A stretch of DNA of 64,000 bases from Gillisia limnaea DSM 15749. GTDB taxonomy: Bacteria > Bacteroidota > Bacteroidia > Flavobacteriales > Flavobacteriaceae. Position numbers and translations under genes: made by a program. Location of the stretch: positions 662,934-726,933 of the forward strand of contig NZ_JH594606.1 in the NCBI RefSeq assembly GCF_000243235.1, in the 5' to 3' direction. Under the pieces are notes generated by a model, which saw only the letters and a list, made by a program, of their open reading frames with translations, made no database searches and was not told the origin of the DNA. How positions within the stretch are numbered: position 1 is the first letter of the stretch; each line of letters opens with the position of its first letter. This document shows positions 1 to 64,000 of this stretch, in pieces.

Positions 1-619
1 AGTCCTCAAAAGTTCCCGAAGCGATTTGTTGTTTTTCTTCTTTGGTGAGATCCGTGGTATTTTCGGCTAATTCGGTATAGCTCATATTAAAGGATTCAAT
101 CATTTTGGTATCCCAAACACTGTGAATGTTCGTACCGTCATTATACCATCTTACCTGGATGTCGTTTCCTCCTTTATCTTCTCCCCTTCCCGCGTGGAGT
201 GGTTGATGAAGATCCCCTACAAAATGAACAAGCATTTTTAAATAGAATTCCTTTTCCTCTCTGGAAGCAGATTCATCCTGTAATACGGCTTTGCATTTTT
301 TTAAGGCCGCCAGAAGGTCACCATCCGGATTTGCAGTTTCCAAATTGTATTTTGTTTCTCCGGGTGGCATATTCACATAATGCCATGGACCATATTCCCG
401 GTATTTTGAGTCACTCTTAATTTCATCGGCATAAGTAGAAACGAGTGCAAGGCTCTTGCCTTGTAATAGTTTATAAATCTCTTTTTTTGCTTTCTTACTA
501 AGATAATTTTGAGCTATTTCTCCGGTAGCACGATGTCCATTTTGTCCCCAGTCATATTCTGAAGCAAAGGAAATACTCAACCCCAGAAAAAAAACAGTTA
601 TTAGTAACAGGTTTTTCAT
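1..619 (-). CDS. Secreted S1/P1-type zinc nuclease (3' end beyond window)
   Basis: Translating the minus strand from the ATG at 619 gives 206 residues with no stop before the window edge, so the C-terminus is missing. Residues 1-19 are a signal peptide (basic start, then a Leu/Ile/Phe core). The mature protein starts close to Trp24 and has His29 in DWGQNGH. Further along are the family landmarks HFVGDLHQPLH, a GGN and an IHSVWD motif. In S1/P1 nucleases the N-terminal Trp, several His and Asp residues bind three zinc ions that cut single-stranded DNA and RNA. The role is therefore probably periplasmic or extracellular nucleic-acid scavenging. It is transcribed divergently from the SPFH gene. 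The family call is firm; substrate preference is not visible. Confidence 0.9.
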   Translation of the reverse strand, partial: MKNLLLITVFFLGLSISFASEYDWGQNGHRATGEIAQNYLSKKAKKEIYKLLQGKSLALVSTYADEIKSDSKYREYGPWHYVNMPPGETKYNLETANPDGDLLAALKKCKAVLQDESASREEKEFYLKMLVHFVGDLHQPLHAGRGEDKGGNDIQVRWYNDGTNIHSVWDTKMIESFNMSYTELAENTTDLTKEEKQQIASGTFED

Positions 620-719
620 GAGCTATTTATTGTTTTAAATCGGATAAATGAAATTTATAAGTGTACTCCTATCGATTGAGATGTCTATAAAAAAATTAAT
701 CCTGTTGTTAGGAATTGTG

Positions 720-727
720 CAAATATA
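720..727 (-). promoter_or_regulatory. Possible Bacteroidota -7 box for the nuclease gene
   Basis: Read on the minus strand this is TATATTTG, a full match to the Bacteroidota -7 consensus TAnnTTTG. It lies about 100 nt upstream of the nuclease ATG. No clear TTG -33 box is visible at the right distance, so the call is tentative. Confidence 0.3.
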
Positions 728-763
728 AAGAAGGATATCTTATCTTAACGTTAAGTTATGATT

Positions 764-793
764 TTGTACTTAAAATTTATTTTGATATATTTA
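764..793 (+). promoter_or_regulatory. Possible promoter of the SPFH gene
   Basis: TTG at 764-766 is followed after 19 nt by TATATTTA at 786-793, which is one base from the Bacteroidota -7 consensus TAnnTTTG. The start codon follows 39 nt later. Confidence 0.4.
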
Positions 794-832
794 CGATATT
801 AAAATAATATCACATTAAAAACCACTCGAAAA

Positions 833-1696
833 ATGGCTTCAAACGAAAAAACCACAAGTCCCTCCAACGGCTATTTAATGCTGTTTTTTATTTTCCTTCT
901 ATTCATAGCTAGTATAGCGGGATTTATTATGTTTAAATCTCCCTGGTTTATTCTGGTTATATTTTTGTCCTTTTTTCTGGCAGCCGGATTGATTCTTGTA
1001 AATCCAAATGAATCCAGGGTTTTACTTCTTTTTGGGAAATATAAAGGAACTGTAAAACAAAATGGATTATTTTGGGTTAACCCGCTATTTGTGAAAAAGA
1101 AGATCTCTCTCCGGGCGAGGAATTTTGACAGTGAGCGTTTAAAGGTGAACGATAAAATGGGAAATCCTATAATGATAAGCACTATTTTAGTATGGCGGGT
1201 TCAAAACACCTATAAAGCAGCTTTTGAAGTGGATAATTTTGAAAACTTTGTAGTAGTGCAAACAGATGCTGCAGTACGAAAACTAGCCAGCCTATATCCT
1301 TATGACAATTTTGCAGATGAAGGCCTTGATGAAGATATCACTCTTCGCTCCAGTTTAAATGAAGTAAGTGAAGCCCTGGAAAAGGAGGTTCAGGAACGGC
1401 TGGAAATAGCGGGAATTGAAGTGCTGGAAGCTCGTATTGGATACCTGGCCTACGCCAATGAAATAGCAAATGCCATGCTCAAACGGCAACAGGCCACTGC
1501 AATTGTTGCAGCCAGACATAAAATCGTGGAAGGAGCGGTAAGTATGGTAGAAATGGCTTTAAATGATCTTAGCAAGAAAAACATAGTCAACCTGGATGAC
1601 GACCGTCGTGCGGCCATGGTTAGTAATCTTATGGTGGTTTTATGCAGTGATAAAGATGTAACCCCTGTAGTAAACTCGGGCACTTTAAATCATTAG
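833..1696 (+). CDS. SPFH/stomatin-like membrane protein
   Basis: This 287-residue protein has two hydrophobic segments (about residues 13-33 and 37-57) followed by an SPFH (band-7) domain from about residue 60. The domain shows the typical beta-rich start (NPNESRVLLLFGKYKG), the RARNFDSERLKVNDKMGNPI strand pair and an Ala/Glu-rich helix (EIANAMLKRQQATAIVAARHKIVEGA). Proteins of this family oligomerise at the inner membrane and organise microdomains or protect membrane proteins from proteolysis. The gene is followed after one base by a small membrane protein, so the two are likely cotranscribed. No partner protease of the NfeD type is next to it. Confidence 0.85.
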   Translation: MASNEKTTSPSNGYLMLFFIFLLFIASIAGFIMFKSPWFILVIFLSFFLAAGLILVNPNESRVLLLFGKYKGTVKQNGLFWVNPLFVKKKISLRARNFDSERLKVNDKMGNPIMISTILVWRVQNTYKAAFEVDNFENFVVVQTDAAVRKLASLYPYDNFADEGLDEDITLRSSLNEVSEALEKEVQERLEIAGIEVLEARIGYLAYANEIANAMLKRQQATAIVAARHKIVEGAVSMVEMALNDLSKKNIVNLDDDRRAAMVSNLMVVLCSDKDVTPVVNSGTLNH

Positions 1697-1697
1697 A

Positions 1698-2195
1698 ATG
1701 AAAATATTTAAGGAAAGTCAGCGCTTTAATCAGTGGTGGCTATATGCTATGTTTGCGCTGGTGCTTACGCTACTCGTTGGCGGCATCTATAAAGATTCTG
1801 AAAGTTTTCAAAATTTTAACAATCCTGCTCTTGTTCTTTTCTTTCTTGCTGCATTGTTTTTAATGACCTTCATCCTTTTTCTACGCCACGATACCAGGAT
1901 AGATTCTAAAGGGATTACGACTAAATTTTATCCTATGGGCTTTTCCAGAAAATTTTTCGCCTGGAAAGAGATCGATGAATGCTATGTAAGAAAATATAAT
2001 CCCTTTGTAGAATATGGTGGTTGGGGAATAAGAGGTTCAAGCAGAAGAAAAGCATATAATGTATCCGGCTACCTTGGCATTCAAATTGTAACCAAGGATA
2101 AAAAAGAGTTTCTAATTGGCACCCAAAAACCGGATGTAGCAAGAGCGGTGCTTAAACAATATCAACACAAGAAATCAAAAACCCTGGGTGATTAA
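1698..2195 (+). CDS. Small membrane protein with PH-like C-terminal domain
   Basis: The protein has 165 residues, with two membrane helices (about residues 13-33 and 43-62) and a soluble domain. That domain has the pattern of bacterial PH-like domains: DTRIDSKGITTKFYPMG, then FAWKEIDECYVRKYNP, then LGIQIVTKDKKEFLIGTQKPD. The start codon lies one base after the SPFH stop, which suggests translational coupling and a shared role at the membrane. The last codons and the stop run into a copy of the terminal block of the palindromic repeat family (see 2191-2215). Function unknown. Confidence 0.7.
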   Translation: MKIFKESQRFNQWWLYAMFALVLTLLVGGIYKDSESFQNFNNPALVLFFLAALFLMTFILFLRHDTRIDSKGITTKFYPMGFSRKFFAWKEIDECYVRKYNPFVEYGGWGIRGSSRRKAYNVSGYLGIQIVTKDKKEFLIGTQKPDVARAVLKQYQHKKSKTLGD

Positions 2196-2215
2196 ACCCT
2201 CAATGAAGGATAAAT
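2191..2215 (+). repeat. Partial copy of the modular palindromic repeat (terminal block)
   Basis: The sequence TTAAACCCTCAATGAAGG and the bases after it match the terminal block of the repeat at 6519-6617, 37276-37405 and 60047-60177. The stop codon of the preceding gene is formed by the first bases of the block. Confidence 0.5.
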
Positions 2216-2235
2216 AGAAATAATAAAACAGCATA

Positions 2236-3177
2236 ATGAAAAAATTAATTTTAAGTTGCCTGGCACTTATCCTTACAACTTTAAGTTTTGCCCAGGATTC
2301 CCTTAGCTCCCTTGAGCAAAATTTGTCTATTGACAAATTTACAGATGGCACACTCCTTCATCCTAAAAATACAGAGAATCCACCATTAGTCATCTTTATT
2401 CAGGGATCCGGTCCTGTGAACAGAGATGGGAATGCGCCAATGATGAAAAATGATGGAATGAAGAAAATCAGTAAAGAACTTGCCGAGAATGGGATCGCAT
2501 CCTTCCGTTATGACAAGCGCATTTTTAAGATGGAAAAATTCCGATTAAAAGAAGAAGATCTCTCTTTTGATGATTTTGTTCTGGACCTTTCAAATATTAT
2601 CAAGTATTTTCAGCAGGAAAAAAACTTCAGTAAGATTATAGTAGCAGGGCACAGTGAAGGATCATTGATTGGAATTTTAGCCGCTCAGGAAGAACCTATT
2701 GATGGTTATATTTCCCTTGCCGGAGCCGGCCGAAAAATTGATGATATTATCGTGCATCAACTTTTCAAACAATCGGCAGAACTCTCAGAAAATGCAAGAA
2801 TTGCTTTTGATGAAATGAAAATAAATGGTAGCACTCAAAACTATAGTCCTTATCTGGAATCTATTTTTCGCCCAAGCGTCCAGCCGTTCATCATGTCCTG
2901 GATGAAGTATGATCCTGCAGAAGAGATTTCAAAATTGGAAATCCCTGTGCTTATTGTAAACGGAAGTAATGATCTACAAGTGGATGTAAAAGATGCTGAA
3001 ATTTTAAAAGAAGCCAACCCTAATGCAAAACTGGTGATCCTGGAAGACATGAACCATATTTTCAGAAAGATTGAAGGAGAAAACCTTGATAATACCAAGG
3101 CTTATAATGAACCAGCCAGGCCATTACATCCGGAATTGATCCCGACCCTGGTGGATTTTGTAAAATCTATTAAATAA
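2236..3177 (+). CDS. Exported alpha/beta hydrolase (S33/dienelactone hydrolase type)
   Basis: This 313-residue protein has a signal peptide (residues 1-20, cleavage after FAQ). The alpha/beta-hydrolase fold is shown by an oxyanion-hole region (FIQGSGPVNRDGN), the nucleophile elbow GHSEG with Ser140, the acid in NGSNDLQVD (Asp246) and the catalytic His274 in DMNHIF. It is likely a periplasmic esterase or peptidase of small substrates; the substrate cannot be read from sequence. It precedes a small Arc-like gene by 3 nt and may form an operon with it and the HAD phosphatase. Confidence 0.85.
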   Translation: MKKLILSCLALILTTLSFAQDSLSSLEQNLSIDKFTDGTLLHPKNTENPPLVIFIQGSGPVNRDGNAPMMKNDGMKKISKELAENGIASFRYDKRIFKMEKFRLKEEDLSFDDFVLDLSNIIKYFQQEKNFSKIIVAGHSEGSLIGILAAQEEPIDGYISLAGAGRKIDDIIVHQLFKQSAELSENARIAFDEMKINGSTQNYSPYLESIFRPSVQPFIMSWMKYDPAEEISKLEIPVLIVNGSNDLQVDVKDAEILKEANPNAKLVILEDMNHIFRKIEGENLDNTKAYNEPARPLHPELIPTLVDFVKSIK

Positions 3178-3180
3178 GCG

Positions 3181-3354
3181 ATGAGTAAAAAGAAAGCATT
3201 TGCCCTTAGACTGGATGAAGATTTGCTCAAAGCCGTTGAGAAATGGGCTTCTGACGAATTCCGAAGCACCAATGGGCAAATAGAATACATGCTTTCAAAC
3301 GCACTAAAAGATGCTAAACGGCATCCAAAAAAACAGAAAACAGAAGAGAAATAA
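3181..3354 (+). CDS. Small Arc-like (ribbon-helix-helix) DNA-binding protein
   Basis: This open frame of 57 codons starts MSKKKAFALRLDEDLLKAVEKWASDEFRS in the plus strand. A short beta-strand (KAFALRLD), a first helix (EDLLKAVEKWA) and a second helix after a turn (STNGQIEYMLSNAL) give the Arc/MetJ ribbon-helix-helix pattern. The basic tail ends KKQKTEEK. The start lies 3 nt after the hydrolase stop, and the stop overlaps the next start as TAATG. Close relatives are common in Flavobacteriia as single genes without a toxin partner, so a free-standing regulator is more likely than an antitoxin. Confidence 0.75.
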   Translation: MSKKKAFALRLDEDLLKAVEKWASDEFRSTNGQIEYMLSNALKDAKRHPKKQKTEEK

Positions 3355-4163
3355 TGGATTACAAAATAGTTTTTTCAGATATAGATGGAACCTTATTAAA
3401 TGAACAAAGGGAACTTTCTGAAACAACCATCCTGGAAATTAAAAAACTGAAAGATAAAGTTCCTTTTATACTTATTTCAGCCAGAATGCCCGCGGCGATG
3501 AAACATCTTCAAAAGGAATTAGAAATTGAAGAACTTCCAATTATAAGCTATAATGGCGGATTAGTGATTGTGGATAACAAAGTGGTTAGCTCTACCGAGA
3601 TTTCTCTGGAAATAATTGAAGATCTAAGTGCGTTGAATGCTGAAATCAACTGCCATTTAAGCCTGTATCATAAAGATGACTGGTATGTGCCGAAAATGGA
3701 CCAATGGGCGCTTAGGGAAGAGAACAATACGAAAGTTACTCCGCAGGTTAAATCAAACTCCGAGGTAATCCAAAAATGGCGATCGGAAAGTAAAGGTGCC
3801 CATAAAATCATGGCGATGGGAGAAGAAACCCACATTGACAAAATTCAGGATTATTTAATCAGGAAATATCCAGAGGAGCTTCATCTATATCGTTCTAAAG
3901 ACACCTACCTGGAAATCGCCAATAAAAAAATCTCAAAATTTACGGCTATAAAATTCCTTTTAAAACAGCATTACAGAATTTCTATTGAAGAAGCTATCGC
4001 AATTGGAGACAATTACAATGACGTAGAAATGCTTAGAAATATAGGATATGGAATAGCGGTAGGAAATGCGCGCCGGGAAGCCAGGGAAGCATCGAATTTC
4101 ATAGCCGAAAAAAGCATAGAGGACGGTGTTGCTAAAAGCTTAATGAAGATCTTTGGATTTTAA
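3354..4163 (+). CDS. HAD-superfamily Cof-type phosphatase
   Basis: The protein has 269 residues. Motif I is DIDGT (Asp9 nucleophile, Asp11 acid). Motif II is the Ser of LISAR, motif III the Lys in the KISKFTAI stretch, and motif IV is GDNYNDVEML. The C2-type cap lies between residues 80 and 190, as in Cof/YbiV sugar-phosphate and flavin phosphatases. Its ATG overlaps the stop of the Arc-like gene by one base, so translation is probably coupled. Substrate unknown. Confidence 0.88.
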   Translation: MDYKIVFSDIDGTLLNEQRELSETTILEIKKLKDKVPFILISARMPAAMKHLQKELEIEELPIISYNGGLVIVDNKVVSSTEISLEIIEDLSALNAEINCHLSLYHKDDWYVPKMDQWALREENNTKVTPQVKSNSEVIQKWRSESKGAHKIMAMGEETHIDKIQDYLIRKYPEELHLYRSKDTYLEIANKKISKFTAIKFLLKQHYRISIEEAIAIGDNYNDVEMLRNIGYGIAVGNARREAREASNFIAEKSIEDGVAKSLMKIFGF

Positions 4164-4448
4164 TCATCCCTGTCAGGAAAAAGAATCAATTACCTAGAAT
4201 CAAGCTCATTAGGCAGGATTAAAAGTCTAATTGACTTAAGAAATCACGGTTTTTCTAAGTTTTAAATCCCGCTACTCCATAGAAAATTCTTCTATGTTGG
4301 AATTTTAAAATTTCTGGATCTTTAAATCACCCCTAAAACCACCCCCTAAAAACCTACTTGAATTTTCTTTAAACAAGCTCTTGAAATATGCTGAAACAGG
4401 AGGATTCACTAATAAAATTTGTATTTTGGCGCCCAAAGAAATCGATCT

Positions 4449-5714
4449 ATGGAAAATGCCCCTCTTTTTACGAATGATGCTATAGTTTTAGGAATATTAA
4501 TGATAGCTCTGGGATTTGTATTTTATACCTCCTCCCAAAAAGAAGGCTTCTGGAAAAAATTCTATTCGGTTGTTCCCGCTCTTTTAATGTGTTATTTGAT
4601 ACCCGCAATTTTTAACTCTCTTGGAATCATCGACGATGATACCTCCCAGCTATATTTTATTGCCAGCAGGTATTTATTGCCGGCTTCCCTGGTTTTAATG
4701 ACCCTGAGCATTGATCTTAAGGCAATATTTAATCTAGGTCCTAAAGCACTTATTATGTTCTTTACGGGAACCATTGGGATTATAATTGGCGGTCCGCTGG
4801 CTATTTTGTTAATCTCCACGGTATCACCAGAGACGGTTGGTGGAGTAGGTCCGGATGCGGTTTGGCGTGGACTTTCCACCCTTGCAGGAAGCTGGATTGG
4901 CGGCGGTGCTAACCAGGCAGCGATGCTGGAGATCTATGAATACAACCCCGATCTTTATGGAGGGATGGTATTGGTGGATATTGTGGTAGCAAATCTCTGG
5001 ATGGCTTTAATTCTATTTGGAATTGGAAGAAATGAACGCATAGACAAATGGCTGAAAGCAGATGACTCCGCGATCACAAACCTAAAGAATAGAGTTGCTT
5101 CTTACGCCGAAAGTGTTACCCGAACCCCTAGTCTTGCCGATTTTATGATCATACTGGGAATCGCTTTTGGAGCCGTAGGAATCGCGCATTGGGGTGCAGA
5201 TGGAATAGCAAACTATTTGACTTCCAATTTTGAAGTTTTTAATGACAAAAAAAGTACACTAGCCTCCTTTGCATCGTCATTTTTCTGGATGATCTCTATT
5301 GCAACCACAATAGGAATTATACTTTCCTTTACACGACTCAAGACGTATGAAGGCGCCGGGGCAAGTAAAATTGGGAGTATATTTATCTATATTCTGGTTG
5401 CCACAATCGGGATGAAAATGGACCTCACTTTGGTTTTTGACAATCCCGGGCTTATAGCTATTGGTGTAGTGTGGATGGGTATTCACGCCGGATTATTAAT
5501 CCTGATCGCAAAATTGATCAAGGCTCCTTATTTTTTCCTTGCAGTGGGAAGTCAGGCCAATGTTGGTGGCGCAGCCAGCGCCCCTGTTGTAGCAGCAGCT
5601 TTTCACCCTTCCCTTGCCACGGTAGGAGTTCTGCTTGCCGTTTTTGGGTATGTGGTAGGAACCTATGGCGCAATATTGTGTACAATTTTAATGCAATTGG
5701 CAGCCGCGAGTTAG
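4449..5714 (+). CDS. DUF819 family membrane transporter-like protein
   Basis: I chose the ATG at 4449 (MENAPLFTND), as the in-frame TTG ten codons upstream lies in promoter-like sequence. The protein has 421 residues and about ten to eleven membrane helices in two similar halves, typical of DUF819 (YjcL-like), a relative of bile-acid/anion exchangers. Glycine-rich stretches in the membrane (LAGSWIGGGANQAAM near residue 155 and VGSQANVGGAASAPVVAAAF near residue 365) occupy equivalent places in both halves and may form the substrate site. Substrate is not known for the family. Confidence 0.8.
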   Translation: MENAPLFTNDAIVLGILMIALGFVFYTSSQKEGFWKKFYSVVPALLMCYLIPAIFNSLGIIDDDTSQLYFIASRYLLPASLVLMTLSIDLKAIFNLGPKALIMFFTGTIGIIIGGPLAILLISTVSPETVGGVGPDAVWRGLSTLAGSWIGGGANQAAMLEIYEYNPDLYGGMVLVDIVVANLWMALILFGIGRNERIDKWLKADDSAITNLKNRVASYAESVTRTPSLADFMIILGIAFGAVGIAHWGADGIANYLTSNFEVFNDKKSTLASFASSFFWMISIATTIGIILSFTRLKTYEGAGASKIGSIFIYILVATIGMKMDLTLVFDNPGLIAIGVVWMGIHAGLLILIAKLIKAPYFFLAVGSQANVGGAASAPVVAAAFHPSLATVGVLLAVFGYVVGTYGAILCTILMQLAAAS

Positions 5715-5766
5715 TAAAGATTGAAAATTTATATGATATTTGCGCCCGTTAAATCAACAGGAATCC

Positions 5767-6501
5767 ATGAAAAAAATTAGTTTTTTATTTATAGTGTTTA
5801 TCAGTATTGCGGCTTGTTCCAAAAAGGAAAGCAACCTCCTTGTTAAAGGGAATATAGAAGGACTTAAGAAAGGAACTCTCTATCTTCAAAAAATTGATGA
5901 CACTGTTTTAGTGAGCGTAGATTCTGTAGAAATTAATGGAGATGCAAATTTTGTTTTACAGGATTACCTGGAAAGCCCACAGATCATGTATTTATCTCTT
6001 GATAAGATTGATGACGGACAGTTTGAAGACCGTGTTGAATTTTTTGCTGAAGAAGGAGAAGTAACTATCAACACCTCCCTTAAAAATTTCACGGGTGATG
6101 CAAAAATTTCCGGTTCTGCTAATCAGGAGAAGTTGATGGAATACAAAACTATGATGCAACGTTTCAATGACAAGAATCTGGAACTTATTCAGACGAATTT
6201 TGAAGCGCAAAGGGATGAAAACAATGAACTTCTATTGGCCGTAAACAAAGAGTACGAGCAACTTTTAAAAAGAAGATACCTATACACTGTTAATTTCGCG
6301 ATCAACAATAAAGATCTGGAAATTGCGCCTTATCTGGCTTTAGCTGAAGTTTTTGATGCGAACATTAAATACCTGGATACCATTTATAATTCTATGAGCC
6401 CGCAGGTACAGAAATCCAAATACGGGAAAGACCTGAAGGAATTCCTGAAAGAACGAAGAAAGCTTGAAAAGCAGGAAGCAAAAGTGGAAGAAATAGAATA
6501 A
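5767..6501 (+). CDS. DUF4369-containing lipoprotein
   Basis: The start at 5767 gives a lipoprotein signal with Cys17 after SIAA; an upstream in-frame start would bury the signal. Residues 25-110 fit the DUF4369 beta domain (LLVKGNIEGLKKGTLYLQKID, then a DSVEINGDANFVL strand) found in flavobacterial thioredoxin-like lipoproteins. The rest is helical and charged (KELKERRKLEKQEAK). No CxxC thioredoxin part follows, unlike many relatives. Likely anchored in a membrane facing the periplasm; function unknown. A palindromic repeat starts 18 nt after the stop. Confidence 0.8.
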   Translation: MKKISFLFIVFISIAACSKKESNLLVKGNIEGLKKGTLYLQKIDDTVLVSVDSVEINGDANFVLQDYLESPQIMYLSLDKIDDGQFEDRVEFFAEEGEVTINTSLKNFTGDAKISGSANQEKLMEYKTMMQRFNDKNLELIQTNFEAQRDENNELLLAVNKEYEQLLKRRYLYTVNFAINNKDLEIAPYLALAEVFDANIKYLDTIYNSMSPQVQKSKYGKDLKEFLKERRKLEKQEAKVEEIE

Positions 6502-6518
6502 TTTTTTTAAGGTATACA

Positions 6519-6617
6519 ATCAAGAACCTCGGGGCAAGCCCACGAGGTATGAATTGGAAAATATTTTTAAAAACTCGAGGCAAGCCTCGGGGAATTAAAC
6601 CCTCAATGAGGGATTAA
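6519..6617 (+). repeat. Modular palindromic intergenic repeat, copy 1
   Basis: Constant blocks in order are ATCAAGAACCTC, CACGAGGTATGAATT, CTCGAGGCA and TTAAACCCTCAATGAGGG. The first two blocks enclose GGGGCAAGCC so that CCTCGGGGC can fold against CCACGAGG; the third block folds on GCCTCGGGG; the fourth is itself a hairpin (CCCTCAATGAGGG). The same block order recurs at 37276-37405 and 60047-60177 with different inserts. Confidence 0.8.
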
Positions 6618-6649
6618 AATCCGGAAGCTTTTGGTTTCCGGATTTTTTG
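6617..6649 (+). terminator. Rho-independent terminator after the DUF4369 gene
   Basis: The stem AAATCCGGAA / TTTCCGGATTT encloses an 8-nt loop and is followed by a run of T. It comes directly after repeat copy 1, so the repeat is transcribed with the lipoprotein gene. Confidence 0.75.
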
Positions 6650-6844
6650 TTTAAAAAATTTGGATAGGATTAGTACTTCCGCACGGATTGCAAATCCGCG
6701 CTAAAGGTTTATTAGATGCAATTTGCACACTTGTTACTTTACCTGTATTTGCACCTCTTAAATATTCCCATCCTAAACATAAGAATGGTGCCGGGTACAG
6801 CCTGAAATTTTATCAATGTTCAAATTATTATTTAAATTAAATGC
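6650..6844. other. Noncoding spacer with a REP-like palindrome
   Basis: No coding potential was seen. At about 6685-6699 the palindrome CGGATT-GCA-AATCCG sits in a GC-richer patch that resembles REP elements recognised by IS200-like (RAYT) proteins; no such gene is in the window. The remaining bases are AT-rich without a recognisable feature. Confidence 0.4.
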
Positions 6845-7246
6845 GCCGGTGAAAAACCGGCTTCGCTCAGGACTCCGTATAGCTATCGGGATCTCGTGCC
6901 GTTCATTTGACTTCATAAAAAAAGCTTCTCCAAAAAGAGAAGCTTTTAAAAAGAGCCGATGGAGGGAATCCCTTCGACTTCGCCGGTGAAAAACCGACTT
7001 CGCTCAGGACTCCCGATAGCTATCGGGATCTCGTCCCGTTCATTTGACTTCATAAAAAAAGCTTCTCCAAAAAGAGAAGCTTTTAAAAAGAGCCGATGGA
7101 GGGACTCCCTTCGACTTCGCCGGTGAAAAACCGACTTCGCTCAGGACTCCCGATAGCTATCGGGATCTCGTCCCGTTCATTTGACTTCATAAAAAAACCT
7201 CTCACGAAAAGGAGAGGTTTTAAACTTGAGCCGATGGAGGGACTCG
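6845..7246 (-). repeat. 137-bp tandem repeat carrying the tRNA-Thr 3' end
   Basis: Three units start at 6845, 6982 and 7119. On the minus strand each unit contains, in order, GAGTCCCTCCATCGGCTC (the last 18 nt of the tRNA-Thr gene; the outermost copy has one change), a terminator hairpin with a T-run, a spacer with the 16-nt palindrome CCCGATAGCTATCGGG, and a CGGTTTTTCACCGG hairpin. Period is exactly 137 bp between the first two pairs of units. The unit next to the gene continues into the real tRNA and has a different terminator stem from the two outer units. Confidence 0.9.
7191..7222 (-). terminator. Terminator of tRNA-Thr(TGT) copy 1
   Basis: On the minus strand AAAACCTCTC and GAGAGGTTTT form a 10-bp stem followed by seven T, 7 nt after the tRNA 3' end. 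The two outer repeat units have an AAAGCTTCTC / GAGAAGCTTT stem at the same place (near 6917-6949 and 7054-7086). Confidence 0.8.
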
Positions 7247-7302
7247 AACCCACGACCTGCTGATTACAAATCAGCTGCTCTAGCCAGCTGAGCTACATCG
7301 GC
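7229..7302 (-). tRNA. tRNA-Thr(TGT), copy 1
   Basis: The minus strand folds as a full cloverleaf: acceptor GCCGATG/CATCGGC, D-arm AGCTCAGCTGGCTAGAGC, anticodon stem CTGAT/ATCAG with loop TTTGTAA (anticodon TGT) and T-arm GTGGGTTCGAGTCCC. CCA is not encoded. Identical in sequence to the tRNA at 27505-27578. Its 3' end is repeated downstream (see 6845-7246). Confidence 0.97.
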
Positions 7303-7314
7303 CTTTATCTTTTA

Positions 7315-7581
7315 CTACAATTCGTTGACCTTGGCAACTAATTTATTTGCTTTAGTTTCCAATTCTTTTTCAATTGACTTAAAATGTTGCGATTTATTCT
7401 CAACATCCTTTGCATTGATCTTTTTTATCAAATCATCAAATTCTGAAATCGCTTCATCAATAATCGCTTCAGATTTTTTGTTGTCCGTCTTAGGGTTTGC
7501 TACTTGGTGGATGTATGCTGCTTCAATGATATCTCCCATCACATAATTCACATCGCGCTTTAACAATCTTTTACTTGCCAT
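7315..7581 (-). CDS. Conserved hypothetical helical protein (88 aa)
   Basis: The start is MASKRLLKRDVNYVMGDIIEAAY. The whole protein is predicted helical with heptad-like charge patterning (EFDDLIKKINAKDVENKSQHFKSIEKELETKANKLVAKVNEL), and it has no signal peptide or membrane helix. Its start region with a run of basic residues and its small size are like a conserved flavobacterial family of unknown function. It lies 12 nt upstream of the tRNA-Thr gene on the same strand and could share its transcript. Confidence 0.65.
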   Translation of the reverse strand: MASKRLLKRDVNYVMGDIIEAAYIHQVANPKTDNKKSEAIIDEAISEFDDLIKKINAKDVENKSQHFKSIEKELETKANKLVAKVNEL

Positions 7582-7627
7582 TCTTTCTTAAATTTAGGCT
7601 GCGAATTTAATCTATTTTTCAATATAA

Positions 7628-8605
7628 TTATAGACTTACCTCTAAAATTTTCGAATTTATCCCTTCTATTGTTATTTCATGGATCTCTGCAGGTATCAAA
7701 ATGCTTTCACCCTGCTTTAATACTTCCCGGTTATCACCATGTTTCACAATCGCTTCCCCTTCTACCCCCATAAGGATTACAAAAGAATCCCGTGAGGAAT
7801 AATCCCTTTTTACGGTGCTTTCAAGCTGAATAATATTCGTTTTGAAATAGCGTGTCGTGATAATTTCTGAAGATTGGTTGGGTTTTAGATCAAAATTTAT
7901 TCTAAAATCCCTATTCTTAGAAAGATCGATTGCTTCCAAAGCCAGATCGGTGTGAAGTTCTCTTTTTTCTCCGGAATCGGAAGTGCGGTCCCAGTCGTAA
8001 ATACGGTACGTAATATCTGAAGTTTGCTGGATCTCTGCCAACACCACTCCGGCTCCAATGGCGTGTACCAGGCCCGGTTTTATAATAAAAGAATCCCCAA
8101 CCTGCACGCGTTCACTGTTTAAAGCAGAAAGCAATTTATTGGTTTCTACCAGTTTTATATATTTCTGTTCTGTTAGAACCTCTTTGAATCCTAAAATCAA
8201 TTCAGCATCTTTATCGGCCTGCATGATATACCACATTTCTGTTTTACCAAAGGAATTGTGCCTTTTTTGCGCGATCTCATCGTTGGGATGCAATTGAACC
8301 GAAAGATTTTCGGCAGCATCGATGAATTTTATAAGCAAAGGGAATTTTGTGCCAAACCTATCAAATACCTTCTCTCCAACAAGCCTGGTATTATATTCTT
8401 CCATCAACCATTTTAGAGATCTTCCTTTAAATTTCCCATTGGAAACAATCGAGCCGCTTCCTTCAACATCTGAAATTTCCCAACTCTCTCCGGTCTCATC
8501 CGAAGGACTATTCTTATTGAAAAGTTGTTTTAATTTTTTTCCACCCCAGACTTTCTCCTTTAAAATAGGATCAAACCGTAATAAATACAACTCACACTTC
8601 TTCAT
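7628..8605 (-). CDS. manA: Class I phosphomannose isomerase
   Basis: The protein has 325 residues (short bacterial type I). It interconverts mannose-6-phosphate and fructose-6-phosphate, feeding GDP-mannose and exopolysaccharide or LPS sugars. Zinc ligands and neighbours are visible in SVQLHPNDE (Gln/His), KTEMWYI (Glu) and VHAIGAGVVLAEIQQTSD (His); the Arg of the active site is in TYRIYDW. A C-terminal cupin half ends the protein. Its start overlaps the peroxiredoxin gene by 14 nt, so the two are probably one transcript. Confidence 0.92.
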   Translation of the reverse strand: MKKCELYLLRFDPILKEKVWGGKKLKQLFNKNSPSDETGESWEISDVEGSGSIVSNGKFKGRSLKWLMEEYNTRLVGEKVFDRFGTKFPLLIKFIDAAENLSVQLHPNDEIAQKRHNSFGKTEMWYIMQADKDAELILGFKEVLTEQKYIKLVETNKLLSALNSERVQVGDSFIIKPGLVHAIGAGVVLAEIQQTSDITYRIYDWDRTSDSGEKRELHTDLALEAIDLSKNRDFRINFDLKPNQSSEIITTRYFKTNIIQLESTVKRDYSSRDSFVILMGVEGEAIVKHGDNREVLKQGESILIPAEIHEITIEGINSKILEVSL

Positions 8606-9059
8606 CTTTTAATATTTTTAACTTCTCAAGTGCTTTCTCTGTATGCCCGGAAGCAAACATATTATTGAAACGCATTCTCAAAACACCTTTTTTATCGAAT
8701 ATAAAAGTCTCCCTTCCCGGCACAAGCCCAAGTAGGGAAGATTGTACACCAAAAGCCTTTCTCGCTTCTTTGTTTTTATCGGAAAGAAAAACAAAAGGCA
8801 AATTAAATTTATTTACAAATTTAGAATGCGAAGCTTCAGAATCTGCACTTATGGCAATAACTTCAGCTCCAAGATCTTTAAAATCCTGATAACTGTCACG
8901 AAATTCGCAAGCTTCCTTTGTACATTCTGATGTGAAATTTTTTGGATAAAAATAAATCACGACTGCTTTTTCTCCCTTAAATTTGCTCGTATTAAAAGGT
9001 TTATTATCCTTATCCTTTAATATTACAGATGGAACTGTATCTCCTCTTTTCAAACCCAT
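8592..9059 (-). CDS. bcp: Bcp-type thiol peroxidase (peroxiredoxin)
   Basis: The protein has 155 residues and the AhpC/TSA fold. The peroxidatic Cys46 lies in YPKNFTSEC and the resolving Cys51 five residues later, the atypical two-Cys arrangement of the Bcp group. The usual Thr before the Cys is replaced by Ser-Glu, a common variant. GRETFIFDKKGVLR carries the active-site Arg region. The enzyme reduces hydrogen peroxide and organic peroxides with thioredoxin. It lies between queD and manA on one strand with 3 nt and overlapping spacing. Confidence 0.92.
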   Translation of the reverse strand: MGLKRGDTVPSVILKDKDNKPFNTSKFKGEKAVVIYFYPKNFTSECTKEACEFRDSYQDFKDLGAEVIAISADSEASHSKFVNKFNLPFVFLSDKNKEARKAFGVQSSLLGLVPGRETFIFDKKGVLRMRFNNMFASGHTEKALEKLKILKDEEV

Positions 9060-9062
9060 AAA

Positions 9063-9470
9063 CTATCCATTAAAAGTTACAAAATTTCTTGGTGTTTCAT
9101 ACAATGTAACTGAAAGTTCCAGGTCATTTTTTAATTTAGGCTTCAATTTATTCCAAATCACCACCGCAATATTTTCTGCAGTAGGATTAAGGTCCTGAAA
9201 ATCTGCCACCTCAACATTTAAATTTTTGTGATCAAAAGCTGTTTCCACTTCAGAATAGATTAAGTCTTTCAACACTTTCATATCTATTACAAATCCGGTT
9301 TCAGGATCAATGGTACCGGTAACAGAAACCGTTAATTCGTAATTATGACCATGGAAATTAGGATTGCTGCATTTGCCAAAGACAGCCAGGTTTTTAGCAT
9401 CATCCCAATCCTTTCTATATAAACGGTGCGCTGCATTAAAATGAGCCTTCCTATGTACGGTTACTTTCAT
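9063..9470 (-). CDS. queD: 6-carboxy-5,6,7,8-tetrahydropterin synthase (QueD/PTPS family)
   Basis: The protein has 135 residues. The zinc site is formed by His15 (NAAHR) and His40/His42 (FHGHNY), and Cys34 of GKCSNPNFHGH is the catalytic cysteine. The later FDHKNLN and PTAENIA stretches and the Glu of LYETP complete the pterin pocket. It converts 7,8-dihydroneopterin triphosphate to 6-carboxytetrahydropterin in queuosine synthesis. No other que genes are adjacent. It overlaps the idi stop by 4 nt (ATGA), a coupled pair. Confidence 0.92.
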   Translation of the reverse strand: MKVTVHRKAHFNAAHRLYRKDWDDAKNLAVFGKCSNPNFHGHNYELTVSVTGTIDPETGFVIDMKVLKDLIYSEVETAFDHKNLNVEVADFQDLNPTAENIAVVIWNKLKPKLKNDLELSVTLYETPRNFVTFNG

Positions 9471-9985
9471 TGTTGTATGGTTTGGTAATATTTGTCGAAA
9501 ATTATTTTAAACCATTCGGTATATAATCCAGGATTGGTTTGCATATCCTCTGCAACACCTTCCAGATTCATCCATTTCCAGCTTGCTGCTTCCTCCGGAT
9601 TTAGATTGGGAATATCATTGTATTTTCCAACGAGAATATGATCGAACTCATGCTCGGTCAATCCATTATCAAAAGGAGCTTTATAAATAAAGGCAATGGT
9701 ATCATCAAGTTCTGTAGTAAACCCCATTTCCTCCTGAAGGCGACGTTTTCCGGCTTCTATATTTGTTTCTCCCTCCCGTTGATGACTGCAACAGGTGTTG
9801 GTCCACAACCCAGGGGAATGGTATTTATCCAGTGCCCGCTGCTGAAGCATTAGTTCGTTTTTATCATTGAAAACAAAAACCGAAAAGGCCCGGTGTAAAA
9901 GGCCTTTTTGATGTGCTTCCATTTTGGGCATCAAACCTATAGGCTCGTCTTTTTCGTTCACTAAAATCACTTTTTCTTCCTGCAT
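9467..9985 (-). CDS. idi: Isopentenyl-diphosphate delta-isomerase, type 1
   Basis: The start MQEEKVILVNEKDEPIG at 9985 was chosen because upstream codons encode an out-of-family hydrophobic stretch. The protein has 172 residues with the Nudix fold. The catalytic Cys lies in LWTNTCCSHQ, metal-binding His residues in MEAHQKGLLHRAFS, and acids in EEMGF and EHEFDHI. It interconverts isopentenyl and dimethylallyl diphosphate for isoprenoids such as carotenoids and quinones. Ends in a 4-nt overlap with queD. Confidence 0.93.
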   Translation of the reverse strand: MQEEKVILVNEKDEPIGLMPKMEAHQKGLLHRAFSVFVFNDKNELMLQQRALDKYHSPGLWTNTCCSHQREGETNIEAGKRRLQEEMGFTTELDDTIAFIYKAPFDNGLTEHEFDHILVGKYNDIPNLNPEEAASWKWMNLEGVAEDMQTNPGLYTEWFKIIFDKYYQTIQQ

Positions 9986-10120
9986 TCTTTTTTTTAATTT
10001 CAAAAATACGAAATAGGTAAGCAAAATCATAAGAAAATAAGGAGGTAGCAGTCTAAAACTAGTTATAAAAATATTAAAAGCTAATCCGGAATCTATTCAA
10101 ATTTATGCATCAAAAATTTT

Positions 10121-10128
10121 TATCTTTG
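10121..10128 (+). promoter_or_regulatory. -7 box of the prfC promoter
   Basis: TATCTTTG matches the Bacteroidota -7 consensus TAnnTTTG exactly and lies 106 nt before the prfC ATG. A clear TTG at -33 was not found. The leader is fairly long and contains a short in-frame extension of the gene that I do not consider translated. Confidence 0.5.
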
Positions 10129-10234
10129 CAAACTTATATAGGCAATCTGGATGGGCATAACAGGAATCTCAATAAACTCCTGCGCAAATCAATTCGAAAT
10201 ATACCAAACCTATACAAGCACTAAGAATCCACTT

Positions 10235-11821
10235 ATGAAATTTACCGACGAGATCAAACGAAGGAGAACTTTTGGAATTATATCACACCCGGATGCAGGA
10301 AAAACAACCTTAACTGAGAAACTACTCCTTTTTGGTGGTGCAATTCACGAGGCAGGAGCAGTTAAATCCAATAAGATAAAAAAAGGTGCTACGAGTGACT
10401 TTATGGAAATTGAACGCCAAAGAGGGATCTCTGTAGCTACTTCGGTATTGGCATTTGAATATAAAGGAACAAAAATAAATATTCTCGATACCCCAGGGCA
10501 TAAGGATTTTGCCGAAGACACCTTTAGAACCCTTACAGCAGTAGATAGTGTTATTGTGGTAATAGATGTTGCAAAAGGAGTGGAAGAGCAAACAGAAAAG
10601 CTCGTAGAAGTTTGTAGAATGCGCAATATCCCAATGATCGTTTTTATAAATAAGATGGACCGGGAAGGAAAAGACGCCTTTGAATTGCTGGATGAAATTG
10701 AACAAAAACTAAATTTGACCGTTACACCTTTAAGTTTTCCTATTGGAATGGGATATGATTTTAAAGGGATCTATAATATTTGGGAACAAAATGTGAATCT
10801 CTTTACCGGTGATCCAAAAAAAGACATTGAAGACACTATAGAAATTAGCGACTTAAGTTCTCCGGAACTTGATAAATTGATTGGTGAGAAATCTGCAGAT
10901 AATTTAAGGGAAGAACTCGAACTTGTTGATGGCGTTTATCCAAAATTCAATAAAGAAGCTTACCTGGCGGGGAATCTTCAACCTGTATTTTTTGGATCGG
11001 CTTTAAATAATTTCGGGGTGCGGGAATTGCTGGACTGTTTTGTTGCCATCGCCCCTACTCCAAGAGCTAAGGATAGTGACAGTAGAACTGTAAAGCCTGA
11101 TGAAAAGGAATTTTCAGGGTTTGTTTTTAAGATCCATGCCAATATGGATCCAAAACATCGCGACAGACTGGCATTTATAAAGGTGGTATCCGGAACCTTT
11201 GAACGAAACAAGAATTATTTACACGTACGACAAGGAAAAAATCTTAAATTTTCAAGTCCGAATGCCTTTTTTGCTGAAAAGAAAGAAATTGTAGACATTT
11301 CCTACCCCGGCGATATTGTAGGATTACACGATACAGGGAATTTTAAGATTGGTGATACTTTGACTGAAGGGGAAATCCTGAATTACCGTGGAGTACCAAG
11401 TTTCTCCCCCGAACATTTCAGGTATATCAACAATGCCGATCCAATGAAAACAAAGCAACTTGACAAAGGAGTAGATCAATTGATGGATGAAGGGGTTGCT
11501 CAATTGTTTACATTGGAACTCAACAACAGGAAGGTTATAGGAACTGTAGGAGCTTTACAGTTTGAGGTTATACAATATAGGTTGGAACACGAATACGGAG
11601 CAAAATGCACCTATGAAAACCTGAATGTTCACAAAGCGACCTGGGTAGAAGCCAAAGACATTAAAAGCGAAGAATTTAAGGAATTTAAAAGAGTTAAAGC
11701 AAAATACCTTGCGCACGATAAACGCGGTCAACTGGTTTTCTTTGCCGATTCTCAGTTTTCACTTCAAATGACTCAGCAAAAGTATCCTTCGATAAAATTC
11801 CATTTTACTTCAGAATTTTAA
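10235..11821 (+). CDS. prfC: Peptide chain release factor 3 (GTPase)
   Basis: The start at MKFTDEIKRRRTFG matches the family N-terminus and gives 528 residues, the normal length. GTPase motifs are SHPDAGKTT (G1), DTPGHKDF (G3) and NKMDRE (G4). RF3 uses GTP to remove RF1 or RF2 from the ribosome after peptide release. The C-terminus ends PSIKFHFTSEF. Its stop overlaps the stop of the convergent SDR gene. Confidence 0.96.
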   Translation: MKFTDEIKRRRTFGIISHPDAGKTTLTEKLLLFGGAIHEAGAVKSNKIKKGATSDFMEIERQRGISVATSVLAFEYKGTKINILDTPGHKDFAEDTFRTLTAVDSVIVVIDVAKGVEEQTEKLVEVCRMRNIPMIVFINKMDREGKDAFELLDEIEQKLNLTVTPLSFPIGMGYDFKGIYNIWEQNVNLFTGDPKKDIEDTIEISDLSSPELDKLIGEKSADNLREELELVDGVYPKFNKEAYLAGNLQPVFFGSALNNFGVRELLDCFVAIAPTPRAKDSDSRTVKPDEKEFSGFVFKIHANMDPKHRDRLAFIKVVSGTFERNKNYLHVRQGKNLKFSSPNAFFAEKKEIVDISYPGDIVGLHDTGNFKIGDTLTEGEILNYRGVPSFSPEHFRYINNADPMKTKQLDKGVDQLMDEGVAQLFTLELNNRKVIGTVGALQFEVIQYRLEHEYGAKCTYENLNVHKATWVEAKDIKSEEFKEFKRVKAKYLAHDKRGQLVFFADSQFSLQMTQQKYPSIKFHFTSEF

Positions 11822-12732
11822 AAAGAATAGAATACTCCGGTTTCCTTTTCTGAAATTTTCCAAAGTTTTTTTGAGTCCTCTTCATTTTTGGCTTGAGAAG
11901 CGACATTGGCTTTTCCGGGATTTCCTTTCATTTCCTTAAATCCCTGAGGACCATAATACCCTCCCTTACTAACATTTTTATCCAAAGATGCCATCAGGGT
12001 TGAGTGAGATCCTTCTTTAGAATCCTGAGTAAATAAAGGAGCTAATGGAGTAATAACTACTGAAACCCAATTAGGGAAATGTCTAAATAATTCTGTTCTT
12101 GAAACTCCTGGATGAACGGCCGAAGAAATGGGGTTTTTACAATTATGCTCATCAAGTTTCCTTTGTAATTCCCTGGCAAACATCAGGCAGGCAAGCTTGC
12201 TTTGGCCATAAGCCTTATATTTTGAATAATTCTTCTCACTTTGTAAATCTTCAAAATCTATTTTAGCCTTTTTATGTGCCAGGGAACTTATATTTACCAC
12301 CCTGCTTCCAGAAGTTTTTTTAAGAAGGTCGAGAAGCAGACCTGTTAATGCAAAATGTCCAAAATAGTTGGCAGCCATTTGTAATTCGAAACCATCTTCT
12401 GTTTTATGATATGGAGGCATCATTACCCCGGCATTGTTAATCAGTAAATCCAGTGCATTATATTTTTTTTGAAATTCTTTAGCAAAATTCTTAACAGATT
12501 TCAAACTGCTCAAATCTATCTGAAGGATTTCTAATTGGGCATCGGGTACTTCTTTTAAAAGATCGGCTTTTGAATTGTTACCCTTTTCTATATCCCGACA
12601 GGCCATGATAACCTTTACTTTTTTCTGCACCAAACCTAGTGTAGTTTTGTATCCCAAACCAGCATTCGCACCGGTAACGATAGCTATTTTACCAGGTTGA
12701 TTGGGTAGTTCATTTAAGTTGAAATTTTCCAT
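11818..12732 (-). CDS. Short-chain dehydrogenase (retinol-dehydrogenase-like SDR)
   Basis: I chose MENFNLNELPNQPGK at 12732, 304 residues. The NAD(P) motif is TGANAGLG. NNAGVMM, the Ser of NISSLAH and YGQSKLA (Tyr and Lys) complete the catalytic set. Arg in MACRD after the second strand favours NADPH. The order of motifs is as in WWOX/retinol dehydrogenase-like SDRs, so a carbonyl or lipid oxidoreductase is likely. It starts 10 nt after the remnant of the DUF962 gene and belongs to the same strand cluster. Confidence 0.85.
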   Translation of the reverse strand: MENFNLNELPNQPGKIAIVTGANAGLGYKTTLGLVQKKVKVIMACRDIEKGNNSKADLLKEVPDAQLEILQIDLSSLKSVKNFAKEFQKKYNALDLLINNAGVMMPPYHKTEDGFELQMAANYFGHFALTGLLLDLLKKTSGSRVVNISSLAHKKAKIDFEDLQSEKNYSKYKAYGQSKLACLMFARELQRKLDEHNCKNPISSAVHPGVSRTELFRHFPNWVSVVITPLAPLFTQDSKEGSHSTLMASLDKNVSKGGYYGPQGFKEMKGNPGKANVASQAKNEEDSKKLWKISEKETGVFYSF

Positions 12733-12742
12733 ATTAATCTTT

Positions 12743-13055
12743 TTATGAATTAAAATTTTTCTTTCCGAAGAGGATTTCAAAAAACAATCGGAAATACTAA
12801 AGCAGGCTCCAAAATGGATATTTAAATGTGGCAGGTTTATTCTTTTCGAAAAAAGCGTGGCCTATCCAGGAAAAACCGTAACCTACAACAGGTACCAGTA
12901 TCCATTTCCAGCCCCAACTTTGGGAAGATAGCCACAAAGAGCAGAATAAAAACGAGGAAAGTGCCAATAAAATGTAGAATCCGGGTGGTTTTATTTTTAT
13001 GTTCAAATAAATAATACTGGTAGAATTCCCTATAAGATTCGATTCTCTCTGTCAT
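12743..13055 (-). pseudogene. Broken DUF962 (Mpo1-like) membrane protein gene
   Basis: From the ATG at 13055 the frame reads MTERIESYREFYQYYLFEHKN and an ILHFIGTFLVFILLFVAIFPK helix, as in DUF962 proteins. At the run of four C (12912-12915 on the plus strand; GGGG in the gene) homology moves to the next frame: removing one base restores PKLGWKWILVPVVGYGF and WIGHAFFEKNKPATFKYPFWSLL. A TAG at 12799-12797 then interrupts; beyond it, in frame, YFRLFFEILFGKKNFNS resembles the usual C-terminus and ends in TAA at 12745-12743. Two lesions argue for a real pseudogene, though the homopolymer change alone could be a sequencing error. Intact homologues hydroxylate fatty acids. Confidence 0.8.
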
Positions 13056-13057
13056 TT

Positions 13058-13519
13058 TTAACTTTGTTTATTTAATAATTTTCCAAAGCAAAAACTTTTT
13101 TCAACACCGGCATATTGCCCGTAATTAGCAATTAATTGATACCCGTTCTTTTTATAAAGGGCAATAGCTTCCGGTTGATTAATACCAGTTTCCAAAATAC
13201 ATTTTTCATAACCCAATTCTCCTGCCCAGTTCTCAAGTTCATTTAGGATCTTCGAGGCATACCCTTTGCCCCTGCTTTGTCTTTGAGTAAACATACGCTT
13301 TACTTCCATAATCCCGGGCTGGAATTCTTTAATGGCTCCACAACCTGCAGGTTCTGCTTCTTCATAAATAATAACGGCATACCTTATTTTGTCCAGTTTA
13401 TTGAACTGATTATAAAAAGCGTGGTCCTCACCATCGGTCACGGCAAGTTCCTTATCAAGTTGTTTTATCAACAATGGAAGATCGGAATCTTCAGAATTGG
13501 TTCTTTTTAATAGTATCAC
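13058..13519 (-). CDS. GNAT-family N-acetyltransferase
   Basis: The acetyl-CoA loop QSRGKGYASKIL follows the strand IMEVKRMFT, and the C-terminal part EKCILETGINQPEAIALYKKNGYQLIANYG is typical of GNAT enzymes. The start is uncertain. I prefer GTG at 13519 (VILLKRTNSEDSDLP), because codons further upstream lie in the terminator of the DUF3467 gene. That gives 153 residues. Substrate unknown. It is 2 nt upstream of the DUF962 remnant on the same strand. Confidence 0.8.
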   Translation of the reverse strand: MILLKRTNSEDSDLPLLIKQLDKELAVTDGEDHAFYNQFNKLDKIRYAVIIYEEAEPAGCGAIKEFQPGIMEVKRMFTQRQSRGKGYASKILNELENWAGELGYEKCILETGINQPEAIALYKKNGYQLIANYGQYAGVEKSFCFGKLLNKQS

Positions 13520-13557
13520 TTTTTTTATTCTATTGCAGTCCCTATTCAATACAAACA

Positions 13558-13585
13558 AAAACCCGAAGCTTTCACTCCGGGTTTA
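13558..13585 (-). terminator. Terminator of the DUF3467 gene
   Basis: On the minus strand AAACCCG and CGGGTTT form a stem around a 12-nt loop, followed by a TTTTTG tract. It separates DUF3467 from the GNAT gene. Confidence 0.7.
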
Positions 13586-13590
13586 AAATT

Positions 13591-13905
13591 TTATGCTTGT
13601 CCCGTAGGACCAAAATTTAACGGAATTGGTGGCTGCTCATAATCCTTGATCTCACCGTGGGCTTTTTCAAACCTACTCACATTATCACCCAATGCTTTCA
13701 AAAGTCTTTTAGCGTGTTGAGGGGTCAAGATTATTCTGGATTTCACTTTGCTTTTAGGAGTTCCCGGCATAATGCTCACAAAATCTACCACAAATTCTGA
13801 AACCGAATGGTTAATAATTGCGAGATTGGAATAAATTCCTTCTGCTACCTTCTCGTCTAATTCTATATTGATCTGGCCTTTTTTTGGCTTTTTATCTTCG
13901 TTCAT
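13591..13905 (-). CDS. DUF3467 domain protein
   Basis: This 104-residue soluble protein begins MNEDKKPKKGQINIELDEKVAEGIYSNLAIINHSVSEFVVDF, the DUF3467 hallmark. It continues with IILTPQHAKRLLKALGDNVSRFE and ends in a proline-rich tail (PPIPLNFGPTGQA). It follows rpoC on the same strand, separated by the rpoC terminator, a neighbourhood that recurs in Flavobacteriia. Function unknown. Confidence 0.85.
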   Translation of the reverse strand: MNEDKKPKKGQINIELDEKVAEGIYSNLAIINHSVSEFVVDFVSIMPGTPKSKVKSRIILTPQHAKRLLKALGDNVSRFEKAHGEIKDYEQPPIPLNFGPTGQA

Positions 13906-14058
13906 TTATTTCTTAATTTTAATACCAACAGTGGGTTTAATTCTACGATAAGCACCCGTCCTGTTGGTGAGGGATTTTATTGAATTTCTGAATATTTTTT
14001 TTATCACGTACCTCTTGAGCCTGCTCTAAGGTAATTGATGTCTTAAAAGTACAAAAAA

Positions 14059-14088
14059 AATCCCGTCCCATTTTACAGGGACGGGATT
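14059..14088 (-). terminator. Terminator of the rpoBC operon
   Basis: On the minus strand AATCCCGTCCC pairs with GGGACGGGATT (11 bp, 8-nt loop) and is followed by eight T. It lies 36 nt after the rpoC stop. Confidence 0.9.
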
Positions 14089-14123
14089 AAAACTATTTCA
14101 ATTGCCGGTATACCGGAATCTCA

Positions 14124-17100
14124 TTAATTGTAATTAACTTCTTGTTTTCGCTCTTTCATTTCCTCGAAATCCTCTTTAGAACCAACGATAATATTGTCAT
14201 ATTCTCGCATTCCGGTACCTGCAGGGATCTTATGTCCAACAATTACGTTTTCTTTAAGACCTTCAAGATCATCAATTTTTCCGCTAACTGCAGCTTCATT
14301 AAGAACCTTTGTAGTTTCCTGGAAGGACGCTGCAGAGATAAAGGATTTAGTTTGTAGCGAAGCTCTTGTAATACCCTGAAGTATTGGCGTAGCCGTTGCA
14401 GAAACCGCATCTCTTGCCGTTGCAAGTTCTTTATCCTCTCTTCGTAAGGAAGAATTCTCATCTCTCAACTCACGAATGCTAACAATTTGTCCCGGTTTAA
14501 GCTTGGTGGAATCTCCGGCACTTTCAACAACCTTCATTCCAAATATATTATCGTTTTCTTCGATAAAGTCAGCTTTATGGATCAATTGATTTTCAAGGAA
14601 AATAGTATCTCCCGGATCTACAATTCGAACCTTACGCATCATTTGGCGTACAACAACTTCAAAGTGCTTGTCATTAATTTTCACACCCTGTAATCTATAT
14701 ACTTCCTGAACTTCATTCACAAGGTACTGTTGAACCGCGTTTGGACCTTTGATACTCAAGATATCTTCCGGCGTTATAGAACCATCAGATAAAGGCATTC
14801 CGGCACGTATATAATCGTTTTCCTGAACAAGGATTTGGTTAGAAAGCTTTACAAGATACTTTTTAACTTCTCCTAATTTAGATTCAACGATGATCTCACG
14901 GTTCCCTCTTTTGATTTTTCCGAAGGAAATAACACCGTCAATCTCACTTACTACAGCAGGATTTGAAGGGTTACGCGCTTCAAACAATTCGGTTACACGA
15001 GGTAGACCTCCTGTAATATCACCTGCTTTAGATGATTTACGTGGGATCTTCACCAAAATTTTACCAACCTTGATCTTTTCGTCTTTGTCCACCATAAGGT
15101 GAGCTCCAACGGGAAGGTTATAAGAACGAATCACTTCGTCTTTTTTACCCAGGATCAATAAAGTAGGAATTACCTTTTTGTTCTTAGATTCTGAAATAAC
15201 TTTTTCCTGGAATCCTGTTTGCTCATCTATTTCTACCTGATACGTAATACCCTGATCAATATTTTCATATTTGATCTTACCGGCAAATTCTGAAATGATC
15301 ACACCGTTATATGGATCCCACTGGCAGATGATATCATCACGTTTCACAGTATCTCCATCATTGATAAAGATTTGCGAACCATAAGGAATGTTACTTGTAG
15401 TCATCACCACTCCCGATTTCTTATCTTTAATCTTAAGTTCTGAAGTTCTTGAGATCACGATATCGGTTATAGATCCATCCGGACCTTCTCCTTTAACAAC
15501 TTTAAGATCTTCAATCTCGGCAACACCACCAACTTTGGCGATTAATTTATTTTCTTCGGAAACGTTACCTGCAATACCACCCACGTGGAAGGTACGAAGT
15601 GTAAGCTGAGTCCCCGGTTCCCCGATTGACTGCGCTGCAACAACTCCTACTGCTTCCCCACGTTGCACCAGCTTATCTGTTGCAAGGTTACGGCCATAAC
15701 ATTTCACACAAATACCCTTTTTAGCTTCGCAGGTAAGTGCAGATCGCACTTCTACGCTTTCTATAGGGGCGTTTTCAATTTTAGCAACAGTAGCTTCGAG
15801 AATCTCCTCTCCAGATTTAACCAATAACTCTTCAGTTATAGGATTATATACATCATTTAGTGAAATTCGTCCTAAAATACGCTCTCCAAGAGATTCTACG
15901 ATTTCATCATTCTTTTTAAGCGGTGATACTTCAACACCACGCAATGTTCCACAATCTTCCTGGTTTACAATTACATCCTGAGAAACATCTACCAACCTTC
16001 GGGTTAAGTACCCGGCATCGGCAGTTTTAAGTGCTGTATCGGCAAGACCTTTACGTGCACCGTGTGTAGAGATAAAGTATTCAAGAATTGAAAGACCTTC
16101 CTTAAAGTTGGAAAGGATTGGGTTTTCAATAATTTCACCTCCACCTGAGTTTGATTTCTTAGGCTTGGCCATCAATCCCCTCATACCGGTTAATTGACGT
16201 ATCTGTTCTTTAGATCCCCTTGCACCGGAGTCAAGCATCATATAAACAGAGTTGAACCCTTGATTATCCTCACGAATCCTTTTCATAGCAAGCTCGGTAA
16301 GACCGGCATTGGTAGAAGTCCAGATATCAATAACCTGGTTGTAACGTTCGTTGTTGGTAATAAGACCCATATTATAGTTTCCTATAATACCTTCAACCTG
16401 CTCATTTGCCTCATCGATCATTGACTGCTTTTCTTCAGGAATAATAATATCACCTAAACTAAAGGACAGTCCACCTGTATATGCAAATTTGTAACCCAGA
16501 TCCTTAATGTTATCAAGGAACGCTGCAGTTTCTGCAACACTGGTCACTTTTAATACCTTTCCAATTATATCACGAAGCGATTTTTTGGTCAATACTTCAT
16601 TTATAAAACCAGCTTGCTCAGGAACAGATTCGTTAAATAAAACTCTTCCTACTGTGGTCTCAATAATTTGATTTACCAGTTCGCCTTCCGCATTGAAATC
16701 TTTCGCTCTAATCTTGATTACCGCGTTAAGAGCAACTTGCTTCTCATTATAAGCGATTACAACTTCCTCTGCAGAATAAAAAGTAAGACCCTGGCCTTTA
16801 ATTTTTATATCCCCTTCAGAAACTCTGGGTTTGGTCATATAATAAAGACCAAGCACCATATCCTGAGATGGAACCGTAATTGGGGAACCATTTGCAGGGT
16901 TTAGAATATTATGAGAACCTAACATTAATAATTGAGCTTCCAAAATTGCCTCTGGCCCAAGTGGCAAGTGAACAGCCATTTGATCCCCATCGAAATCGGC
17001 GTTGAATGCAGTACACGCAAGTGGGTGCAACTGGATTGCCTTTCCTTCAATAAGTTTAGGCTGAAATGCCTGAATACCTAAACGGTGAAGGGTTGGAGCC

Positions 17101-18425
17101 CTGTTAAGCAATACAGGATGTCCTTTAAGAACATTCTCTAAAATATCCCATACTACCGGTTCTTTTTTGTCTATTATCTTTTTAGCGGACTTTACCGTTT
17201 TCACAATCCCTCTTTCAATCAGTTTCCTAATCACAAAAGGTTTGTAAAGCTCGGCTGCCATATCTTTTGGGATACCACATTCGAACATTTTCAATTCCGG
17301 TCCTACAACAATTACCGAACGTGCTGAATAATCCACACGTTTTCCCAGCAGGTTTTGACGGAAACGACCTTGTTTTCCTTTTAAGGAATCGGAAAGAGAT
17401 TTCAACGGCCTGTTAGAATCGGTTTTAACAGCAGATGATTTTCTTGTGTTATCAAAAAGTGAATCTACTGATTCCTGAAGCATACGTTTTTCATTACGTA
17501 AAATCACTTCCGGAGCTTTTATTTCTACCAATCTTTTTAAACGATTGTTACGAATAATAACCCTTCTGTAAAGATCATTTAAATCTGATGTTGCAAAACG
17601 CCCACCATCCAATGGCACCAAAGGTCTAAGTTCCGGCGGAATGATTGGAATTACTTTCATAATCATCCATTCAGGTCGGTTCTCACGGTTTTTGTTAGAA
17701 TCGCGAAGTGCTTCAACTACCTGTAATCTTTTTAAAGCTTCGGTTTTACGTTGTTTAGAAGTTTCGTGGTTTGCTTTATGTCTTAGATCGTAAGAAAGTT
17801 CATTAAGATCTATTCTTTTTAAAAGTTCTATAAGACATTCGGCACCCATTTTTGCGATGAACTTATTTGGATCGCTATCTTCCAGGTATAAATTTTCCTG
17901 CGGAAGCGTATCAAGGATATCAAGATATTCTTCTTCAGTTAAGAAATCTAATCTTTTAAGTTGTTCTCCTTCGGCACTTTTTGCGATACCCGCCTGGATC
18001 ACTACATAGCGTTCATAATAGATAATCATATCCAATTTCTTGGACGGAAGACCTAATAAATACCCTATTTTGTTAGGTAAAGAACGGAAATACCAGATAT
18101 GTGCAACCGGAACTACCAAATTGATATGTCCCACACGGTCACGACGTACTTTTTTCTCGGTTACCTCAACCCCACAACGATCACATACAATTCCCTTGTA
18201 ACGAATTCTCTTATATTTACCACAGGCACATTCATAATCCTTTACAGGACCAAAAATACGCTCACAGAATAAACCGTCACGCTCTGGTTTGTGCGTCCGG
18301 TAGTTAATAGTTTCAGGTTTTAGGACTTCCCCTCGAGACTCTGCCAAAATGGACTCGGGTGAAGCTAAACCTATAGAGATCTTATTAAATCTCTTTTCTA
18401 TAGTATGTTCATTATTTCTAGCCAT
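14124..18425 (-). CDS. rpoC: RNA polymerase subunit beta'
   Basis: The start [27 protein letters not shown] at 18425 gives 1433 residues; upstream in-frame codons are not family-like. The N-terminal zinc finger is [24 protein letters not shown]. The active centre is [12 protein letters not shown] with the three Mg-binding aspartates. The second zinc site includes [17 protein letters not shown]. Trigger-loop and rudder regions are recognisable ([25 protein letters not shown]). It is separated from rpoB by 82 nt and both share a transcript ending at 14059-14088. Confidence 0.98.
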
Positions 18426-18507
18426 AATAAGTGATGCTATATAATTATTGTGAAAATCCTGCTTTTTAAAGTTGGGCAAACGAGTGCCCAACTTTAATGG
18501 CAGTAAT

Positions 18508-21500
18508 TTATTCTTCTAGTCTAATATCCAATCCTAAACCTTTCAGCTCGTGCATTAACACGTTGAAAGATTCCGGCAATCCCGGCTCTGGCATTGGCTC
18601 TCCTTTTACGATAGCTTCGTAAGTTTTTGCCCTACCAATAACGTCATCTGATTTTACGGTCAAGATCTCACGCAAGGTTGCAGAAGCTCCATAAGCTTCC
18701 AGCGCCCAAACCTCCATTTCACCAAACCTTTGACCTCCAAATTGTGCTTTACCACCAAGTGGTTGTTGCGTAATAAGAGAGTATGGTCCAATAGAACGTG
18801 CGTGCATTTTGTCGTCAATCATATGCCCTAATTTCAACATATAGATCACCCCAACAGTTGCTGCCTGGTCAAACCTGTCTCCGGTACCACCATCATATAG
18901 GTGAGTGTGCCCGAAGCGCGGTACACCAGCTTCATCTGTAAGTTCATTGATTTGATCCAGTGTTGCTCCGTCAAAAATAGGAGTAGCATATTTTTTACCC
19001 ATTTTTTGACCGGCCCATCCTAATACAGTCTCATAAATTTGACCAATATTCATACGGGAAGGTACACCAAGCGGGTTAAGAACGATATCTACCGGAGTTC
19101 CATCTTCAAGGAACGGCATATCTTCCTGGCGAACGATACGTGCAACAATACCCTTGTTCCCGTGACGTCCTGCCATTTTATCACCAACCTTAAGTTTTCT
19201 CTTTTTAGCTACATAAATCTTAGCCAATTTGATAATTCCTGCAGGCAATTCATCTCCAACAGAGATGGTGAATTTTTCTCTTCTCAAGTTCCCCTGAAGA
19301 TCGTTTTCCTTAATTTTATAATTATGGATCAAATCTGCAACCAGTTTGTTCAGGTTGTCATCTGTAGTCCATGTGCCCTGAGTAAGGTGAGCATAATCAT
19401 CTACAGAATTCAACATCTTTAGCGTGTATTTTTTACCTTTTGGTAAAACTTCCTCTCCAAGATCGTTCTGCACTCCCTGAGCGGTTTTTCCACCAACAAT
19501 AGCAAATAACTTATCTATTAAATTAGCTTTTAAAACAGCGAACTTTGCATCATATTTTTTCTCAAGAGCGGTGACGTCTTCTTTATCCTGAACGCGTTTG
19601 CGTTTATCTTTTACTGCTCTTGCAAAAAGTTTTTTATTGATCACCACTCCTCTTAACGATGGATGTGCTTTCAAAGATGCATCTTTTACATCACCCGCTT
19701 TATCCCCAAAGATCGCTCTAAGTAGTTTTTCTTCAGGTGTTGGATCGCTTTCCCCTTTTGGAGTAATTTTTCCAATAAGGATATCACCGGGTTTTACTTC
19801 GGCACCAATTCTAATCATTCCGTTTTCATCAAGATCCTTGGTGGCCTCTTCAGAAACGTTTGGAATATCATTGGTCAATTCTTCATTACCCAATTTGGTA
19901 TCACGAACTTCTAAGGAATATTCGTCAATATGAATAGATGTAAACACATCTTCTCTTACAACCCTTTCAGAAATTACGATAGCATCCTCAAAGTTATATC
20001 CTTTCCAGGGCATAAAGGCTACTTTCATGTTTCTACCAAGAGCAAGCTCCCCTGCTTCTGTGGCATATCCCTGGCAAAGAACCTGTCCTTTTAATACCCT
20101 GTTGCCAACACTAACAATTGGTTTTAGGTTAATAGAAGTTCCCTGGTTGGTTTTTCTGAATTTTATCAAGTTATACGTCTTGGAATCAGATTCAAAACTT
20201 ACCATTCTTTCTTCTTCCGTACGATCGTACTTGATGGTAATTTTATCTGCATCTACGTATTCCACTACTCCCGCACCTTCTGCATTGATCAATACACGGG
20301 AATCTGTAGCTACCTGTCTTTCCAATCCTGTTCCTACAATTGGAGATTCTGCTCTTAATAAAGGTACTGCCTGACGCATCATGTTTGATCCCATCAAGGC
20401 CCTGTTTGCATCATCGTGTTCCAAAAACGGAATTAACGAAGCAGAAATTGAGGAAATTTGATTTGGTGCAACATCCACATAGTGAATCTCTTTAGGATCT
20501 ACTACCGGGAAATCACCTTCCATTCGTGCAATTACCTTATCTGAATCTATTGTTCCATCATCTTTTAAAGGAATGTTGGCCTGAGCGATCTTTTTATCTT
20601 CTTCCTCTTCAGCACTCAAATAAATAGGCTGATCTTTAAAGTTGATTCTTCCTTCGCTAACAGTACGATACGGAGTCTCAAGGAATCCCATGCTGTTTAC
20701 TTTAGAATACACCGCAAGGGAAGATATCAAACCAATGTTTGGACCTTCAGGAGTTTCAATTGGACAAAGCCTTCCGTAGTGGGTATAATGAACATCACGC
20801 ACTTCAAATCCAGCACGTTCTCTTGAGAGTCCACCTGGTCCTAATGCCGATAATCTACGCTTATGAGTGATCTCTGCCAATGGATTTGTTTGATCCATGA
20901 ACTGAGATAACTGGTTTGTTCCAAAAAACGAATTGATAACTGAAGACAAGGTCTTCGCATTGATCAAATCTATTGGAGTAAACACCTCGTTATCACGAAC
21001 ATTCATTCTTTCACGAATGGTACGCGCCATACGGGCTAAACCAACACCAAATTGCTGAGACAACTGCTCTCCTACTGTTCTAACACGACGGTTAGACAAG
21101 TGATCAATATCATCGATCTCTGCTTTTGAGTTAATTAATTCTATCAGGTATTTCACAATGGTAATAATATCCTCACGGGTAAGCACCTGCTTATCCATTC
21201 CAATATCAAGACCAAGTTTTTTATTCATTCTGTAACGACCTACTTCCCCAAGGCTGTAACGTTGGTCTGAAAAGAATAATTTATCTATAATTCCACGTGC
21301 AGTTTCTTCATCGGGCGGTTCCGCATTACGCAACTGGCGATAAATATGTTCTACTGCCTCTTTTTCAGAGTTCGTTGGATCCTTTTGCAACGTGTTATGA
21401 ATAATTGCATAGTCCCCGGTAGAATTGTCCTCCTTATGAAGAAGAATTGTTTTAGTTCCTGTTTCCAGAATTTCTTCTATGTGATCTTTATCCAGTTCTG

Positions 21501-22320
21501 TATCGCGATCTAAAACGATCTCGTTACGTTCAATGGAAACCACCTCGCCGGTATCTTCATCTACAAAATCCTCATACCAGGTATTTAATACCCTGGCTGC
21601 AAGTTTACGGCCTAATACTTTTTTAAGTCCTGTTTTAGAAACTTTTACTTCTTCGGCAAGGTCAAAGATCTCAAGGATATCCTTATCTCTTTCAAAACCA
21701 ATTGCACGGAAAAGTGTAGTAACAGGTAATTTTTTCTTTCTATCGATATACGCATACATCACGTTGTTTATATCGGTAGCAAATTCTATCCAGGAGCCTT
21801 TAAAAGGAATCACTCTGGCAGAATAAAGTTTGGTTCCATTTGCATGGAAAGACTGTCCAAAGAAAACACCAGGAGAACGGTGTAACTGTGATACCACAAC
21901 ACGCTCGGCGCCGTTCACACAAAAAGTTCCGCTTGGAGTCATGTAAGGAATCGTCCCCAGGTAAACATCCTGCACGATGGTTTCAAAATCCTCATGTTCC
22001 GGATCTGTACAATAAAGCTTTAAACGGGCTTTAAGCGGTACGCTATAAGTTAAACCACGCTCGATACATTCCTGGATGGAATATCTTGGTGGGTCCACAA
22101 AGTAATCAAGAAATTCTAAAACGAATTGATTACGGGTGTCTGTAATGGGAAAGTTTTCCATGAAGGTATTATAGAGACCTTCATCTCCCCTTTCTTCTGA
22201 TTTTGTTTCTAGTTGAAAGAAATCCTGAAATGACTTAATCTGGACATCCAAAAAGTCTGGATAATCAGGTTTGTTCTTTACAGAAGAGAAATTCAATCTT
22301 TCAGTTTGCGTTGCTAACAT
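18508..22320 (-). CDS. rpoB: RNA polymerase subunit beta
   Basis: The ATG at 22320 ([27 protein letters not shown]) gives 1270 residues. The rifampicin region is present and of wild-type appearance ([41 protein letters not shown]). The conserved [12 protein letters not shown] and the C-terminal [20 protein letters not shown] clamp region are intact. It follows rplL after 132 nt that contain a large hairpin. Confidence 0.98.
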
Positions 22321-22390
22321 CAATGGACGGAATTATAATTTATATAAAAAAGTGTGTGCGTTATAGGCTTTAAGCTTTATATACGCAAAA

Positions 22391-22430
22391 GGGTTTAGAC
22401 CTTCAGGAGCGAATCCTGAGGTCTAAACCT
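22391..22430 (-). promoter_or_regulatory. rplL-rpoB intergenic hairpin (attenuator or processing site)
   Basis: The sequence forms a long stem (AGGTTTAGACCTCAGGA against TCCTGAAGGTCTAAACCC with one bulged base) followed on the minus strand by only TTTTGCG. That is a strong stem with a weak T-tract, so partial termination is more likely than a full stop. In E. coli the same spacer holds an attenuator and an RNase III site that set the ribosomal-protein to polymerase ratio; equivalence here is inference. Confidence 0.65.
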
Positions 22431-22452
22431 AAATAAATATTGCTTGTTAAGC

Positions 22453-22827
22453 TTATTTAAGCTCAACCTCGGCTCCTGCTTCTTCTAATTGTGCTTTTAA
22501 TGCTTCAGCTTCATCTTTAGAAACTCCTTCTTTAACTGCTTTTGGTGCATTGTCAACTAATTCCTTAGCGTCTTTAAGACCTAAACCAGTTAATTCTTTT
22601 ACCAATTTAACTACGGCTAGTTTAGCACCACCCGGAGCTTTAAGGATAACATCAAATTCTGTTTGCTCTTCAGCGGCTTCTTCACCACCACCTCCAGCGG
22701 CAGCAACAGCTACAGCTGCAGCAGCAGGCTCGATGCCATACTCATCTTTTAATATCCCGGCTAACTCATTAACCTCTTTTACGGTTAAATTAACCAATTG
22801 TTCTGCGAAATCTTTCAAATCTGCCAT
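22453..22827 (-). CDS. rplL: Ribosomal protein bL12 (L7/L12)
   Basis: The protein has 124 residues. The N-terminal dimerisation helix ([26 protein letters not shown]) is joined by an Ala/Gly hinge ([18 protein letters not shown]) to the factor-binding C-terminal domain ([33 protein letters not shown]). It forms the L10(L12) stalk that recruits translational GTPases such as the EF-Tu, RF3 and TypA encoded in this window. Confidence 0.98.
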
Positions 22828-22883
22828 TTTCTATCGTTTTAAAATGTTCTTTAATTTATATTTGTTAAAAAGTGCGTACGTGC

Positions 22884-23405
22884 TTATTCTTCCTTCTCAG
22901 AAAGGGTTTTAAGAATTCCGGCTAATTTACCACCACTTGACTTAAGCGCTGAAATAACGTTTTTAGCAGGTGATTGTAATAATCCGATGATATCTCCAAC
23001 AAGCTCCTCTTTGGACTTGATATTGACCAGGGTATCTAAATAGTCATCTCCTACATAGATCGCTTCTTCAATAAAAGCTCCTTTAAGCAAAGGCTTATCA
23101 GATTTTTTTCTGAATTCTTTGATGATTTTGGCTGGAGCATTTCCAACTTCCGACATCATAATAGATGTATTGCCTTTCAAAACGTCAGGAAGTTCTCCAA
23201 ATTCTTTATCGGAAGCTTCCATAGCTTTTGCAAGCAATGTATTTTTAACTACTGCTAGTTTTACGTTTGCCTTAAAACAGGCTCTGCGTAAATTTGAAGT
23301 ACTCAAGGCGTTTAAACCTGAGATATCTGCAAGGTAAATAATGGAATTATTTGATAACTGCGCAGTTAAATCTTCAATTACTAATGATTTTTCTTCTCTT
23401 GTCAT
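22884..23405 (-). CDS. rplJ: Ribosomal protein uL10
   Basis: The protein has 173 residues. It starts MTREEKSLVIEDLTAQLSNNSIIYLADISGL and contains the rRNA-binding part (RRACFKANVKLAVVKNTLLAKAME). A helical C-terminal tail (SPAKNVISALKSSGGKLAGILKTLSEKEE) binds L12 dimers. Only 11 nt separate it from rplA, so a leader structure for autogenous control, if present, must overlap the rplA end. Confidence 0.97.
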   Translation of the reverse strand: MTREEKSLVIEDLTAQLSNNSIIYLADISGLNALSTSNLRRACFKANVKLAVVKNTLLAKAMEASDKEFGELPDVLKGNTSIMMSEVGNAPAKIIKEFRKKSDKPLLKGAFIEEAIYVGDDYLDTLVNIKSKEELVGDIIGLLQSPAKNVISALKSSGGKLAGILKTLSEKEE

Positions 23406-23416
23406 AATCTATAATA

Positions 23417-24115
23417 TTATTGCTCAGTGAACCTTTTAGTATCAATTTCAACACTAGGACTCATTGTAGAAGAGATATGTATACTCTTAATATAAATACC
23501 TTTTGAAGTCGTAGGTTTCAATTTCACCAAAGTGGTTAATAATTCCCTTGCGTTTCCAGCAATTTTCTCAGCATCAAAAGAGGCTTTTCCAATTCCTGCG
23601 TGTACAATTCCCGTTTTATCAACTTTAAAGTCAATTTTACCGGCTTTTACATCAGATACTGCTTTTGCAACATCCATAGTTACCGTTCCGGTTTTAGGAT
23701 TAGGCATCAAACCTCTTGGTCCTAAAATTCTACCTAAAGGCCCTAATTTACCCATTACACTAGGCATTGTGATAATTACATCAACATCTGTCCAACCACC
23801 TTTAATTTTATCAAGGTATTCATCAAGACCAACATAATCTGCACCGGCTTGTTTAGCTTCTTCCTCTTTATCGGGAGTTACCAAAGCAAGTACTTTTACG
23901 TCTTTACCAGTTCCGTGGGGAAGCGTTACAACACCTCTCACCATTTGGTTGGCTTTACGGGGATCTACATTCAAGCGAACTGCCAAATCTACAGAGGCAT
24001 CAAAATTTTCACTTGCAACTTCTTTTATTAAAGCAGAAGCTTCAGTTACCGAATACATTTTACCGTTTTCGATCTTTGACTGGGCTTCCTTTTGCTTTTT
24101 AGTTACTTTTGCCAT
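23417..24115 (-). CDS. rplA: Ribosomal protein uL1
   Basis: The protein has 232 residues. Two-domain L1 is shown by the start [26 protein letters not shown] and by the signature [15 protein letters not shown] in the RNA-binding part. It forms the L1 stalk at the E-site and, in other bacteria, represses the rplKA transcript. It follows rplK after 19 nt. Confidence 0.98.
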
Positions 24116-24134
24116 TTTTAAATTCTATTTTGGA

Positions 24135-24572
24135 TTAAAACGGCGCTTGCCCTTTAACAGTTACACCCATTGAACGAGCTGTTCCCGCAACCATTTTCAT
24201 AGCCGATTCTATTGTAAATGCATTTAAATCCTGCATTTTATCTTCAGCAATTGCTCTTATCGTATCCCAGGATACACTCGCAATCTTTTTACGATTAGGT
24301 TCTCCAGATCCTTTTTTAGATTTTGCTGCTTCTAATAACTGAACAGCGGCCGGTGGAGTTTTGATAACGAAATCAAAAGACTTATCTTTAAAGACAGTAA
24401 TTTGAACCGGTAAAACTTTACCAGGTTTATCCTGAGTTCTGGCATTAAATTGCTTACAGAACTCCATTATATTTACTCCGGCAGCACCTAAAGCAGGTCC
24501 AACTGGTGGTGACGGGTTAGCAGCACCTCCACGAACTTGTAGCTTAACAACTTTACTTATTTCTTTTGCCAT
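24135..24572 (-). CDS. rplK: Ribosomal protein uL11
   Basis: The protein has 145 residues and starts [43 protein letters not shown]. The proline-rich N-terminal domain and the C-terminal rRNA-binding domain (KDLNAF-like stretch [23 protein letters not shown]) are complete. L11 binds the GTPase-associated region of 23S rRNA. It is 77 nt downstream of nusG. Confidence 0.98.
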
Positions 24573-24649
24573 TTTTATAATTTTTAAGTGATAGTTTTAC
24601 GAGTGGAAGCTTTAAAAACTATCAAAAATATATGTAACACTATTTACTG

Positions 24650-25207
24650 TTATACTTTTTCAACTTGCATATAACTCAATTCCAATGGTGTTTTTCTTCC
24701 GAATATTTTCACCATTACCTCAAGCTTGCGTTTCTCTTCATTTATTTTTTCAACCGTACCATTAAATCCATTAAAAGGACCATCAATTACTTTGATGGTT
24801 TCGCCCATGGTAAAAGGAATAGCGACATTATCTGCCTTAACCGATAATTCATCCACCTTACCAAGCATACGGTTAACTTCTGATCTTCTTAATGGAACTG
24901 GCTCACCTCCTTTGGTTTCACCCAAAAATCCAATAACTCCATTTATAGATTTGATCATATGTGGAACTTCTCCTCCCAAATTTGCCAAAACCATAATATA
25001 TCCAGGGAAATAAACACGTTCCTTGGTAATTTTCTTACCATTCCGAACCTGAATTACCTTTTCTGTTGGAACAAGAACCTCACTAACATAATCTTCCATT
25101 CCCTGATGGGAAATCTCACGCTCAATATATTCCTTAACCTTATTTTCCTGACCACTTACGGCACGAACAACATACCATTTTTTATCCTTTACCTCTGCCA
25201 TAGCCAT
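24650..25207 (-). CDS. nusG: Transcription elongation/antitermination factor NusG
   Basis: The protein has 185 residues from the ATG at 25207 (MAMAEVKDKKW); an ATG two codons later is equally possible. The NGN domain (WYVVRAVSGQENKVKEYIEREI, YFPGYIMVL) and the C-terminal KOW domain (IPFTMGETIKVIDGPFNGFNGTVEKIN) are both present. NusG binds RNA polymerase and couples it to the ribosome or Rho. It starts 4 nt after secE. Confidence 0.97.
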   Translation of the reverse strand: MAMAEVKDKKWYVVRAVSGQENKVKEYIEREISHQGMEDYVSEVLVPTEKVIQVRNGKKITKERVYFPGYIMVLANLGGEVPHMIKSINGVIGFLGETKGGEPVPLRRSEVNRMLGKVDELSVKADNVAIPFTMGETIKVIDGPFNGFNGTVEKINEEKRKLEVMVKIFGRKTPLELSYMQVEKV

Positions 25208-25211
25208 TTAT

Positions 25212-25409
25212 TTAAGATTTGATCCATTCAAAATATTGCTCTATAAGAGAGCTAAATACTGTGTCCACACCCCAAATAGCTAAGGAGAAAATAATTGAAA
25301 AAACGGCTACAACTATTGTTAGCCTCTGAGCCTCTGGCCAAGTGGTCCATGTAACGTGGTTTCTTAACTCGTTATAAGACTCTGAAATATAATTAACGAT
25401 TCCTGCCAT
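25212..25409 (-). CDS. secE: Preprotein translocase subunit SecE
   Basis: The protein has 65 residues with one membrane helix (about residues 30-52, LTIVVAVFSIIFSLAIWGVDTVFSSLI) preceded by the amphipathic segment YISESYNELRNHVTWTTWPEAQ, the single-helix SecE form. It clamps SecY in the inner membrane. It lies between tRNA-Trp and nusG, the usual order. Confidence 0.95.
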   Translation of the reverse strand: MAGIVNYISESYNELRNHVTWTTWPEAQRLTIVVAVFSIIFSLAIWGVDTVFSSLIEQYFEWIKS

Positions 25410-25425
25410 TGTATTTTACTATTTG

Positions 25426-25498
25426 CACGGGTTGAGAGACTCGAACTCACGACACCTGGTTTTGGAGACCAGTGCTCTACCAACTGAGCTAAACCCGT
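25426..25498 (-). tRNA. tRNA-Trp(CCA)
   Basis: The minus strand gives acceptor ACGGGTT/AACCCGT, D-arm AGCTCAGTTGGTAGAGC, anticodon stem CTGGT/ACCAG with loop CTCCAAA (anticodon CCA) and T-arm GTGAGTTCGAGTCTC. CCA end not encoded. It lies between tuf and secE as in most bacteria. Confidence 0.97.
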
Positions 25499-25556
25499 AA
25501 ATATAAATTAAGGCATCCCACCTTAGGCAGGATACCTTAATTTTATATAGATTTAA

Positions 25557-26744
25557 TTAGTCTAAAATCTCAGTTACCTGACCAGCTCCTACTGTTCTAC
25601 CACCTTCACGGATAGCAAAACGCAAACCAACGGTCATCGCAATTGTTTGTAACAATTCAACGTGAATGGTCAAGTTATCTCCAGGCATAACCATTTCAAC
25701 ACCTTCTGGCAAAGTAATAGTTCCAGTTACATCAGTTGTACGTACGTAAAACTGAGGACGGTAGTTGTTATGGAATGGAGTATGACGTCCACCTTCTTCT
25801 TTTTTAAGAACGTAAACCTCTGCTTTGAATTTTTTGTGAGGCTTTACAGAACCTGGCTTACAAATAACCATACCACGAGAGATTTGAGTTTTCTCAATAC
25901 CTCTTAATAGTATACCTACGTTATCTCCAGCTTCACCTCTGTTAAGAATTTTACGGAACATCTCAACTCCAGTTACGGTAGAAGTCACTTTCTCTGCTCC
26001 CATCCCGATTATCTCTACAGGATCTCCGGTATTTGCAACACCAGTCTCAATACGACCAGTTGCAACAGTCCCACGACCAGTAATAGAGAATACATCCTCG
26101 ATAGGTAACAAGAATGGTTTATCAACATCACGTTCCGGCAATTCAATCCAGGAATCAACAGCTTCCATTAAGTCCAAAACAGTTTTAGACCATTTTTCAT
26201 CACCTTCAAGAGCTCCAAGAGCCGATCCTGAAATTACAGGTCCATTATCACCATCATATTCGTAGAAAGAAAGCAAATCTCTTACTTCCATTTCAACTAA
26301 TTCCAAAAGTTCTTCATCATCTACCAAGTCAACTTTATTCAAGAAAACTACGATTCTTGGAATACCAACCTGACGACCTAAAAGTATGTGCTCACGAGTT
26401 TGTGGCATAGGACCATCTGTTGCAGCTACCACTAAGATAGCTCCATCCATTTGAGCAGCACCAGTAACCATGTTCTTCACATAATCCGCGTGACCAGGAC
26501 AGTCAACGTGTGCATAGTGACGGTTAGCCGTTGCATATTCAACGTGCGATGAGTTAATTGTAATACCTCTTTCTTTTTCCTCGGGAGCATTATCGATTTG
26601 ATCAAAAGCACTCGCTTCTGAATAACCAGCATCAGCCATTACTTTAGTAATAGCTGCAGTTAATGTTGTTTTCCCGTGATCTACGTGTCCAATCGTTCCA
26701 ATATTTAGGTGCGGTTTGGAACGATCATAAGTTGCCTTTGCCAT
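25557..26744 (-). CDS. tuf: Elongation factor Tu
   Basis: The protein has 395 residues. G1 is [10 protein letters not shown]2 includes [13 protein letters not shown]3 is DCPGHADY, G4 is NKVDLVDD and G5 SGSAL. Domains 2 and 3 are complete ([23 protein letters not shown], ending [12 protein letters not shown]). It carries aminoacyl-tRNA to the ribosome. Only one tuf copy is in the window. Confidence 0.98.
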
Positions 26745-26804
26745 AATTAATAATTATTTAATCTTAGTTATATATTAGTGTTCAATTTAATGCAAATCAT
26801 TAAG

Positions 26805-26876
26805 AGCCAACGACGAGAATTGAACTCGTGACCTCTTCCTTACCAAGGAAACGCTCTACCCCTGAGCTACGTCGGC
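26805..26876 (-). tRNA. tRNA-Thr(GGT)
   Basis: The minus strand gives acceptor GCCGACG/CGTTGGC (with a G-U pair), D-arm AGCTCAGGGGTAGAGC, anticodon stem TTTCC/GGAAG-type with loop TTGGTAA (anticodon GGT) and T-arm ACGAGTTCAATTCTCGT. It is 60 nt upstream of tuf and probably shares its transcript. Confidence 0.96.
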
Positions 26877-27064
26877 AAAAAAGACTATCCCCACTAAGTC
26901 ACACTTATGGAGATAATTCAAACAGCTGCTCTAAAAAACGCTGCTATATTTAATTGAGTGATCTAACCTCAGGGGTGATGACCTACTCAGAAGAATAAAG
27001 CGCTTGGCTTAAATTCTTTCTTGGAGCGGGGAGCTACGCACTGGGCGCAACATCCTTTTCCTAG
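26877..27064. other. Unexplained 188-nt spacer inside the tRNA cluster
   Basis: Spacers between clustered tRNA genes are usually short, but 188 nt separate tRNA-Gly and tRNA-Thr(GGT). The stretch at 27020-27060 is much richer in G and C than its surroundings. No cloverleaf, ORF or terminator could be made from it. Confidence 0.3.
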
Positions 27065-27137
27065 AGCGAAAGACCGGGTTCGAACCGGCGACATTCAGCT
27101 TGGAAGGCTGACGCTCTACCAACTGAGCTACTTTCGC
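27065..27137 (-). tRNA. tRNA-Gly(TCC)
   Basis: The minus strand gives acceptor GCGAAAG/CTTTCGC, D-arm AGCTCAGTTGGTAGAGC, anticodon stem TCAGC/GCTGA with loop CTTCCAA (anticodon TCC) and T-arm GCCGGTTCGAACCCGGT. CCA not encoded. Confidence 0.96.
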
Positions 27138-27194
27138 AAAATTGAAACATCCTTAGAATGCTTCGTGTTGGATAAATCACTTAAAAGTGATTTG

Positions 27195-27276
<82 letters not shown>

Positions 27277-27504
27277 AAATAAAAAATCAATATTTCACAG
27301 AACCAGTTTGAACTTTGGCTTATTTTTTCGAGGGGCAAATTTAAATATAAATTTCACCATTAACAAAGCTTTTCATTCAAAATTTCAAAATCAATAAAGG
27401 AACACACTTCGAATTCACTCAGGATTAACTTTTTATCCTTATTTCGTAAAGCAAAATTCCTCTCACAGTACAAAACCTAAGCGGTTTTCAATTCAAAATT
27501 TCAG

Positions 27505-27578
27505 AGCCGATGGAGGGACTCGAACCCACGACCTGCTGATTACAAATCAGCTGCTCTAGCCAGCTGAGCTACATCGGC
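27505..27578 (-). tRNA. tRNA-Thr(TGT), copy 2
   Basis: This has the same 74-nt sequence as 7229-7302, with anticodon TGT. It is first in the cluster Thr-Tyr-Gly-Thr leading to tuf. Unlike copy 1 it has no duplicated 3' end downstream. Confidence 0.97.
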
Positions 27579-27674
27579 CTTTCATAACTTTTTTAGCATA
27601 AAAAAGTCCGCTATTTCTAACGGACTGCAAATGTATACATTTAATTCTTTTCACAAAACAAATCTGCAAAAAAA

Positions 27675-27980
27675 TTATGATACTTTGGCGTTCATTTTTT
27701 CCTTTTTCTTTTTTAATTGCCTCGTCAAAGTTCCAACACACTCATCTACACACTCTTCAAATTTTCGACAGGTTTTTTTTACGATAACATCCCCACCCGG
27801 AATACTCAATAAAATTTCAGTGATCTTATTCTCTTTCCCACTTGTATTCTGAACTTTCAGAAAAACATCTGCATAAATAATCTTATCATAGTAATGCTCC
27901 AATTTATCCAATCTAACCTGGATGAAATCGATTAATTTTTGATCCGCATTAAAGTTTACTGATTGCACATTTACTTTCAT
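27675..27980 (-). CDS. hpf: Ribosome hibernation promoting factor (HPF/YfiA family)
   Basis: The protein has 101 residues, the short form. It starts MKVNVQSVNFNADQKLIDFIQVRLDKLEHYYDKI and has the beta-alpha-beta fold (ADVFLKVQNTSGKENKITEILLSIPGGDVIVKKTCRKFEECVDECVGTLTRQLKK). It binds the 30S subunit in stationary phase. The C-terminal dimerisation domain of long HPF is absent. It is downstream of xerC and upstream of the tRNA cluster, the usual Bacteroidota arrangement. Confidence 0.9.
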   Translation of the reverse strand: MKVNVQSVNFNADQKLIDFIQVRLDKLEHYYDKIIYADVFLKVQNTSGKENKITEILLSIPGGDVIVKKTCRKFEECVDECVGTLTRQLKKKKEKMNAKVS

Positions 27981-28015
27981 CTCCTAAAAATTTTAATTAA
28001 ACAATAATTTAAAAA

Positions 28016-28903
28016 TCACTTTTTAGTCTGGCGGGGGTGAGCATTATTATACACCTTGCTTAATTCTGCAATACTATTATGGGTATATACCTGTGTTGCC
28101 GCTAAACTGGAATGACCTAATAATTCTTTTACTGCATTTAAATTTGCACCCTCACCTAAAAGATGTGTAGCAAAAGAATGTCTTAAAATATGAGGACTTT
28201 TTTTTGCCTTTTTGGATGCCAGACTAAAGTAATTATTAATAATCCTATAAACAAGATTTTCATACAATTTAACGCCGCGTTCTGTTATAAATAAATTAGG
28301 AGTTTCTTCCTTAACCAAATCCTCTCTATATTTCAAATAAATACCAAGAAGCGATACAATTTCCGGAAGCAGCGGGACAAACCTTTCCTTGTTTCGCTTT
28401 CCAAGAACTTTTAACAAATTATTCTTCAGGTCCAGATCCTTTATAGTAATGCCAATAAGTTCCGCCCGCCGTATTCCCGTGGCGTAAAGCAATACTATAA
28501 CAGAGAGGTCCCGGGAATTTTTAAAATTGTTAGGAAAAATGGAGCTGATTACTTGCCCTACTTCGTTTTCAGAAAAAGGGATCTGTATATTTTTTTTGAT
28601 TTTTAAGGACTTGTGAGTAGCCAAAGGAGTTACATCTATTTGACCTGTACGCAGAAGAAATTTATAATAAGCTTTTAACGAGGAGATCTTCCGGTTAACA
28701 CTTCGGGTGGTTAAACCAGCATTTACCAAGGCTATTATCCAATTCCTGATTTGATTGTAGTGAATACTTTTGAGATCCTCCTCCTTAAATTCTTTCTTTA
28801 TAAAGATTGCAAATGCGCCAAGATCTGCTTCATAGGCTTTCACCGTATTTAAAGCATATTTTTTTTCCAGTAACAGGTAATCCAAAAATTGATCGAAGGG
28901 CAT
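28016..28903 (-). CDS. xerC: XerC/D-type tyrosine recombinase
   Basis: From MPFDQFLDYLLLEKKYALNTVKAYEADLGAF the protein has 295 residues. The N-terminal SAM-like domain is followed by the catalytic part with Arg in YATGIRRAEL, Lys in VLGKRNKER, HILRHSFATHLL (His and Arg), LGHSS and the Tyr nucleophile in TQVYTHNS. Its fixed place between rpsU and hpf argues for a housekeeping role in chromosome dimer resolution rather than a phage integrase. The ATG directly abuts the T-tract of a terminator-like hairpin. Confidence 0.9.
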   Translation of the reverse strand: MPFDQFLDYLLLEKKYALNTVKAYEADLGAFAIFIKKEFKEEDLKSIHYNQIRNWIIALVNAGLTTRSVNRKISSLKAYYKFLLRTGQIDVTPLATHKSLKIKKNIQIPFSENEVGQVISSIFPNNFKNSRDLSVIVLLYATGIRRAELIGITIKDLDLKNNLLKVLGKRNKERFVPLLPEIVSLLGIYLKYREDLVKEETPNLFITERGVKLYENLVYRIINNYFSLASKKAKKSPHILRHSFATHLLGEGANLNAVKELLGHSSLAATQVYTHNSIAELSKVYNNAHPRQTKK

Positions 28904-28951
28904 AAAAAAACTGTTGGTAAACAAAGTTATAAAACTTTGACTTACCAACAG
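28904..28951 (-). promoter_or_regulatory. Terminator-like hairpin running into the xerC start codon
   Basis: On the minus strand CTGTTGGTAA and TTACCAACAG form a 10-bp outer stem with an inner CAAAGT/ACTTTG stem, followed by TTTTTTT and then directly the ATG of xerC at 28903. It looks like the rpsU terminator, but leaves no untranslated leader for xerC beyond the hairpin. Confidence 0.8.
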
Positions 28952-29083
28952 TGGTTTATTTAAATACCCTTGAAGCAGGGCTTCTTATTCTAAATAACTT
29001 TTAAAATAAAGCAAATTTAAAATCTGTAGCAACTTTTAGATTTACCGAAAATAATCAATAAACAAAAAAATTAAACAAAGGAT

Positions 29084-29278
29084 CTAAATTTCCTCCTGGT
29101 CTCTTAAATTCTGAATATATTCAGCTTTCTGGACCTGAGCCCTACGTTCAACAGACGGTTTTGTAAATGCCTGCCTGCTTCTCAGCTGGCGCATTGTTCC
29201 GGTTCTATCAAATTTTCTTTTAAAACGCTTCAGCGCTCTGTCGATATTTTCTCCGTCTTTAACTGGTATAATTAACAT
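29084..29278 (-). CDS. rpsU: Ribosomal protein bS21
   Basis: The start MLIIPVKDGENIDRALKRFKRKFDRTG at 29278 gives 64 residues, the usual size; the upstream in-frame codons overlap the Shine-Dalgarno sequence. The Arg/Lys-rich central helix and RRAQVQKAEYIQNLRDQEEI end are typical. In Flavobacteriia bS21 sits on the ribosome platform where it helps to hide the anti-Shine-Dalgarno end of 16S rRNA. It heads the cluster rpsU-xerC-hpf. Confidence 0.96.
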   Translation of the reverse strand: MLIIPVKDGENIDRALKRFKRKFDRTGTMRQLRSRQAFTKPSVERRAQVQKAEYIQNLRDQEEI

Positions 29279-29283
29279 AGTGT

Positions 29284-29293
29284 CACCTCCTTT
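29284..29293 (-). promoter_or_regulatory. Strong Shine-Dalgarno of rpsU, likely autoregulatory
   Basis: The minus strand reads AAAGGAGGTGACACTATG, a complete anti-SD complement with ideal spacing. Almost no other start in the window has such a site. In Flavobacterium johnsoniae the anti-SD is sequestered by bS21, bS18 and bS6, so ribosomes lacking bS21 can prefer this site: a feedback loop. Confidence 0.85.
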
Positions 29294-29433
29294 CATTAAA
29301 ATTAAGGTGCAAAGATAACTCATTTAGGGAATCCTGCAACCTTTCTTATTATTAATATTTATTTTTTATTCCGTAGGCTTTAAGCCTTAGGCTAAACATC
29401 AAGAACCGAAATCTTGAACCTTGAATTTTGAAT

Positions 29434-29750
29434 CTATCTAGCTGCCTTCTCATATTCCTTTTTATCGATCACCATTTTAGCGATAAAAAAATTGAATTTT
29501 CGCTAAAATATTGATCTCACGCTATCTTGCTGCCTTCTTATATTCCTTTTTATCGATCACCATTTTAGCGGTAAAAAAATTGAATTTTCGCTAAAATATT
29601 GATCTCACGCTATCTTGCTGCCTTCTTATATTCCTTTTTATCGATCACCATTTTAGCGATAAAAAAATTGAATTTTCGCCAAAATATTGATCTCACGCTA
29701 TCTTGCTGCCTTCTTATATTCCTTTTTATCGATCACCATTTTAGCGATAA
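29434..29750 (-). repeat. 88-bp tandem repeat of the acyl-CoA dehydrogenase 3' end
   Basis: Units start at 29434, 29522, 29610 and 29698. The last is the real gene end: its stop codon (29698-29700) and preceding codons IIAKMVIDKKEYKKAAR. The three downstream units repeat this coding tail plus a spacer. In each, ATTTTAGCGA and TCGCTAAAAT form a 10-bp stem in which one arm is the copied coding sequence for Ile-Ala-Lys-Met. Units differ by a few single bases only. Confidence 0.92.
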
Positions 29751-30864
29751 TCTCCCTAAGGATTTCCGAAGTTCCACCACCTATGGGACCCAATCTACTA
29801 TCCCGAAGCATTCTCGCCATTGGATAGTCTTCAATATATCCATAACCGCCTAATAACTGAAGACAATTATAGATCACCTCATCTGCGATCTTGGTAGATA
29901 AAAGTTTGGACATACTGGCTTCCTTCACCACGTAAACTCCATCGATCATTCTTTTAACTATAGAATAATTGAATTCTTTGCACATTTCAACTTCACTGGC
30001 CATTTCTGCAACAGAATGCCGCAGCGCCTGGAATTGATCTATTGTCTTTCCAAAGGCTACGCGTTCCCCCATATAATTAATGGCATAATCCAACGCGAAT
30101 TCTGCGCGGGCGTGTGCATTTATACCCATAATAAGACGTTCCAGAGCGAAATGCTGCATGATGTAGTTAAAGCCCAGGTTTTCTTCCCCCATCAGGTTTT
30201 CTGCAGGGATCTCAACATTATCAAATGCAATTTCTGCTGTATCTGAAGCTCTCCATCCTAATTTATTCAATTTTGTGGCCGAAATTCCAGGACTATCCCG
30301 GTCCACCACAAAAATGCTCATTCCTTTTCCTCCCTTTTCAGGAGCTGTCTTGGCCGCAACTATTAGATAATCTGAATAAATCCCATTGGTGATAAAGGTC
30401 TTGGATCCGTTAAGAATATAGACATCTCCCTTTTTCACAGCGGTACTTCTCATCCCTGCAACATCCGATCCTCCGAAAGGCTCAGTAATACAAAGACATC
30501 CTATTTTATCCCCGGTTATACTTGGTGCCAGGTACTTTTCTTTAATTCTGTCATCTCCTTCTTTCAGTAAATGTGTCATTGCCAGATAGGAATGAGCCCA
30601 CATAGCTGCCGCGAATCCACCAGAATTTATCTTTTGTAATTCCTCTAAAAATATTGTGGTATAAAAAAGGTCCAGATCAAGTCCTCCATATTGCTCCGGA
30701 TAATTCAAACCGAAATATCCCATGTCTCCGAATTTTTTCCAGATAAAACGTTCTATAGTCCCTGTTTCCTCCCATTTCTCAATGTGAGGCACAACTTCCT
30801 TCTGCAAAAATTCCTGGAAGCTTTTTCTGAAAAGTTCATGCTCTTCTGTAAAATACATATTCAT
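29698..30864 (-). CDS. Acyl-CoA dehydrogenase
   Basis: The protein has 388 residues with the three-part ACAD fold. FAD and substrate contacts include CITEPFGGSDVAGM and FITNGIYSDYLIVAAKT. The C-terminal signature is QLLGGYGYIEDYPMARMLRDSRLGPIGGGTSEI. At the position of the usual catalytic Glu of medium-chain enzymes the sequence has Gly (GGGTSEI). A Glu occurs instead in HFALERLIMG, the place used by isovaleryl- and long-chain-type dehydrogenases. It oxidises a fatty or branched acyl-CoA with electron-transfer flavoprotein. The gene stands alone. Confidence 0.92.
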   Translation of the reverse strand: MNMYFTEEHELFRKSFQEFLQKEVVPHIEKWEETGTIERFIWKKFGDMGYFGLNYPEQYGGLDLDLFYTTIFLEELQKINSGGFAAAMWAHSYLAMTHLLKEGDDRIKEKYLAPSITGDKIGCLCITEPFGGSDVAGMRSTAVKKGDVYILNGSKTFITNGIYSDYLIVAAKTAPEKGGKGMSIFVVDRDSPGISATKLNKLGWRASDTAEIAFDNVEIPAENLMGEENLGFNYIMQHFALERLIMGINAHARAEFALDYAINYMGERVAFGKTIDQFQALRHSVAEMASEVEMCKEFNYSIVKRMIDGVYVVKEASMSKLLSTKIADEVIYNCLQLLGGYGYIEDYPMARMLRDSRLGPIGGGTSEILREIIAKMVIDKKEYKKAAR

Positions 30865-31020
30865 TAAATTTAATACTTAATTCAATTAAGACCGATTTAT
30901 AAATAAAGAAAATCGCATCCTGCCCGGAAGTATCCTGCTACATAAAAAAGATATGGCCAGGATTTTTGGTATGATTTAGTCAGGATTGGATTAGCTTTTA
31001 AACAGCCAATTTCAAATTCT

Positions 31021-31899
31021 TTATTTTACGGACAAATATAATGCAATTCGGTCTATTTTTTCTGAAGGAAAGTCCTTAATTTTTGCCAATTCTTCAAAAT
31101 TATCGATTTTTTCGTTCAACAATCTATAATTTATTATTTCCCGGGCTAATTCATACCCAATATAAGGAACAGCTGCTAGTTCGAGAACGGTAGCTTCATT
31201 AATATCATGAACTGTGTGAGATGGAATTGTAAGAACTGTGAACTGGCTTTGAAGTTCAGACCGAACTTCAAAGTTAAGCCCATAAATATCTTTAAGCTGG
31301 ATGTCATCCAAAAAACCACCAATTTTATTCCTGTAATTTATAATTCTTCCAGCCAACACCTCTCCAATACCATAGATGCCGGTTAAATCCTCCAGGGTAG
31401 CCAGGTTGAGGTCCTTTCTGTTCTTAGGTTGGGTTTTAGAAGTGACCGGTGCTCTTTTTAAATATGAGGGCTTTTCTGAATTTACCCAGTCAGGAAATTT
31501 GAAATAGGGTGAGATTTCATTGAAAAGAGAATCTGAAATCCCTGTAATTTTCTGAAAGTCTTCAGCAGAATTAACCCACTTTTCCTCTGCCCTGAAAATA
31601 TGTAATTTATCGATCTCCTCCGGAGTCATTCCCAGGGTATATCCCTTATAATCTGTAATAAAATTTGGGTTAAAAGGAAAGATCTCAGCTCCAACATTCT
31701 CTTTTTCAGAATCTTTAATAGAATCGATTATTTTTTGAAATTCTGTGAGCTCTTTCTCCTGTTTCTCATATCTTTTTTCGGACGGAGTAAAATCCACAAA
31801 GAAATAAACCAGCTGAAGGACTACGACGATTAATACCAATAAAAAAATCCCATTTTGTTCACTCCTGGTGAAAATAAAATGGGATTTAAAATTTTTCAT
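31021..31899 (-). CDS. Membrane-anchored helix-hairpin-helix protein (ComEA-like repeats)
   Basis: From MKNFKSHFIFTRSEQNGIFLL at 31899 the protein has 292 residues. One membrane helix lies at about residues 18-40 (GIFLLVLIVVVLQLVYFFVDF). The outer part has three HhH stretches: EEKWVNSAEDFQKITGISDSL, LNLATLEDLTGIYGIGEVLAGRIINYR and INEATVLELAAVPYIGYELAREIINYR, followed by a fourth short one. These repeats bind DNA in ComEA of competence systems, so a role in DNA binding at the membrane is possible. No comEC or pil genes are near. It starts 13 nt after the symporter stop. Confidence 0.8.
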   Translation of the reverse strand: MKNFKSHFIFTRSEQNGIFLLVLIVVVLQLVYFFVDFTPSEKRYEKQEKELTEFQKIIDSIKDSEKENVGAEIFPFNPNFITDYKGYTLGMTPEEIDKLHIFRAEEKWVNSAEDFQKITGISDSLFNEISPYFKFPDWVNSEKPSYLKRAPVTSKTQPKNRKDLNLATLEDLTGIYGIGEVLAGRIINYRNKIGGFLDDIQLKDIYGLNFEVRSELQSQFTVLTIPSHTVHDINEATVLELAAVPYIGYELAREIINYRLLNEKIDNFEELAKIKDFPSEKIDRIALYLSVK

Positions 31900-31912
31900 T
31901 ATTTCTAATTCA

Positions 31913-33991
31913 TTAGGAGGCCTTAGCTTTTTCGGGGGTTTTATAAAGTTCGCCGGCTTTAAGCTTCTTAACATAATCGCGAAGATCATTCTTTACTTCT
32001 CCGGACATTATATATAAACCAATAATGTTAGGGAAAGACATCGCCAGTATCATCATATCTGAGAAATCCAGTACAGCACCAAGACTTACTGAGGCTCCTA
32101 CAACTACAAATACAAGGAACAATACTTTATAAACAATTTCACTTTTAATACTCTTACCAAAGAGGTATGTCCAGGCTCTCATTCCATAATAAGACCAGGA
32201 AATCATGGTAGAGAAGGCAAAAAGAAATACTGCTGCTGCCAGAACATATGGGAACCATGAGATAACGCTTCCAAAAGCATCCGATGTTAACTGCGCTCCG
32301 GCTATTCCAACCACTTCATGTTTTCCTGTAAAGATCAACACCAAAGCGGTAAGTGTACAAACCACTACCGTATCTATAAAAGGTTCTAAAAGAGCCACAA
32401 AACCTTCTGAAGGTGGATGGTTGGTCTTTGCCGCACTATGCGCAATCGCAGCCGATCCAACCCCGGCCTCATTCGAGAATGCAGCACGCTGGAAACCAAC
32501 GATCAACACCCCTATAATTCCACCTTTTAAGGCGCTTGGACTAAAAGCTCCATCTATTATTGCGGTAAATGCAGGTCCAATATTCTCTATGTTTATTCCA
32601 ATTACGGTTAAACATCCCAGGATATAAACTCCTGCCATCACAGGCACAATTTTACCTGTAACCTTGGCAATACTGCTAATTCCTCCAATAATTACAACTC
32701 CAACCAATAAAGCTGTTACCACTCCAAACCAAAAACCATTTCCTACAAGAAACGGAAACATACCTTCAAGCTGCTCAAAAGACTGGTTGGCCTGGAACAT
32801 ATTTCCACCTCCAAAAGAAGCTCCAATTGCCAAAACAGCAAACATAGCGGCAAGTACTTTTCCTAGTCCCTTTTTATTTCGCTTTTCGAGTCCGTATCTC
32901 AAATAATTCATTGGACCACCAAAAACACGACCTTCGCTATTGATAAATCTATATTTTACACCAAGCGTACATTCCACGAATTTTGAAGACATCCCCAGGA
33001 ATCCTGCAAGGATCATCCAGAAAGTGGCACCCGCACCCCCCAAAGAAATTGCCACAGCAACCCCGGCTATATTCCCTAAACCTACAGTTCCGGAAACGGC
33101 CGTTGCCAATGCCTGAAAATGCGTAACCTGTCCAGGTGCATTAGGATCATCATATTTACCTCTGGCAAGATCCAGAGAATGCTTGAATCCTTTAATGTTA
33201 ATAAAGCCCATTCTTAGGGTGAAAAATAAAGCTCCAAACAACAACCAAACTACAATAAAAGGAATATTCTTAGTTTGCTGGTCACCATTAGGATGAAGCA
33301 AAGGAATGCCCTCCTCGTATTCTATTTGAGCAAGATTGTGCGCTCCCTGTTCTATAATGTGTTTTTTGTTTTCGAAATTGTAAATCACCTTTCCTTCATC
33401 GACCAAATAACGAAGGGTTCCGGAAGCATTTGCCATTATAGTAATATCATCTCCTTTATCTGAAGATACGATTGCTATTTCCTCTCCTTCATCCACATTG
33501 CTACCTTCAGGTTTCAACCATTGTTTCAATACAAACCTGTCTTCAACAGAAGGTGTCCAGCCTGTGACCGGTACATTTTTGAGGTCTGCATAAATAACCG
33601 GATCATAAATCCCTATGGCAGAAAATAAATCCCAGAAAAGTACTTTTTCAATGCTGGCAACAATAGGAACGAAAGTACCGTTAAAATGTTCAGTGATCGC
33701 TTCTGCTTTAATGGTATATGATTTGGTAATTGATGTACCTGCAGCGTCAGAAATAACTACCGTATTCGCAATACCTTCTGCCAATCCTTCAGATCGTTGA
33801 GAAGATAATGGAGTAGATTGGTTGTCCCACTTATAAGTGTAGGGAGGAGTACCTCCGGTAACCTCTAGGTCTATAAAACCGTCATTAATTAATTTAGATG
33901 GATTTCCAACTTTTGCCTCCACCTGAAGTCCCTGAGCAAATACGGAAAACATGGAAAAGATAAAAAGCGATGAAAGTAAGTACTTTCTCAT
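31913..33991 (-). CDS. Sodium/alanine symporter (AGCS) with extra N-terminal domains
   Basis: The protein has 692 residues against about 450-550 for the family. Residues 1-20 are a signal peptide. Residues about 22-95 resemble an SprB-like repeat ([18 protein letters not shown]). Residues about 145-205 resemble a biotinyl/lipoyl hammerhead ([46 protein letters not shown]). From residue 245 the AGCS transporter follows, with about ten helices and the signatures [29 protein letters not shown] and [19 protein letters not shown]. The transporter likely imports Ala or Gly with sodium. The exported domains would sit in the periplasm; their task is unknown. Confidence 0.88.
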
Positions 33992-34204
33992 AAAGATTTA
34001 TTAATTGTTAATTTAGGTTATTTTTACAGCGTAGCAAGTTGCTAAAAAAATAGCCTTTTTCAAATTTTTACAAGTTAAAATGTAAATGATTTGTTAATTT
34101 AAATAATAACTCAAATTTTGATTCACCAATAGCTTTCAGCTAAATCACAATGAATTAAAAAGTAATTTAAACGCAATTATTTGAAAAACAGAAGTTTAAC
34201 ACCC

Positions 34205-34435
34205 TTACAAATCAAAAACCGAAGTGCGCTTTGTATAGATAAGATCCTTTATTTTTAACCAGAAAGCAAGGGTCAAATAGACGGCAAATCCTACTCCCAT
34301 TGTGGCAAATGATAAGTAAATGAAGAATAAACGTATGCTTTTGGCTCTAATACCCATCTTATCTGCCAACCTGGAAGACACATAGAAACCATTTCGTTCA
34401 AAATAATGACGGATAGAATAAATAAATTTAAGCAT
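34205..34435 (-). CDS. PspC-like small membrane protein
   Basis: The protein has 76 residues. The start MLKFIYSIRHYFERNGFYVSSRLADKMGIRAKSIRLFFIYLSFATMGVGFAVYLTLAFWLKI matches the PspC domain: an amphipathic N-terminal part and two closely spaced membrane segments. A basic tail follows. It lies 16 nt after the DUF2851 gene on the same strand. PspC domains take part in membrane-stress sensing, but no other psp gene is near. Confidence 0.7.
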   Translation of the reverse strand: MLKFIYSIRHYFERNGFYVSSRLADKMGIRAKSIRLFFIYLSFATMGVGFAVYLTLAFWLKIKDLIYTKRTSVFDL

Positions 34436-34451
34436 AGCACAAATATAAGAA

Positions 34452-35735
34452 TTACCTAAAACCCTGAATTAATTTTATTCCAAAATTACAATTCAAACAT
34501 AAATTTTTATCGCAATAGTTAGATTTTAAATGAAGTAATGCCTGGGACTGCAATGCATTTATGGAAGTGTTCTCTCTTAATTTATTGAATTTTGCTGTAA
34601 TACCGTTCTTTTCTGAAATTATTTCTTCCATCAATTCCAGAATATCCTCACTCGCTCCTACTCCCGTTTTTTTTGAATAACAAAACCTTAAAGGTATCAA
34701 GGTGTTTATAATCAATAGATCTTTAAAGTTTTTTGTCAAGGGTTTTCTCTTTGAAGGATGAGGTTTATCGAAGGAATAATGGGTTTTCCAATAATCTGAA
34801 GTTTCTACGTCAAAAATTTCATGGAGTTGAGATTTGTCTTTTGCCTTGATTATTTTTGAAAAAAGATGGGGTACCTTATGATATAAGCCAGCCAGCTGTG
34901 AGAGCCTTATATTGGGAAAATTATTGGGTCTTAACCTGAAAAATTTCGCCCTTTCCACATAGTCATTTTCCAAGCGAAATTTATTTTTAAGAAATTTATA
35001 CTCTTTCTGAAATTTGCTGAATTGAACATCTTCTATGTGCCCATCCAGCAACCCCGATTGCCCTAAAAAAAGGGCTTCCAATGCAAGTTGGGAATTCTGG
35101 TTTTTCTGAATTATCTTAAAATCAATGCTCTGCGCCATATTTAAAAAGGCCCCGCCATTCACATTGAGACCAAAGTTCTTGGCCAGCAATTTAAACAAAA
35201 CTTCCTCCCAGTTATTTCCTGAATTCTTCAAAAGTTCCAGTATGACTTCGGACTTATCCTGAAGGCGTTCAAAGTACATTCGCTCCAACCAGTTATTCAT
35301 TTCGAAATCCTCAAATTTACCGAAATCCTTTTCACAATTAATCCATTTATCATTGGGAGCAATTAGTAAATTCCTATAATTTTGTAGTGTTATTTCCGGG
35401 ATCAAATGTTGCAATTCCAGCGTTGGAATGGGAGAATTATCTTTTCTAAATATTTCTACATCATCCTTCCAAACCACGTGCAGTATTACATTGTCATAAT
35501 TAGGATCGGTTTCATGATTATGCAAATACCAATCTGTAGAATTTATATGGATCTCAACATTTCCAGCCCACAACTGCTCCCCTATGTTCATCTTTGCATT
35601 AAAAAAATCGGGTCCGGAATTAAGGTTTGCAGTTCCGGTACTTATGATGGTCACCGGCAAACCGGAAACTGTCCTGGCATTGCCAAAATCGAATTTCTTA
35701 AAGCGCCAGATGTAATGTAGAAAATCTTCCTGCAT
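34452..35735 (-). CDS. DUF2851 family protein
   Basis: The ATG at 35735 (MQEDFLHYIWRFKKFDFGNARTVSGLPVTI) gives 427 residues, soluble and without signal. The N-terminal DUF2851 signature is clear (LNSGPDFFNAKMNIGEQLWAGNVEIHINSTDWYLHNHETDPNYDNVILHVVWKDD). A Cys-rich end is present (CDKNLCLNCNFG), which could bind a metal. Function unknown; the family is confined largely to Bacteroidota. Confidence 0.88.
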   Translation of the reverse strand: MQEDFLHYIWRFKKFDFGNARTVSGLPVTIISTGTANLNSGPDFFNAKMNIGEQLWAGNVEIHINSTDWYLHNHETDPNYDNVILHVVWKDDVEIFRKDNSPIPTLELQHLIPEITLQNYRNLLIAPNDKWINCEKDFGKFEDFEMNNWLERMYFERLQDKSEVILELLKNSGNNWEEVLFKLLAKNFGLNVNGGAFLNMAQSIDFKIIQKNQNSQLALEALFLGQSGLLDGHIEDVQFSKFQKEYKFLKNKFRLENDYVERAKFFRLRPNNFPNIRLSQLAGLYHKVPHLFSKIIKAKDKSQLHEIFDVETSDYWKTHYSFDKPHPSKRKPLTKNFKDLLIINTLIPLRFCYSKKTGVGASEDILELMEEIISEKNGITAKFNKLRENTSINALQSQALLHLKSNYCDKNLCLNCNFGIKLIQGFR

Positions 35736-35818
35736 CAACTAAAAATAAGCATTTTTTAGTTAACAAATTGATTAATAATCCATTACAAACTCCACAATTT
35801 AGTTGTAAAATTTCAGTT

Positions 35819-36511
35819 TTACTTTTCAGGAAGTTTCTTCGCAACTTCATCAATTATCAAATCTACCCAGTAAGTATACATAAGTCCGCTGGGATGAAGC
35901 TTATCATCTGCGGTTAGTTCGGGATTGGTTTTTGCTTCCCTGGAAATGGGAGTAATATTAAAAAAAGCTACATTATAAGTTTCCGCAACTTTTCTAAAAA
36001 CAGCGTTAAATGCATCGATTTCCCTACCTATTATTTCTGAATTTTCTTCCCCGAAAGGTGTGGCTCCATAATCCGGGATACTCAATGCGAAAACCCCTTT
36101 TTCACGGGTTCGGGAATGATTGATCGCTTTTCGAAAAAGTTCATTTAATTCAGTTTCATAATCCGAAATACTTTTATTTTGATATTGGTTATTTACTCCA
36201 ATTAAAATGGAAACAAGATCAAAATCCCGCTGCACGTTGATCTCGGTTTCTATGGCATCTAAAAGATTTCCGGTGGTCCACCCTGTTTTTGCAATAATTT
36301 TTGGTGCTGCCATCTTATAGCCGCGCGCCCGTAGCTGTTCTGAAAGCTGAACCGGCCATCGTTGTTCTTCCGGCACACTTTCTCCTATGGTATAGGAATC
36401 TCCTAAAGCGAGGTAACTAAAATCTGCCTCATTGGAATTAACTATTTCTGAAGTGGAACTGCATCCCGATACAAATCCAAAAATGGTTAAAAGAAATAAT
36501 AATTTTTTCAT
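35819..36511 (-). CDS. SGNH/GDSL-family lipoprotein hydrolase
   Basis: The start MKKLLFLLTIFGFVSGCSST gives a lipobox with Cys17 and a protein of 230 residues. The SGNH blocks are LALGDSYT (catalytic Ser), KTGWTTGNL (Gly), ILIGVNNQYQ (Asn) and DKLHPSG (Asp, His). It is likely an esterase anchored on the periplasmic side. It is divergent from the next gene. Confidence 0.9.
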   Translation of the reverse strand: MKKLLFLLTIFGFVSGCSSTSEIVNSNEADFSYLALGDSYTIGESVPEEQRWPVQLSEQLRARGYKMAAPKIIAKTGWTTGNLLDAIETEINVQRDFDLVSILIGVNNQYQNKSISDYETELNELFRKAINHSRTREKGVFALSIPDYGATPFGEENSEIIGREIDAFNAVFRKVAETYNVAFFNITPISREAKTNPELTADDKLHPSGLMYTYWVDLIIDEVAKKLPEK

Positions 36512-36588
36512 AGGAAAGACTTTTGATTTCAAATTAATGTATTTTGGTCAATTAAAAACAATTTTACGATAATCTTAGAAATACCAAC

Positions 36589-37152
36589 ATGAAAAAAATT
36601 CTTTTAACAGTTCTTATTCTGTCCGGAACTATGGTTTTTTCCCAGGAAAAATCTGGAGCGGCTCAATTCTGGGAAAACCTTAAATCCCACTGCGGAAAAG
36701 CCTATGAAGGCAAATTAGCAGAACATATAAAAAACGATGATTTCAGCGGAAAAACCTTAACCATGTTTATTCGAACCTGTGAAGATGGCAGGATTACGAT
36801 TCCATTTTATGTGGGGGATGACAAATCCAGAACCTGGGTACTCACGTATGAAGACGACAGGATAAAACTTAAACATGACCACCGTCACGAAGATGGAAGT
36901 GAAGATAAGGTAACCCAATATGGGGGTACAAGCACAAATTCGGGATTGGATACTATTCAGTTTTTCCCAGCCGATCAGGAAACTGCAAATTTGATTCCCT
37001 ACGCCTCAACCAATGCCTGGTGGATCACTCTGGATGAAAAAACCTTTACATATAACCTCAAGCGATTAGGTTCCCCAAATCCCGAGTTCAATGTAACTTT
37101 TGATCTTACAAAACCAGTAGCAACTCCGGAACCACAATGGGGCTGGGAGTAA
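36589..37152 (+). CDS. Conserved exported protein of unknown function
   Basis: The protein has 187 residues with a signal peptide (residues 1-18, cleavage after VFS). The mature part has a repeated aromatic/charged beta pattern (IRTCEDGRITIPFYVGDDKSRTWVLTYEDDRIKLKHDHRHEDGSEDKVTQYGG), and two Cys (CGKAYEG and IRTCEDG) could form a disulfide. The acidic-His stretch KHDHRHEDGSEDK could bind metal. Relatives exist in Bacteroidota as hypothetical proteins. A terminator follows. Confidence 0.7.
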   Translation: MKKILLTVLILSGTMVFSQEKSGAAQFWENLKSHCGKAYEGKLAEHIKNDDFSGKTLTMFIRTCEDGRITIPFYVGDDKSRTWVLTYEDDRIKLKHDHRHEDGSEDKVTQYGGTSTNSGLDTIQFFPADQETANLIPYASTNAWWITLDEKTFTYNLKRLGSPNPEFNVTFDLTKPVATPEPQWGWE

Positions 37153-37178
37153 GCATTAATTTTCAAAAATTTGAAAGC

Positions 37179-37207
37179 ACCTTGCCATTTCCTGGCAGGG
37201 TTTTTTG
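37179..37207 (+). terminator. Terminator after the exported unknown protein
   Basis: ACCTTGCCA and TGGCAGGGT form a 9-bp stem (one G-U pair) with a 5-nt loop, followed by six T. Confidence 0.8.
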
Positions 37208-37275
37208 TTAAACTATCCCTAAGTATTTTTAATTTTTTTTGGAATAGGAAGCTTTTTATTTATCTTATTCCTTTT

Positions 37276-37405
37276 ATCAAGAACCTCAATAGACCACGAG
37301 GAATGAATTAAAAAACAATTAAAATTTCGAGGCATCCCGATAGCTTTCGGAAAATGGAACCTGCCCTGCGGTCCGGCGGGTTAAACCCTTGATGAGAGAT
37401 TAAAA
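37276..37405 (+). repeat. Modular palindromic intergenic repeat, copy 2
   Basis: The constant blocks ATCAAGAACCTC, CACGAGG-ATGAATT, TTCGAGGCA and TTAAACCCTTGATGAGAG are in the same order as copy 1. Between blocks 3 and 4 it carries other palindromes (TCCCGATAGCTTTCGG and CCTGCCCTGCGGTCCGGCGGG-like) in place of the copy 1 insert. Confidence 0.75.
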
Positions 37406-37427
37406 ATTAGTCCCTGGAACCAAAAAT

Positions 37428-37658
37428 ATGAAACCCAAAGAAAATGCTCGTGCCAACAAAAAAAACCAGGATCCTATTCCTAATAAAAAGAAAAGGAATC
37501 GAAAAACCGACCCTCTTAACATAGGCTTTAAAACCCCTTTAAAAGAACATAAAAACCCTATAATAAGAGGTTTTGCCAAGACGGGTTATACAGTTTGGAT
37601 CGTGGTTATGGTCGTGGGATTAACTTTGGCATTTGTAGTTGCACTTTTCCTGGTATGA
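37428..37658 (+). CDS. Small basic membrane protein
   Basis: The protein has 76 residues. The first 55 are very basic and hydrophilic (MKPKENARANKKNQDPIPNKKKRNRKTDPLN); the last 25 form one membrane helix (VWIVVMVVGLTLAFVVALFLV). The stop overlaps the next start by 4 nt (ATGA), so the two are coupled. No known domain was recognised. Confidence 0.6.
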   Translation: MKPKENARANKKNQDPIPNKKKRNRKTDPLNIGFKTPLKEHKNPIIRGFAKTGYTVWIVVMVVGLTLAFVVALFLV

Positions 37659-38038
37659 AACCTGTTTATATCTTCTTTTTTAGTGCCGTTTTCACCTTCC
37701 TAAGTATAGGGATACTTAATTTGGCCAATGTCGATATGCCAACCTGGATAACTTCCTATGTAAATGATTTTCTTTGTATGCCGGTGGTACTTACTATATG
37801 TTTGAAAACAGTGCATTTCATAAAAAAAGATAATGCTATCCTGCTGCCAATATTGCCAATAATCACCCTCACTTCCTTTTATGCAATCTATTTTGAGTGG
37901 TATTTACCCCAGGTTGAGAACAGGTATACTTCAGACTGGATAGACGTGCTTATGTATTTTTGCGGAGCTTTGTTATTCTATTCGTTTCAATTTATTTCAT
38001 CAAAAAAAAAGCGTCCAAACCGGACGCTTCAATATTAA
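37655..38038 (+). CDS. Conserved membrane protein, four helices
   Basis: From MKPVYIFFFSAVFTFLSIGIL the protein has 127 residues and about four membrane helices. The segments VNDFLCMPVVLTICLKTV and SFYAIYFEWYLPQVENRYTSDWIDVLMYFCGALLFYSFQF resemble a small family that public annotation sometimes names magnesium citrate secondary transporter. I would not rely on that name. It overlaps the basic membrane protein by 4 nt. Confidence 0.6.
   Translation: MKPVYIFFFSAVFTFLSIGILNLANVDMPTWITSYVNDFLCMPVVLTICLKTVHFIKKDNAILLPILPIITLTSFYAIYFEWYLPQVENRYTSDWIDVLMYFCGALLFYSFQFISSKKKRPNRTLQY
38002..38029 (-). terminator. Terminator of the CBS-type gene
   Basis: AAGCGTCC and GGACGCTT form a perfect 8-bp stem; on the minus strand a run of nine T follows. 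It lies inside the last codons of the convergent plus-strand gene. Confidence 0.8.
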
Positions 38039-38049
38039 TATACAAATGG

Positions 38050-39030
38050 TTACTCTAAATAACCCATTTTTCGCATCCATTCATCGTTATATATTTTTCC
38101 TACATAACGACTACCGTGATCGTGAAATAAGACCACCACAACATCATCCTTTGTAAAATGCTCCTTTAGTTGCAGCAAACCTTTAATTGCAGCCCCTGCA
38201 CTGTTTCCAAGAAACATTCCTTCTTCCCTGGCAAGACGTCGTGTATAAACTGCGGCATCTTTATCCGTCACTTTTGTAAATCCGTCTATAATATCAAAAT
38301 TCACATTTTTTGGTAAAATATCTTCCCCAATCCCCTCGGTTACATAAGGATAGATCTCATTCTTATCAAAAATACCCGTTTCATGGTATTTCTTAAATAC
38401 AGATCCATAGGTATCTATACCCCATACTTTAATATTCGGATTCTGTTCCTTCAAATATTTACCAACTCCCGAAATAGTTCCTCCAGTTCCCACTCCTACC
38501 ACAAAGTGAGTTATTTTACCATCGGTTTGTTTCCATATCTCCGGGCCAGTGCTTTCATAATGCGCTTTCGTATTGGATAGATTGTCATATTGATTCACAT
38601 ACCAGGAATTTGGAGTTTCCTCTGCCAGTCTTTTTGATGTAGAATAATACGATCTTGGATCTTCGGGAGCAACATCTGTTGGGCACACCACCACTTCACT
38701 CCCAACCGCACGAAGAATATCCATCTTTTCCTTGCTTTGCTTATCACTAAGCACACATACCATTTTATATCCCTTTGTAATAGCTACAAGAGCTAGTCCC
38801 ATACCGGTGTTTCCGGAAGTACCTTCTATAATTGTTCCTCCTGGCTTTAGGCGACCTTCAGCCTCGGCTTCCTCGATCATCTTCACCGCCATCCTATCTT
38901 TTACAGAATTTCCGGGATTGAATGTTTCGTATTTAGCAAGCACCAGAGCATCTATTTCCCTGGTTAGTTTATTCATTTTAACCATTGGGGTGTTCCCAAT
39001 AGTACCTAATATATTTTCAGCGTAATCCAT
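38050..39030 (-). CDS. Cystathionine beta-synthase-type PLP enzyme
   Basis: The protein has 326 residues of fold-type II PLP enzyme. The PLP Lys is in FNPGNSVKDRMA, the substrate loop is TSGNTGMG and the phosphate loop is GVGTGGTISG. The segments DPRSYYSTSKRLAEETPNSWYVNQYDN and GIDTYGSVFKKYHETG, and the C-terminus VVLFHDHGSRYVGKIYNDEWMRKMGY, are closer to cystathionine beta-synthase cores than to CysK. No C-terminal CBS regulatory domain is present. It condenses serine or an activated serine with homocysteine or sulfide; which one is not readable. Stands alone. Confidence 0.85.
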   Translation of the reverse strand: MDYAENILGTIGNTPMVKMNKLTREIDALVLAKYETFNPGNSVKDRMAVKMIEEAEAEGRLKPGGTIIEGTSGNTGMGLALVAITKGYKMVCVLSDKQSKEKMDILRAVGSEVVVCPTDVAPEDPRSYYSTSKRLAEETPNSWYVNQYDNLSNTKAHYESTGPEIWKQTDGKITHFVVGVGTGGTISGVGKYLKEQNPNIKVWGIDTYGSVFKKYHETGIFDKNEIYPYVTEGIGEDILPKNVNFDIIDGFTKVTDKDAAVYTRRLAREEGMFLGNSAGAAIKGLLQLKEHFTKDDVVVVLFHDHGSRYVGKIYNDEWMRKMGYLE

Positions 39031-39110
39031 AGTTTAATTTTGAAAGTGCAAATGTAATTCTATCTTAAAACCTTTCCAAGGAAATGAAGAATAGAGTGAA
39101 ATGAGAATTC

Positions 39111-40346
39111 TTAGTCAAATTTCATTGCCTTAACGGGAGAAATTTTAGTGATTACAATAGAAGGGATCAAAAGCATTAAAAGACATAAAATTAAGGTCCC
39201 CAGATTAACTCCTACAATATATTCCCATCCTATATAGACCGGAACCTCAGTGACGTAATACGTTTCTGGATTTAAAGGGAAAAGTTTAAAATACTTCTGA
39301 ATAAAAAGCAATCCTAAGCCTATTAAATTTCCCCAGAATAATCCCAATCCTATTAAATATGCGGCGTTATAAAGAAAGATTTTCCGTATGCTCCAGTTCC
39401 CATCTCCCAAAGCTTTTAAAATCCCAATCATTTGAGTTCGCTCCAGTATGAGTACCAATAGGGCTGTTATCATATTAATTCCTGCCACCAGGATCATGAT
39501 TCCAATTATGAGCGCAATATTAAAATCGAACAGCGATAACCATTCAAAAATGGAATAATACTTTTGTTTAATTGTTTGGGTATCGAGCAGGGAACCGGTA
39601 TTCTCATAGACTTCCCCTCCCTTTTTGTCAATTTGATCAAAATTTTCTATGAAAACCTCAAACCCACCAACCTGATCCTTTTCCCAGCTGTTGAGTCGCT
39701 GGATATGACGGATATCTGCAAGTATATACAATTCATCAAATTCCTGAAATCCGGAACTGTAAATTCCCTTCACCTCAAAAGCCCTAAGCAACGGAGGCCT
39801 GTTAGCATCTTCCCTAAGAAAATATGTGATTACTTTGTCCCCAATTTTAAATCCCATTCTCCTGGCTAAAAAGTTTGAAATAAGGATCTCTTCATTTAAA
39901 TTTTCGCTAAAATCGGGGAGTTCACCTTCTACCAGGAAATCCTCGAAATTCTCCCATTTATAATCCGCACCAACGCCTTTTACGATAATTCCCTCAAAAT
40001 CGGTTTCGGTTCTAATAATCCCGGCTTTAGAAGCAACTGCCTGCACATGGGTAATCCCCTCTACACTTTTAAATTCCGGATAAAAATCCTGATCCAGGGA
40101 AACCGGCATTAGGGAAACCTGTGAACTATTATTATCGTAGTTTGAGATAATAATATGGCCATTAAAAGCAGCGATTTTCTCCTGTATCTTGAGCTGTAAG
40201 CCCATTCCCGTGGCAAAAGAAACCAACATCATGATCACTCCAATGGCAATGGCGGCGATCGCGATTTTTATTATCGGAGCCGAAATGCTACTTTTATACT
40301 TTTTAGTGCTGATAAGCCTTTTGGCTATAAAAAACTCAAAATTCAA
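39111..40346 (-). CDS. FtsX-like ABC permease (LolC/LolE type)
   Basis: The family start MNFEFFIAKRLISTKKYKSSISAPIIKIAIAAIAIG corresponds to a TTG codon at 40346, giving 411 residues. The ORF extends further upstream, but that part is antisense to the NamZ-like gene. One membrane helix near residue 30, a long periplasmic domain and three C-terminal helices (about residues 265-290, 315-340, 375-400) give the MacB/FtsX-fold topology of lipoprotein-releasing permeases. The ATPase LolD is not adjacent. Only 10 nt separate its start from the divergent gene. Confidence 0.85.
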   Translation of the reverse strand: MNFEFFIAKRLISTKKYKSSISAPIIKIAIAAIAIGVIMMLVSFATGMGLQLKIQEKIAAFNGHIIISNYDNNSSQVSLMPVSLDQDFYPEFKSVEGITHVQAVASKAGIIRTETDFEGIIVKGVGADYKWENFEDFLVEGELPDFSENLNEEILISNFLARRMGFKIGDKVITYFLREDANRPPLLRAFEVKGIYSSGFQEFDELYILADIRHIQRLNSWEKDQVGGFEVFIENFDQIDKKGGEVYENTGSLLDTQTIKQKYYSIFEWLSLFDFNIALIIGIMILVAGINMITALLVLILERTQMIGILKALGDGNWSIRKIFLYNAAYLIGLGLFWGNLIGLGLLFIQKYFKLFPLNPETYYVTEVPVYIGWEYIVGVNLGTLILCLLMLLIPSIVITKISPVKAMKFD

Positions 40347-40356
40347 TACGATCTCA

Positions 40357-41622
40357 ATGATTAATAGATTCTTCAAAAATACATTTTTATTCCTTCTTAT
40401 CACGATTGTTTCCTGCGGAAGGAGTACAGGTCAAAACGAAATTTCAAATCCAAAAGCGGATATTAATACCCTGTCTGATAAAATTTCTTCTAAAGATTAC
40501 CAAAGGATACTCGTAGGTGCCGAAAGGATTGAGGAATATTTACCATTGCTAAAGAATAAAAGGATAGGCATTGTAGGGAATCAAAGTTCGCTGATCTTAA
40601 ATTCCACCGGCAATACTTCCGAAGAAAAAAAATACACACATCTGGTTGATTCCTTAGTGGCACTGGAAATCAATATTGTTCGGGTTTTTGCTCCGGAACA
40701 TGGTTTTCGGGGAACCGCAGATGCCGGGGAAACCGTAAAAGATGGAAAAGATCCTCAAACCGGCTTATCTGTTATTTCTCTTTATGGGAACAATAAAAAA
40801 CCCACACCGGAACAACTAAAAGATCTTGATATACTCGTTTTTGATCTTCAGGATGTGGGAGCCCGATTTTACACCTACATTTCCTCTTTACATTATGTTA
40901 TGGAAGCCAGCGCAGAAAACAATATTCCGCTCATCGTTTTGGACAGGCCTAACCCAAACGGTCATTATATAGATGGTCCAGTTTTAAACCCCAGTCATCA
41001 AAGTTTTGTGGGAATGCATCCCGTTCCGGTGGTTCACGGTCTAACAATGGGGGAATACGCACAAATGATCAACGGCGAAAAATGGCTTAAAAACGGAGTG
41101 CAATGTGATTTGAAAGTGATTAAATTGACGAATTACGATCATACAAAATCCTACAGCCTTCCTGTAAAACCTTCTCCAAATTTACCAAATGATCTGGCCA
41201 TCAACCTATACCCCAGCTTATGTTTCTTTGAAGGAACCAATGTAAATGCAGGAAGAGGGACAAAAAACCAATTTCAGGTGTTTGGATCTCCTTTTTTGAA
41301 TAAAGCTTTTTTTGATTACACCTATACCCCGCAAGCTATGGAAGGTGCTAAAAATCCGAAGCACTTAGGAAAACTATGTTATGGCAAAGATCTCACAAAC
41401 TACCCGAAAACAGACAGAATCAATTTATCCTGGCTCATCGCGGCATACAACAACACTTCAGATAAATCTCAGTTCTTTAATCCATTTTTCACCAAACTTG
41501 CTGGCGAGACAACACTACAAAAACAAATTGAAAACGGACTTTCAGAAGAAGAAATAAGGGGAAGCTGGCAAAAAAATTTAGAGAAATTTAAAACAAATCG
41601 TGCGAAATATTTATTATATTAA
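40357..41622 (+). CDS. namZ: DUF1343 / NamZ-like exo-N-acetylmuramidase lipoprotein
   Basis: The start MINRFFKNTFLFLLITIVSCG at 40357 gives a lipobox Cys20 and 421 residues. The family features are GIVGNQSSL, VFAPEHGFRGTADAGE (the catalytic Glu in PEHG), LVFDLQDVGARFYTY, VLDRPNPNG and FFEGTNVNAGRGT. NamZ (GH171) removes N-acetylmuramic acid from the non-reducing end of peptidoglycan fragments, so cell-wall recycling is likely. The promoter must lie inside the divergent permease gene. Confidence 0.88.
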   Translation: MINRFFKNTFLFLLITIVSCGRSTGQNEISNPKADINTLSDKISSKDYQRILVGAERIEEYLPLLKNKRIGIVGNQSSLILNSTGNTSEEKKYTHLVDSLVALEINIVRVFAPEHGFRGTADAGETVKDGKDPQTGLSVISLYGNNKKPTPEQLKDLDILVFDLQDVGARFYTYISSLHYVMEASAENNIPLIVLDRPNPNGHYIDGPVLNPSHQSFVGMHPVPVVHGLTMGEYAQMINGEKWLKNGVQCDLKVIKLTNYDHTKSYSLPVKPSPNLPNDLAINLYPSLCFFEGTNVNAGRGTKNQFQVFGSPFLNKAFFDYTYTPQAMEGAKNPKHLGKLCYGKDLTNYPKTDRINLSWLIAAYNNTSDKSQFFNPFFTKLAGETTLQKQIENGLSEEEIRGSWQKNLEKFKTNRAKYLLY

Positions 41623-41649
41623 TGGTCGGAATATTTAAATGGATATCCT

Positions 41650-41856
41650 ATGTTATTGGCTGTATCAAATTATCTATTGCAAAGCTTTTATCTGGCGCTA
41701 TTAATATTGCCCATATTGGCTATAATCCACATGCTCCAATATGAATTTAATCCCCGGAACAGGATTATCTGGATCCTGATAATAATTTTCTTACCTTTTT
41801 TTGGAGCAATTCTATACTTTATACTAAACAAAAAGTACCGGAGAGAAAATCCCTAG
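41650..41856 (+). CDS. PLDc_N-type small membrane protein
   Basis: The protein has 68 residues with two helices (about residues 10-30 and 40-58). The segment LQYEFNPRNRIIWILIIIFLPFFGAILYFILNKKYR is the phospholipase D nuclease N-terminal (PLDc_N) motif, here without a following nuclease. It starts 27 nt after the NamZ-like gene. Confidence 0.7.
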   Translation: MLLAVSNYLLQSFYLALLILPILAIIHMLQYEFNPRNRIIWILIIIFLPFFGAILYFILNKKYRRENP

Positions 41857-41929
41857 ACGGCCTGTCTAAATTCTATTTACCTGGTCTTTATGGCGGGGAA
41901 TGATGCTGTGGTGAGTTTAACTCTCAAAA

Positions 41930-42424
41930 TCAAATTTTTATCCGCTTTTTCATCTCCTCCACAATATTAAAAGCTGCCGGGCATATAAAAGTATTTTCTA
42001 TGGTTAAATTGCCTATTTTATGAATATCCTTACGATCTGTATGCGGGTATTCCCGGCACGCTTTGGGGCGTACTTCATAAATGGAACAATAATTATCGGC
42101 TCCCAGGAACGCACAGGGAACCGTTTGCAACACAAAATCATTATCTTCATCCACCCGCAGATAGGTTTCAATAAACTGAAAAGGTTTTAATTTAAAATGT
42201 TTTGAGATCCTTTCAATATCCTTATTGGTAAAAAGCGGGCCCGTGGTTTTGCAACAATTGGCACATTCCAAACAATTGGTTCTGGCAAACTCTTCTTCAT
42301 GCATATCCTTCATTTGGGCATCCAAATGTTTAGGCGTTTTTTTTCGAAGTTTCGCGAAGAATTTTTTATTTTCCTTATGCTTATCTTTGGCCTTTTCAGG
42401 GAGATTTTTCAAAATTTCTTCCAT
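41930..42424 (-). CDS. YkgJ-family cysteine-cluster protein
   Basis: The protein has 164 residues. Cysteines lie in NCLECANCCKTTGP, CAFLGADNYCSIYEVRPKACREYPH and FICPAAF, the YkgJ pattern thought to bind zinc or an iron-sulfur cluster. The N-terminus is very basic. Cytosolic; function unknown. Its start is 11 nt from that of the divergent methyltransferase gene. Confidence 0.85.
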   Translation of the reverse strand: MEEILKNLPEKAKDKHKENKKFFAKLRKKTPKHLDAQMKDMHEEEFARTNCLECANCCKTTGPLFTNKDIERISKHFKLKPFQFIETYLRVDEDNDFVLQTVPCAFLGADNYCSIYEVRPKACREYPHTDRKDIHKIGNLTIENTFICPAAFNIVEEMKKRIKI

Positions 42425-42435
42425 AGTGCAAATAT

Positions 42436-43173
42436 ATGAAGAAGCAGGACAGCTACAAGGAAGATATCGATGTGTTTGGGAAAGCGATCGCGGGATATTT
42501 TCATGAAAAAGACGAAACTGAGATCATCGTTCATTCCCCAGATTTTGACGACGATGAAATCCCAGTACCTTATCTTTTCCGAAGTTTTAAGGAAATGCCT
42601 CCTTTAGAAAAGGAAGCCCTGAAAAATTGTGCCGGAAAAGTACTGGACGCAGGATGTGGTGCCGGAAGCCATTCGCTCTATCTTCAAAATGAAAGAAATT
42701 TGGAAGTAACCGCGATAGACACTTCAAAAGGAGCTATTGAAATATGCAAATTACGGGGAATTAAAGATGTGCGGAATATCGATTACTTCAGCTTGAAGAA
42801 TGTAAAATTCGACACTATTCTTTTGTTGATGAATGGTACCGGGATTATTGGCAAACTTAGTAATCTGGATGACTTTTTTCAGCATACCAAAAAGCTTTTA
42901 AATAAAGATGGAAAGGTTTTGATCGATTCTTCAGATCTTAGTTATCTTTTTGATAAAGAGGAGGATGGAGGAATTTGGGTTGATTTGGAAGCTCCTTATT
43001 ATGGTGAATTGCAATTCAGTATAAGTTATAAAGGCGAAACCTCAACAGAATTTAACTGGTTATATCTTGATTTTGACACCCTTGAACTGGCAGCTGCAAA
43101 AAACGGATTTACCTGTAAGATGTTGAAAAAAGGAGAACATTACGATTATCTGGCAGAATTATCTATAAAATAG
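42436..43173 (+). CDS. Class I SAM-dependent methyltransferase
   Basis: The protein has 245 residues. Motif I is VLDAGCGAGSHSLYL, the acidic end of strand 2 is VTAIDTSKGAIE, and motif IV is FDTILLLMNGTGI. The C-terminal part is family-specific (FNWLYLDFDTLELAAAKNGFTCKMLKKGEHYDYLAELS). Substrate unknown. It is divergent from the YkgJ gene. Confidence 0.88.
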   Translation: MKKQDSYKEDIDVFGKAIAGYFHEKDETEIIVHSPDFDDDEIPVPYLFRSFKEMPPLEKEALKNCAGKVLDAGCGAGSHSLYLQNERNLEVTAIDTSKGAIEICKLRGIKDVRNIDYFSLKNVKFDTILLLMNGTGIIGKLSNLDDFFQHTKKLLNKDGKVLIDSSDLSYLFDKEEDGGIWVDLEAPYYGELQFSISYKGETSTEFNWLYLDFDTLELAAAKNGFTCKMLKKGEHYDYLAELSIK

Positions 43174-43245
43174 ATTCTAAAAATACACATTATAAGCATT
43201 CGTAAAGGATTATTTATTAGTTTTAATCCTTGTAAACTCATATTC

Positions 43246-44025
43246 ATGAACTTTCAAAAAATCCTGTCCGTTTGTTTTCTTGTTTTAGTATTTCTTGGAT
43301 GTTCCAAAGATGATTCTTCTTTTGAGGAAAGAAATTCTGGAGTAAATAAAAGCGCAAATTTAAGGACTCTTGGAGCCTCCGCCAATGAACTTCTTAGCGA
43401 CGAAAAATTCACATCAATCCGTATTGAAATGGTTTATGTACCGGGATATGAGCCTTCCCAAAAAACACTGGATAATCTAGTTGATTTTTTAAGCAAAAGA
43501 ACTTTCAAGCCGGACGGAGTTTCCATAACAACCAGAGCTGTTGCAACTTCTGGAAAAGCTCCTTTTAAAATAGAAGAAATTGTAGAAATTGAGGCAGAAG
43601 AACGCCTCCTTTTTAATGCAGGGGATGAAATTGCCGTGTACATTTATTTTGCCGATGGAAGTAATGAAGGTGACAGCAACACCAAGGTGATCCTGGGATC
43701 GGCTTACAGGAATACTTCCATGGTGATTTATGGTGAAACTCTTAAAACCATCGCCAGAAGGATAAATGCCCCGGATAAAAGCACGGTAGAAAGCACGGTT
43801 GTAAATCACGAGTTTGGCCATTTATTTGGATTGGTAGACCTTGGCTCTCCCATGCAGGTAAATCATCAGGATAGCGAAAGCGAAGCGCATTGCAATGTTG
43901 AAGACTGCCTGATGATGGCAAATGTTTCTTTTGGGATAGGGATTTTAGAAACGACCGAGGATAATCAAATACCCCAACTTGAAGATCTTTGTATTCGGGA
44001 TCTACAGGCCAATGGAGGCCGATAG
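43246..44025 (+). CDS. Lipoprotein zinc metalloprotease, HExxHxxGxxD type
   Basis: The protein has 259 residues with lipobox Cys19 (VFLGC). The zinc motif is HEFGHLFGLVD: His188, Glu189, His192, then Gly195 and Asp198. The third position is Asp instead of the His of most metzincins, as in snapalysin. A later CNVEDCLMMANVSFG could be the Met-turn with a disulfide-capable Cys pair. A cell-surface or periplasmic protease is likely. It stands alone on the plus strand. Confidence 0.8.
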   Translation: MNFQKILSVCFLVLVFLGCSKDDSSFEERNSGVNKSANLRTLGASANELLSDEKFTSIRIEMVYVPGYEPSQKTLDNLVDFLSKRTFKPDGVSITTRAVATSGKAPFKIEEIVEIEAEERLLFNAGDEIAVYIYFADGSNEGDSNTKVILGSAYRNTSMVIYGETLKTIARRINAPDKSTVESTVVNHEFGHLFGLVDLGSPMQVNHQDSESEAHCNVEDCLMMANVSFGIGILETTEDNQIPQLEDLCIRDLQANGGR

Positions 44026-44072
44026 CGTTTTGGTTAGGAGTAACAAGAAACAGCTAAAACCTCTATGAATTC

Positions 44073-44097
44073 CCACCCGTAAAAGACGGGCGGGATT
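44073..44097. terminator. Hairpin between convergent genes
   Basis: ATTCCCACCCGT and ACGGGCGGGAT form a GC-rich stem with a 5-nt loop between the metalloprotease gene and the convergent amidohydrolase gene. T-runs are short on both sides. Confidence 0.5.
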
Positions 44098-44105
44098 AAT
44101 TTCTC

Positions 44106-45737
44106 TTAAAAAACCTGCTCCCCATTCACGTAGGTTTGAGAAACCTTTATGCTCGGGATTTCATCTTCGGGAACTTTCATGATATTCTTTTCAAGAATTA
44201 TAAAATCGGCGAATTTTCCGGGTTCGATACTTCCTTTTTCATCTTCCTCAAAATTGCTGTAAGCAGCCCAAATTGTCATTCCTTTCAAAGTTTCCTCACG
44301 TGACAATGCCTGATCCATCTTATAACCTCCCTCAGGATAATTTTCAAGATCCTTTCTGGCTACCGCAGCATAAAAGGTATAAAACGGACTCACCTCTTCT
44401 ACCGGGAAATCTGTTCCCAAAGCTATGATACCAGCCTGATCCACCAATTTTTTGAAGGCATAAGCTCCTTCAATACGCTTTGCTCCCAGCCTGTCCTCCG
44501 CCCAATACATATCACTTGTTGCGTGCGTAGGCTGAACAGATGGAATTATATTTTTACTGAAGTATTTAAATTCTGCTTCATCGATAACCTGAGAATGTTC
44601 CACTCTCCAACGTCTGTTCTCTGAAGAGGATAAAAGTTCATCATAGGTTTTTAAAACCACACTGTTTGCAGAATCTCCAATGGCATGTGTATTTAGCTGA
44701 AATTTGGAATTTGCAACCCTTTTTGCGGTTTCCTTAAAATCTTCTATTGGAGAAAGTAAAGCTCCGTAATGCCCGTCTTTATCTGAATATGGCTCTTTTA
44801 ATGCAGCTCCCCGGGAACCTAAGGCTCCATCTCCATAAAACTTAACCGAACGTACATTTAGTCGTTCTGTTTTAAGCGGATCTTTGCCCAGGTAGAAATT
44901 AAGATTTTCGGGTGTATTGCTTATCATTGCATATATCCTGATCTTCAGGCTGCCTTCCTTATGCAAACTATCCATTAACTGAATGGTGTTTTTATCTATT
45001 CCTGCATCGACCACCGTTGTAAGCCCGTAACTAAAACTAATTTTCTGGGCTTCAAGTAAAGCTGTGGTTTGCTCCTCCAAAGAAGGCTCCTCCTGTGCAT
45101 TTGCAACCAAATCCATTGGATTATCTATCAAAATACCTGTAAGCTTACCGTTTTCTATTTCAATAGCGCCACCATCTGCAGGAGTGTTTACTGTGATACC
45201 GGCAAGATACAAAGCTGCCTGATTGGCCAAAAGGGCGTGTCCGTCTATTCGCGTAATTGCGATAGGGGTATCTGGAAAAAGCAGGTCTAAAGTATCTTTA
45301 TTAGGAAACTCCTTTACTTCCCAATCATTTTGGTCCCAACCGCGACCCGTAATAAAATCAACATTTCTGGTTTCCTGAAAATCCACAATGCGCTGCACTA
45401 CTTCCTCAAAGCTTTGGGTACCGGTGAGATCAACCTTTTGCTGTTGTAAACCAAGTCGGTAAAAATGGGCATGAGCATCAATAATCCCAGGAATAATGGT
45501 CTTTCCACCTACATCCAGCTTTTCTTTAAAATCGTATTTATTCTCTAAATATTCAGTCGTTCCCGTTTCCAGAAATTTACCATCTTTAATTACAAAAGCT
45601 TCTGCGGAAGAAAAATCATCATCTACGGTATAAATTTCCGCATTGAAAACCAGAAGATCCGCAGCTGGTTTTTCATTAGAATTACAGGCTGAAAATAAGC
45701 CAATAAGTAAAAAAAGTCCTGCTATATTTTTTAACAT
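44106..45737 (-). CDS. YtcJ-like amidohydrolase lipoprotein
   Basis: The protein has 543 residues with lipobox Cys18 (LFSAC). Metal ligands: the first two His in GIIDAHAHFYRLG, later His in NTHAIGDSA and WRVEHSQV, and the Asp in ALGTDFPVE. The N-terminal beta-strands and C-terminal part (GKFADFIILEKNIMKVPEDEI) form the composite domain of amidohydrolases. YtcJ-like enzymes hydrolyse amide or ester bonds of unknown physiological substrates. Exported, which is frequent in Bacteroidota. Confidence 0.88.
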   Translation of the reverse strand: MLKNIAGLFLLIGLFSACNSNEKPAADLLVFNAEIYTVDDDFSSAEAFVIKDGKFLETGTTEYLENKYDFKEKLDVGGKTIIPGIIDAHAHFYRLGLQQQKVDLTGTQSFEEVVQRIVDFQETRNVDFITGRGWDQNDWEVKEFPNKDTLDLLFPDTPIAITRIDGHALLANQAALYLAGITVNTPADGGAIEIENGKLTGILIDNPMDLVANAQEEPSLEEQTTALLEAQKISFSYGLTTVVDAGIDKNTIQLMDSLHKEGSLKIRIYAMISNTPENLNFYLGKDPLKTERLNVRSVKFYGDGALGSRGAALKEPYSDKDGHYGALLSPIEDFKETAKRVANSKFQLNTHAIGDSANSVVLKTYDELLSSSENRRWRVEHSQVIDEAEFKYFSKNIIPSVQPTHATSDMYWAEDRLGAKRIEGAYAFKKLVDQAGIIALGTDFPVEEVSPFYTFYAAVARKDLENYPEGGYKMDQALSREETLKGMTIWAAYSNFEEDEKGSIEPGKFADFIILEKNIMKVPEDEIPSIKVSQTYVNGEQVF

Positions 45738-45754
45738 CTCGCTATTTTTTTGTT

Positions 45755-45792
45755 AAAAATAAAAAATGCGCCCCACAACTGGAGCACATTTT
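45755..45792 (-). terminator. Terminator of the PiT-like gene
   Basis: On the minus strand AAATGTGCTCC pairs with GGGGCGCATTT (11 bp with two G-U pairs) and a T-rich tract follows, 22 nt after the stop of the PiT-like gene. Confidence 0.7.
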
Positions 45793-45813
45793 CCATATTT
45801 TGTTTAAATGTTT

Positions 45814-46941
45814 CTAAAATATTCCTGAAACGGACTCCAAAATGGCTTCCCGAATACTTGGATTTGCTCCAGCTGCAAGCGCTATTGAAACGGCCAAACC
45901 TATCATGGCGTAGGAGAAATCCTTAAAGATCATTCTTCCCGCCTTTTTGCGATGTTTCTTACCTTTTTTGTTTCTGGCGAGGCTAATTGCAATTTCCCTA
46001 CCTCCAATAATTCCTAAGAAAACCCAGGTAGTACTCATAGGAACAGTACTAATAAAGAGCTTATAAATTAGCAGGATCACATAGGTTAAATCTACAAGAG
46101 TAGCTGCGCGAACATCAGAAATCCGCACTTTTTCACTAACAACGCTCTGAATCTTATCACCCCTTAAGTAAAACAACAACCCCAATCCGGCAAAAATTGT
46201 TGCAGAAAATATTATAAATTGAAAAGCATCTAATTGCCTCGGTAAGAACACAGCGATATTTGCTCCATCCTGCATCACCCAAACTCCCCATAGCGTTCCA
46301 CTTACAATCCACTGAATTACCGGCCAGCTTTTGTGAAATTTACGGCTTTTGAAATATTTTTTAATGGCATTATAAGAAAGGTACCACACCAGGAAAGACA
46401 GGATAAAAGCTAAAATATAACCAGACCAGGATTTCCATATTACCGAAGTTATTCCGGAAGTATCTGCGCTAAAAACACTTAATATAAGAAAAGTTGTTGA
46501 AACCGGCATTCTTAATCTGGTAAGTATCAGCAGGATCAGGGGTGCGATTATCTGGAAGAAACTGAAATTTACGGGATGTGGATAATTTGTGGTACCATCC
46601 GGCTTCAATAGCCTCTGATAGGTAACATCCCCATCAAAATAAATCCAGCTAAAGGTTACCGTAGCTAGAAAAATCCCTCCTATAAACAGCCACATGATCC
46701 ACCAGGGACGTGCTTTATTGCTTTCAATAAAAGTCCCCAGGGATTGAATACTGTCATTAGCAACCGTTGCATAGGCTGCAAAAAAGAATCCCAACCACAT
46801 CGCTGCCCGGGTATTTCCAGTAAATATTCCTGCCAGCACCAAACCAACTATAACAATTCCCAGGAACGTTTTTTCCTGTACCATAAAGTCCAGGACATTG
46901 AGATATGGACGTGAGCGGTCACTACGATTGTATTTTGCCAT
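45814..46941 (-). CDS. PiT-like inorganic anion permease
   Basis: The protein has 375 residues and about nine to ten membrane helices. Two related motifs lie in opposite halves: YATVANDSIQSLGT with MPVSTTFLILSVFSADTSGI, and WVMQDGANIAVFLPR with VPMSTTWVFLGIIGGREI. The Asn-Asp and Ser-Thr-Thr elements resemble PiT phosphate permeases (GANDxAN and P-STTH), but divergence is high. Phosphate or sulfate are the plausible substrates. It lacks a PhoU-like partner gene next to it. Confidence 0.75.
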   Translation of the reverse strand: MAKYNRSDRSRPYLNVLDFMVQEKTFLGIVIVGLVLAGIFTGNTRAAMWLGFFFAAYATVANDSIQSLGTFIESNKARPWWIMWLFIGGIFLATVTFSWIYFDGDVTYQRLLKPDGTTNYPHPVNFSFFQIIAPLILLILTRLRMPVSTTFLILSVFSADTSGITSVIWKSWSGYILAFILSFLVWYLSYNAIKKYFKSRKFHKSWPVIQWIVSGTLWGVWVMQDGANIAVFLPRQLDAFQFIIFSATIFAGLGLLFYLRGDKIQSVVSEKVRISDVRAATLVDLTYVILLIYKLFISTVPMSTTWVFLGIIGGREIAISLARNKKGKKHRKKAGRMIFKDFSYAMIGLAVSIALAAGANPSIREAILESVSGIF

Positions 46942-47249
46942 CTAGAAAGCTTAAATTGGTTTCAAAAGTATATTGAAAAATTTTAAGCTGCAATATTAAG
47001 TTAATTAAATGCTTCCTATGTTGCCTTAATGTTAAGAATCTCATCAAAAAAACTGGATTTACCTGGCTTAAAATTATTGTATTATAAAAATAAATTCCCA
47101 ATAATTGCCAGTAATATAAAGGAATATAAACCCCTTTTATAATAGGAATGGGATTAATTTAAGAGTATTTAATCAGTTAGATCGATTGGGCTAATAGCAA
47201 AAGGCTGTCCTTTTAAAGACAGCCTTTTGCTTTAAAAATAAAAAAATGT
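46942..47249. other. 308-nt AT-rich spacer, upstream of the PiT-like gene
   Basis: No ORF or RNA gene is recognisable. The left part must hold the promoter of the PiT-like gene; the right end is occupied by the terminator at 47197-47230. Confidence 0.5.
47197..47230 (-). terminator. Terminator of the outer-membrane barrel gene
   Basis: GCAAAAGGCTGTC and GACAGCCTTTTGC form a perfect 13-bp stem with an 8-nt loop, 20 nt after the barrel-gene stop on the minus strand. The T-tract is part of the stem. Confidence 0.75.
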
Positions 47250-48977
47250 TTAAAAATCGAATTTATAGGTAGCACCCGCCATTACCTGAATACCCTGCAC
47301 AGGAAAATTGGACCAGCGCTGATAGCTTTCTCCCAATAAATTATTCCCCCTTGCAAAGATTGAAAGTTGTTCATTGAACCTGTAACCCAAATTAGCATTA
47401 AGGTCCACAAAACTATCTAATGTTATTGTTTGTGTACTTAGGCCATCGACACCCGATAAAAACTGTCTCCTATCTTTACGTTCTCCGGTAAAAAATAAAT
47501 TAGCACCGGCAAACCATTTTTCAGTGATTTGATAATCGGCAAGAATGGAAGCCTTAAAATTTGGCAAATTCCAGGCTTCTTCTTCAAATTCTGAAGTATA
47601 ACTAAAAACAGTCGCATTTAATCCCAATCTAAAATTACGTTTAACATCTACATTGAGTTCCCCAAAAAAGGAAGCTGTTTTAACATCATCATAAACTACC
47701 CCAAAGGAATTTCCATAGCTATAATCCTGAGGATTTAAATCATTGGTCAAATTATTTTGAAAAAGCGCTTTATTGATTTCAGACATATAACTTCCTCTAA
47801 AGTTATATGCTATGCTGTTGGTAAGCTTTCCCTTGGCACCAAGATATGCATCAAACGGCTTATCTGTTGGGAGCATATTCAAAGTAGGAGAAACATAGGG
47901 ATTCTCCTGGGCGAATTTATAGTAAGTATTCTGTTTTAACCCACCTTCTAAACCGGCATACGGAATAAAATAATCTCCAGCCAACCGGTAACTGGCCGTT
48001 ACTTGTGGATAGATATAAAAATTGTTATCAGAGTTTTCTGCGTCCAGCCCATATACAAATGAGGCTCCCAAATTTAATGTAAGATCATCTCTTAAGATCA
48101 ATAAACTAGGTGTGATCCCAAAAATCATCTGAGTATAATTTATTTCTTCGGAAGTATTAAAGCTTCGGTTGAAATTTCCATTCAGGACATCTGCAAAAAT
48201 TACTGTATTGATGAGTTCATCGGCAATATTGATCTCAAAATTTGCGTCTGCCTTAAAGTTATGTTCTATGGAATTATAAGAATCTCCAAAATAACGATAG
48301 TTGGCTTTTGCCGTTTCCAAAAACGAATCATAAAGCTCCAACTCCCCTCCCACCAACGCTGAATAATAGTTTTGTGTAGGATCTATGCTATTCAAAAATT
48401 CATTTGAATAATTCCTTCCTTCAGGGAGCCCATACCAGTTGAATAACTGATGTTGCAACCCAAGTTCCGTCTTCCAGGAGCTTTTTCGGTTTCTGGAATT
48501 ATAATTCAAATTTAGTTCTGTATTATAGAAGGTGTCATCCAGCAACACTTCTTCTATTCCACCCTGAGATGAATTATGAGTGAGAAAAATTCCGAAGTTA
48601 TCACTTCTATTCACTTCAAGATTGCTGTAAAATTCTGCCAGGATATTGGAATAAGTTCCAAAACCCAAGGTCGCATAATTATTAAAAAGTTTTACTCTTT
48701 TTTCGCGCTCTACCTTTGTTGCCTGGCCTTTGGAAGGGGTAAAAGTAGACGCTACCGGTACCGAGAAAATACTGTATTTAACAGGTTTTTTCTCCAAACT
48801 TACAGAATCGCCTAATTTAGGGGTTTCTTTTATTTTGAATGCATCACTTACAGATGGGGTGTAAGGTTTCACCACAATCACCGTTTCGCTGCCCAAAGGT
48901 TTATCCTGGGCAAACAATGCCGATGTAAGTAAAAATGAAATTAAAAACAGGCTTCTTTTGTATGAAAGAATTTGCAT
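47250..48977 (-). CDS. TonB-receptor-like outer-membrane beta-barrel
   Basis: The protein has 575 residues with a signal peptide (1-23, LFAQ). There is no plug domain. After about 75 residues with the phrase VIVVKPYTPSVSDAFKIKETPKLGDSV, alternating strands run to the terminal YKFDF, with Phe as last residue, the outer-membrane insertion signal. The sequence RFNEQLSIFARGNNLLGESYQRW is like the end of TonB-dependent receptors. It is 32 nt downstream of the TPR gene, and this pair with ftsE nearby is a recurrent flavobacterial arrangement. Likely part of an envelope complex. Confidence 0.82.
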   Translation of the reverse strand: MQILSYKRSLFLISFLLTSALFAQDKPLGSETVIVVKPYTPSVSDAFKIKETPKLGDSVSLEKKPVKYSIFSVPVASTFTPSKGQATKVEREKRVKLFNNYATLGFGTYSNILAEFYSNLEVNRSDNFGIFLTHNSSQGGIEEVLLDDTFYNTELNLNYNSRNRKSSWKTELGLQHQLFNWYGLPEGRNYSNEFLNSIDPTQNYYSALVGGELELYDSFLETAKANYRYFGDSYNSIEHNFKADANFEINIADELINTVIFADVLNGNFNRSFNTSEEINYTQMIFGITPSLLILRDDLTLNLGASFVYGLDAENSDNNFYIYPQVTASYRLAGDYFIPYAGLEGGLKQNTYYKFAQENPYVSPTLNMLPTDKPFDAYLGAKGKLTNSIAYNFRGSYMSEINKALFQNNLTNDLNPQDYSYGNSFGVVYDDVKTASFFGELNVDVKRNFRLGLNATVFSYTSEFEEEAWNLPNFKASILADYQITEKWFAGANLFFTGERKDRRQFLSGVDGLSTQTITLDSFVDLNANLGYRFNEQLSIFARGNNLLGESYQRWSNFPVQGIQVMAGATYKFDF

Positions 48978-49009
48978 ATAGAAGTTCTTAAAAATTAGTT
49001 GGAAAAATA

Positions 49010-52000
49010 TTAGTTTTGGGTCTCTACAGAAGCGTTTGTTTTCGCTTCCATGGCTTTGATCTTCTTCAATTCTGCTTTAGCTTCCTGAACCACATCGGGA
49101 AATTCCCCGAAATTCTTGATAACATTATCCAGAATATAGGTTGCCTGATACGCATCTTTTAAAGCATAGAAATTTTTGGCCATTAGAACAAGGCCTTTTG
49201 CTCCATAAAATTTGTACCCGGAATAATCCTTTGCCAGTTTTTGAACAGATTCATTGGAAGCTTTAAAATTGCTGTCTTTATTTTTAAAGTACGCATCATA
49301 ATAAAGCGCCTCTGCAGCCATTTCACCGGTGGCAATTTTCAACACCTCGGCATAAGCAGTTTTTGCGCGGCTTTCATTTCCGGTTTCAAATGCAGAACGG
49401 GCGATGATAATCTGGGCATCGCTTCGTACGTTGTTTTCAATTGTTTTATCGGCTAAAACTTTTTCGGCATAGCTTACAGATTGGTTGAAATCTTTCAGTT
49501 CATAATAAGACTTCATCAAATTAGACTGTGCATAAATAACATTTTGTGCAAAATCTGCTTCGTTTTCCAATCGTTTGAGCAATGGAATAGCATCTTTATA
49601 ATTTCTTTTTTCAAGATAGATCTGGGATAACCTTGCAAGCGCCTGTTCAGAAAATTCATTTCTGGGTTTCTCCACCACAAATCTATAATTGCTAACGGCT
49701 TTATCTTTTTGATCTTCCCTGAAATAGATCTGTGCCAGATAAAAATTACTTTTTAGGGCGTTTAATCCTTTAGGGAAACTATTAAGGTATTTTTCAAATC
49801 CGGTTTTAGCGGCAGCGGTATTGTTGTTTAAGTATTGTTTTTCTGCAGCTTCAAAAGAGGTATTATCAAGATCGGCATCGGTAACCTCTACGAAATCCAC
49901 ATTTTTAACCCAGGCGGCATACTCATCTGTTCTTCCTATATCTATATAAACCAGCCTTGCGGTTGAAACGGCCTGCATAGATTCTGGAGAGTTAGGAAAA
50001 TCGGCAACTACTTTTTTAAATCGCTCCAAAGCTTTGTCAGATTGGTTCGCATTGTAATGGACCAAACCTTGTTTGAGCATTGCTGCGGGAACAAAGGCAC
50101 TTCCGGGAACATCACGAATCAACCTGTTATAAGTTTCCAGGGCTCTGGTTGTATTTTCCATGGCCAGATAGGTATTCCCAAGTTCATATAAAGCATCATC
50201 GCGATATGAGGAACGCGGATATTTGTTGATAAATCCGCCCAGGTCCTGAATTTTACTGTCATTTCTGTCTACAAAGCCATAACTTATCGCTTTTTGGTAT
50301 GCTGCATAATCGGTATTTCCAATGTTCATTTGTATAGCCTTATCATAGGCTTCCATTGCAGGCCAATATTTACTGGTCACAAAATAAGTATCTCCAAGCC
50401 GGGTGTAAGCATCATTTCTTCTTGCCTTATCCTTATCGGCATTTCCGGCAAATCGGTTAAAAAATTCAATGGCCCTGTCGTATTCTTTTTGTTTAAAATA
50501 AGAATATGCAATGTTGTAATCCAGGTTCTCCATTTCCGGAGTTCCGCGGGCAGCACTCATTCCTGCAAACTCCCTATATCCTACCAAAGCCTCTTGCATC
50601 CGGTTTACATTGAAATCGCTTTCAGCTTTCCAGAAAGTAGCTTTTGCAGTGATAACCGGGTCTCTGCGTTCGGTTAAAGATTTATCAAAATTTTTGCTTG
50701 CTTCTGTGTATTTTCCTTCGTTATAAAGTTCCAAACCATAATAGTAAGCCACTTTTTGATAAGCCACCTTATCGCTAAAATTCCTGTTATTCTCCAACAG
50801 GTTCATGGCTTCCTGGTAATTTTTAGACGTGATAAAAGAATCTATCAGTAAGGTTTCCATCTCATCTCTGGCAGGAGATTCTGGATATTTTTCAAGATAT
50901 GAAAGCAAAACACGGGACGGACTGGTATAACTGTTCCCAATCTCGTAACTAAGCTTTGCATAATTTAAAAAGGCATCTTCCTGAATCTTGGGGTCAAAAT
51001 CCATTTCACTTGCATTCTTAAAGGCGTTCAAAGCCTGTTGTTTCTGATCTAAATTAAGGTAAGATTGTGCTAAGTGATAATAGGCATTTTGGGCAATCGC
51101 GTTTTTCCCTTCTATTATTTTATTGAATTCTGAAATAGCACTTTGATAATCCCCTTGTTTGTAATATGCATATCCCAATTGATAATAGTCGGTATTCGTC
51201 CATTTTCCCTGAAGCCCTTTATATTCTTTTAAATAAGGAATCGCTTTCTCATATTGTTCTAAATTGAAATAGCTTTCTCCTATTATTTTATTAAGCTGGG
51301 AGATTTCATTTCTGTTAGCCTTTGGAAGTTGTTCCAGGCCTAACTCAATGGCCTTTTCAAAATCTCCAAGTTTAAAATTCATATCGCTCTGGAAGTAGGA
51401 AAGATTTTCAGAATAGCGGTCATCCCCTTTTACTTCTTCAAAAAGCACATTGGCTTCTTCATAATCGTCTCCTTCATAAGCCATATATCCAAGATAATAT
51501 TTTGCCTGCGCACCATATTCCTTAGAATCCCGAACCCTGTTAAAATAGGTTTGAGCCTCCTCAAATTGTTTCGATGAAAAATAGGCATATCCGTTATTGA
51601 AGTAAAAACGTTCCCGCTCTGCACGGCTCATCGCCTTTTCATCTACCCGATCATACCATCTTCTGGCAAGGGAATATTTTCCGGTTTGAAAATAATAATC
51701 GGCTACATCTACAAAAGCCGAATTTCTCTTGGTACTGGTAGGATATCGCTCTACAAAATTCTGCATCAGGTCATCTGCTCCGGGCTGGCCCAACCTAACA
51801 GCAGCATTTGCGATGTAATAGGCGCAATCTGATTCAATTTTCTCATCATCTGTCTCATCCTTCACATCATCAAAGAGATTTTGTGCAGCCAGATATTGCT
51901 GATTGTTGTAGAGCTCCAGCGCACGGTTAAATTTAACCAGGCTATTGGTGTAAATTGCCGACTGTTGTGCGAAAAGAGAGGTTATAGAAAGAAAAAAAAC

Positions 52001-52027
52001 AACAATTAGTGGGGCTTTATTCTGTGT
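49010..52027 (-). CDS. Large exported TPR-repeat protein
   Basis: From MTQNKAPLIVVFFLSITSLFAQQ the protein has 1005 residues, with a signal peptide and then about 20 tetratricopeptide repeats through to residue 980. The units are seen as Y-x-A-x-x-x-F / A-x-Y-x-x-A patterns (such as FNRALELYNNQQYLAAQNLFDDVKD). It is a periplasmic scaffold. Being paired with the barrel gene, it may hold an outer-membrane complex. Its start is 167 nt from that of the divergent ftsE gene. Confidence 0.88.
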   Translation of the reverse strand, partial: TQNKAPLIVVFFLSITSLFAQQSAIYTNSLVKFNRALELYNNQQYLAAQNLFDDVKDETDDEKIESDCAYYIANAAVRLGQPGADDLMQNFVERYPTSTKRNSAFVDVADYYFQTGKYSLARRWYDRVDEKAMSRAERERFYFNNGYAYFSSKQFEEAQTYFNRVRDSKEYGAQAKYYLGYMAYEGDDYEEANVLFEEVKGDDRYSENLSYFQSDMNFKLGDFEKAIELGLEQLPKANRNEISQLNKIIGESYFNLEQYEKAIPYLKEYKGLQGKWTNTDYYQLGYAYYKQGDYQSAISEFNKIIEGKNAIAQNAYYHLAQSYLNLDQKQQALNAFKNASEMDFDPKIQEDAFLNYAKLSYEIGNSYTSPSRVLLSYLEKYPESPARDEMETLLIDSFITSKNYQEAMNLLENNRNFSDKVAYQKVAYYYGLELYNEGKYTEASKNFDKSLTERRDPVITAKATFWKAESDFNVNRMQEALVGYREFAGMSAARGTPEMENLDYNIAYSYFKQKEYDRAIEFFNRFAGNADKDKARRNDAYTRLGDTYFVTSKYWPAMEAYDKAIQMNIGNTDYAAYQKAISYGFVDRNDSKIQDLGGFINKYPRSSYRDDALYELGNTYLAMENTTRALETYNRLIRDVPGSAFVPAAMLKQGLVHYNANQSDKALERFKKVVADFPNSPESMQAVSTARLVYIDIGRTDEYAAWVKNVDFVEVTDADLDNTSFEAAEKQYLNNNTAAAKTGFEKYLNSFPKGLNALKSNFYLAQIYFREDQKDKAVSNYRFVVEKPRNEFSEQALARLSQIYLEKRNYKDAIPLLKRLENEADFAQNVIYAQSNLMKSYYELKDFNQSVSYAEKVLADKTIENNVRSDAQIIIARSAFETGNESRAKTAYAEVLKIATGEMAAEALYYDAYFKNKDSNFKASNESVQKLAKDYSGYKFYGAKGLVLMAKNFYALKDAYQATYILDNVIKNFGEFPDVVQEAKAELKKIKAMEAKTNASVETQN

Positions 52028-52194
52028 CATTAAATAATTTTTAGGTTGATCAATCAAAGATACTTAAACACTCATTTCATAACGCAACTTCAACGTGATA
52101 ATTATGTTAATGTAGAAAAAAGTAGCAATGCACTTTATGAAAACTGTATATTTACCCAAAATTTTACCCTTTTCAATCCGAAACCCCACAACCT

Positions 52195-52878
52195 ATGTCT
52201 GAAATTGTTCTGGAATTAAAAAATGCTGCGATCTATCAACGGGAAAGCCTTATTTTATCTGAAGTTGATGTTTCAATCTACAAAGGAGATTTTGTTTATT
52301 TAATTGGAAAGACCGGAACCGGAAAAAGTAGTTTTATGAAAACCCTTTACGGGGATCTTCCCTTAACCGAAGGCGAAGGAACTATTGTAGATTACAATTT
52401 GCGAACCTTGAAAGAAAAGGACATTCCGTTCCTACGACGGAAACTTGGGGTAGTTTTTCAGGATTTCAAACTTTTAAACGACCGGAATGTTCGTGACAAC
52501 CTTATGTTTGTATTAAAGGCAACAGGCTGGAAGGAAAAGCAATCTATAGATAAACGCATAGATGATGTTCTGGACAAAGTGGGAATGAAAACCAAAGGTT
52601 TCAAGTTTCCATACCAGCTTTCGGGAGGAGAACAACAAAGAATCGCAATTGCCAGGGCCTTGCTTAACGACCCGGAATTGATCCTTGCCGATGAACCTAC
52701 AGGAAACCTGGATCCACAAACTTCTGTAGAGGTAATGGAAGTACTTCAGGAAATAAGCAAAAACGGAAATACCATTTTAATGGCTACCCACGATTATGCC
52801 TTATTGCTGAAATATCCTTCAAAAACACTGAAATGTGATGGAGAGCGGGTATTTGAGGTAGTGCAGAAAAGCCTTTAA
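52195..52878 (+). CDS. ftsE: Cell-division ATPase FtsE
   Basis: The protein has 227 residues. Walker A is GKTGTGKSS, the signature LSGGEQQR, and Walker [13 protein letters not shown] with the D-loop following, then the H-loop in ATHDYAL. FtsE with FtsX controls peptidoglycan hydrolases at the septum. The ftsX gene is not next to it; the FtsX-like permease at 39111-40346 is of the LolC/E type, so it is not a good candidate partner. Confidence 0.88.
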
Positions 52879-52934
52879 AAACTTAATTCAGGAGTAAATT
52901 TTTCCTTTTTCCCGATTATCGATATTTTTTTCAT

Positions 52935-52971
52935 AAAAAAAACCCGGACTCTTTTTAGAATCCGGGTTTTT
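52935..52971. terminator. Bidirectional terminator between ftsE and typA
   Basis: AAAACCCGGA and TCCGGGTTTT form a 10-bp stem with a 12-nt loop, flanked by A-run on the left and T-run on the right. It serves both convergent genes. Confidence 0.85.
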
Positions 52972-52988
52972 CTGTAATTGAATTTGTA

Positions 52989-54788
52989 TTAATTTATCTT
53001 GTTGCGTTTGCGCTCATTTTCGGTTAAATAAACCTTACGCAATCTTATGAAATGAGGAGTAACCTCAACATATTCATCTTTTTGTATAAATTCTAAAGCC
53101 TCTTCCAGGGAAAATTTTACCGCTGGAACAATCTTAGCTTTATCATCGGCTCCTGAAGAACGTACGTTAGACATCTTTTTGGTCTTGGTAATATTTACCG
53201 CGATATCATCCTGACGGGAATTTTCTCCAATTACCTGTCCTTCATAGATATCTTCTCCCGGTTCAACAAAAAACCGACCTCTGTCCTGTAATTTATCGAT
53301 AGAATAAGGAATCGCTTTTCCTCTTTCCATAGAGATAAGAGAACCGTTCTGTCTTTCAGGAATTCCACCTTTTAAAGGTTGGTATTCTTTAAACCTGTGA
53401 GCCATAATTGCTTCCCCGGCAGTAGCCGTTAACAATTGATTTCTCATTCCTATAATTCCACGTGATGGGATCATAAATTGAATGATCATTCGTTCGCCTT
53501 TGGTTTCCATGCTTAAAAGTTCCCCTTTACGAATGGTTACCATTTCTACGGCTTTTCCCGAAACATTTTCAGGAAGATCTATCGTAAGTTCTTCAACCGG
53601 CTCACATTTCACACCGTCAATTTCACGTATGATTACCTGTGGCTGTCCAATTTGCATTTCATAGCCTTCTCTTCTCATGGTCTCGATCAATACCGAAAGG
53701 TGCATGATTCCACGTCCGTAAACCAAAAACTTATCGGCACTACCGGTTTCTTCCATCCTTAAAGCAAGGTTTTTCTCCAGCTCTTTGGTCAAACGATCTT
53801 TGATATGTCGCGAAGTCACAAACTTACCATCCTGTCCGAAGAAAGGAGAATCGTTAATGGTGAAAAGCATACTCATCGTAGGCTCATCGATAGCGATTGT
53901 TTTCAATCCTTCCGGATTTTCGATATCTGCAACGGTATCTCCAATCTCAAAACCTTCAAGACCCACCAATGCACAAATATCTCCTGCAACAACTTCTTTT
54001 ACTTTTAATTTTCCTAAACCTTCAAAAGTAAAAAGTTCTTTAATTCTTGTCTTTTTAATGCTGCCATCACGTTTTACCAACGCAACCTGCATTCCTTCTT
54101 TTAGGGTTCCTCTTTGAAGACGACCAATTGCGATACGACCTGTAAATGAAGAGAAATCCAATGAGGTGATCAACATTTGGGGAGATCCTTCGTGGATTAT
54201 AGGGGCAGGAATATGATCCAATACCATTTCCAACAAAGGTTCAATACTATCGGTTTTCACATTAGGATCGTTACTCATCCAGTTATTTAAAGCGGACCCA
54301 TACACTGTTGGGAAATCAAGTTGCCACTCTTCGGCACCCAATTCGTACATTAAATCGAAAACTTTTTCGTGCACTTCTTCCGGAGTACAGTTTGGTTTAT
54401 CTACTTTATTGATAACCACACACGGTTTCAACCCAAGGTTTATCGCCTTTTGAAGAACAAAACGTGTTTGTGGCATAGGACCTTCAAAGGCATCCACTAG
54501 AAGCAGAACACCATCGGCCATATTTAATACCCGTTCGACCTCACCACCAAAATCGGCGTGACCAGGAGTATCAATAATATTGATTTTAGTATCTTTATAT
54601 ACTACAGAAACATTCTTGGAAGTAATAGTAATACCGCGTTCTCTTTCAAGATCGTTACTATCCAGAATAAGATCTCCTGTATTTTCATTGTCGCGGAAAA
54701 GGTGGCAATGGTACATAATTTTATCAACCAGGGTAGTTTTCCCGTGATCAACGTGTGCAATAATTGCAATGTTTTTAATAGCTGTCAT
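52989..54788 (-). CDS. typA: Ribosome-associated GTPase TypA/BipA
   Basis: The protein has 599 residues. G1 is [10 protein letters not shown]2 includes [12 protein letters not shown]3 DTPGHADF, G4 NKVDKP. The EF-G-like domains and the TypA-specific C-terminal domain are present ([62 protein letters not shown]). TypA aids ribosome assembly under stress and cold. Divergent from kdsA. Confidence 0.96.
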
Positions 54789-54934
54789 ATAAAAGCCTCA
54801 TTTTTAAGGCTGCAAAAGTACTGCTATTTATTCGAATTTACTATTCTCATTTTATTTAATTCCATAATTACCCAAAACGACTCGGGTTACAGGGCCTAAC
54901 TACCTTCCGGGCCCTGCATTAATGTTTTTTGTAA

Positions 54935-54965
54935 TTGTTCCACCCGTTTAATTAATTTATCTTTG
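54935..54965 (+). promoter_or_regulatory. kdsA promoter
   Basis: TTG at 54935-54937, a 20-nt spacer and TATCTTTG at 54958-54965 form a full Bacteroidota-type promoter (TTG / TAnnTTTG). The start codon follows 19 nt later. Confidence 0.65.
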
Positions 54966-54984
54966 TACGCTTAATAAGTTACTA

Positions 54985-55803
54985 ATGAGACTCGAAAAAA
55001 TCCCGCAATTACAACATGTCAATTCCAACAACTTCTTCCTTTTAGCAGGTCCTTGCGCCATTGAAGGCGAAGAAATGGCATTGCGAATTGCCGAAAAAGT
55101 TCTTGAAATAACCGATAAACTCCAAATTCCTTATGTTTTCAAAGGCTCCTTTAAAAAAGCCAACCGAAGCCGGATTGACAGTTTTAGTGGAATTGGTGAT
55201 GAAAAAGCCTTAAAAATTCTTCGGAAGGTTTCCGAAACTTTTAAAATCCCTACCGTTACCGATATTCATGAAACGAGCGATGCAGCACTAGCAGCAGAAT
55301 ATGTTGATATTCTGCAAATCCCGGCCTTTTTGGTACGCCAAACAGATCTTGTTGTAGCAGCAGCAAATACCGGAAAAGTGGTAAACCTTAAAAAAGGCCA
55401 GTTTATGAGTCCGGAAAGCATGAAACACGCCGTAACCAAGGTAACCGATTGCAATAATGAACAGGTGATGATCACAGATCGCGGAACGATGTTCGGATAC
55501 CAAGATATGATCGTCGATTTTCGGGGAATACCTACCATGCGTGAATTTGCACCTACCGTTCTGGACGTTACGCACTCCCTGCAACAACCCAACCAGAGCA
55601 GCGGCGTTACCGGCGGAAGGCCGGATATGATTGAAACCATTGCCCGGGCAGGGATCGCAAACAATGTGGATGGGTTGTTTATTGAAACCCATTATGATCT
55701 TTCCGTTGCAAAAAGTGATGCTGCAAATATGCTGGATTTGAAATATCTGGAAAAGCTTCTTAGCAATTTGGTGGCGATAAGAAAAACGGTTAATTTATTA
55801 TAA
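54985..55803 (+). CDS. kdsA: 3-deoxy-8-phosphooctulonate synthase
   Basis: The protein has 272 residues. It joins arabinose-5-phosphate and phosphoenolpyruvate to Kdo-8-phosphate for lipopolysaccharide. Landmarks are LLAGPCAIEGEE, FKGSFKKANRSRIDSFSG, VTDIHETSDA, FLVRQTDLVVAAANTGKVVNLKKGQFM, DRGTMFGYQDMIVDFRG and VTGGRPDMIETIARA. The Cys in GPCAIE marks the metal-dependent class. The last 109 nt of the gene recur at 59913-60021 with two changes. Confidence 0.96.
   Translation: MRLEKIPQLQHVNSNNFFLLAGPCAIEGEEMALRIAEKVLEITDKLQIPYVFKGSFKKANRSRIDSFSGIGDEKALKILRKVSETFKIPTVTDIHETSDAALAAEYVDILQIPAFLVRQTDLVVAAANTGKVVNLKKGQFMSPESMKHAVTKVTDCNNEQVMITDRGTMFGYQDMIVDFRGIPTMREFAPTVLDVTHSLQQPNQSSGVTGGRPDMIETIARAGIANNVDGLFIETHYDLSVAKSDAANMLDLKYLEKLLSNLVAIRKTVNLL
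55685..55793 (+). repeat. Left copy of the kdsA-tail direct repeat
   Basis: These 109 bases of kdsA match 59913-60021 with two mismatches. After this point the sequences diverge into VNLL-stop here and VNNL-stop in the other copy. Confidence 0.9.
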
Positions 55804-56035
55804 TATTTCACCTTTATCAAATAGCAGGATCCTGTAAATTCGGGATTCTGCTATAATTGGCTGGGATTCTCCAAGGATACAAATCCAGGGTTTGCTCCAT
55901 TTTCACATCTTATTATTTTGTTACAGGACCTCTGTAATACATCAAAAACCCTATCAACCATCATTTGTTAATTTTCTGATTTCTTTTACTTTAGTCATAA
56001 TTAATCAGTAATTTATCTATTTTCAAAATTCCTAT

Positions 56036-57187
56036 ATGGTAGAAAAAATTACTCGTGTACATTTCTCAAAAACTATTTGCCTTGCAATCTTAGGCTTTCT
56101 CCTGGCATTTCCTATAGTAGCTCAGGAAAAACCGGAACTCAAAATTGGCGGAGCATTGCGTTTCAACTATAATTTATCCTCCTGGAAAGATGGTCAGAAA
56201 AAACGTGGTGGAGATTTTGGATATGATATGTTCAGGATAAATGCCGCAGCTGCTTATAAAGGAATATTTCTAAATGCCGAATACAGATTGTATTCTGAAG
56301 ATTTTGGAGGCGGATTCCTAAAGCAAGGTTGGGTAGGTTACAATTTCAATGAACTGGATCAAATTCATATTGGTTTAACTCAGGTTCCCTTTGGAATTCA
56401 ACAATACAACTCTCACAACTGGTTTTTCAACCTTACTTATTATGTAGGACTGGAAGACGATCATGATATGGGTGTGAAATACTTGCATACAGGAGAAAAA
56501 TTTGAATATCAACTTGCATTCTTCAAAAATGCGGAAGAATTGAGATTTGGCAACAATACCGAAACTTCTCCAAACCGATATTCTTATGATATCACAGGCA
56601 GAAACAAAGAGGTAAATCAATTCAACGGAAAATTTATCTACAAATTTGGAAAAGAATCTGCTAGTAGATTGGGTGTTTCCCTGCAATATGGAGGCCTGTA
56701 CAACCTTGATACCGAAGAAATGGGCGATCACAATGCGTTTGCTGCTCATTACGAAATAACCAAAGGGAATTGGAATGGGAAAGCACAATTTATTACTGCT
56801 TCGCATAACCCGGAGAATGCCGGAGGGGAACCTACAGATGTGGTTATGATGGCTGCCTATGGAGCTCCTTATGAAGTTGCTGCCGATTTTAATATGTACT
56901 CTTTGGCGATCTCCAGAAATGTTCCCGTAGAATGGGGACCTGTTTCAAATTTGCAGTTTTATAATGATTTTGCTTTTATGCAGAAAAAAGCCTCCGGATT
57001 TGCCGATTCTTATATGAATGTAACCGGAGTTTTAGTCTCTGCCGGAAGTGTATATACGTATATTGATTATGCCGCCGGATACAATCATTCCTGGTTGGGT
57101 GGAAATTTTGTGGACGATTTTTCCAAAGGGAACCCGGATGCCAAATGGGAAGCAAGGTTTAACATTAATATTGGCTACTATTTTTAG
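56036..57187 (+). CDS. Porin-like outer-membrane protein (phosphate-selective porin O/P type)
   Basis: The protein has 383 residues with a signal peptide (about residues 1-31, PIVAQ). The mature part consists of beta-strands from LKIGGALRFNYNLSSW to the final ARFNINIGYYF, with terminal Phe. The segment LDQIHIGLTQVPFGIQQYNSHNWFFNLTYYVGLEDDHDMGVKYL is characteristic of OprO/P-like porins. Placed before a BCCT transporter and a stress protein, it may let zwitterionic osmolytes pass the outer membrane; that link is inference from position. Confidence 0.8.
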   Translation: MVEKITRVHFSKTICLAILGFLLAFPIVAQEKPELKIGGALRFNYNLSSWKDGQKKRGGDFGYDMFRINAAAAYKGIFLNAEYRLYSEDFGGGFLKQGWVGYNFNELDQIHIGLTQVPFGIQQYNSHNWFFNLTYYVGLEDDHDMGVKYLHTGEKFEYQLAFFKNAEELRFGNNTETSPNRYSYDITGRNKEVNQFNGKFIYKFGKESASRLGVSLQYGGLYNLDTEEMGDHNAFAAHYEITKGNWNGKAQFITASHNPENAGGEPTDVVMMAAYGAPYEVAADFNMYSLAISRNVPVEWGPVSNLQFYNDFAFMQKKASGFADSYMNVTGVLVSAGSVYTYIDYAAGYNHSWLGGNFVDDFSKGNPDAKWEARFNINIGYYF

Positions 57188-57256
57188 GATTTATATATAA
57201 TACGAGGGTTTCAAACTCTCAGAGAAATTAAATTACATTAAAAAACAACATGCTTT

Positions 57257-58882
57257 ATGGCTAAGAAGATTATAAGAAGTGATGAGAGAAAATCCATTTT
57301 TGGATTGCAAGTGAATGGACCTGTATTTTTCACCTCTGCTATTATCATCATCATAATAATAACATTAACCCTGATGTTTAAAGACAGGGCAGAACAATAT
57401 TTTACCGCCACTCAGGATTTTGTCGCAAATAAAGCGGGTTGGTTTTTTATATTAAGCGTAAATGTTTTTCTAATATTTATGATTTATCTGGCCCTCAGTA
57501 AATTTGGGCAGTTAAGGATTGGAGGACAAAGTGCAACACCCGAATTCAAAACCCTTTCCTGGTTCGCGATGCTATTTAGTGCGGGAATGGGTATTGGATT
57601 GTTGTTTTGGAGTATTTCAGAACCAATTTATCATTTTATGAGTCCGCCAATGGCAGAAGGCGGAACTGCCGAAGCAGCCAAGGAAGCTATGACATTCACC
57701 TTTTTACACTGGGGTTTTCACGCCTGGGCAGTGTATGCCTTGGTAGGATTATCCCTGGCGTATTTCACGTATTCCCGTGGACTTCCACTTACCATCAGAT
57801 CGGTTTTTTATCCTTACTTAGGAGATAAAATTTACGGAAAAATTGGAGATGCCATAGATATCTTCGCTGTACTCGCCACTTTATTTGGTCTTGCCACTTC
57901 TTTAGGAATGGGCGTTCAACAAATTGCGGCAGGATTAAATCACCTTTTTGGAATAGATAGCGGTGTGCAAACTCAAATTCTTCTAATTGCCGGAATAACC
58001 TCAATTGCTACAATTTCAGTTGTTTTGGGAGTAGATAAAGGGGTGAGAGTTTTGAGTGAATGGAATATGAGAATAGCGGTGCTTTTTCTTCTGATAGTAT
58101 TGATATTAGGACCAACGATCTTTATTTTTAAATCCTTCGTACAAAATACAGGGAATTATTTATCCGCTTTTCTTGAAGTTGCAACCTGGACAGAAAGTTA
58201 CACAGGTTCCAATTGGCAAAATGCCTGGACCGTTTTTTACTGGGGATGGTGGATTGCCTGGTCACCTTTTGTTGGAATGTTTATTGCCCGTATTTCCAAA
58301 GGGCGCACCATTCGCGAGTTTATTTTGGGAGTTTTATTAGTGCCTTCCATTGTAACTTTTTTCTGGATCTCAGCTTTTGGAAGCACAGCGATACATGAGG
58401 CGCTTCTTGGAGATGATACTATTATAAATGCTGTGAATGATAATGTTGCCACTGCCCTGTTTGTGTTTTTGGAAGATTATCCTTTCGCATTTATTCTTAA
58501 CATTATTGCCATAATTTTAATTGCAGGATTCTTTGTCACCTCTTCAGATTCCGGATCTTTGGTGGTAGATAATTTAACCTCTGGAGGCAAAATAGATGCG
58601 CCTGTAGGCCAAAGAATCTTTTGGGCCATTGCTGAAGGTAGTGTTGCGGCGGTTCTTTTAATAGGCGGCGGATTACAGGCACTTCAAACAGCCACTATAG
58701 TAACAGGATTGCCTTTTGCCTTGATTTTAATAATTATGTGCTTTTCACTATACAAAGGTTTAAGCGAGGACCTACAGGAATTAAAAAAGCGGGAATCGCA
58801 GAAAGAACTTGAAAATTACGAGGAAATAGTTTCCGGTATAGTTCAAAAACGAAATATCAATCAGCAAAAAAACATTAAATAA
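57257..58882 (+). CDS. BCCT-family betaine/choline/carnitine transporter
   Basis: The protein has 541 residues and twelve membrane helices. The BCCT signature is GWWIAWSPFVGMFIARISKGRTIREF. The glycine-rich helix is FSAGMGIGLLFWSISEP. The Trp residues of the substrate box are present (FLHWGFHAWAVYALVG and the YWGWWIAW helix). A Met in AGMGIGLL favours sodium coupling over proton coupling, as known for betaine carriers. It is 69 nt after the porin gene and 8 nt before the UspA gene, one operon. Confidence 0.92.
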   Translation: MAKKIIRSDERKSIFGLQVNGPVFFTSAIIIIIIITLTLMFKDRAEQYFTATQDFVANKAGWFFILSVNVFLIFMIYLALSKFGQLRIGGQSATPEFKTLSWFAMLFSAGMGIGLLFWSISEPIYHFMSPPMAEGGTAEAAKEAMTFTFLHWGFHAWAVYALVGLSLAYFTYSRGLPLTIRSVFYPYLGDKIYGKIGDAIDIFAVLATLFGLATSLGMGVQQIAAGLNHLFGIDSGVQTQILLIAGITSIATISVVLGVDKGVRVLSEWNMRIAVLFLLIVLILGPTIFIFKSFVQNTGNYLSAFLEVATWTESYTGSNWQNAWTVFYWGWWIAWSPFVGMFIARISKGRTIREFILGVLLVPSIVTFFWISAFGSTAIHEALLGDDTIINAVNDNVATALFVFLEDYPFAFILNIIAIILIAGFFVTSSDSGSLVVDNLTSGGKIDAPVGQRIFWAIAEGSVAAVLLIGGGLQALQTATIVTGLPFALILIIMCFSLYKGLSEDLQELKKRESQKELENYEEIVSGIVQKRNINQQKNIK

Positions 58883-58890
58883 TCCTAATA

Positions 58891-59748
58891 ATGACTGAAA
58901 TAAAAAACGTCCTGGTTGCCTTAGACCTTTCAGAAATTGATAGCACCTTAATTGAGTATGCTTCATTTATTGCCGAAACCCTCAAGGTTAAAAAAGTGTA
59001 CTTTGTACATAATATCAAAAAATATGAGATCTCAGAACTATTTGAAGAACAGTTAAGAGATCTTAACCTTGACGAAATAATTGGGGATGAGTTAAATGAG
59101 AAAGTAGAAGAAAAATTCACATCTTCAGCACAATGGGAAGTACTCATTTCAGAAGATCCATATTCTGAATCCCTCATCAATTATATTGTTGACAAATATG
59201 AGATTCAGCTCGCTTTAATCGGAAATAAAAACAAGTTAAAAGGTACCGGAGTTGTTAGCGGAAAATTACTGCGTCTGCTTAAATGCAATATTCTTTCTAT
59301 CCCTAAAAGCGCGAAACCGGTTATTACCAATATTTGGGCGGGAACAGATTTTTCAAGTGCTTCTAAAAAGATTTTTGAAGTGGCTGAAAATTTACAGAAA
59401 ACCACCGCGGCTAAAGTAAAAGCGGTGCATGTATACAATGTGCCGGTTCAATTCTCTCCTTACATTCAAAAAGAACATCTCGATTTGAAGATAGAAAATC
59501 ATTTAAAGGAAAAAAATGATAAATTCATAGAAAAGATTGGATTCAAAGGTGAGTTAACTACAGAAATTATTCCGGGAAGAGATAGCGGGGTTGCAGCAAA
59601 ACTGCGTTCCAAAGCCGAAAATTCCAAGGTAGACCTCATTATTGTAGGAGACAAAGGCAGAAACACCTTCTCTTCCTTACTTGTAGGAAGTGTTACCGAT
59701 GAGCTTTTTAATCAGGATCTGGAAGTGCCTTTATGGATTGTAAAGTAA
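58891..59748 (+). CDS. Universal stress protein, tandem UspA domains
   Basis: The protein has 285 residues in two Usp domains (about 1-135 and 140-285). The second has the ATP-binding motif G-x2-G-x9-G-S/T (IVGDKGRNTFSSLLVGSVTDEL), while the first is degenerate (IGNKNKLKGTGVVSGKLLRLL). Cytosolic. As third gene after the porin and BCCT carrier it probably regulates or senses osmolyte transport, as do UspA partners of other carriers. Confidence 0.88.
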   Translation: MTEIKNVLVALDLSEIDSTLIEYASFIAETLKVKKVYFVHNIKKYEISELFEEQLRDLNLDEIIGDELNEKVEEKFTSSAQWEVLISEDPYSESLINYIVDKYEIQLALIGNKNKLKGTGVVSGKLLRLLKCNILSIPKSAKPVITNIWAGTDFSSASKKIFEVAENLQKTTAAKVKAVHVYNVPVQFSPYIQKEHLDLKIENHLKEKNDKFIEKIGFKGELTTEIIPGRDSGVAAKLRSKAENSKVDLIIVGDKGRNTFSSLLVGSVTDELFNQDLEVPLWIVK

Positions 59749-59912
59749 TTTGACGTTGATTTCGGCAAGTTTTTTTCCTGCGGGAAATCCATGCATACAA
59801 AACCGCAACTATTCACAGACAATCCCGGTAATAAAACTGGAAAATTATTTTAAAACCTACGGATTTAAAAAGAAGATAAATCTGTCTGTCCGGATACTTT
59901 GTGAAACTATAA

Positions 59913-60031
59913 AAACCCATTATGATCTTTCAGTTGCAAAAAGTGATTCTGCAAATATGCTGGATTTGAAATATCTGGAAAAGCTTCTTAGCAATTTGGT
60001 GGCGATAAGAAAAACGGTTAACAATTTGTAA
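59913..60031 (+). pseudogene. Detached copy of the kdsA 3' end
   Basis: Bases 59913-60021 match the kdsA end with 107 of 109 identities, in frame, reading THYDLSVAKSDSANMLDLKYL and ending VNNL-stop at 60031. Upstream bases have no kdsA similarity, so there is no start and no full gene. The two copies enclose the porin-BCCT-UspA operon as 4.2-kb-spaced direct repeats. Confidence 0.88.
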
Positions 60032-60046
60032 ATATCCGGGATAATA

Positions 60047-60177
60047 ATCAAGAACCTCGGGGCAAGTCCGCCCGAACGGTACGGGCGGGCCCACGAGGTA
60101 TGAATTGGAATATATTTTTAAAAACTCGAGGCATCTCGAAAGCGGGACTGGGAGGTAACCCTCAATGAGGGAATAAA
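60047..60177 (+). repeat. Modular palindromic intergenic repeat, copy 3
   Basis: The blocks ATCAAGAACCTC, CACGAGGTATGAATT, CTCGAGGCA and TAACCCTCAATGAGGG occur in the usual order. Relative to copy 1 the first hairpin carries an extra 23-nt palindrome (CCGCCCG-AACGGTA-CGGGCGG). The block starts 15 nt after the kdsA-tail copy. Confidence 0.8.
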
Positions 60178-60258
60178 CTTAATTAAGTAATTACAAGTAT
60201 TACAAAATTCAACTACTTTTTTTGCAGCTGTATAAATCGATAATTGCAAGCGACGAGA

Positions 60259-61092
60259 TTATTTAAATTTGAGCTGCACCAAAACTGGCAAATGATCTGA
60301 TGGGTATTTCAAATCCCAGGAATCACTTAAAACTGCATATTTTAAAACCTCAATATTTACTTTGGAGGTAAAAATATAATCGATCCTTCTCTTTACAGGT
60401 TCAAGGAAATTATACCCGTTAAAAGTTCCTTCAGGACCAAAATCAAGTTCAGCAATCGTTTTGGAATCGTTAAGTTTTTCTGAAAGGAATTTGATTCCGG
60501 GAGCATTGGGTTCCAGGTTAAGGTCTCCCATTAAAATAACCGGTAAACCTTCTGAATTTAATTCCTGCATCTTTTTCCAAATTAACCGGGCGCTTTCCTC
60601 CCTGGCCTCCTCGCCCATATGATCAAAATGCGTATTAAATACCCAGAAATTTTCTCCTGAATTTTTATCCCTGAATTTAGCATACGTACAAACACGGGGT
60701 AAGGCAGCATCCCAGCCCACGGAAATTTCATCGGGTGTTTTAGACAGCCAGAAAGTATTTTCCTTAAGTACCTCAAACCGGTTGCTATCGTAAAAGATAG
60801 CGCTAAATTCTCCTTTGGTTTTCCCGTCATCCCTGCCAACTCCAACATAGTTATATTCCGGCATAGTACCTTCAAAATATTCAAGCTGCTCCAATACCGC
60901 TTCCTGAACGCCAAAAATATCGGGTTGATAAAATTTTATCTGGTTGGCGAGATGATCTTTTCGTAAAGACCAGCTGTTTTCCCCGTCGTTCTCATTGGCA
61001 TATTTTATATTGTAGGACATCACTTCAATTTGAGCATTCAAGGAAAAGCTGAATATCAATGTAAGTACTGCTGAAGCAATTAATTTAAACAT
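60259..61092 (-). CDS. Exported endonuclease/exonuclease/phosphatase-family protein
   Basis: From MFKLIASAVLTLIFSFSLNAQ the protein has 277 residues with a signal peptide; an ATG two codons earlier is also possible. EEP-fold markers are MSYNIKYAN, QEAVLEQLE, FNTHFDHMG, MGDLNLEPNAPG, FNGY and YPSDHLPVLVQ (catalytic Asp/His). These are phosphodiesterases of nucleic acids, phospholipids or phosphoinositides; secretion suggests extracellular phosphate scavenging. Overlaps the stop of the upstream gene by 8 nt. Confidence 0.88.
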   Translation of the reverse strand: MFKLIASAVLTLIFSFSLNAQIEVMSYNIKYANENDGENSWSLRKDHLANQIKFYQPDIFGVQEAVLEQLEYFEGTMPEYNYVGVGRDDGKTKGEFSAIFYDSNRFEVLKENTFWLSKTPDEISVGWDAALPRVCTYAKFRDKNSGENFWVFNTHFDHMGEEAREESARLIWKKMQELNSEGLPVILMGDLNLEPNAPGIKFLSEKLNDSKTIAELDFGPEGTFNGYNFLEPVKRRIDYIFTSKVNIEVLKYAVLSDSWDLKYPSDHLPVLVQLKFK

Positions 61093-62311
61093 ATTCATTG
61101 GTTTTAGGGATATCATTTACAAAATCCTGTAAATATTGAAATCGCGCTGTGAGCTTGCCATTTTCGGTCATTTTAGCCCTTTTTAGAATTCCGTTCTTGT
61201 CCCCGTTAAAGAATGCAGGAATTACTTGCTTCAGGAACATTTCCCCAAAACCCTCACTGGCATCTTTGGGAAGCTCACACGGCAAATTATCTACCGCCAT
61301 CACTGTAATTGCACCTTTTTGCCGAAAATCCACTTCCCCTCCTGTTTGGGGATCATATCCATAGAATGGATATGCAATTGTTGAAGGACGAATTGTGCTG
61401 GCAATTGGGCCATTGATATCACAGGAAATATCTGCGATCAAATCAATTTTAAAATCGGGTGATGCGGCATCTTCTCTGGTAAAGAATTTTGGCGCTCCGT
61501 CTCCATAGAAGTGACCTGCTATATACATATTGGTTACGTGCGCAAATCTTTTAAAATTAGAGGCATATTTTTCCGGATGATTATAGAAATCCCGGATGCT
61601 TCCTTTTCCCCCATCCAAACGTTTGTTATAATCCATCACGTCAATAATGCAATAAACAGATTCATTATATTCTATGTTCAAATAATTGGAAACATCCACT
61701 TGTTTGATCTTTAAATGATCCAGGATTTCTTTAGCCCCTAAACCAACTTTTCCGCTTCCGCTAAGTAAAATTTTCCTGGGCGGAATTTCGATTTTATCCA
61801 ATTCTGCCAACATGGATTTAAGATCTGCCAAATTTTCTGCTTTTGAAAGGTCAAATAAACCATCTCTTAATCCCAGTGCCCTAAAGCCATTATAAGCTCC
61901 TACCAAACCTGCATATCTGCCAAAACCTATAAGTCGGTGGCCATTTTCTTTAACAATGACTTCGTGATCGTAGAGTTCTATATTATTTTTTAATATTGCC
62001 CTTAGCAAGTCTTGGTTATAGGGCTGCTTTTTGATTGTATGAGAGAAAAAGAAATATTTTTTATTCGGAATTAAGTCCGGAATTGGCACTTCCTTTACCC
62101 CCAGCATCACATCACAATTTGAAACATCTTCTGAAACCTCAAATCCTGCCTCCCGATATTCATCATCTGTAAAAACCCGTATTGCTGAAGATTCTATTTT
62201 AAAGCTTGCCTCTGTAAATTTTTGAACAACTTCTTTTAGTTTTTCATGAGAAAAGACCACCCTTCTGTCTGGTGGGGTTTTACGTTCTTTGATGATGGCA
62301 AATTTTATCAT
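61085..62311 (-). CDS. Lys1-like (saccharopine/alanine dehydrogenase) NAD-dependent oxidoreductase
   Basis: The start MIKFAIIKERKTPPDRRVVFS at 62311 gives 408 residues; upstream in-frame codons overlap tmRNA leader sequences. The N-terminal AlaDH/PNT domain (RVVFSHEKLKE, FSHTIKKQPYNQDLL) is followed by a nucleotide-binding half with KILLSGSGKVGLGAKEIL, and the end DLIADISCDINGPIASTIRPSTIAYPFYGYDP carries substrate-binding residues of saccharopine dehydrogenase. The reaction (lysine and 2-oxoglutarate to saccharopine, or a related amino acid) is not certain. Confidence 0.8.
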   Translation of the reverse strand: MIKFAIIKERKTPPDRRVVFSHEKLKEVVQKFTEASFKIESSAIRVFTDDEYREAGFEVSEDVSNCDVMLGVKEVPIPDLIPNKKYFFFSHTIKKQPYNQDLLRAILKNNIELYDHEVIVKENGHRLIGFGRYAGLVGAYNGFRALGLRDGLFDLSKAENLADLKSMLAELDKIEIPPRKILLSGSGKVGLGAKEILDHLKIKQVDVSNYLNIEYNESVYCIIDVMDYNKRLDGGKGSIRDFYNHPEKYASNFKRFAHVTNMYIAGHFYGDGAPKFFTREDAASPDFKIDLIADISCDINGPIASTIRPSTIAYPFYGYDPQTGGEVDFRQKGAITVMAVDNLPCELPKDASEGFGEMFLKQVIPAFFNGDKNGILKRAKMTENGKLTARFQYLQDFVNDIPKTNEYV

Positions 62312-62369
62312 TATTGGTATAGGTTTTGCTTTAAATTGCGTGTTGCCCAAAGATATAAATTTTAAACTG

Positions 62370-62377
62370 TATCTTTG
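62370..62377 (+). promoter_or_regulatory. -7 box upstream of the ssrA region
   Basis: TATCTTTG, an exact TAnnTTTG match, lies 126 nt before tmRNA. The sequence after it starts the Flavo-1-like element, so both RNAs are likely one precursor. Confidence 0.5.
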
Positions 62378-62482
62378 CAGCCGCGTTAGGGATAGAAGAG
62401 GAAATCCCGTCTAAATTTCTAAAATTTTGACGGATTGAAACGGATAGCCCGTCCCGCCTGAGTTTTTACGAAGGAGGGAACG
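62378..62482 (+). ncRNA. Probable Flavo-1-like structured RNA
   Basis: The order CGCGTTAGGGATAGAAG, a hairpin (CCGTC with GACGG around an AT-rich loop), GGATAGCCCGTCC and GGGAACGCC is one I recall from a widespread flavobacterial intergenic RNA, Flavo-1 in Rfam as I remember it. GGGATAG/GATAGCCC and GGCG/CGCC-type pairings are compatible. Position directly after a promoter and before ssrA suggests it is a transcribed leader. Function unknown. Confidence 0.5.
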
Positions 62483-62503
62483 CCAAAAAGTTCATTACAA
62501 TAT

Positions 62504-62899
62504 GGGGTCGACTTGGATTTGACAGCGAGTCAAATTGGGTTGTAAGCACGTAGAGCGCTGGGATATAGCTCTTAAATCTCATATTTCACACTTTTTAAAC
62601 GGCGAGAATAACTACGCCTTGGCTGCGTAACCGAATTACAGTAGGTTACACTTAATCCCTACCAGGTAGGGAGCCGAGATGTCTCGTGGAAGCCTTGATT
62701 TACGGCGGCCACACCAGAGACACCGAAAAAGTAAATATAGGAAGCGCAGGGCCTTGATGTTCTTCTGAAATCTAATTGAGGATACGTGTAAGATTGGTGG
62801 TTTTCGGCCGGTCTTGCATCGACAATCAAGCGAAAACTAAACGTGTAGAAAGCTTCTTAATTGCTTGTTTGGACGAGGGTTCGAAACCCTCCGACTCCA
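62504..62899 (+). ncRNA. ssrA: tmRNA
   Basis: The ends pair as a tRNA-like acceptor (GGGGTCG with CGACTCC), and the T-arm GAGGGTTCGAAACCCTC precedes the 3' end. The tag frame starts at GGC 62601 and reads GENNYALAA with TAA at 62628-62630; a non-encoded Ala precedes it. Pseudoknot-type pairings follow between 62640 and 62850. tmRNA with SmpB rescues stalled ribosomes. Confidence 0.95.
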
Positions 62900-62904
62900 C
62901 CTTC

Positions 62905-62947
62905 GCCCTCCGAAGCTTTTGGATACAAAAGCGAAGGAGGGCTTTTT
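62905..62947 (+). terminator. tmRNA terminator
   Basis: GCCCTCC/GGAGGGC and, inside it, GCTTTTG/CAAAAGC form a long stem, followed by five T, 5 nt after the tmRNA end. Confidence 0.9.
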
Positions 62948-62979
62948 ATCTTTAATTATCTTTCAAAATAACGAAACAA

Positions 62980-62996
62980 GTGAGGGCTTCGGTGGA
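62980..62996. repeat. Palindrome upstream of the GIY-YIG gene
   Basis: GGTGGAC-AG-GTCCACC forms a perfect 7-bp hairpin about 60 nt before the GIY-YIG start. It has no T-tract, so it could be a protein-binding or RNA-processing site rather than a terminator. Confidence 0.4.
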
Positions 62997-63049
62997 CAGG
63001 TCCACCTTATTTATTATCTTAAACGAGTTATGTATATAATTTTTTTACG

Positions 63050-63295
63050 ATGGACTTACCTTTCGGCGTGTATATATTAAAATGCTCTAATGGACAACAC
63101 TATACCGGATACACGGAAAACATAGACCAACGTTTAATAGCTCATCAAAAAGGAAAAGTCAATTTCACCAAAGACAAATTACCTGTAGAACTCGTTCACC
63201 TTTCTTTATTCCCAAACAAGAAAAAAGCCTGTTATTTTGAACGGCACCTAAAAAGCGGTTCAGGAGCAGCATTTAGAAATAAGCGGCTGTTATAA
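63050..63295 (+). CDS. Small GIY-YIG nuclease
   Basis: The protein has 81 residues. The GIY-YIG core is FGVYILKCSNGQHYTGYTENIDQRLIAHQKGK (the YIL and YTG elements, then Arg28 in the helix), and the catalytic Glu is in CYFERHLKSGSG. Length fits the stand-alone UPF0213/YhbQ-like type. In Flavobacteriaceae such genes occur in several copies next to stable RNA genes. Here it lies between tmRNA and a copy of the tmRNA tail (63416-63427). An intact nuclease is likely; its natural substrate is unknown. Confidence 0.85.
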   Translation: MDLPFGVYILKCSNGQHYTGYTENIDQRLIAHQKGKVNFTKDKLPVELVHLSLFPNKKKACYFERHLKSGSGAAFRNKRLL

Positions 63296-63415
63296 ACAAA
63301 AATCTGCCGGGCTTTTTCGCCTGAGCAAATTTTTTTATTTTAAGACGCCCGGACTGAAAGGACGGTTAGGCATAGCGGCATTTCCTAATGAGGAGCTCCC
63401 GGGGTTAGACACACT

Positions 63416-63427
63416 CTCCGACTCCAC
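63416..63427 (+). repeat. Copy of the tmRNA 3' end
   Basis: CTCCGACTCCAC repeats the last bases of tmRNA (62889-62900), with GGGTT 7-11 nt before it in both places. The T-arm is not intact, so this is no functional tRNA-like end. It lies 527 bp downstream of the original and beyond the GIY-YIG gene. Confidence 0.6.
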
Positions 63428-63432
63428 TTGAT

Positions 63433-63473
63433 AAATCGTAAATCACTTACCTGTAAGTTTTTACGGTTTTTTT
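63433..63473 (+). terminator. Terminator after the tmRNA-tail copy
   Basis: TCGTAAATCACTTAC pairs with GTAAGTTTTTACGG, and eight T follow. It lies 6 nt after the duplicated tail, as the original terminator lies 5 nt after the original tail. Confidence 0.75.
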
Positions 63474-63682
63474 TATTAAGTTTTTTGTTTGATTAATGTA
63501 CGGGTGGAAAAATTTATTTCTTTATTATTCTCTTTTAAAATAATAGACTAGTTCTTTTAGGTTACCGTTTTAGTCTGGCTCCCGGCTTAGAAACTACTTA
63601 CGCTGATTTTATGCCCGATTTGGTTAAAAATTAAATTAGAGAATCTTTTTCTAATTCGAATTAAATTATACAATCAAGAAAG
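63474..63682. other. AT-rich spacer, nothing recognised
   Basis: No ORF, tRNA or clear hairpin was seen. Near 63672 the bases ACAATCAAGAA recall the start of the modular repeat, but the other blocks are absent. Confidence 0.4.
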
Positions 63683-63988
63683 CACGACCTCCTTCATAAT
63701 CCTTTAGCGAAACAAAGACTTAATGAAATTGAAGGCTTCAATGAGCTGCAGCAGTTTTGTAAATCCAGTTATATTCATGTTTGATCCACAAGATTTAATA
63801 GTATTTTCAGTCAAATATTTTCCAATGTACAAAAGTACAGTTGGGCGGAGGTAGAGGCTATTACGATTTACTATTGGTTATTATTGAAAAAACAACATCA
63901 CGGACTTTAACCGACAATAGTAAAGCTTTAGTCGTGAACCACGTAAAAAGAAAAATTTCGATTGATTGCTGTTCCTATTCATAGTGTG
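63683..63988 (+). pseudogene. Decayed coding sequence with two frameshifts
   Basis: Frame one reads LLHNPLAKQRLNEIEGFNEL and so on to FCKSSYIHV, then TGA at 63782. A shift by one base at about 63780 gives FDPQDLIVFSVKYFPMYKSTVG. A second shift at about 63844 gives GGGRGYYDLLLVIIEKTT and so on to VNHVKRKISIDCCSYS and a stop. The protein-like composition across all three pieces argues for a fossil gene. I do not recognise the family with certainty; no start codon was found. Confidence 0.6.
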
Positions 63989-64000
63989 TTTTCTTCAGAT

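What the first reader, a model, noticed from the sequence alone, without database searches (positions are those of the whole stretch)
6845..63427. Four independent 3'-tail duplications in one 64-kb window
tRNA-Thr, an acyl-CoA dehydrogenase, kdsA and ssrA each have additional copies of only their 3' ends nearby, always downstream and in the same orientation. In three cases a terminator or stable hairpin is part of or next to the copy. Four cases of the same geometry in a short region without transposases suggest a common process that copies gene tails, for example integrase-like insertion at 3' ends, RNA-templated capture of transcript ends, or slippage at terminators. This is an inference; each case might also have its own history.
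Basis: inference. Interest (0 to 1): 0.75.

Follow-up and report, generated by a model that had tools for sequence, protein, structure and literature searches.

The report
Nuclease-linked elements copying tRNA gene ends
Two of the four duplicated gene tails belong to a widespread, apparently undescribed set of small genetic elements that sit at tRNA and tmRNA genes in Bacteroidota, each carrying a spare copy of the gene end it interrupts and often a small DNA-cutting enzyme; the other two look like ordinary local duplications.

Summary
All four tail copies exist, but the ssrA copy is only 12 exact nt and was confirmed by comparison with congeners. The tRNA-Thr and ssrA cases belong to one system. 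In the window's genome, 8 of 42 tRNA/tmRNA genes (7 loci) have a tail copy downstream, against 11 of 717 sampled protein genes (different match rules). A 29-nt core lies 12-389 nt downstream of a tRNA at 72 of 92 sites in 80 public-genome loci; 68 are followed by at least 9 nt of that tRNA's own tail, mostly starting in the T-loop, and the arm before the core is complementary to that tail. A second form is a small GIY-YIG nuclease gene: 27 of 29 loci sampled across the phylum have a same-strand tRNA within 700 nt, typically with a tail or head remnant on the gene's far side. The nuclease tree groups by target RNA gene (14 changes versus 36.9 shuffled). Best reading: homing-type elements that interrupt an RNA gene and supply a replacement end; closest precedents are phage SegB and fungal mitochondrial mORFs. 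The acyl-CoA dehydrogenase case is a plain tandem repeat; kdsA is a lineage-specific duplication. Cleavage and mobility are inferred.

The parts
7228..7302 (-). tRNA-Thr(TGT), intact target gene of the tail array
   Evidence: ARAGORN and Rfam
6844..7254 (-). Tail-element array: 137-bp unit x 2.9 = tRNA tail + terminator-like hairpin + GGGAC arm + variant element core (GAGA...TCCTGAGCGAAGTC...GAAGGG, interrupted by two palindromic inserts)
   Evidence: units read by eye
7090..7106 (-). First displaced tRNA-Thr tail copy, starting at the T-loop
6953..6969 (-). Second displaced tRNA-Thr tail copy (one mismatch)
62504..62901 (+). ssrA (tmRNA), intact target gene
63050..63295 (+). Small GIY-YIG nuclease ORF (81 aa) between ssrA and the displaced tail unit; ssrA-linked relatives in other genomes
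   Evidence: Pfam PF01541, E 1.1e-14; GIY-YIG genes beside ssrA in L310, L315, L319 and L416; tmRNA group in the tree
63297..63430 (+). Decayed ssrA-tail unit, including terminator-like sequence, ending in the tail copy
   Evidence: aligned to L380 and L385; ssrA-tail copies read by eye in L380, L384, L385
63416..63427 (+). ssrA tail copy CTCCGACTCCAC
29434..29750 (-). NOT part of the system: 88-bp tandem repeat over the acyl-CoA dehydrogenase 3' end
59908..60021 (+). NOT shown to be part of the system: kdsA tail copy (source 55680-55793)

Best explanation
Structured-RNA genes of Bacteroidota host small, target-specific, homing-type elements. An element sits inside the RNA gene and supplies a replacement for the end it cuts off, so the gene stays intact and the original end is left on the far side as a remnant. 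Form 1 carries a GIY-YIG nuclease gene, typically about 80-110 aa: [RNA gene]-[nuclease gene]-[displaced tail], or [displaced head, with a palindrome in the loci read by eye]-[nuclease gene]-[RNA gene]. Form 2 is a coding-free REP-like hairpin: [RNA gene]-[spacer or terminator]-[arm complementary to the tail]-[core]-[tail copy], often in tandem. Window case 1 (tRNA-Thr) is Form 2; case 4 (ssrA) is a nuclease gene beside a decayed tail unit. Shown: the anatomy, Form-2 breakpoints, strand bias, arm complementarity, target-specific lineages, and presence or absence among congeners at ssrA. Inferred: the nuclease cuts the RNA gene (near the T-loop for tails, nearer the 5' part for heads); repair from an element-bearing copy installs the element and its spare end; repeated cutting and repair expands it into arrays; Form 2 is a satellite of GIY-YIG nucleases. 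The acyl-CoA dehydrogenase and kdsA cases are separate local duplications.
For: Own genome: tail copies at 8 of 42 RNA genes versus 11 of 717 protein genes (match rules differ). The element pattern (up to 2 mismatches) has 8 sites in the genome; all 8 lie downstream of tRNAs Gly, Lys, Ile or Leu on the same strand. Family: 30 of 199 genomes (own included) hold the pattern, reversed-pattern control 0; of 29 relatives' loci, 24 lie 17-214 nt downstream of a tRNA and one (L143) flanks a GIY-YIG gene. Public genomes: 72 of 92 sites in 80 of 111 stretches follow a tRNA at 12-389 nt, 68 with a tail copy of at least 9 nt, 59 of those starting at TTC|GA or TTCG|A (one-base ambiguity where the element ends in G). 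Arms match their own tail: mean 4.23 versus 2.79 permuted, 0 of 5000 (26 loci). Nuclease genes: same-strand tRNA within 700 nt in 18 of 26 family loci and 27 of 29 phylum loci, against 0.72% of positions expected in the own genome. Far-side remnant: tail in 22 of 28 when the RNA gene is upstream, head in 13 of 16 when downstream (one locus with tRNAs on both sides not counted). Tree by target: 14 changes versus 36.9 shuffled, minimum 30 of 300. ssrA: nuclease gene absent in 6 of 6 congeners fetched for it, present in G203. Precedent: phage GIY-YIG enzyme SegB cuts inside tRNA genes, prefers RAWTSGAAC and is needed for tandem amplification (PMC13096335); I read that motif as the reverse strand of the T-loop.
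Against: No cleavage, mobility or expression data. A1 was built from RNA-linked members, and genomes that contributed to it are in both samples; without them 15 of 23 and 26 of 27. In congeners, 12 of 18 higher-scoring loci have an RNA gene within 700 nt; of the 6 without, two (L418, L426) have full 1.5-kb flanks. Form 2 has no coding capacity, and its link to the nuclease rests mainly on L143, L306 and REP cores judged similar by eye. Form-1 breakpoints were not mapped systematically, and the own tRNA-Asn copy starts in the anticodon arm, not the T-loop. The SegB motif is exact in only 16 of 41 own tRNAs (34 with at most one mismatch). The best structural matches are UPF0213 and SLX1; I-TevI is weak at E 0.0088. 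Three of four folded Form-2 hairpins were no more stable than shuffles. I read 8 of the 92 core sites as ordinary REP contexts. Tree support is often low (26 of 55 inner branches open). Other ssrA-GIY loci (L310, L315, L319) show no further 9-nt tail copy in the stretches searched.
Confidence: 0.62

Rival explanations
1. Ordinary tandem or partial duplication by replication slippage or illegitimate recombination. Selection keeps only tail-downstream or head-upstream duplicates because those leave an intact gene with its promoter; the nuclease and REP sequences are bystanders.
For: Explains why no head copies lie downstream (0 of 42). Fits the acyl-CoA dehydrogenase array and the 5-versus-2 protein-gene balance.
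Against: Does not predict the same T-loop start in 59 of 68 tail copies, the same core at different tRNAs and species, target-matched arms, the nuclease genes or their target-specific lineages. Last copies can carry a different terminator or follow-on from earlier ones (Gly and Lys, by eye), which a simple tandem duplication does not give.
Confidence: 0.15
2. The tail hairpin is a functional RNA module of the tRNA transcript (3' processing, termination or stability), kept by selection; its mobility is historical.
For: Tail copies often stay exact over 16-18 nt while terminators diverge; arms co-vary with tails; spacers often contain terminator-like hairpins (by eye).
Against: Only 30 of 199 family genomes have the pattern, at many different tRNAs. 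The identical tRNA-Thr copy in the window lacks it. Three of four single hairpins fold no better than shuffles.
Confidence: 0.12
3. Remnants of tyrosine-integrase islands that target tRNA 3' ends (attL/attR).
For: Same geometry of restored and displaced tail, and tRNA 3' ends are classic attB sites (established knowledge).
Against: Form-2 units are roughly 45-140 bp and Form-1 units a few hundred bp, with GIY-YIG the only gene I recognised in those read. Head copies also occur. A shared core with target-matched arms is not an att feature as I know it. I did not search these loci for integrases.
Confidence: 0.05
4. One reading: one general process copies transcript 3' ends of any gene, including kdsA and the dehydrogenase.
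For: Same geometry in all four cases; protein genes tail 11 versus head 3 before filtering (P = 0.057).
Against: After filtering 5 versus 2. kdsA and dehydrogenase copies show no shared core by eye. Nuclease-linked copies include heads.
Confidence: 0.06

Closest known systems
Phage T4/T6 SegB free-standing GIY-YIG homing endonuclease (PMC13096335: abstract, outline, passages and two result sections read)
   Same: GIY-YIG domain; genes co-localise with tRNAs; cuts inside tRNA genes; preferred motif RAWTSGAAC resembles the T-loop reverse strand (my reading); needed for tandem amplification next to tRNAs
   Different: Phage-borne; the parts read mention no partial tRNA copy carried with the nuclease gene and no lineage-per-tRNA pattern (they say no isotype is favoured); the family here is closest to UPF0213/SLX1 among solved structures
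Fungal mitochondrial mobile endonuclease ORFs (mORFs) with C-terminal duplication: Allomyces atp6, Glomus atp6/atp9/cox2/nad3 (PMC3630166: passages read)
   Same: Endonuclease ORF inserted at a gene's 3' part, bringing a replacement end and leaving the native end downstream
   Different: Protein-coding mitochondrial genes and a LAGLIDADG ORF in the atp6 example; here bacterial tRNA/tmRNA genes, heads as well as tails, and a coding-free form
REP elements with REP-associated tyrosine transposases (RAYT) (recalled)
   Same: Short hairpin repeats, some flanking the gene of a nuclease
   Different: The gene flanked here is GIY-YIG; Form 2 sits at tRNA tails with arms matched to the target
Integrative elements in tRNA 3' ends (recalled)
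   Same: Tail of the tRNA restored on one side and duplicated on the other
   Different: No integrase noticed, very short, own core, target-matched arm, heads too

Membership tests
Free-standing homing endonuclease element | Encodes a homing-type nuclease domain (GIY-YIG) | tested here: met
   PF01541 E 1.1e-14 for the window ORF; NCBIfam group I intron endonuclease in 4 of 11 members, best E 4e-5, the window member below its cut-off; UPF0213, SLX1 and weak I-TevI structural matches
Free-standing homing endonuclease element | Gene lies in or beside its target, with lineages specific to one target across species | tested here: met
   27 of 29 loci beside a same-strand tRNA; 14 label changes versus 36.9 shuffled
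Free-standing homing endonuclease element | Present and absent alleles at the same locus in relatives | tested here: met
   ssrA: absent in 6 of 6 congeners fetched, present in own and G203; other targets not tested
Free-standing homing endonuclease element | Cuts element-free allele and is copied into it | not testable with these tools
   needs biochemistry and transfer assays
mORF with terminal duplication | Replacement end on one side, native end displaced to the other side of the ORF | tested here: met
   anatomy met: tail remnants 22 of 28, head remnants 13 of 16; which end is native was not tested
mORF with terminal duplication | Target is a protein-coding mitochondrial gene | tested here: not met
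   targets seen are bacterial tRNA and tmRNA genes
SegB family | Sequence membership in phage endonuclease families | tested here: inconclusive
   each of five PHROGs matched 1 of 11 members, best E 6.5e-4; none matched the window member
REP/RAYT system | REP hairpins with a Y1 tyrosine transposase | not tested
   no RAYT search was made; the flanked genes looked at were chosen as GIY-YIG matches
Tyrosine-integrase island | Integrase gene between the att repeats | tested here: inconclusive
   no integrase noticed in the units read; no dedicated search

The most novel reading that the evidence does not exclude
A phylum-wide class of tRNA/tmRNA-gene parasites: GIY-YIG nuclease lineages each tied to one RNA gene, each carrying a spare end of its host gene, plus a coding-free satellite (the 29-nt-core hairpin) that adapts its arm to whichever tRNA tail it enters and appears also in records titled CPR2, Shapirobacteria and Balneolaceae. 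It would be the bacterial structured-RNA counterpart of mitochondrial mORFs and a non-transposase driver of REP-like repeats.
Probability: 0.45. Interest if true: 0.88.

Novelty: new variant of a known kind. Interest (0 to 1): 0.8.

Why it matters
Homing nucleases that hit essential RNA genes need a way to avoid killing the host. Self-splicing introns are one answer; carrying a spare gene end is another, known from fungal mitochondria. If this holds, Bacteroidota tRNA and tmRNA genes are invaded by a target-specific version of the second answer. That would explain tandem tRNA-tail arrays, truncated pseudo-tRNAs and clusters of near-identical GIY-YIG genes, and give a concrete candidate driver for REP-like repeats without a transposase. 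It also makes testable why each nuclease lineage keeps to one tRNA.

Tried and rejected
One process for all four cases: rejected. The dehydrogenase array is a plain 88-bp tandem. No kdsA tail copy beyond 16- to 19-nt chance-like hits was found in 4 of 4 congeners read that share the kdsA-X-BCCT-USP gene order, so that gene block can occur without a duplicated kdsA tail; the cause of the window's copy stays open.

Chance for the ssrA copy: rejected on the congener alignment.

Head copies DOWNSTREAM as the control: not a fair mirror; head copies upstream used instead.

Literature: no hits for GIY-YIG with 'repetitive extragenic palindromic', GIY-YIG with 'REP sequences', a six-term tRNA genes/T-loop/REP query, or a six-term Bacteroidetes/tRNA genes/GIY-YIG/tandem/homing endonuclease/chromosom query. 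Ten papers hold GIY-YIG and a word starting 'rayt'; from the listing, most are fungal and none is about REP elements by title. Other searches seen as listings only: (long lists cut at 20). Subscription journals and preprints are not in that library.

Single-hairpin stability: three of four folds not better than shuffles.
Full report
What was checked. Self-comparison and tRNA/RNA searches and direct reading confirm three duplications and a short fourth one. tRNA-Thr has a 137-bp tandem running from its T-loop through a terminator-like hairpin and a palindromic segment. The acyl-CoA dehydrogenase has an 88-bp tandem. kdsA has 114 nt of its 3' end repeated 4.2 kb away. ssrA has only 12 exact nt, 515 nt beyond its end, separated by a GIY-YIG nuclease ORF.

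Is it more than chance, and is it about gene tails in general? Among 717 protein genes of at least 450 bp, tail copies within 5 kb downstream (18 nt or more, 80% or more identical) occur in 11, head copies upstream in 3, head copies downstream in 1, tail copies upstream in 2. Setting aside four REP-like or weak tail hits, the two window genes and one weak head hit leaves 5 versus 2; one event counts on both sides, since it copies the border of two genes (C2:1706015 and 1708812). RNA genes behave differently: with exact 12-mers of the last or first 24 nt within 1.5 kb, 8 of 42 (41 tRNA matches plus ssrA; 7 loci) have a tail copy downstream, none a head copy downstream, 2 a head copy upstream and 1 a tail copy upstream. 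By eye, tRNA-Leu and tRNA-Phe also have degenerate tail arrays.

Form 2, the coding-free element. Tail copies at tRNA-Gly, -Ile and -Lys share GAGAAGTTTATCC(T/C)GAG(C/T)G(A/T)AG. In the whole genome this pattern, allowing two mismatches, has 8 sites, all downstream of tRNAs on the same strand. With at most one mismatch it is in 30 of 199 family genomes, own included, with 58 sites listed; the reversed pattern has none. Of 29 relatives' loci (one per genome), 24 follow a tRNA (Thr, Trp, Gly, Lys, Asn, Gln, Met, Ile, Ala or His), 23 of them with an exact 12-mer of its tail downstream. Of the other 5, three carry tRNA-tail-like copies without an annotated tRNA (L138, L139, L162; L139 also abuts what reads like a protein-gene start), one flanks a GIY-YIG gene (L143) and one is unassigned (L163). 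In named genomes (111 stretches, 80 held) there are 92 exact sites of the 29-nt core: 72 follow a tRNA, 68 of these are followed by at least 9 nt of that tRNA's tail, 62 reach its 3' end, and 59 of the 68 start at TTC|GA or TTCG|A. Of the 20 without a tRNA upstream, I read 12 as tail copies with the tRNA missing or off the contig, and 8 as ordinary REP contexts. The sequence 5' of the core pairs with the tail copy: mean 4.23 nt against 2.79 for permuted pairs, 0 of 5000 as high (26 loci with a located tail); by eye the pairing includes T-loop positions 59-60, which are not stem positions in tRNA. Window case 1 reads as GGGAC-GAGA-[palindrome]-TCCTGAGCGAAGTC-[insert]-GAAGGG-AGTCCC, the same architecture with two inserts (by eye).

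Form 1, the nuclease gene. The ssrA-linked ORF led to a family search. In the own genome PF01541 has 10 matches; three short genes sit at tRNA-Asn, tRNA-Arg and ssrA with partial copies of those genes. An alignment of 11 RNA-linked members (A1) was searched in 60 family genomes (49 with a match) and 118 phylum genomes (60 with a match at E 1e-14). In the family sample of 30 loci, 4 are at contig edges; 18 of the other 26 have a same-strand tRNA within 700 nt, and one more has ssrA 827 nt upstream. In the phylum sample 27 of 29 do, own excluded. Expected by position in the own genome: 0.72%. When the RNA gene is upstream, a tail copy (11-mers) lies beyond the nuclease gene in 7 of 8 and 15 of 20; when it is downstream, a head copy lies before the nuclease gene in 8 of 10 and 5 of 6; one locus with tRNAs on both sides (L412) is not counted. 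The samples are partly circular, since genomes used to build A1 are in them; without those, 15 of 23 and 26 of 27. In the genus, 12 of 18 loci of 76 bits or more have an RNA gene within 700 nt, three of them own; of the 6 without, four lie near a contig edge and two do not. Members below 66 bits are not RNA-linked (0 of 3, 0 of 11); several such genes are flanked by inverted REP sequences instead (by eye, output cut).

Target-specific lineages. On a tree of 58 nuclease proteins (52 labelled, 13 labels) the target label changes 14 times, against a mean of 36.9 and a minimum of 30 in 300 shuffles; 12 is the least possible. Val (5 of 5) and tmRNA (3 of 3) members form supported groups, 4 of 5 Pro and 5 of 7 Leu members too; Arg members lie on neighbouring branches rather than in one clade, and 26 of 55 inner branches are weak. 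Lineages tied to a target are what homing nucleases predict.

ssrA in the genus. Six congeners fetched for ssrA lack the nuclease gene; three of them have ssrA-tail copies after ssrA, one degenerate in L380 and two each read in L384 and L385 (by eye), and the window's 63294-63427 aligns with L380 and L385. A seventh congener, G203, has the nuclease gene. So both the tail copies and the nuclease gene vary within the genus.

kdsA. Five of 10 congeners have the same unassigned gene after kdsA. Four of these were read further: gene order kdsA-X-BCCT-USP is conserved and there is no kdsA tail copy beyond 16- to 19-nt hits. The copy is specific to the window's lineage among those seen; its cause is open.

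How it most likely works. The phage GIY-YIG enzyme SegB cuts inside tRNA genes, prefers RAWTSGAAC (23 of 83 sites), and is needed for tandem amplification around the tRNA, which depends on recombination genes (PMC13096335). I read that motif as the reverse strand of GTTCGAATC, the T-loop, where Form-2 tail copies begin; 16 of 41 own tRNAs match exactly and 34 with at most one mismatch. Fungal mitochondrial mORFs show how a nuclease element can sit in an essential gene: it brings a replacement end and leaves the native end downstream (PMC3630166, passages). Combining the two gives the proposed mechanism. The domain is closest to UPF0213 and SLX1 among solved structures; SLX1 is named a structure-specific endonuclease there, which would suit hairpin targets. 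Cutting, copying and the dependence of Form 2 on the nuclease are inferences.

Limits. tRNA labels are the nearest gene or the one with a remnant copy. Form-1 breakpoints were not mapped systematically. Named non-Bacteroidota hits (CPR2, Shapirobacteria, Omnitrophota) may be binning errors. No published report was found in the searches named, in a library that lacks most subscription papers.

Noticed in passing
6520-6640 and 60083-60177: Dispersed palindromic repeat of about 120 bp with 47 matches in the genome; one copy follows the kdsA tail copy and one lies just beyond the tRNA-Thr array.
   Followed up: partly
62375-62458: Flavo-1 sRNA (RF01705) directly upstream of ssrA, just above the gathering score.
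   Followed up: no
L132, the later part of the stretch printed: Downstream of what reads like the 5S rRNA gene a terminator-like unit is repeated with palindromes, similar in style to the tRNA arrays.
   Followed up: no
G000:C2:2352721-2354301 and C2:2831318-2832217: Two protein genes with tail copies downstream and one gene in between each: an ORF that looks like KilA-N after an HsdM-like gene, and a large glycosidase-like gene after an esterase-like gene (names from reading only).
   Followed up: no
L184: A GIY-YIG gene between a head copy and the full gene of an epimerase-like protein, so protein genes may also be targets (by eye).
   Followed up: no
L208, L217, L220: The 29-nt core in records titled CPR2, Shapirobacteria and Omnitrophota; in the first two beside the contig's own tRNA-Ser or tRNA-Pro with matching tail.
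   Followed up: no
L305 (G174:C34:6982-9778): Eight GIY-YIG genes in tandem about 364 bp apart; those read are separated by tRNA-tail-like segments (part of the array printed).
   Followed up: partly
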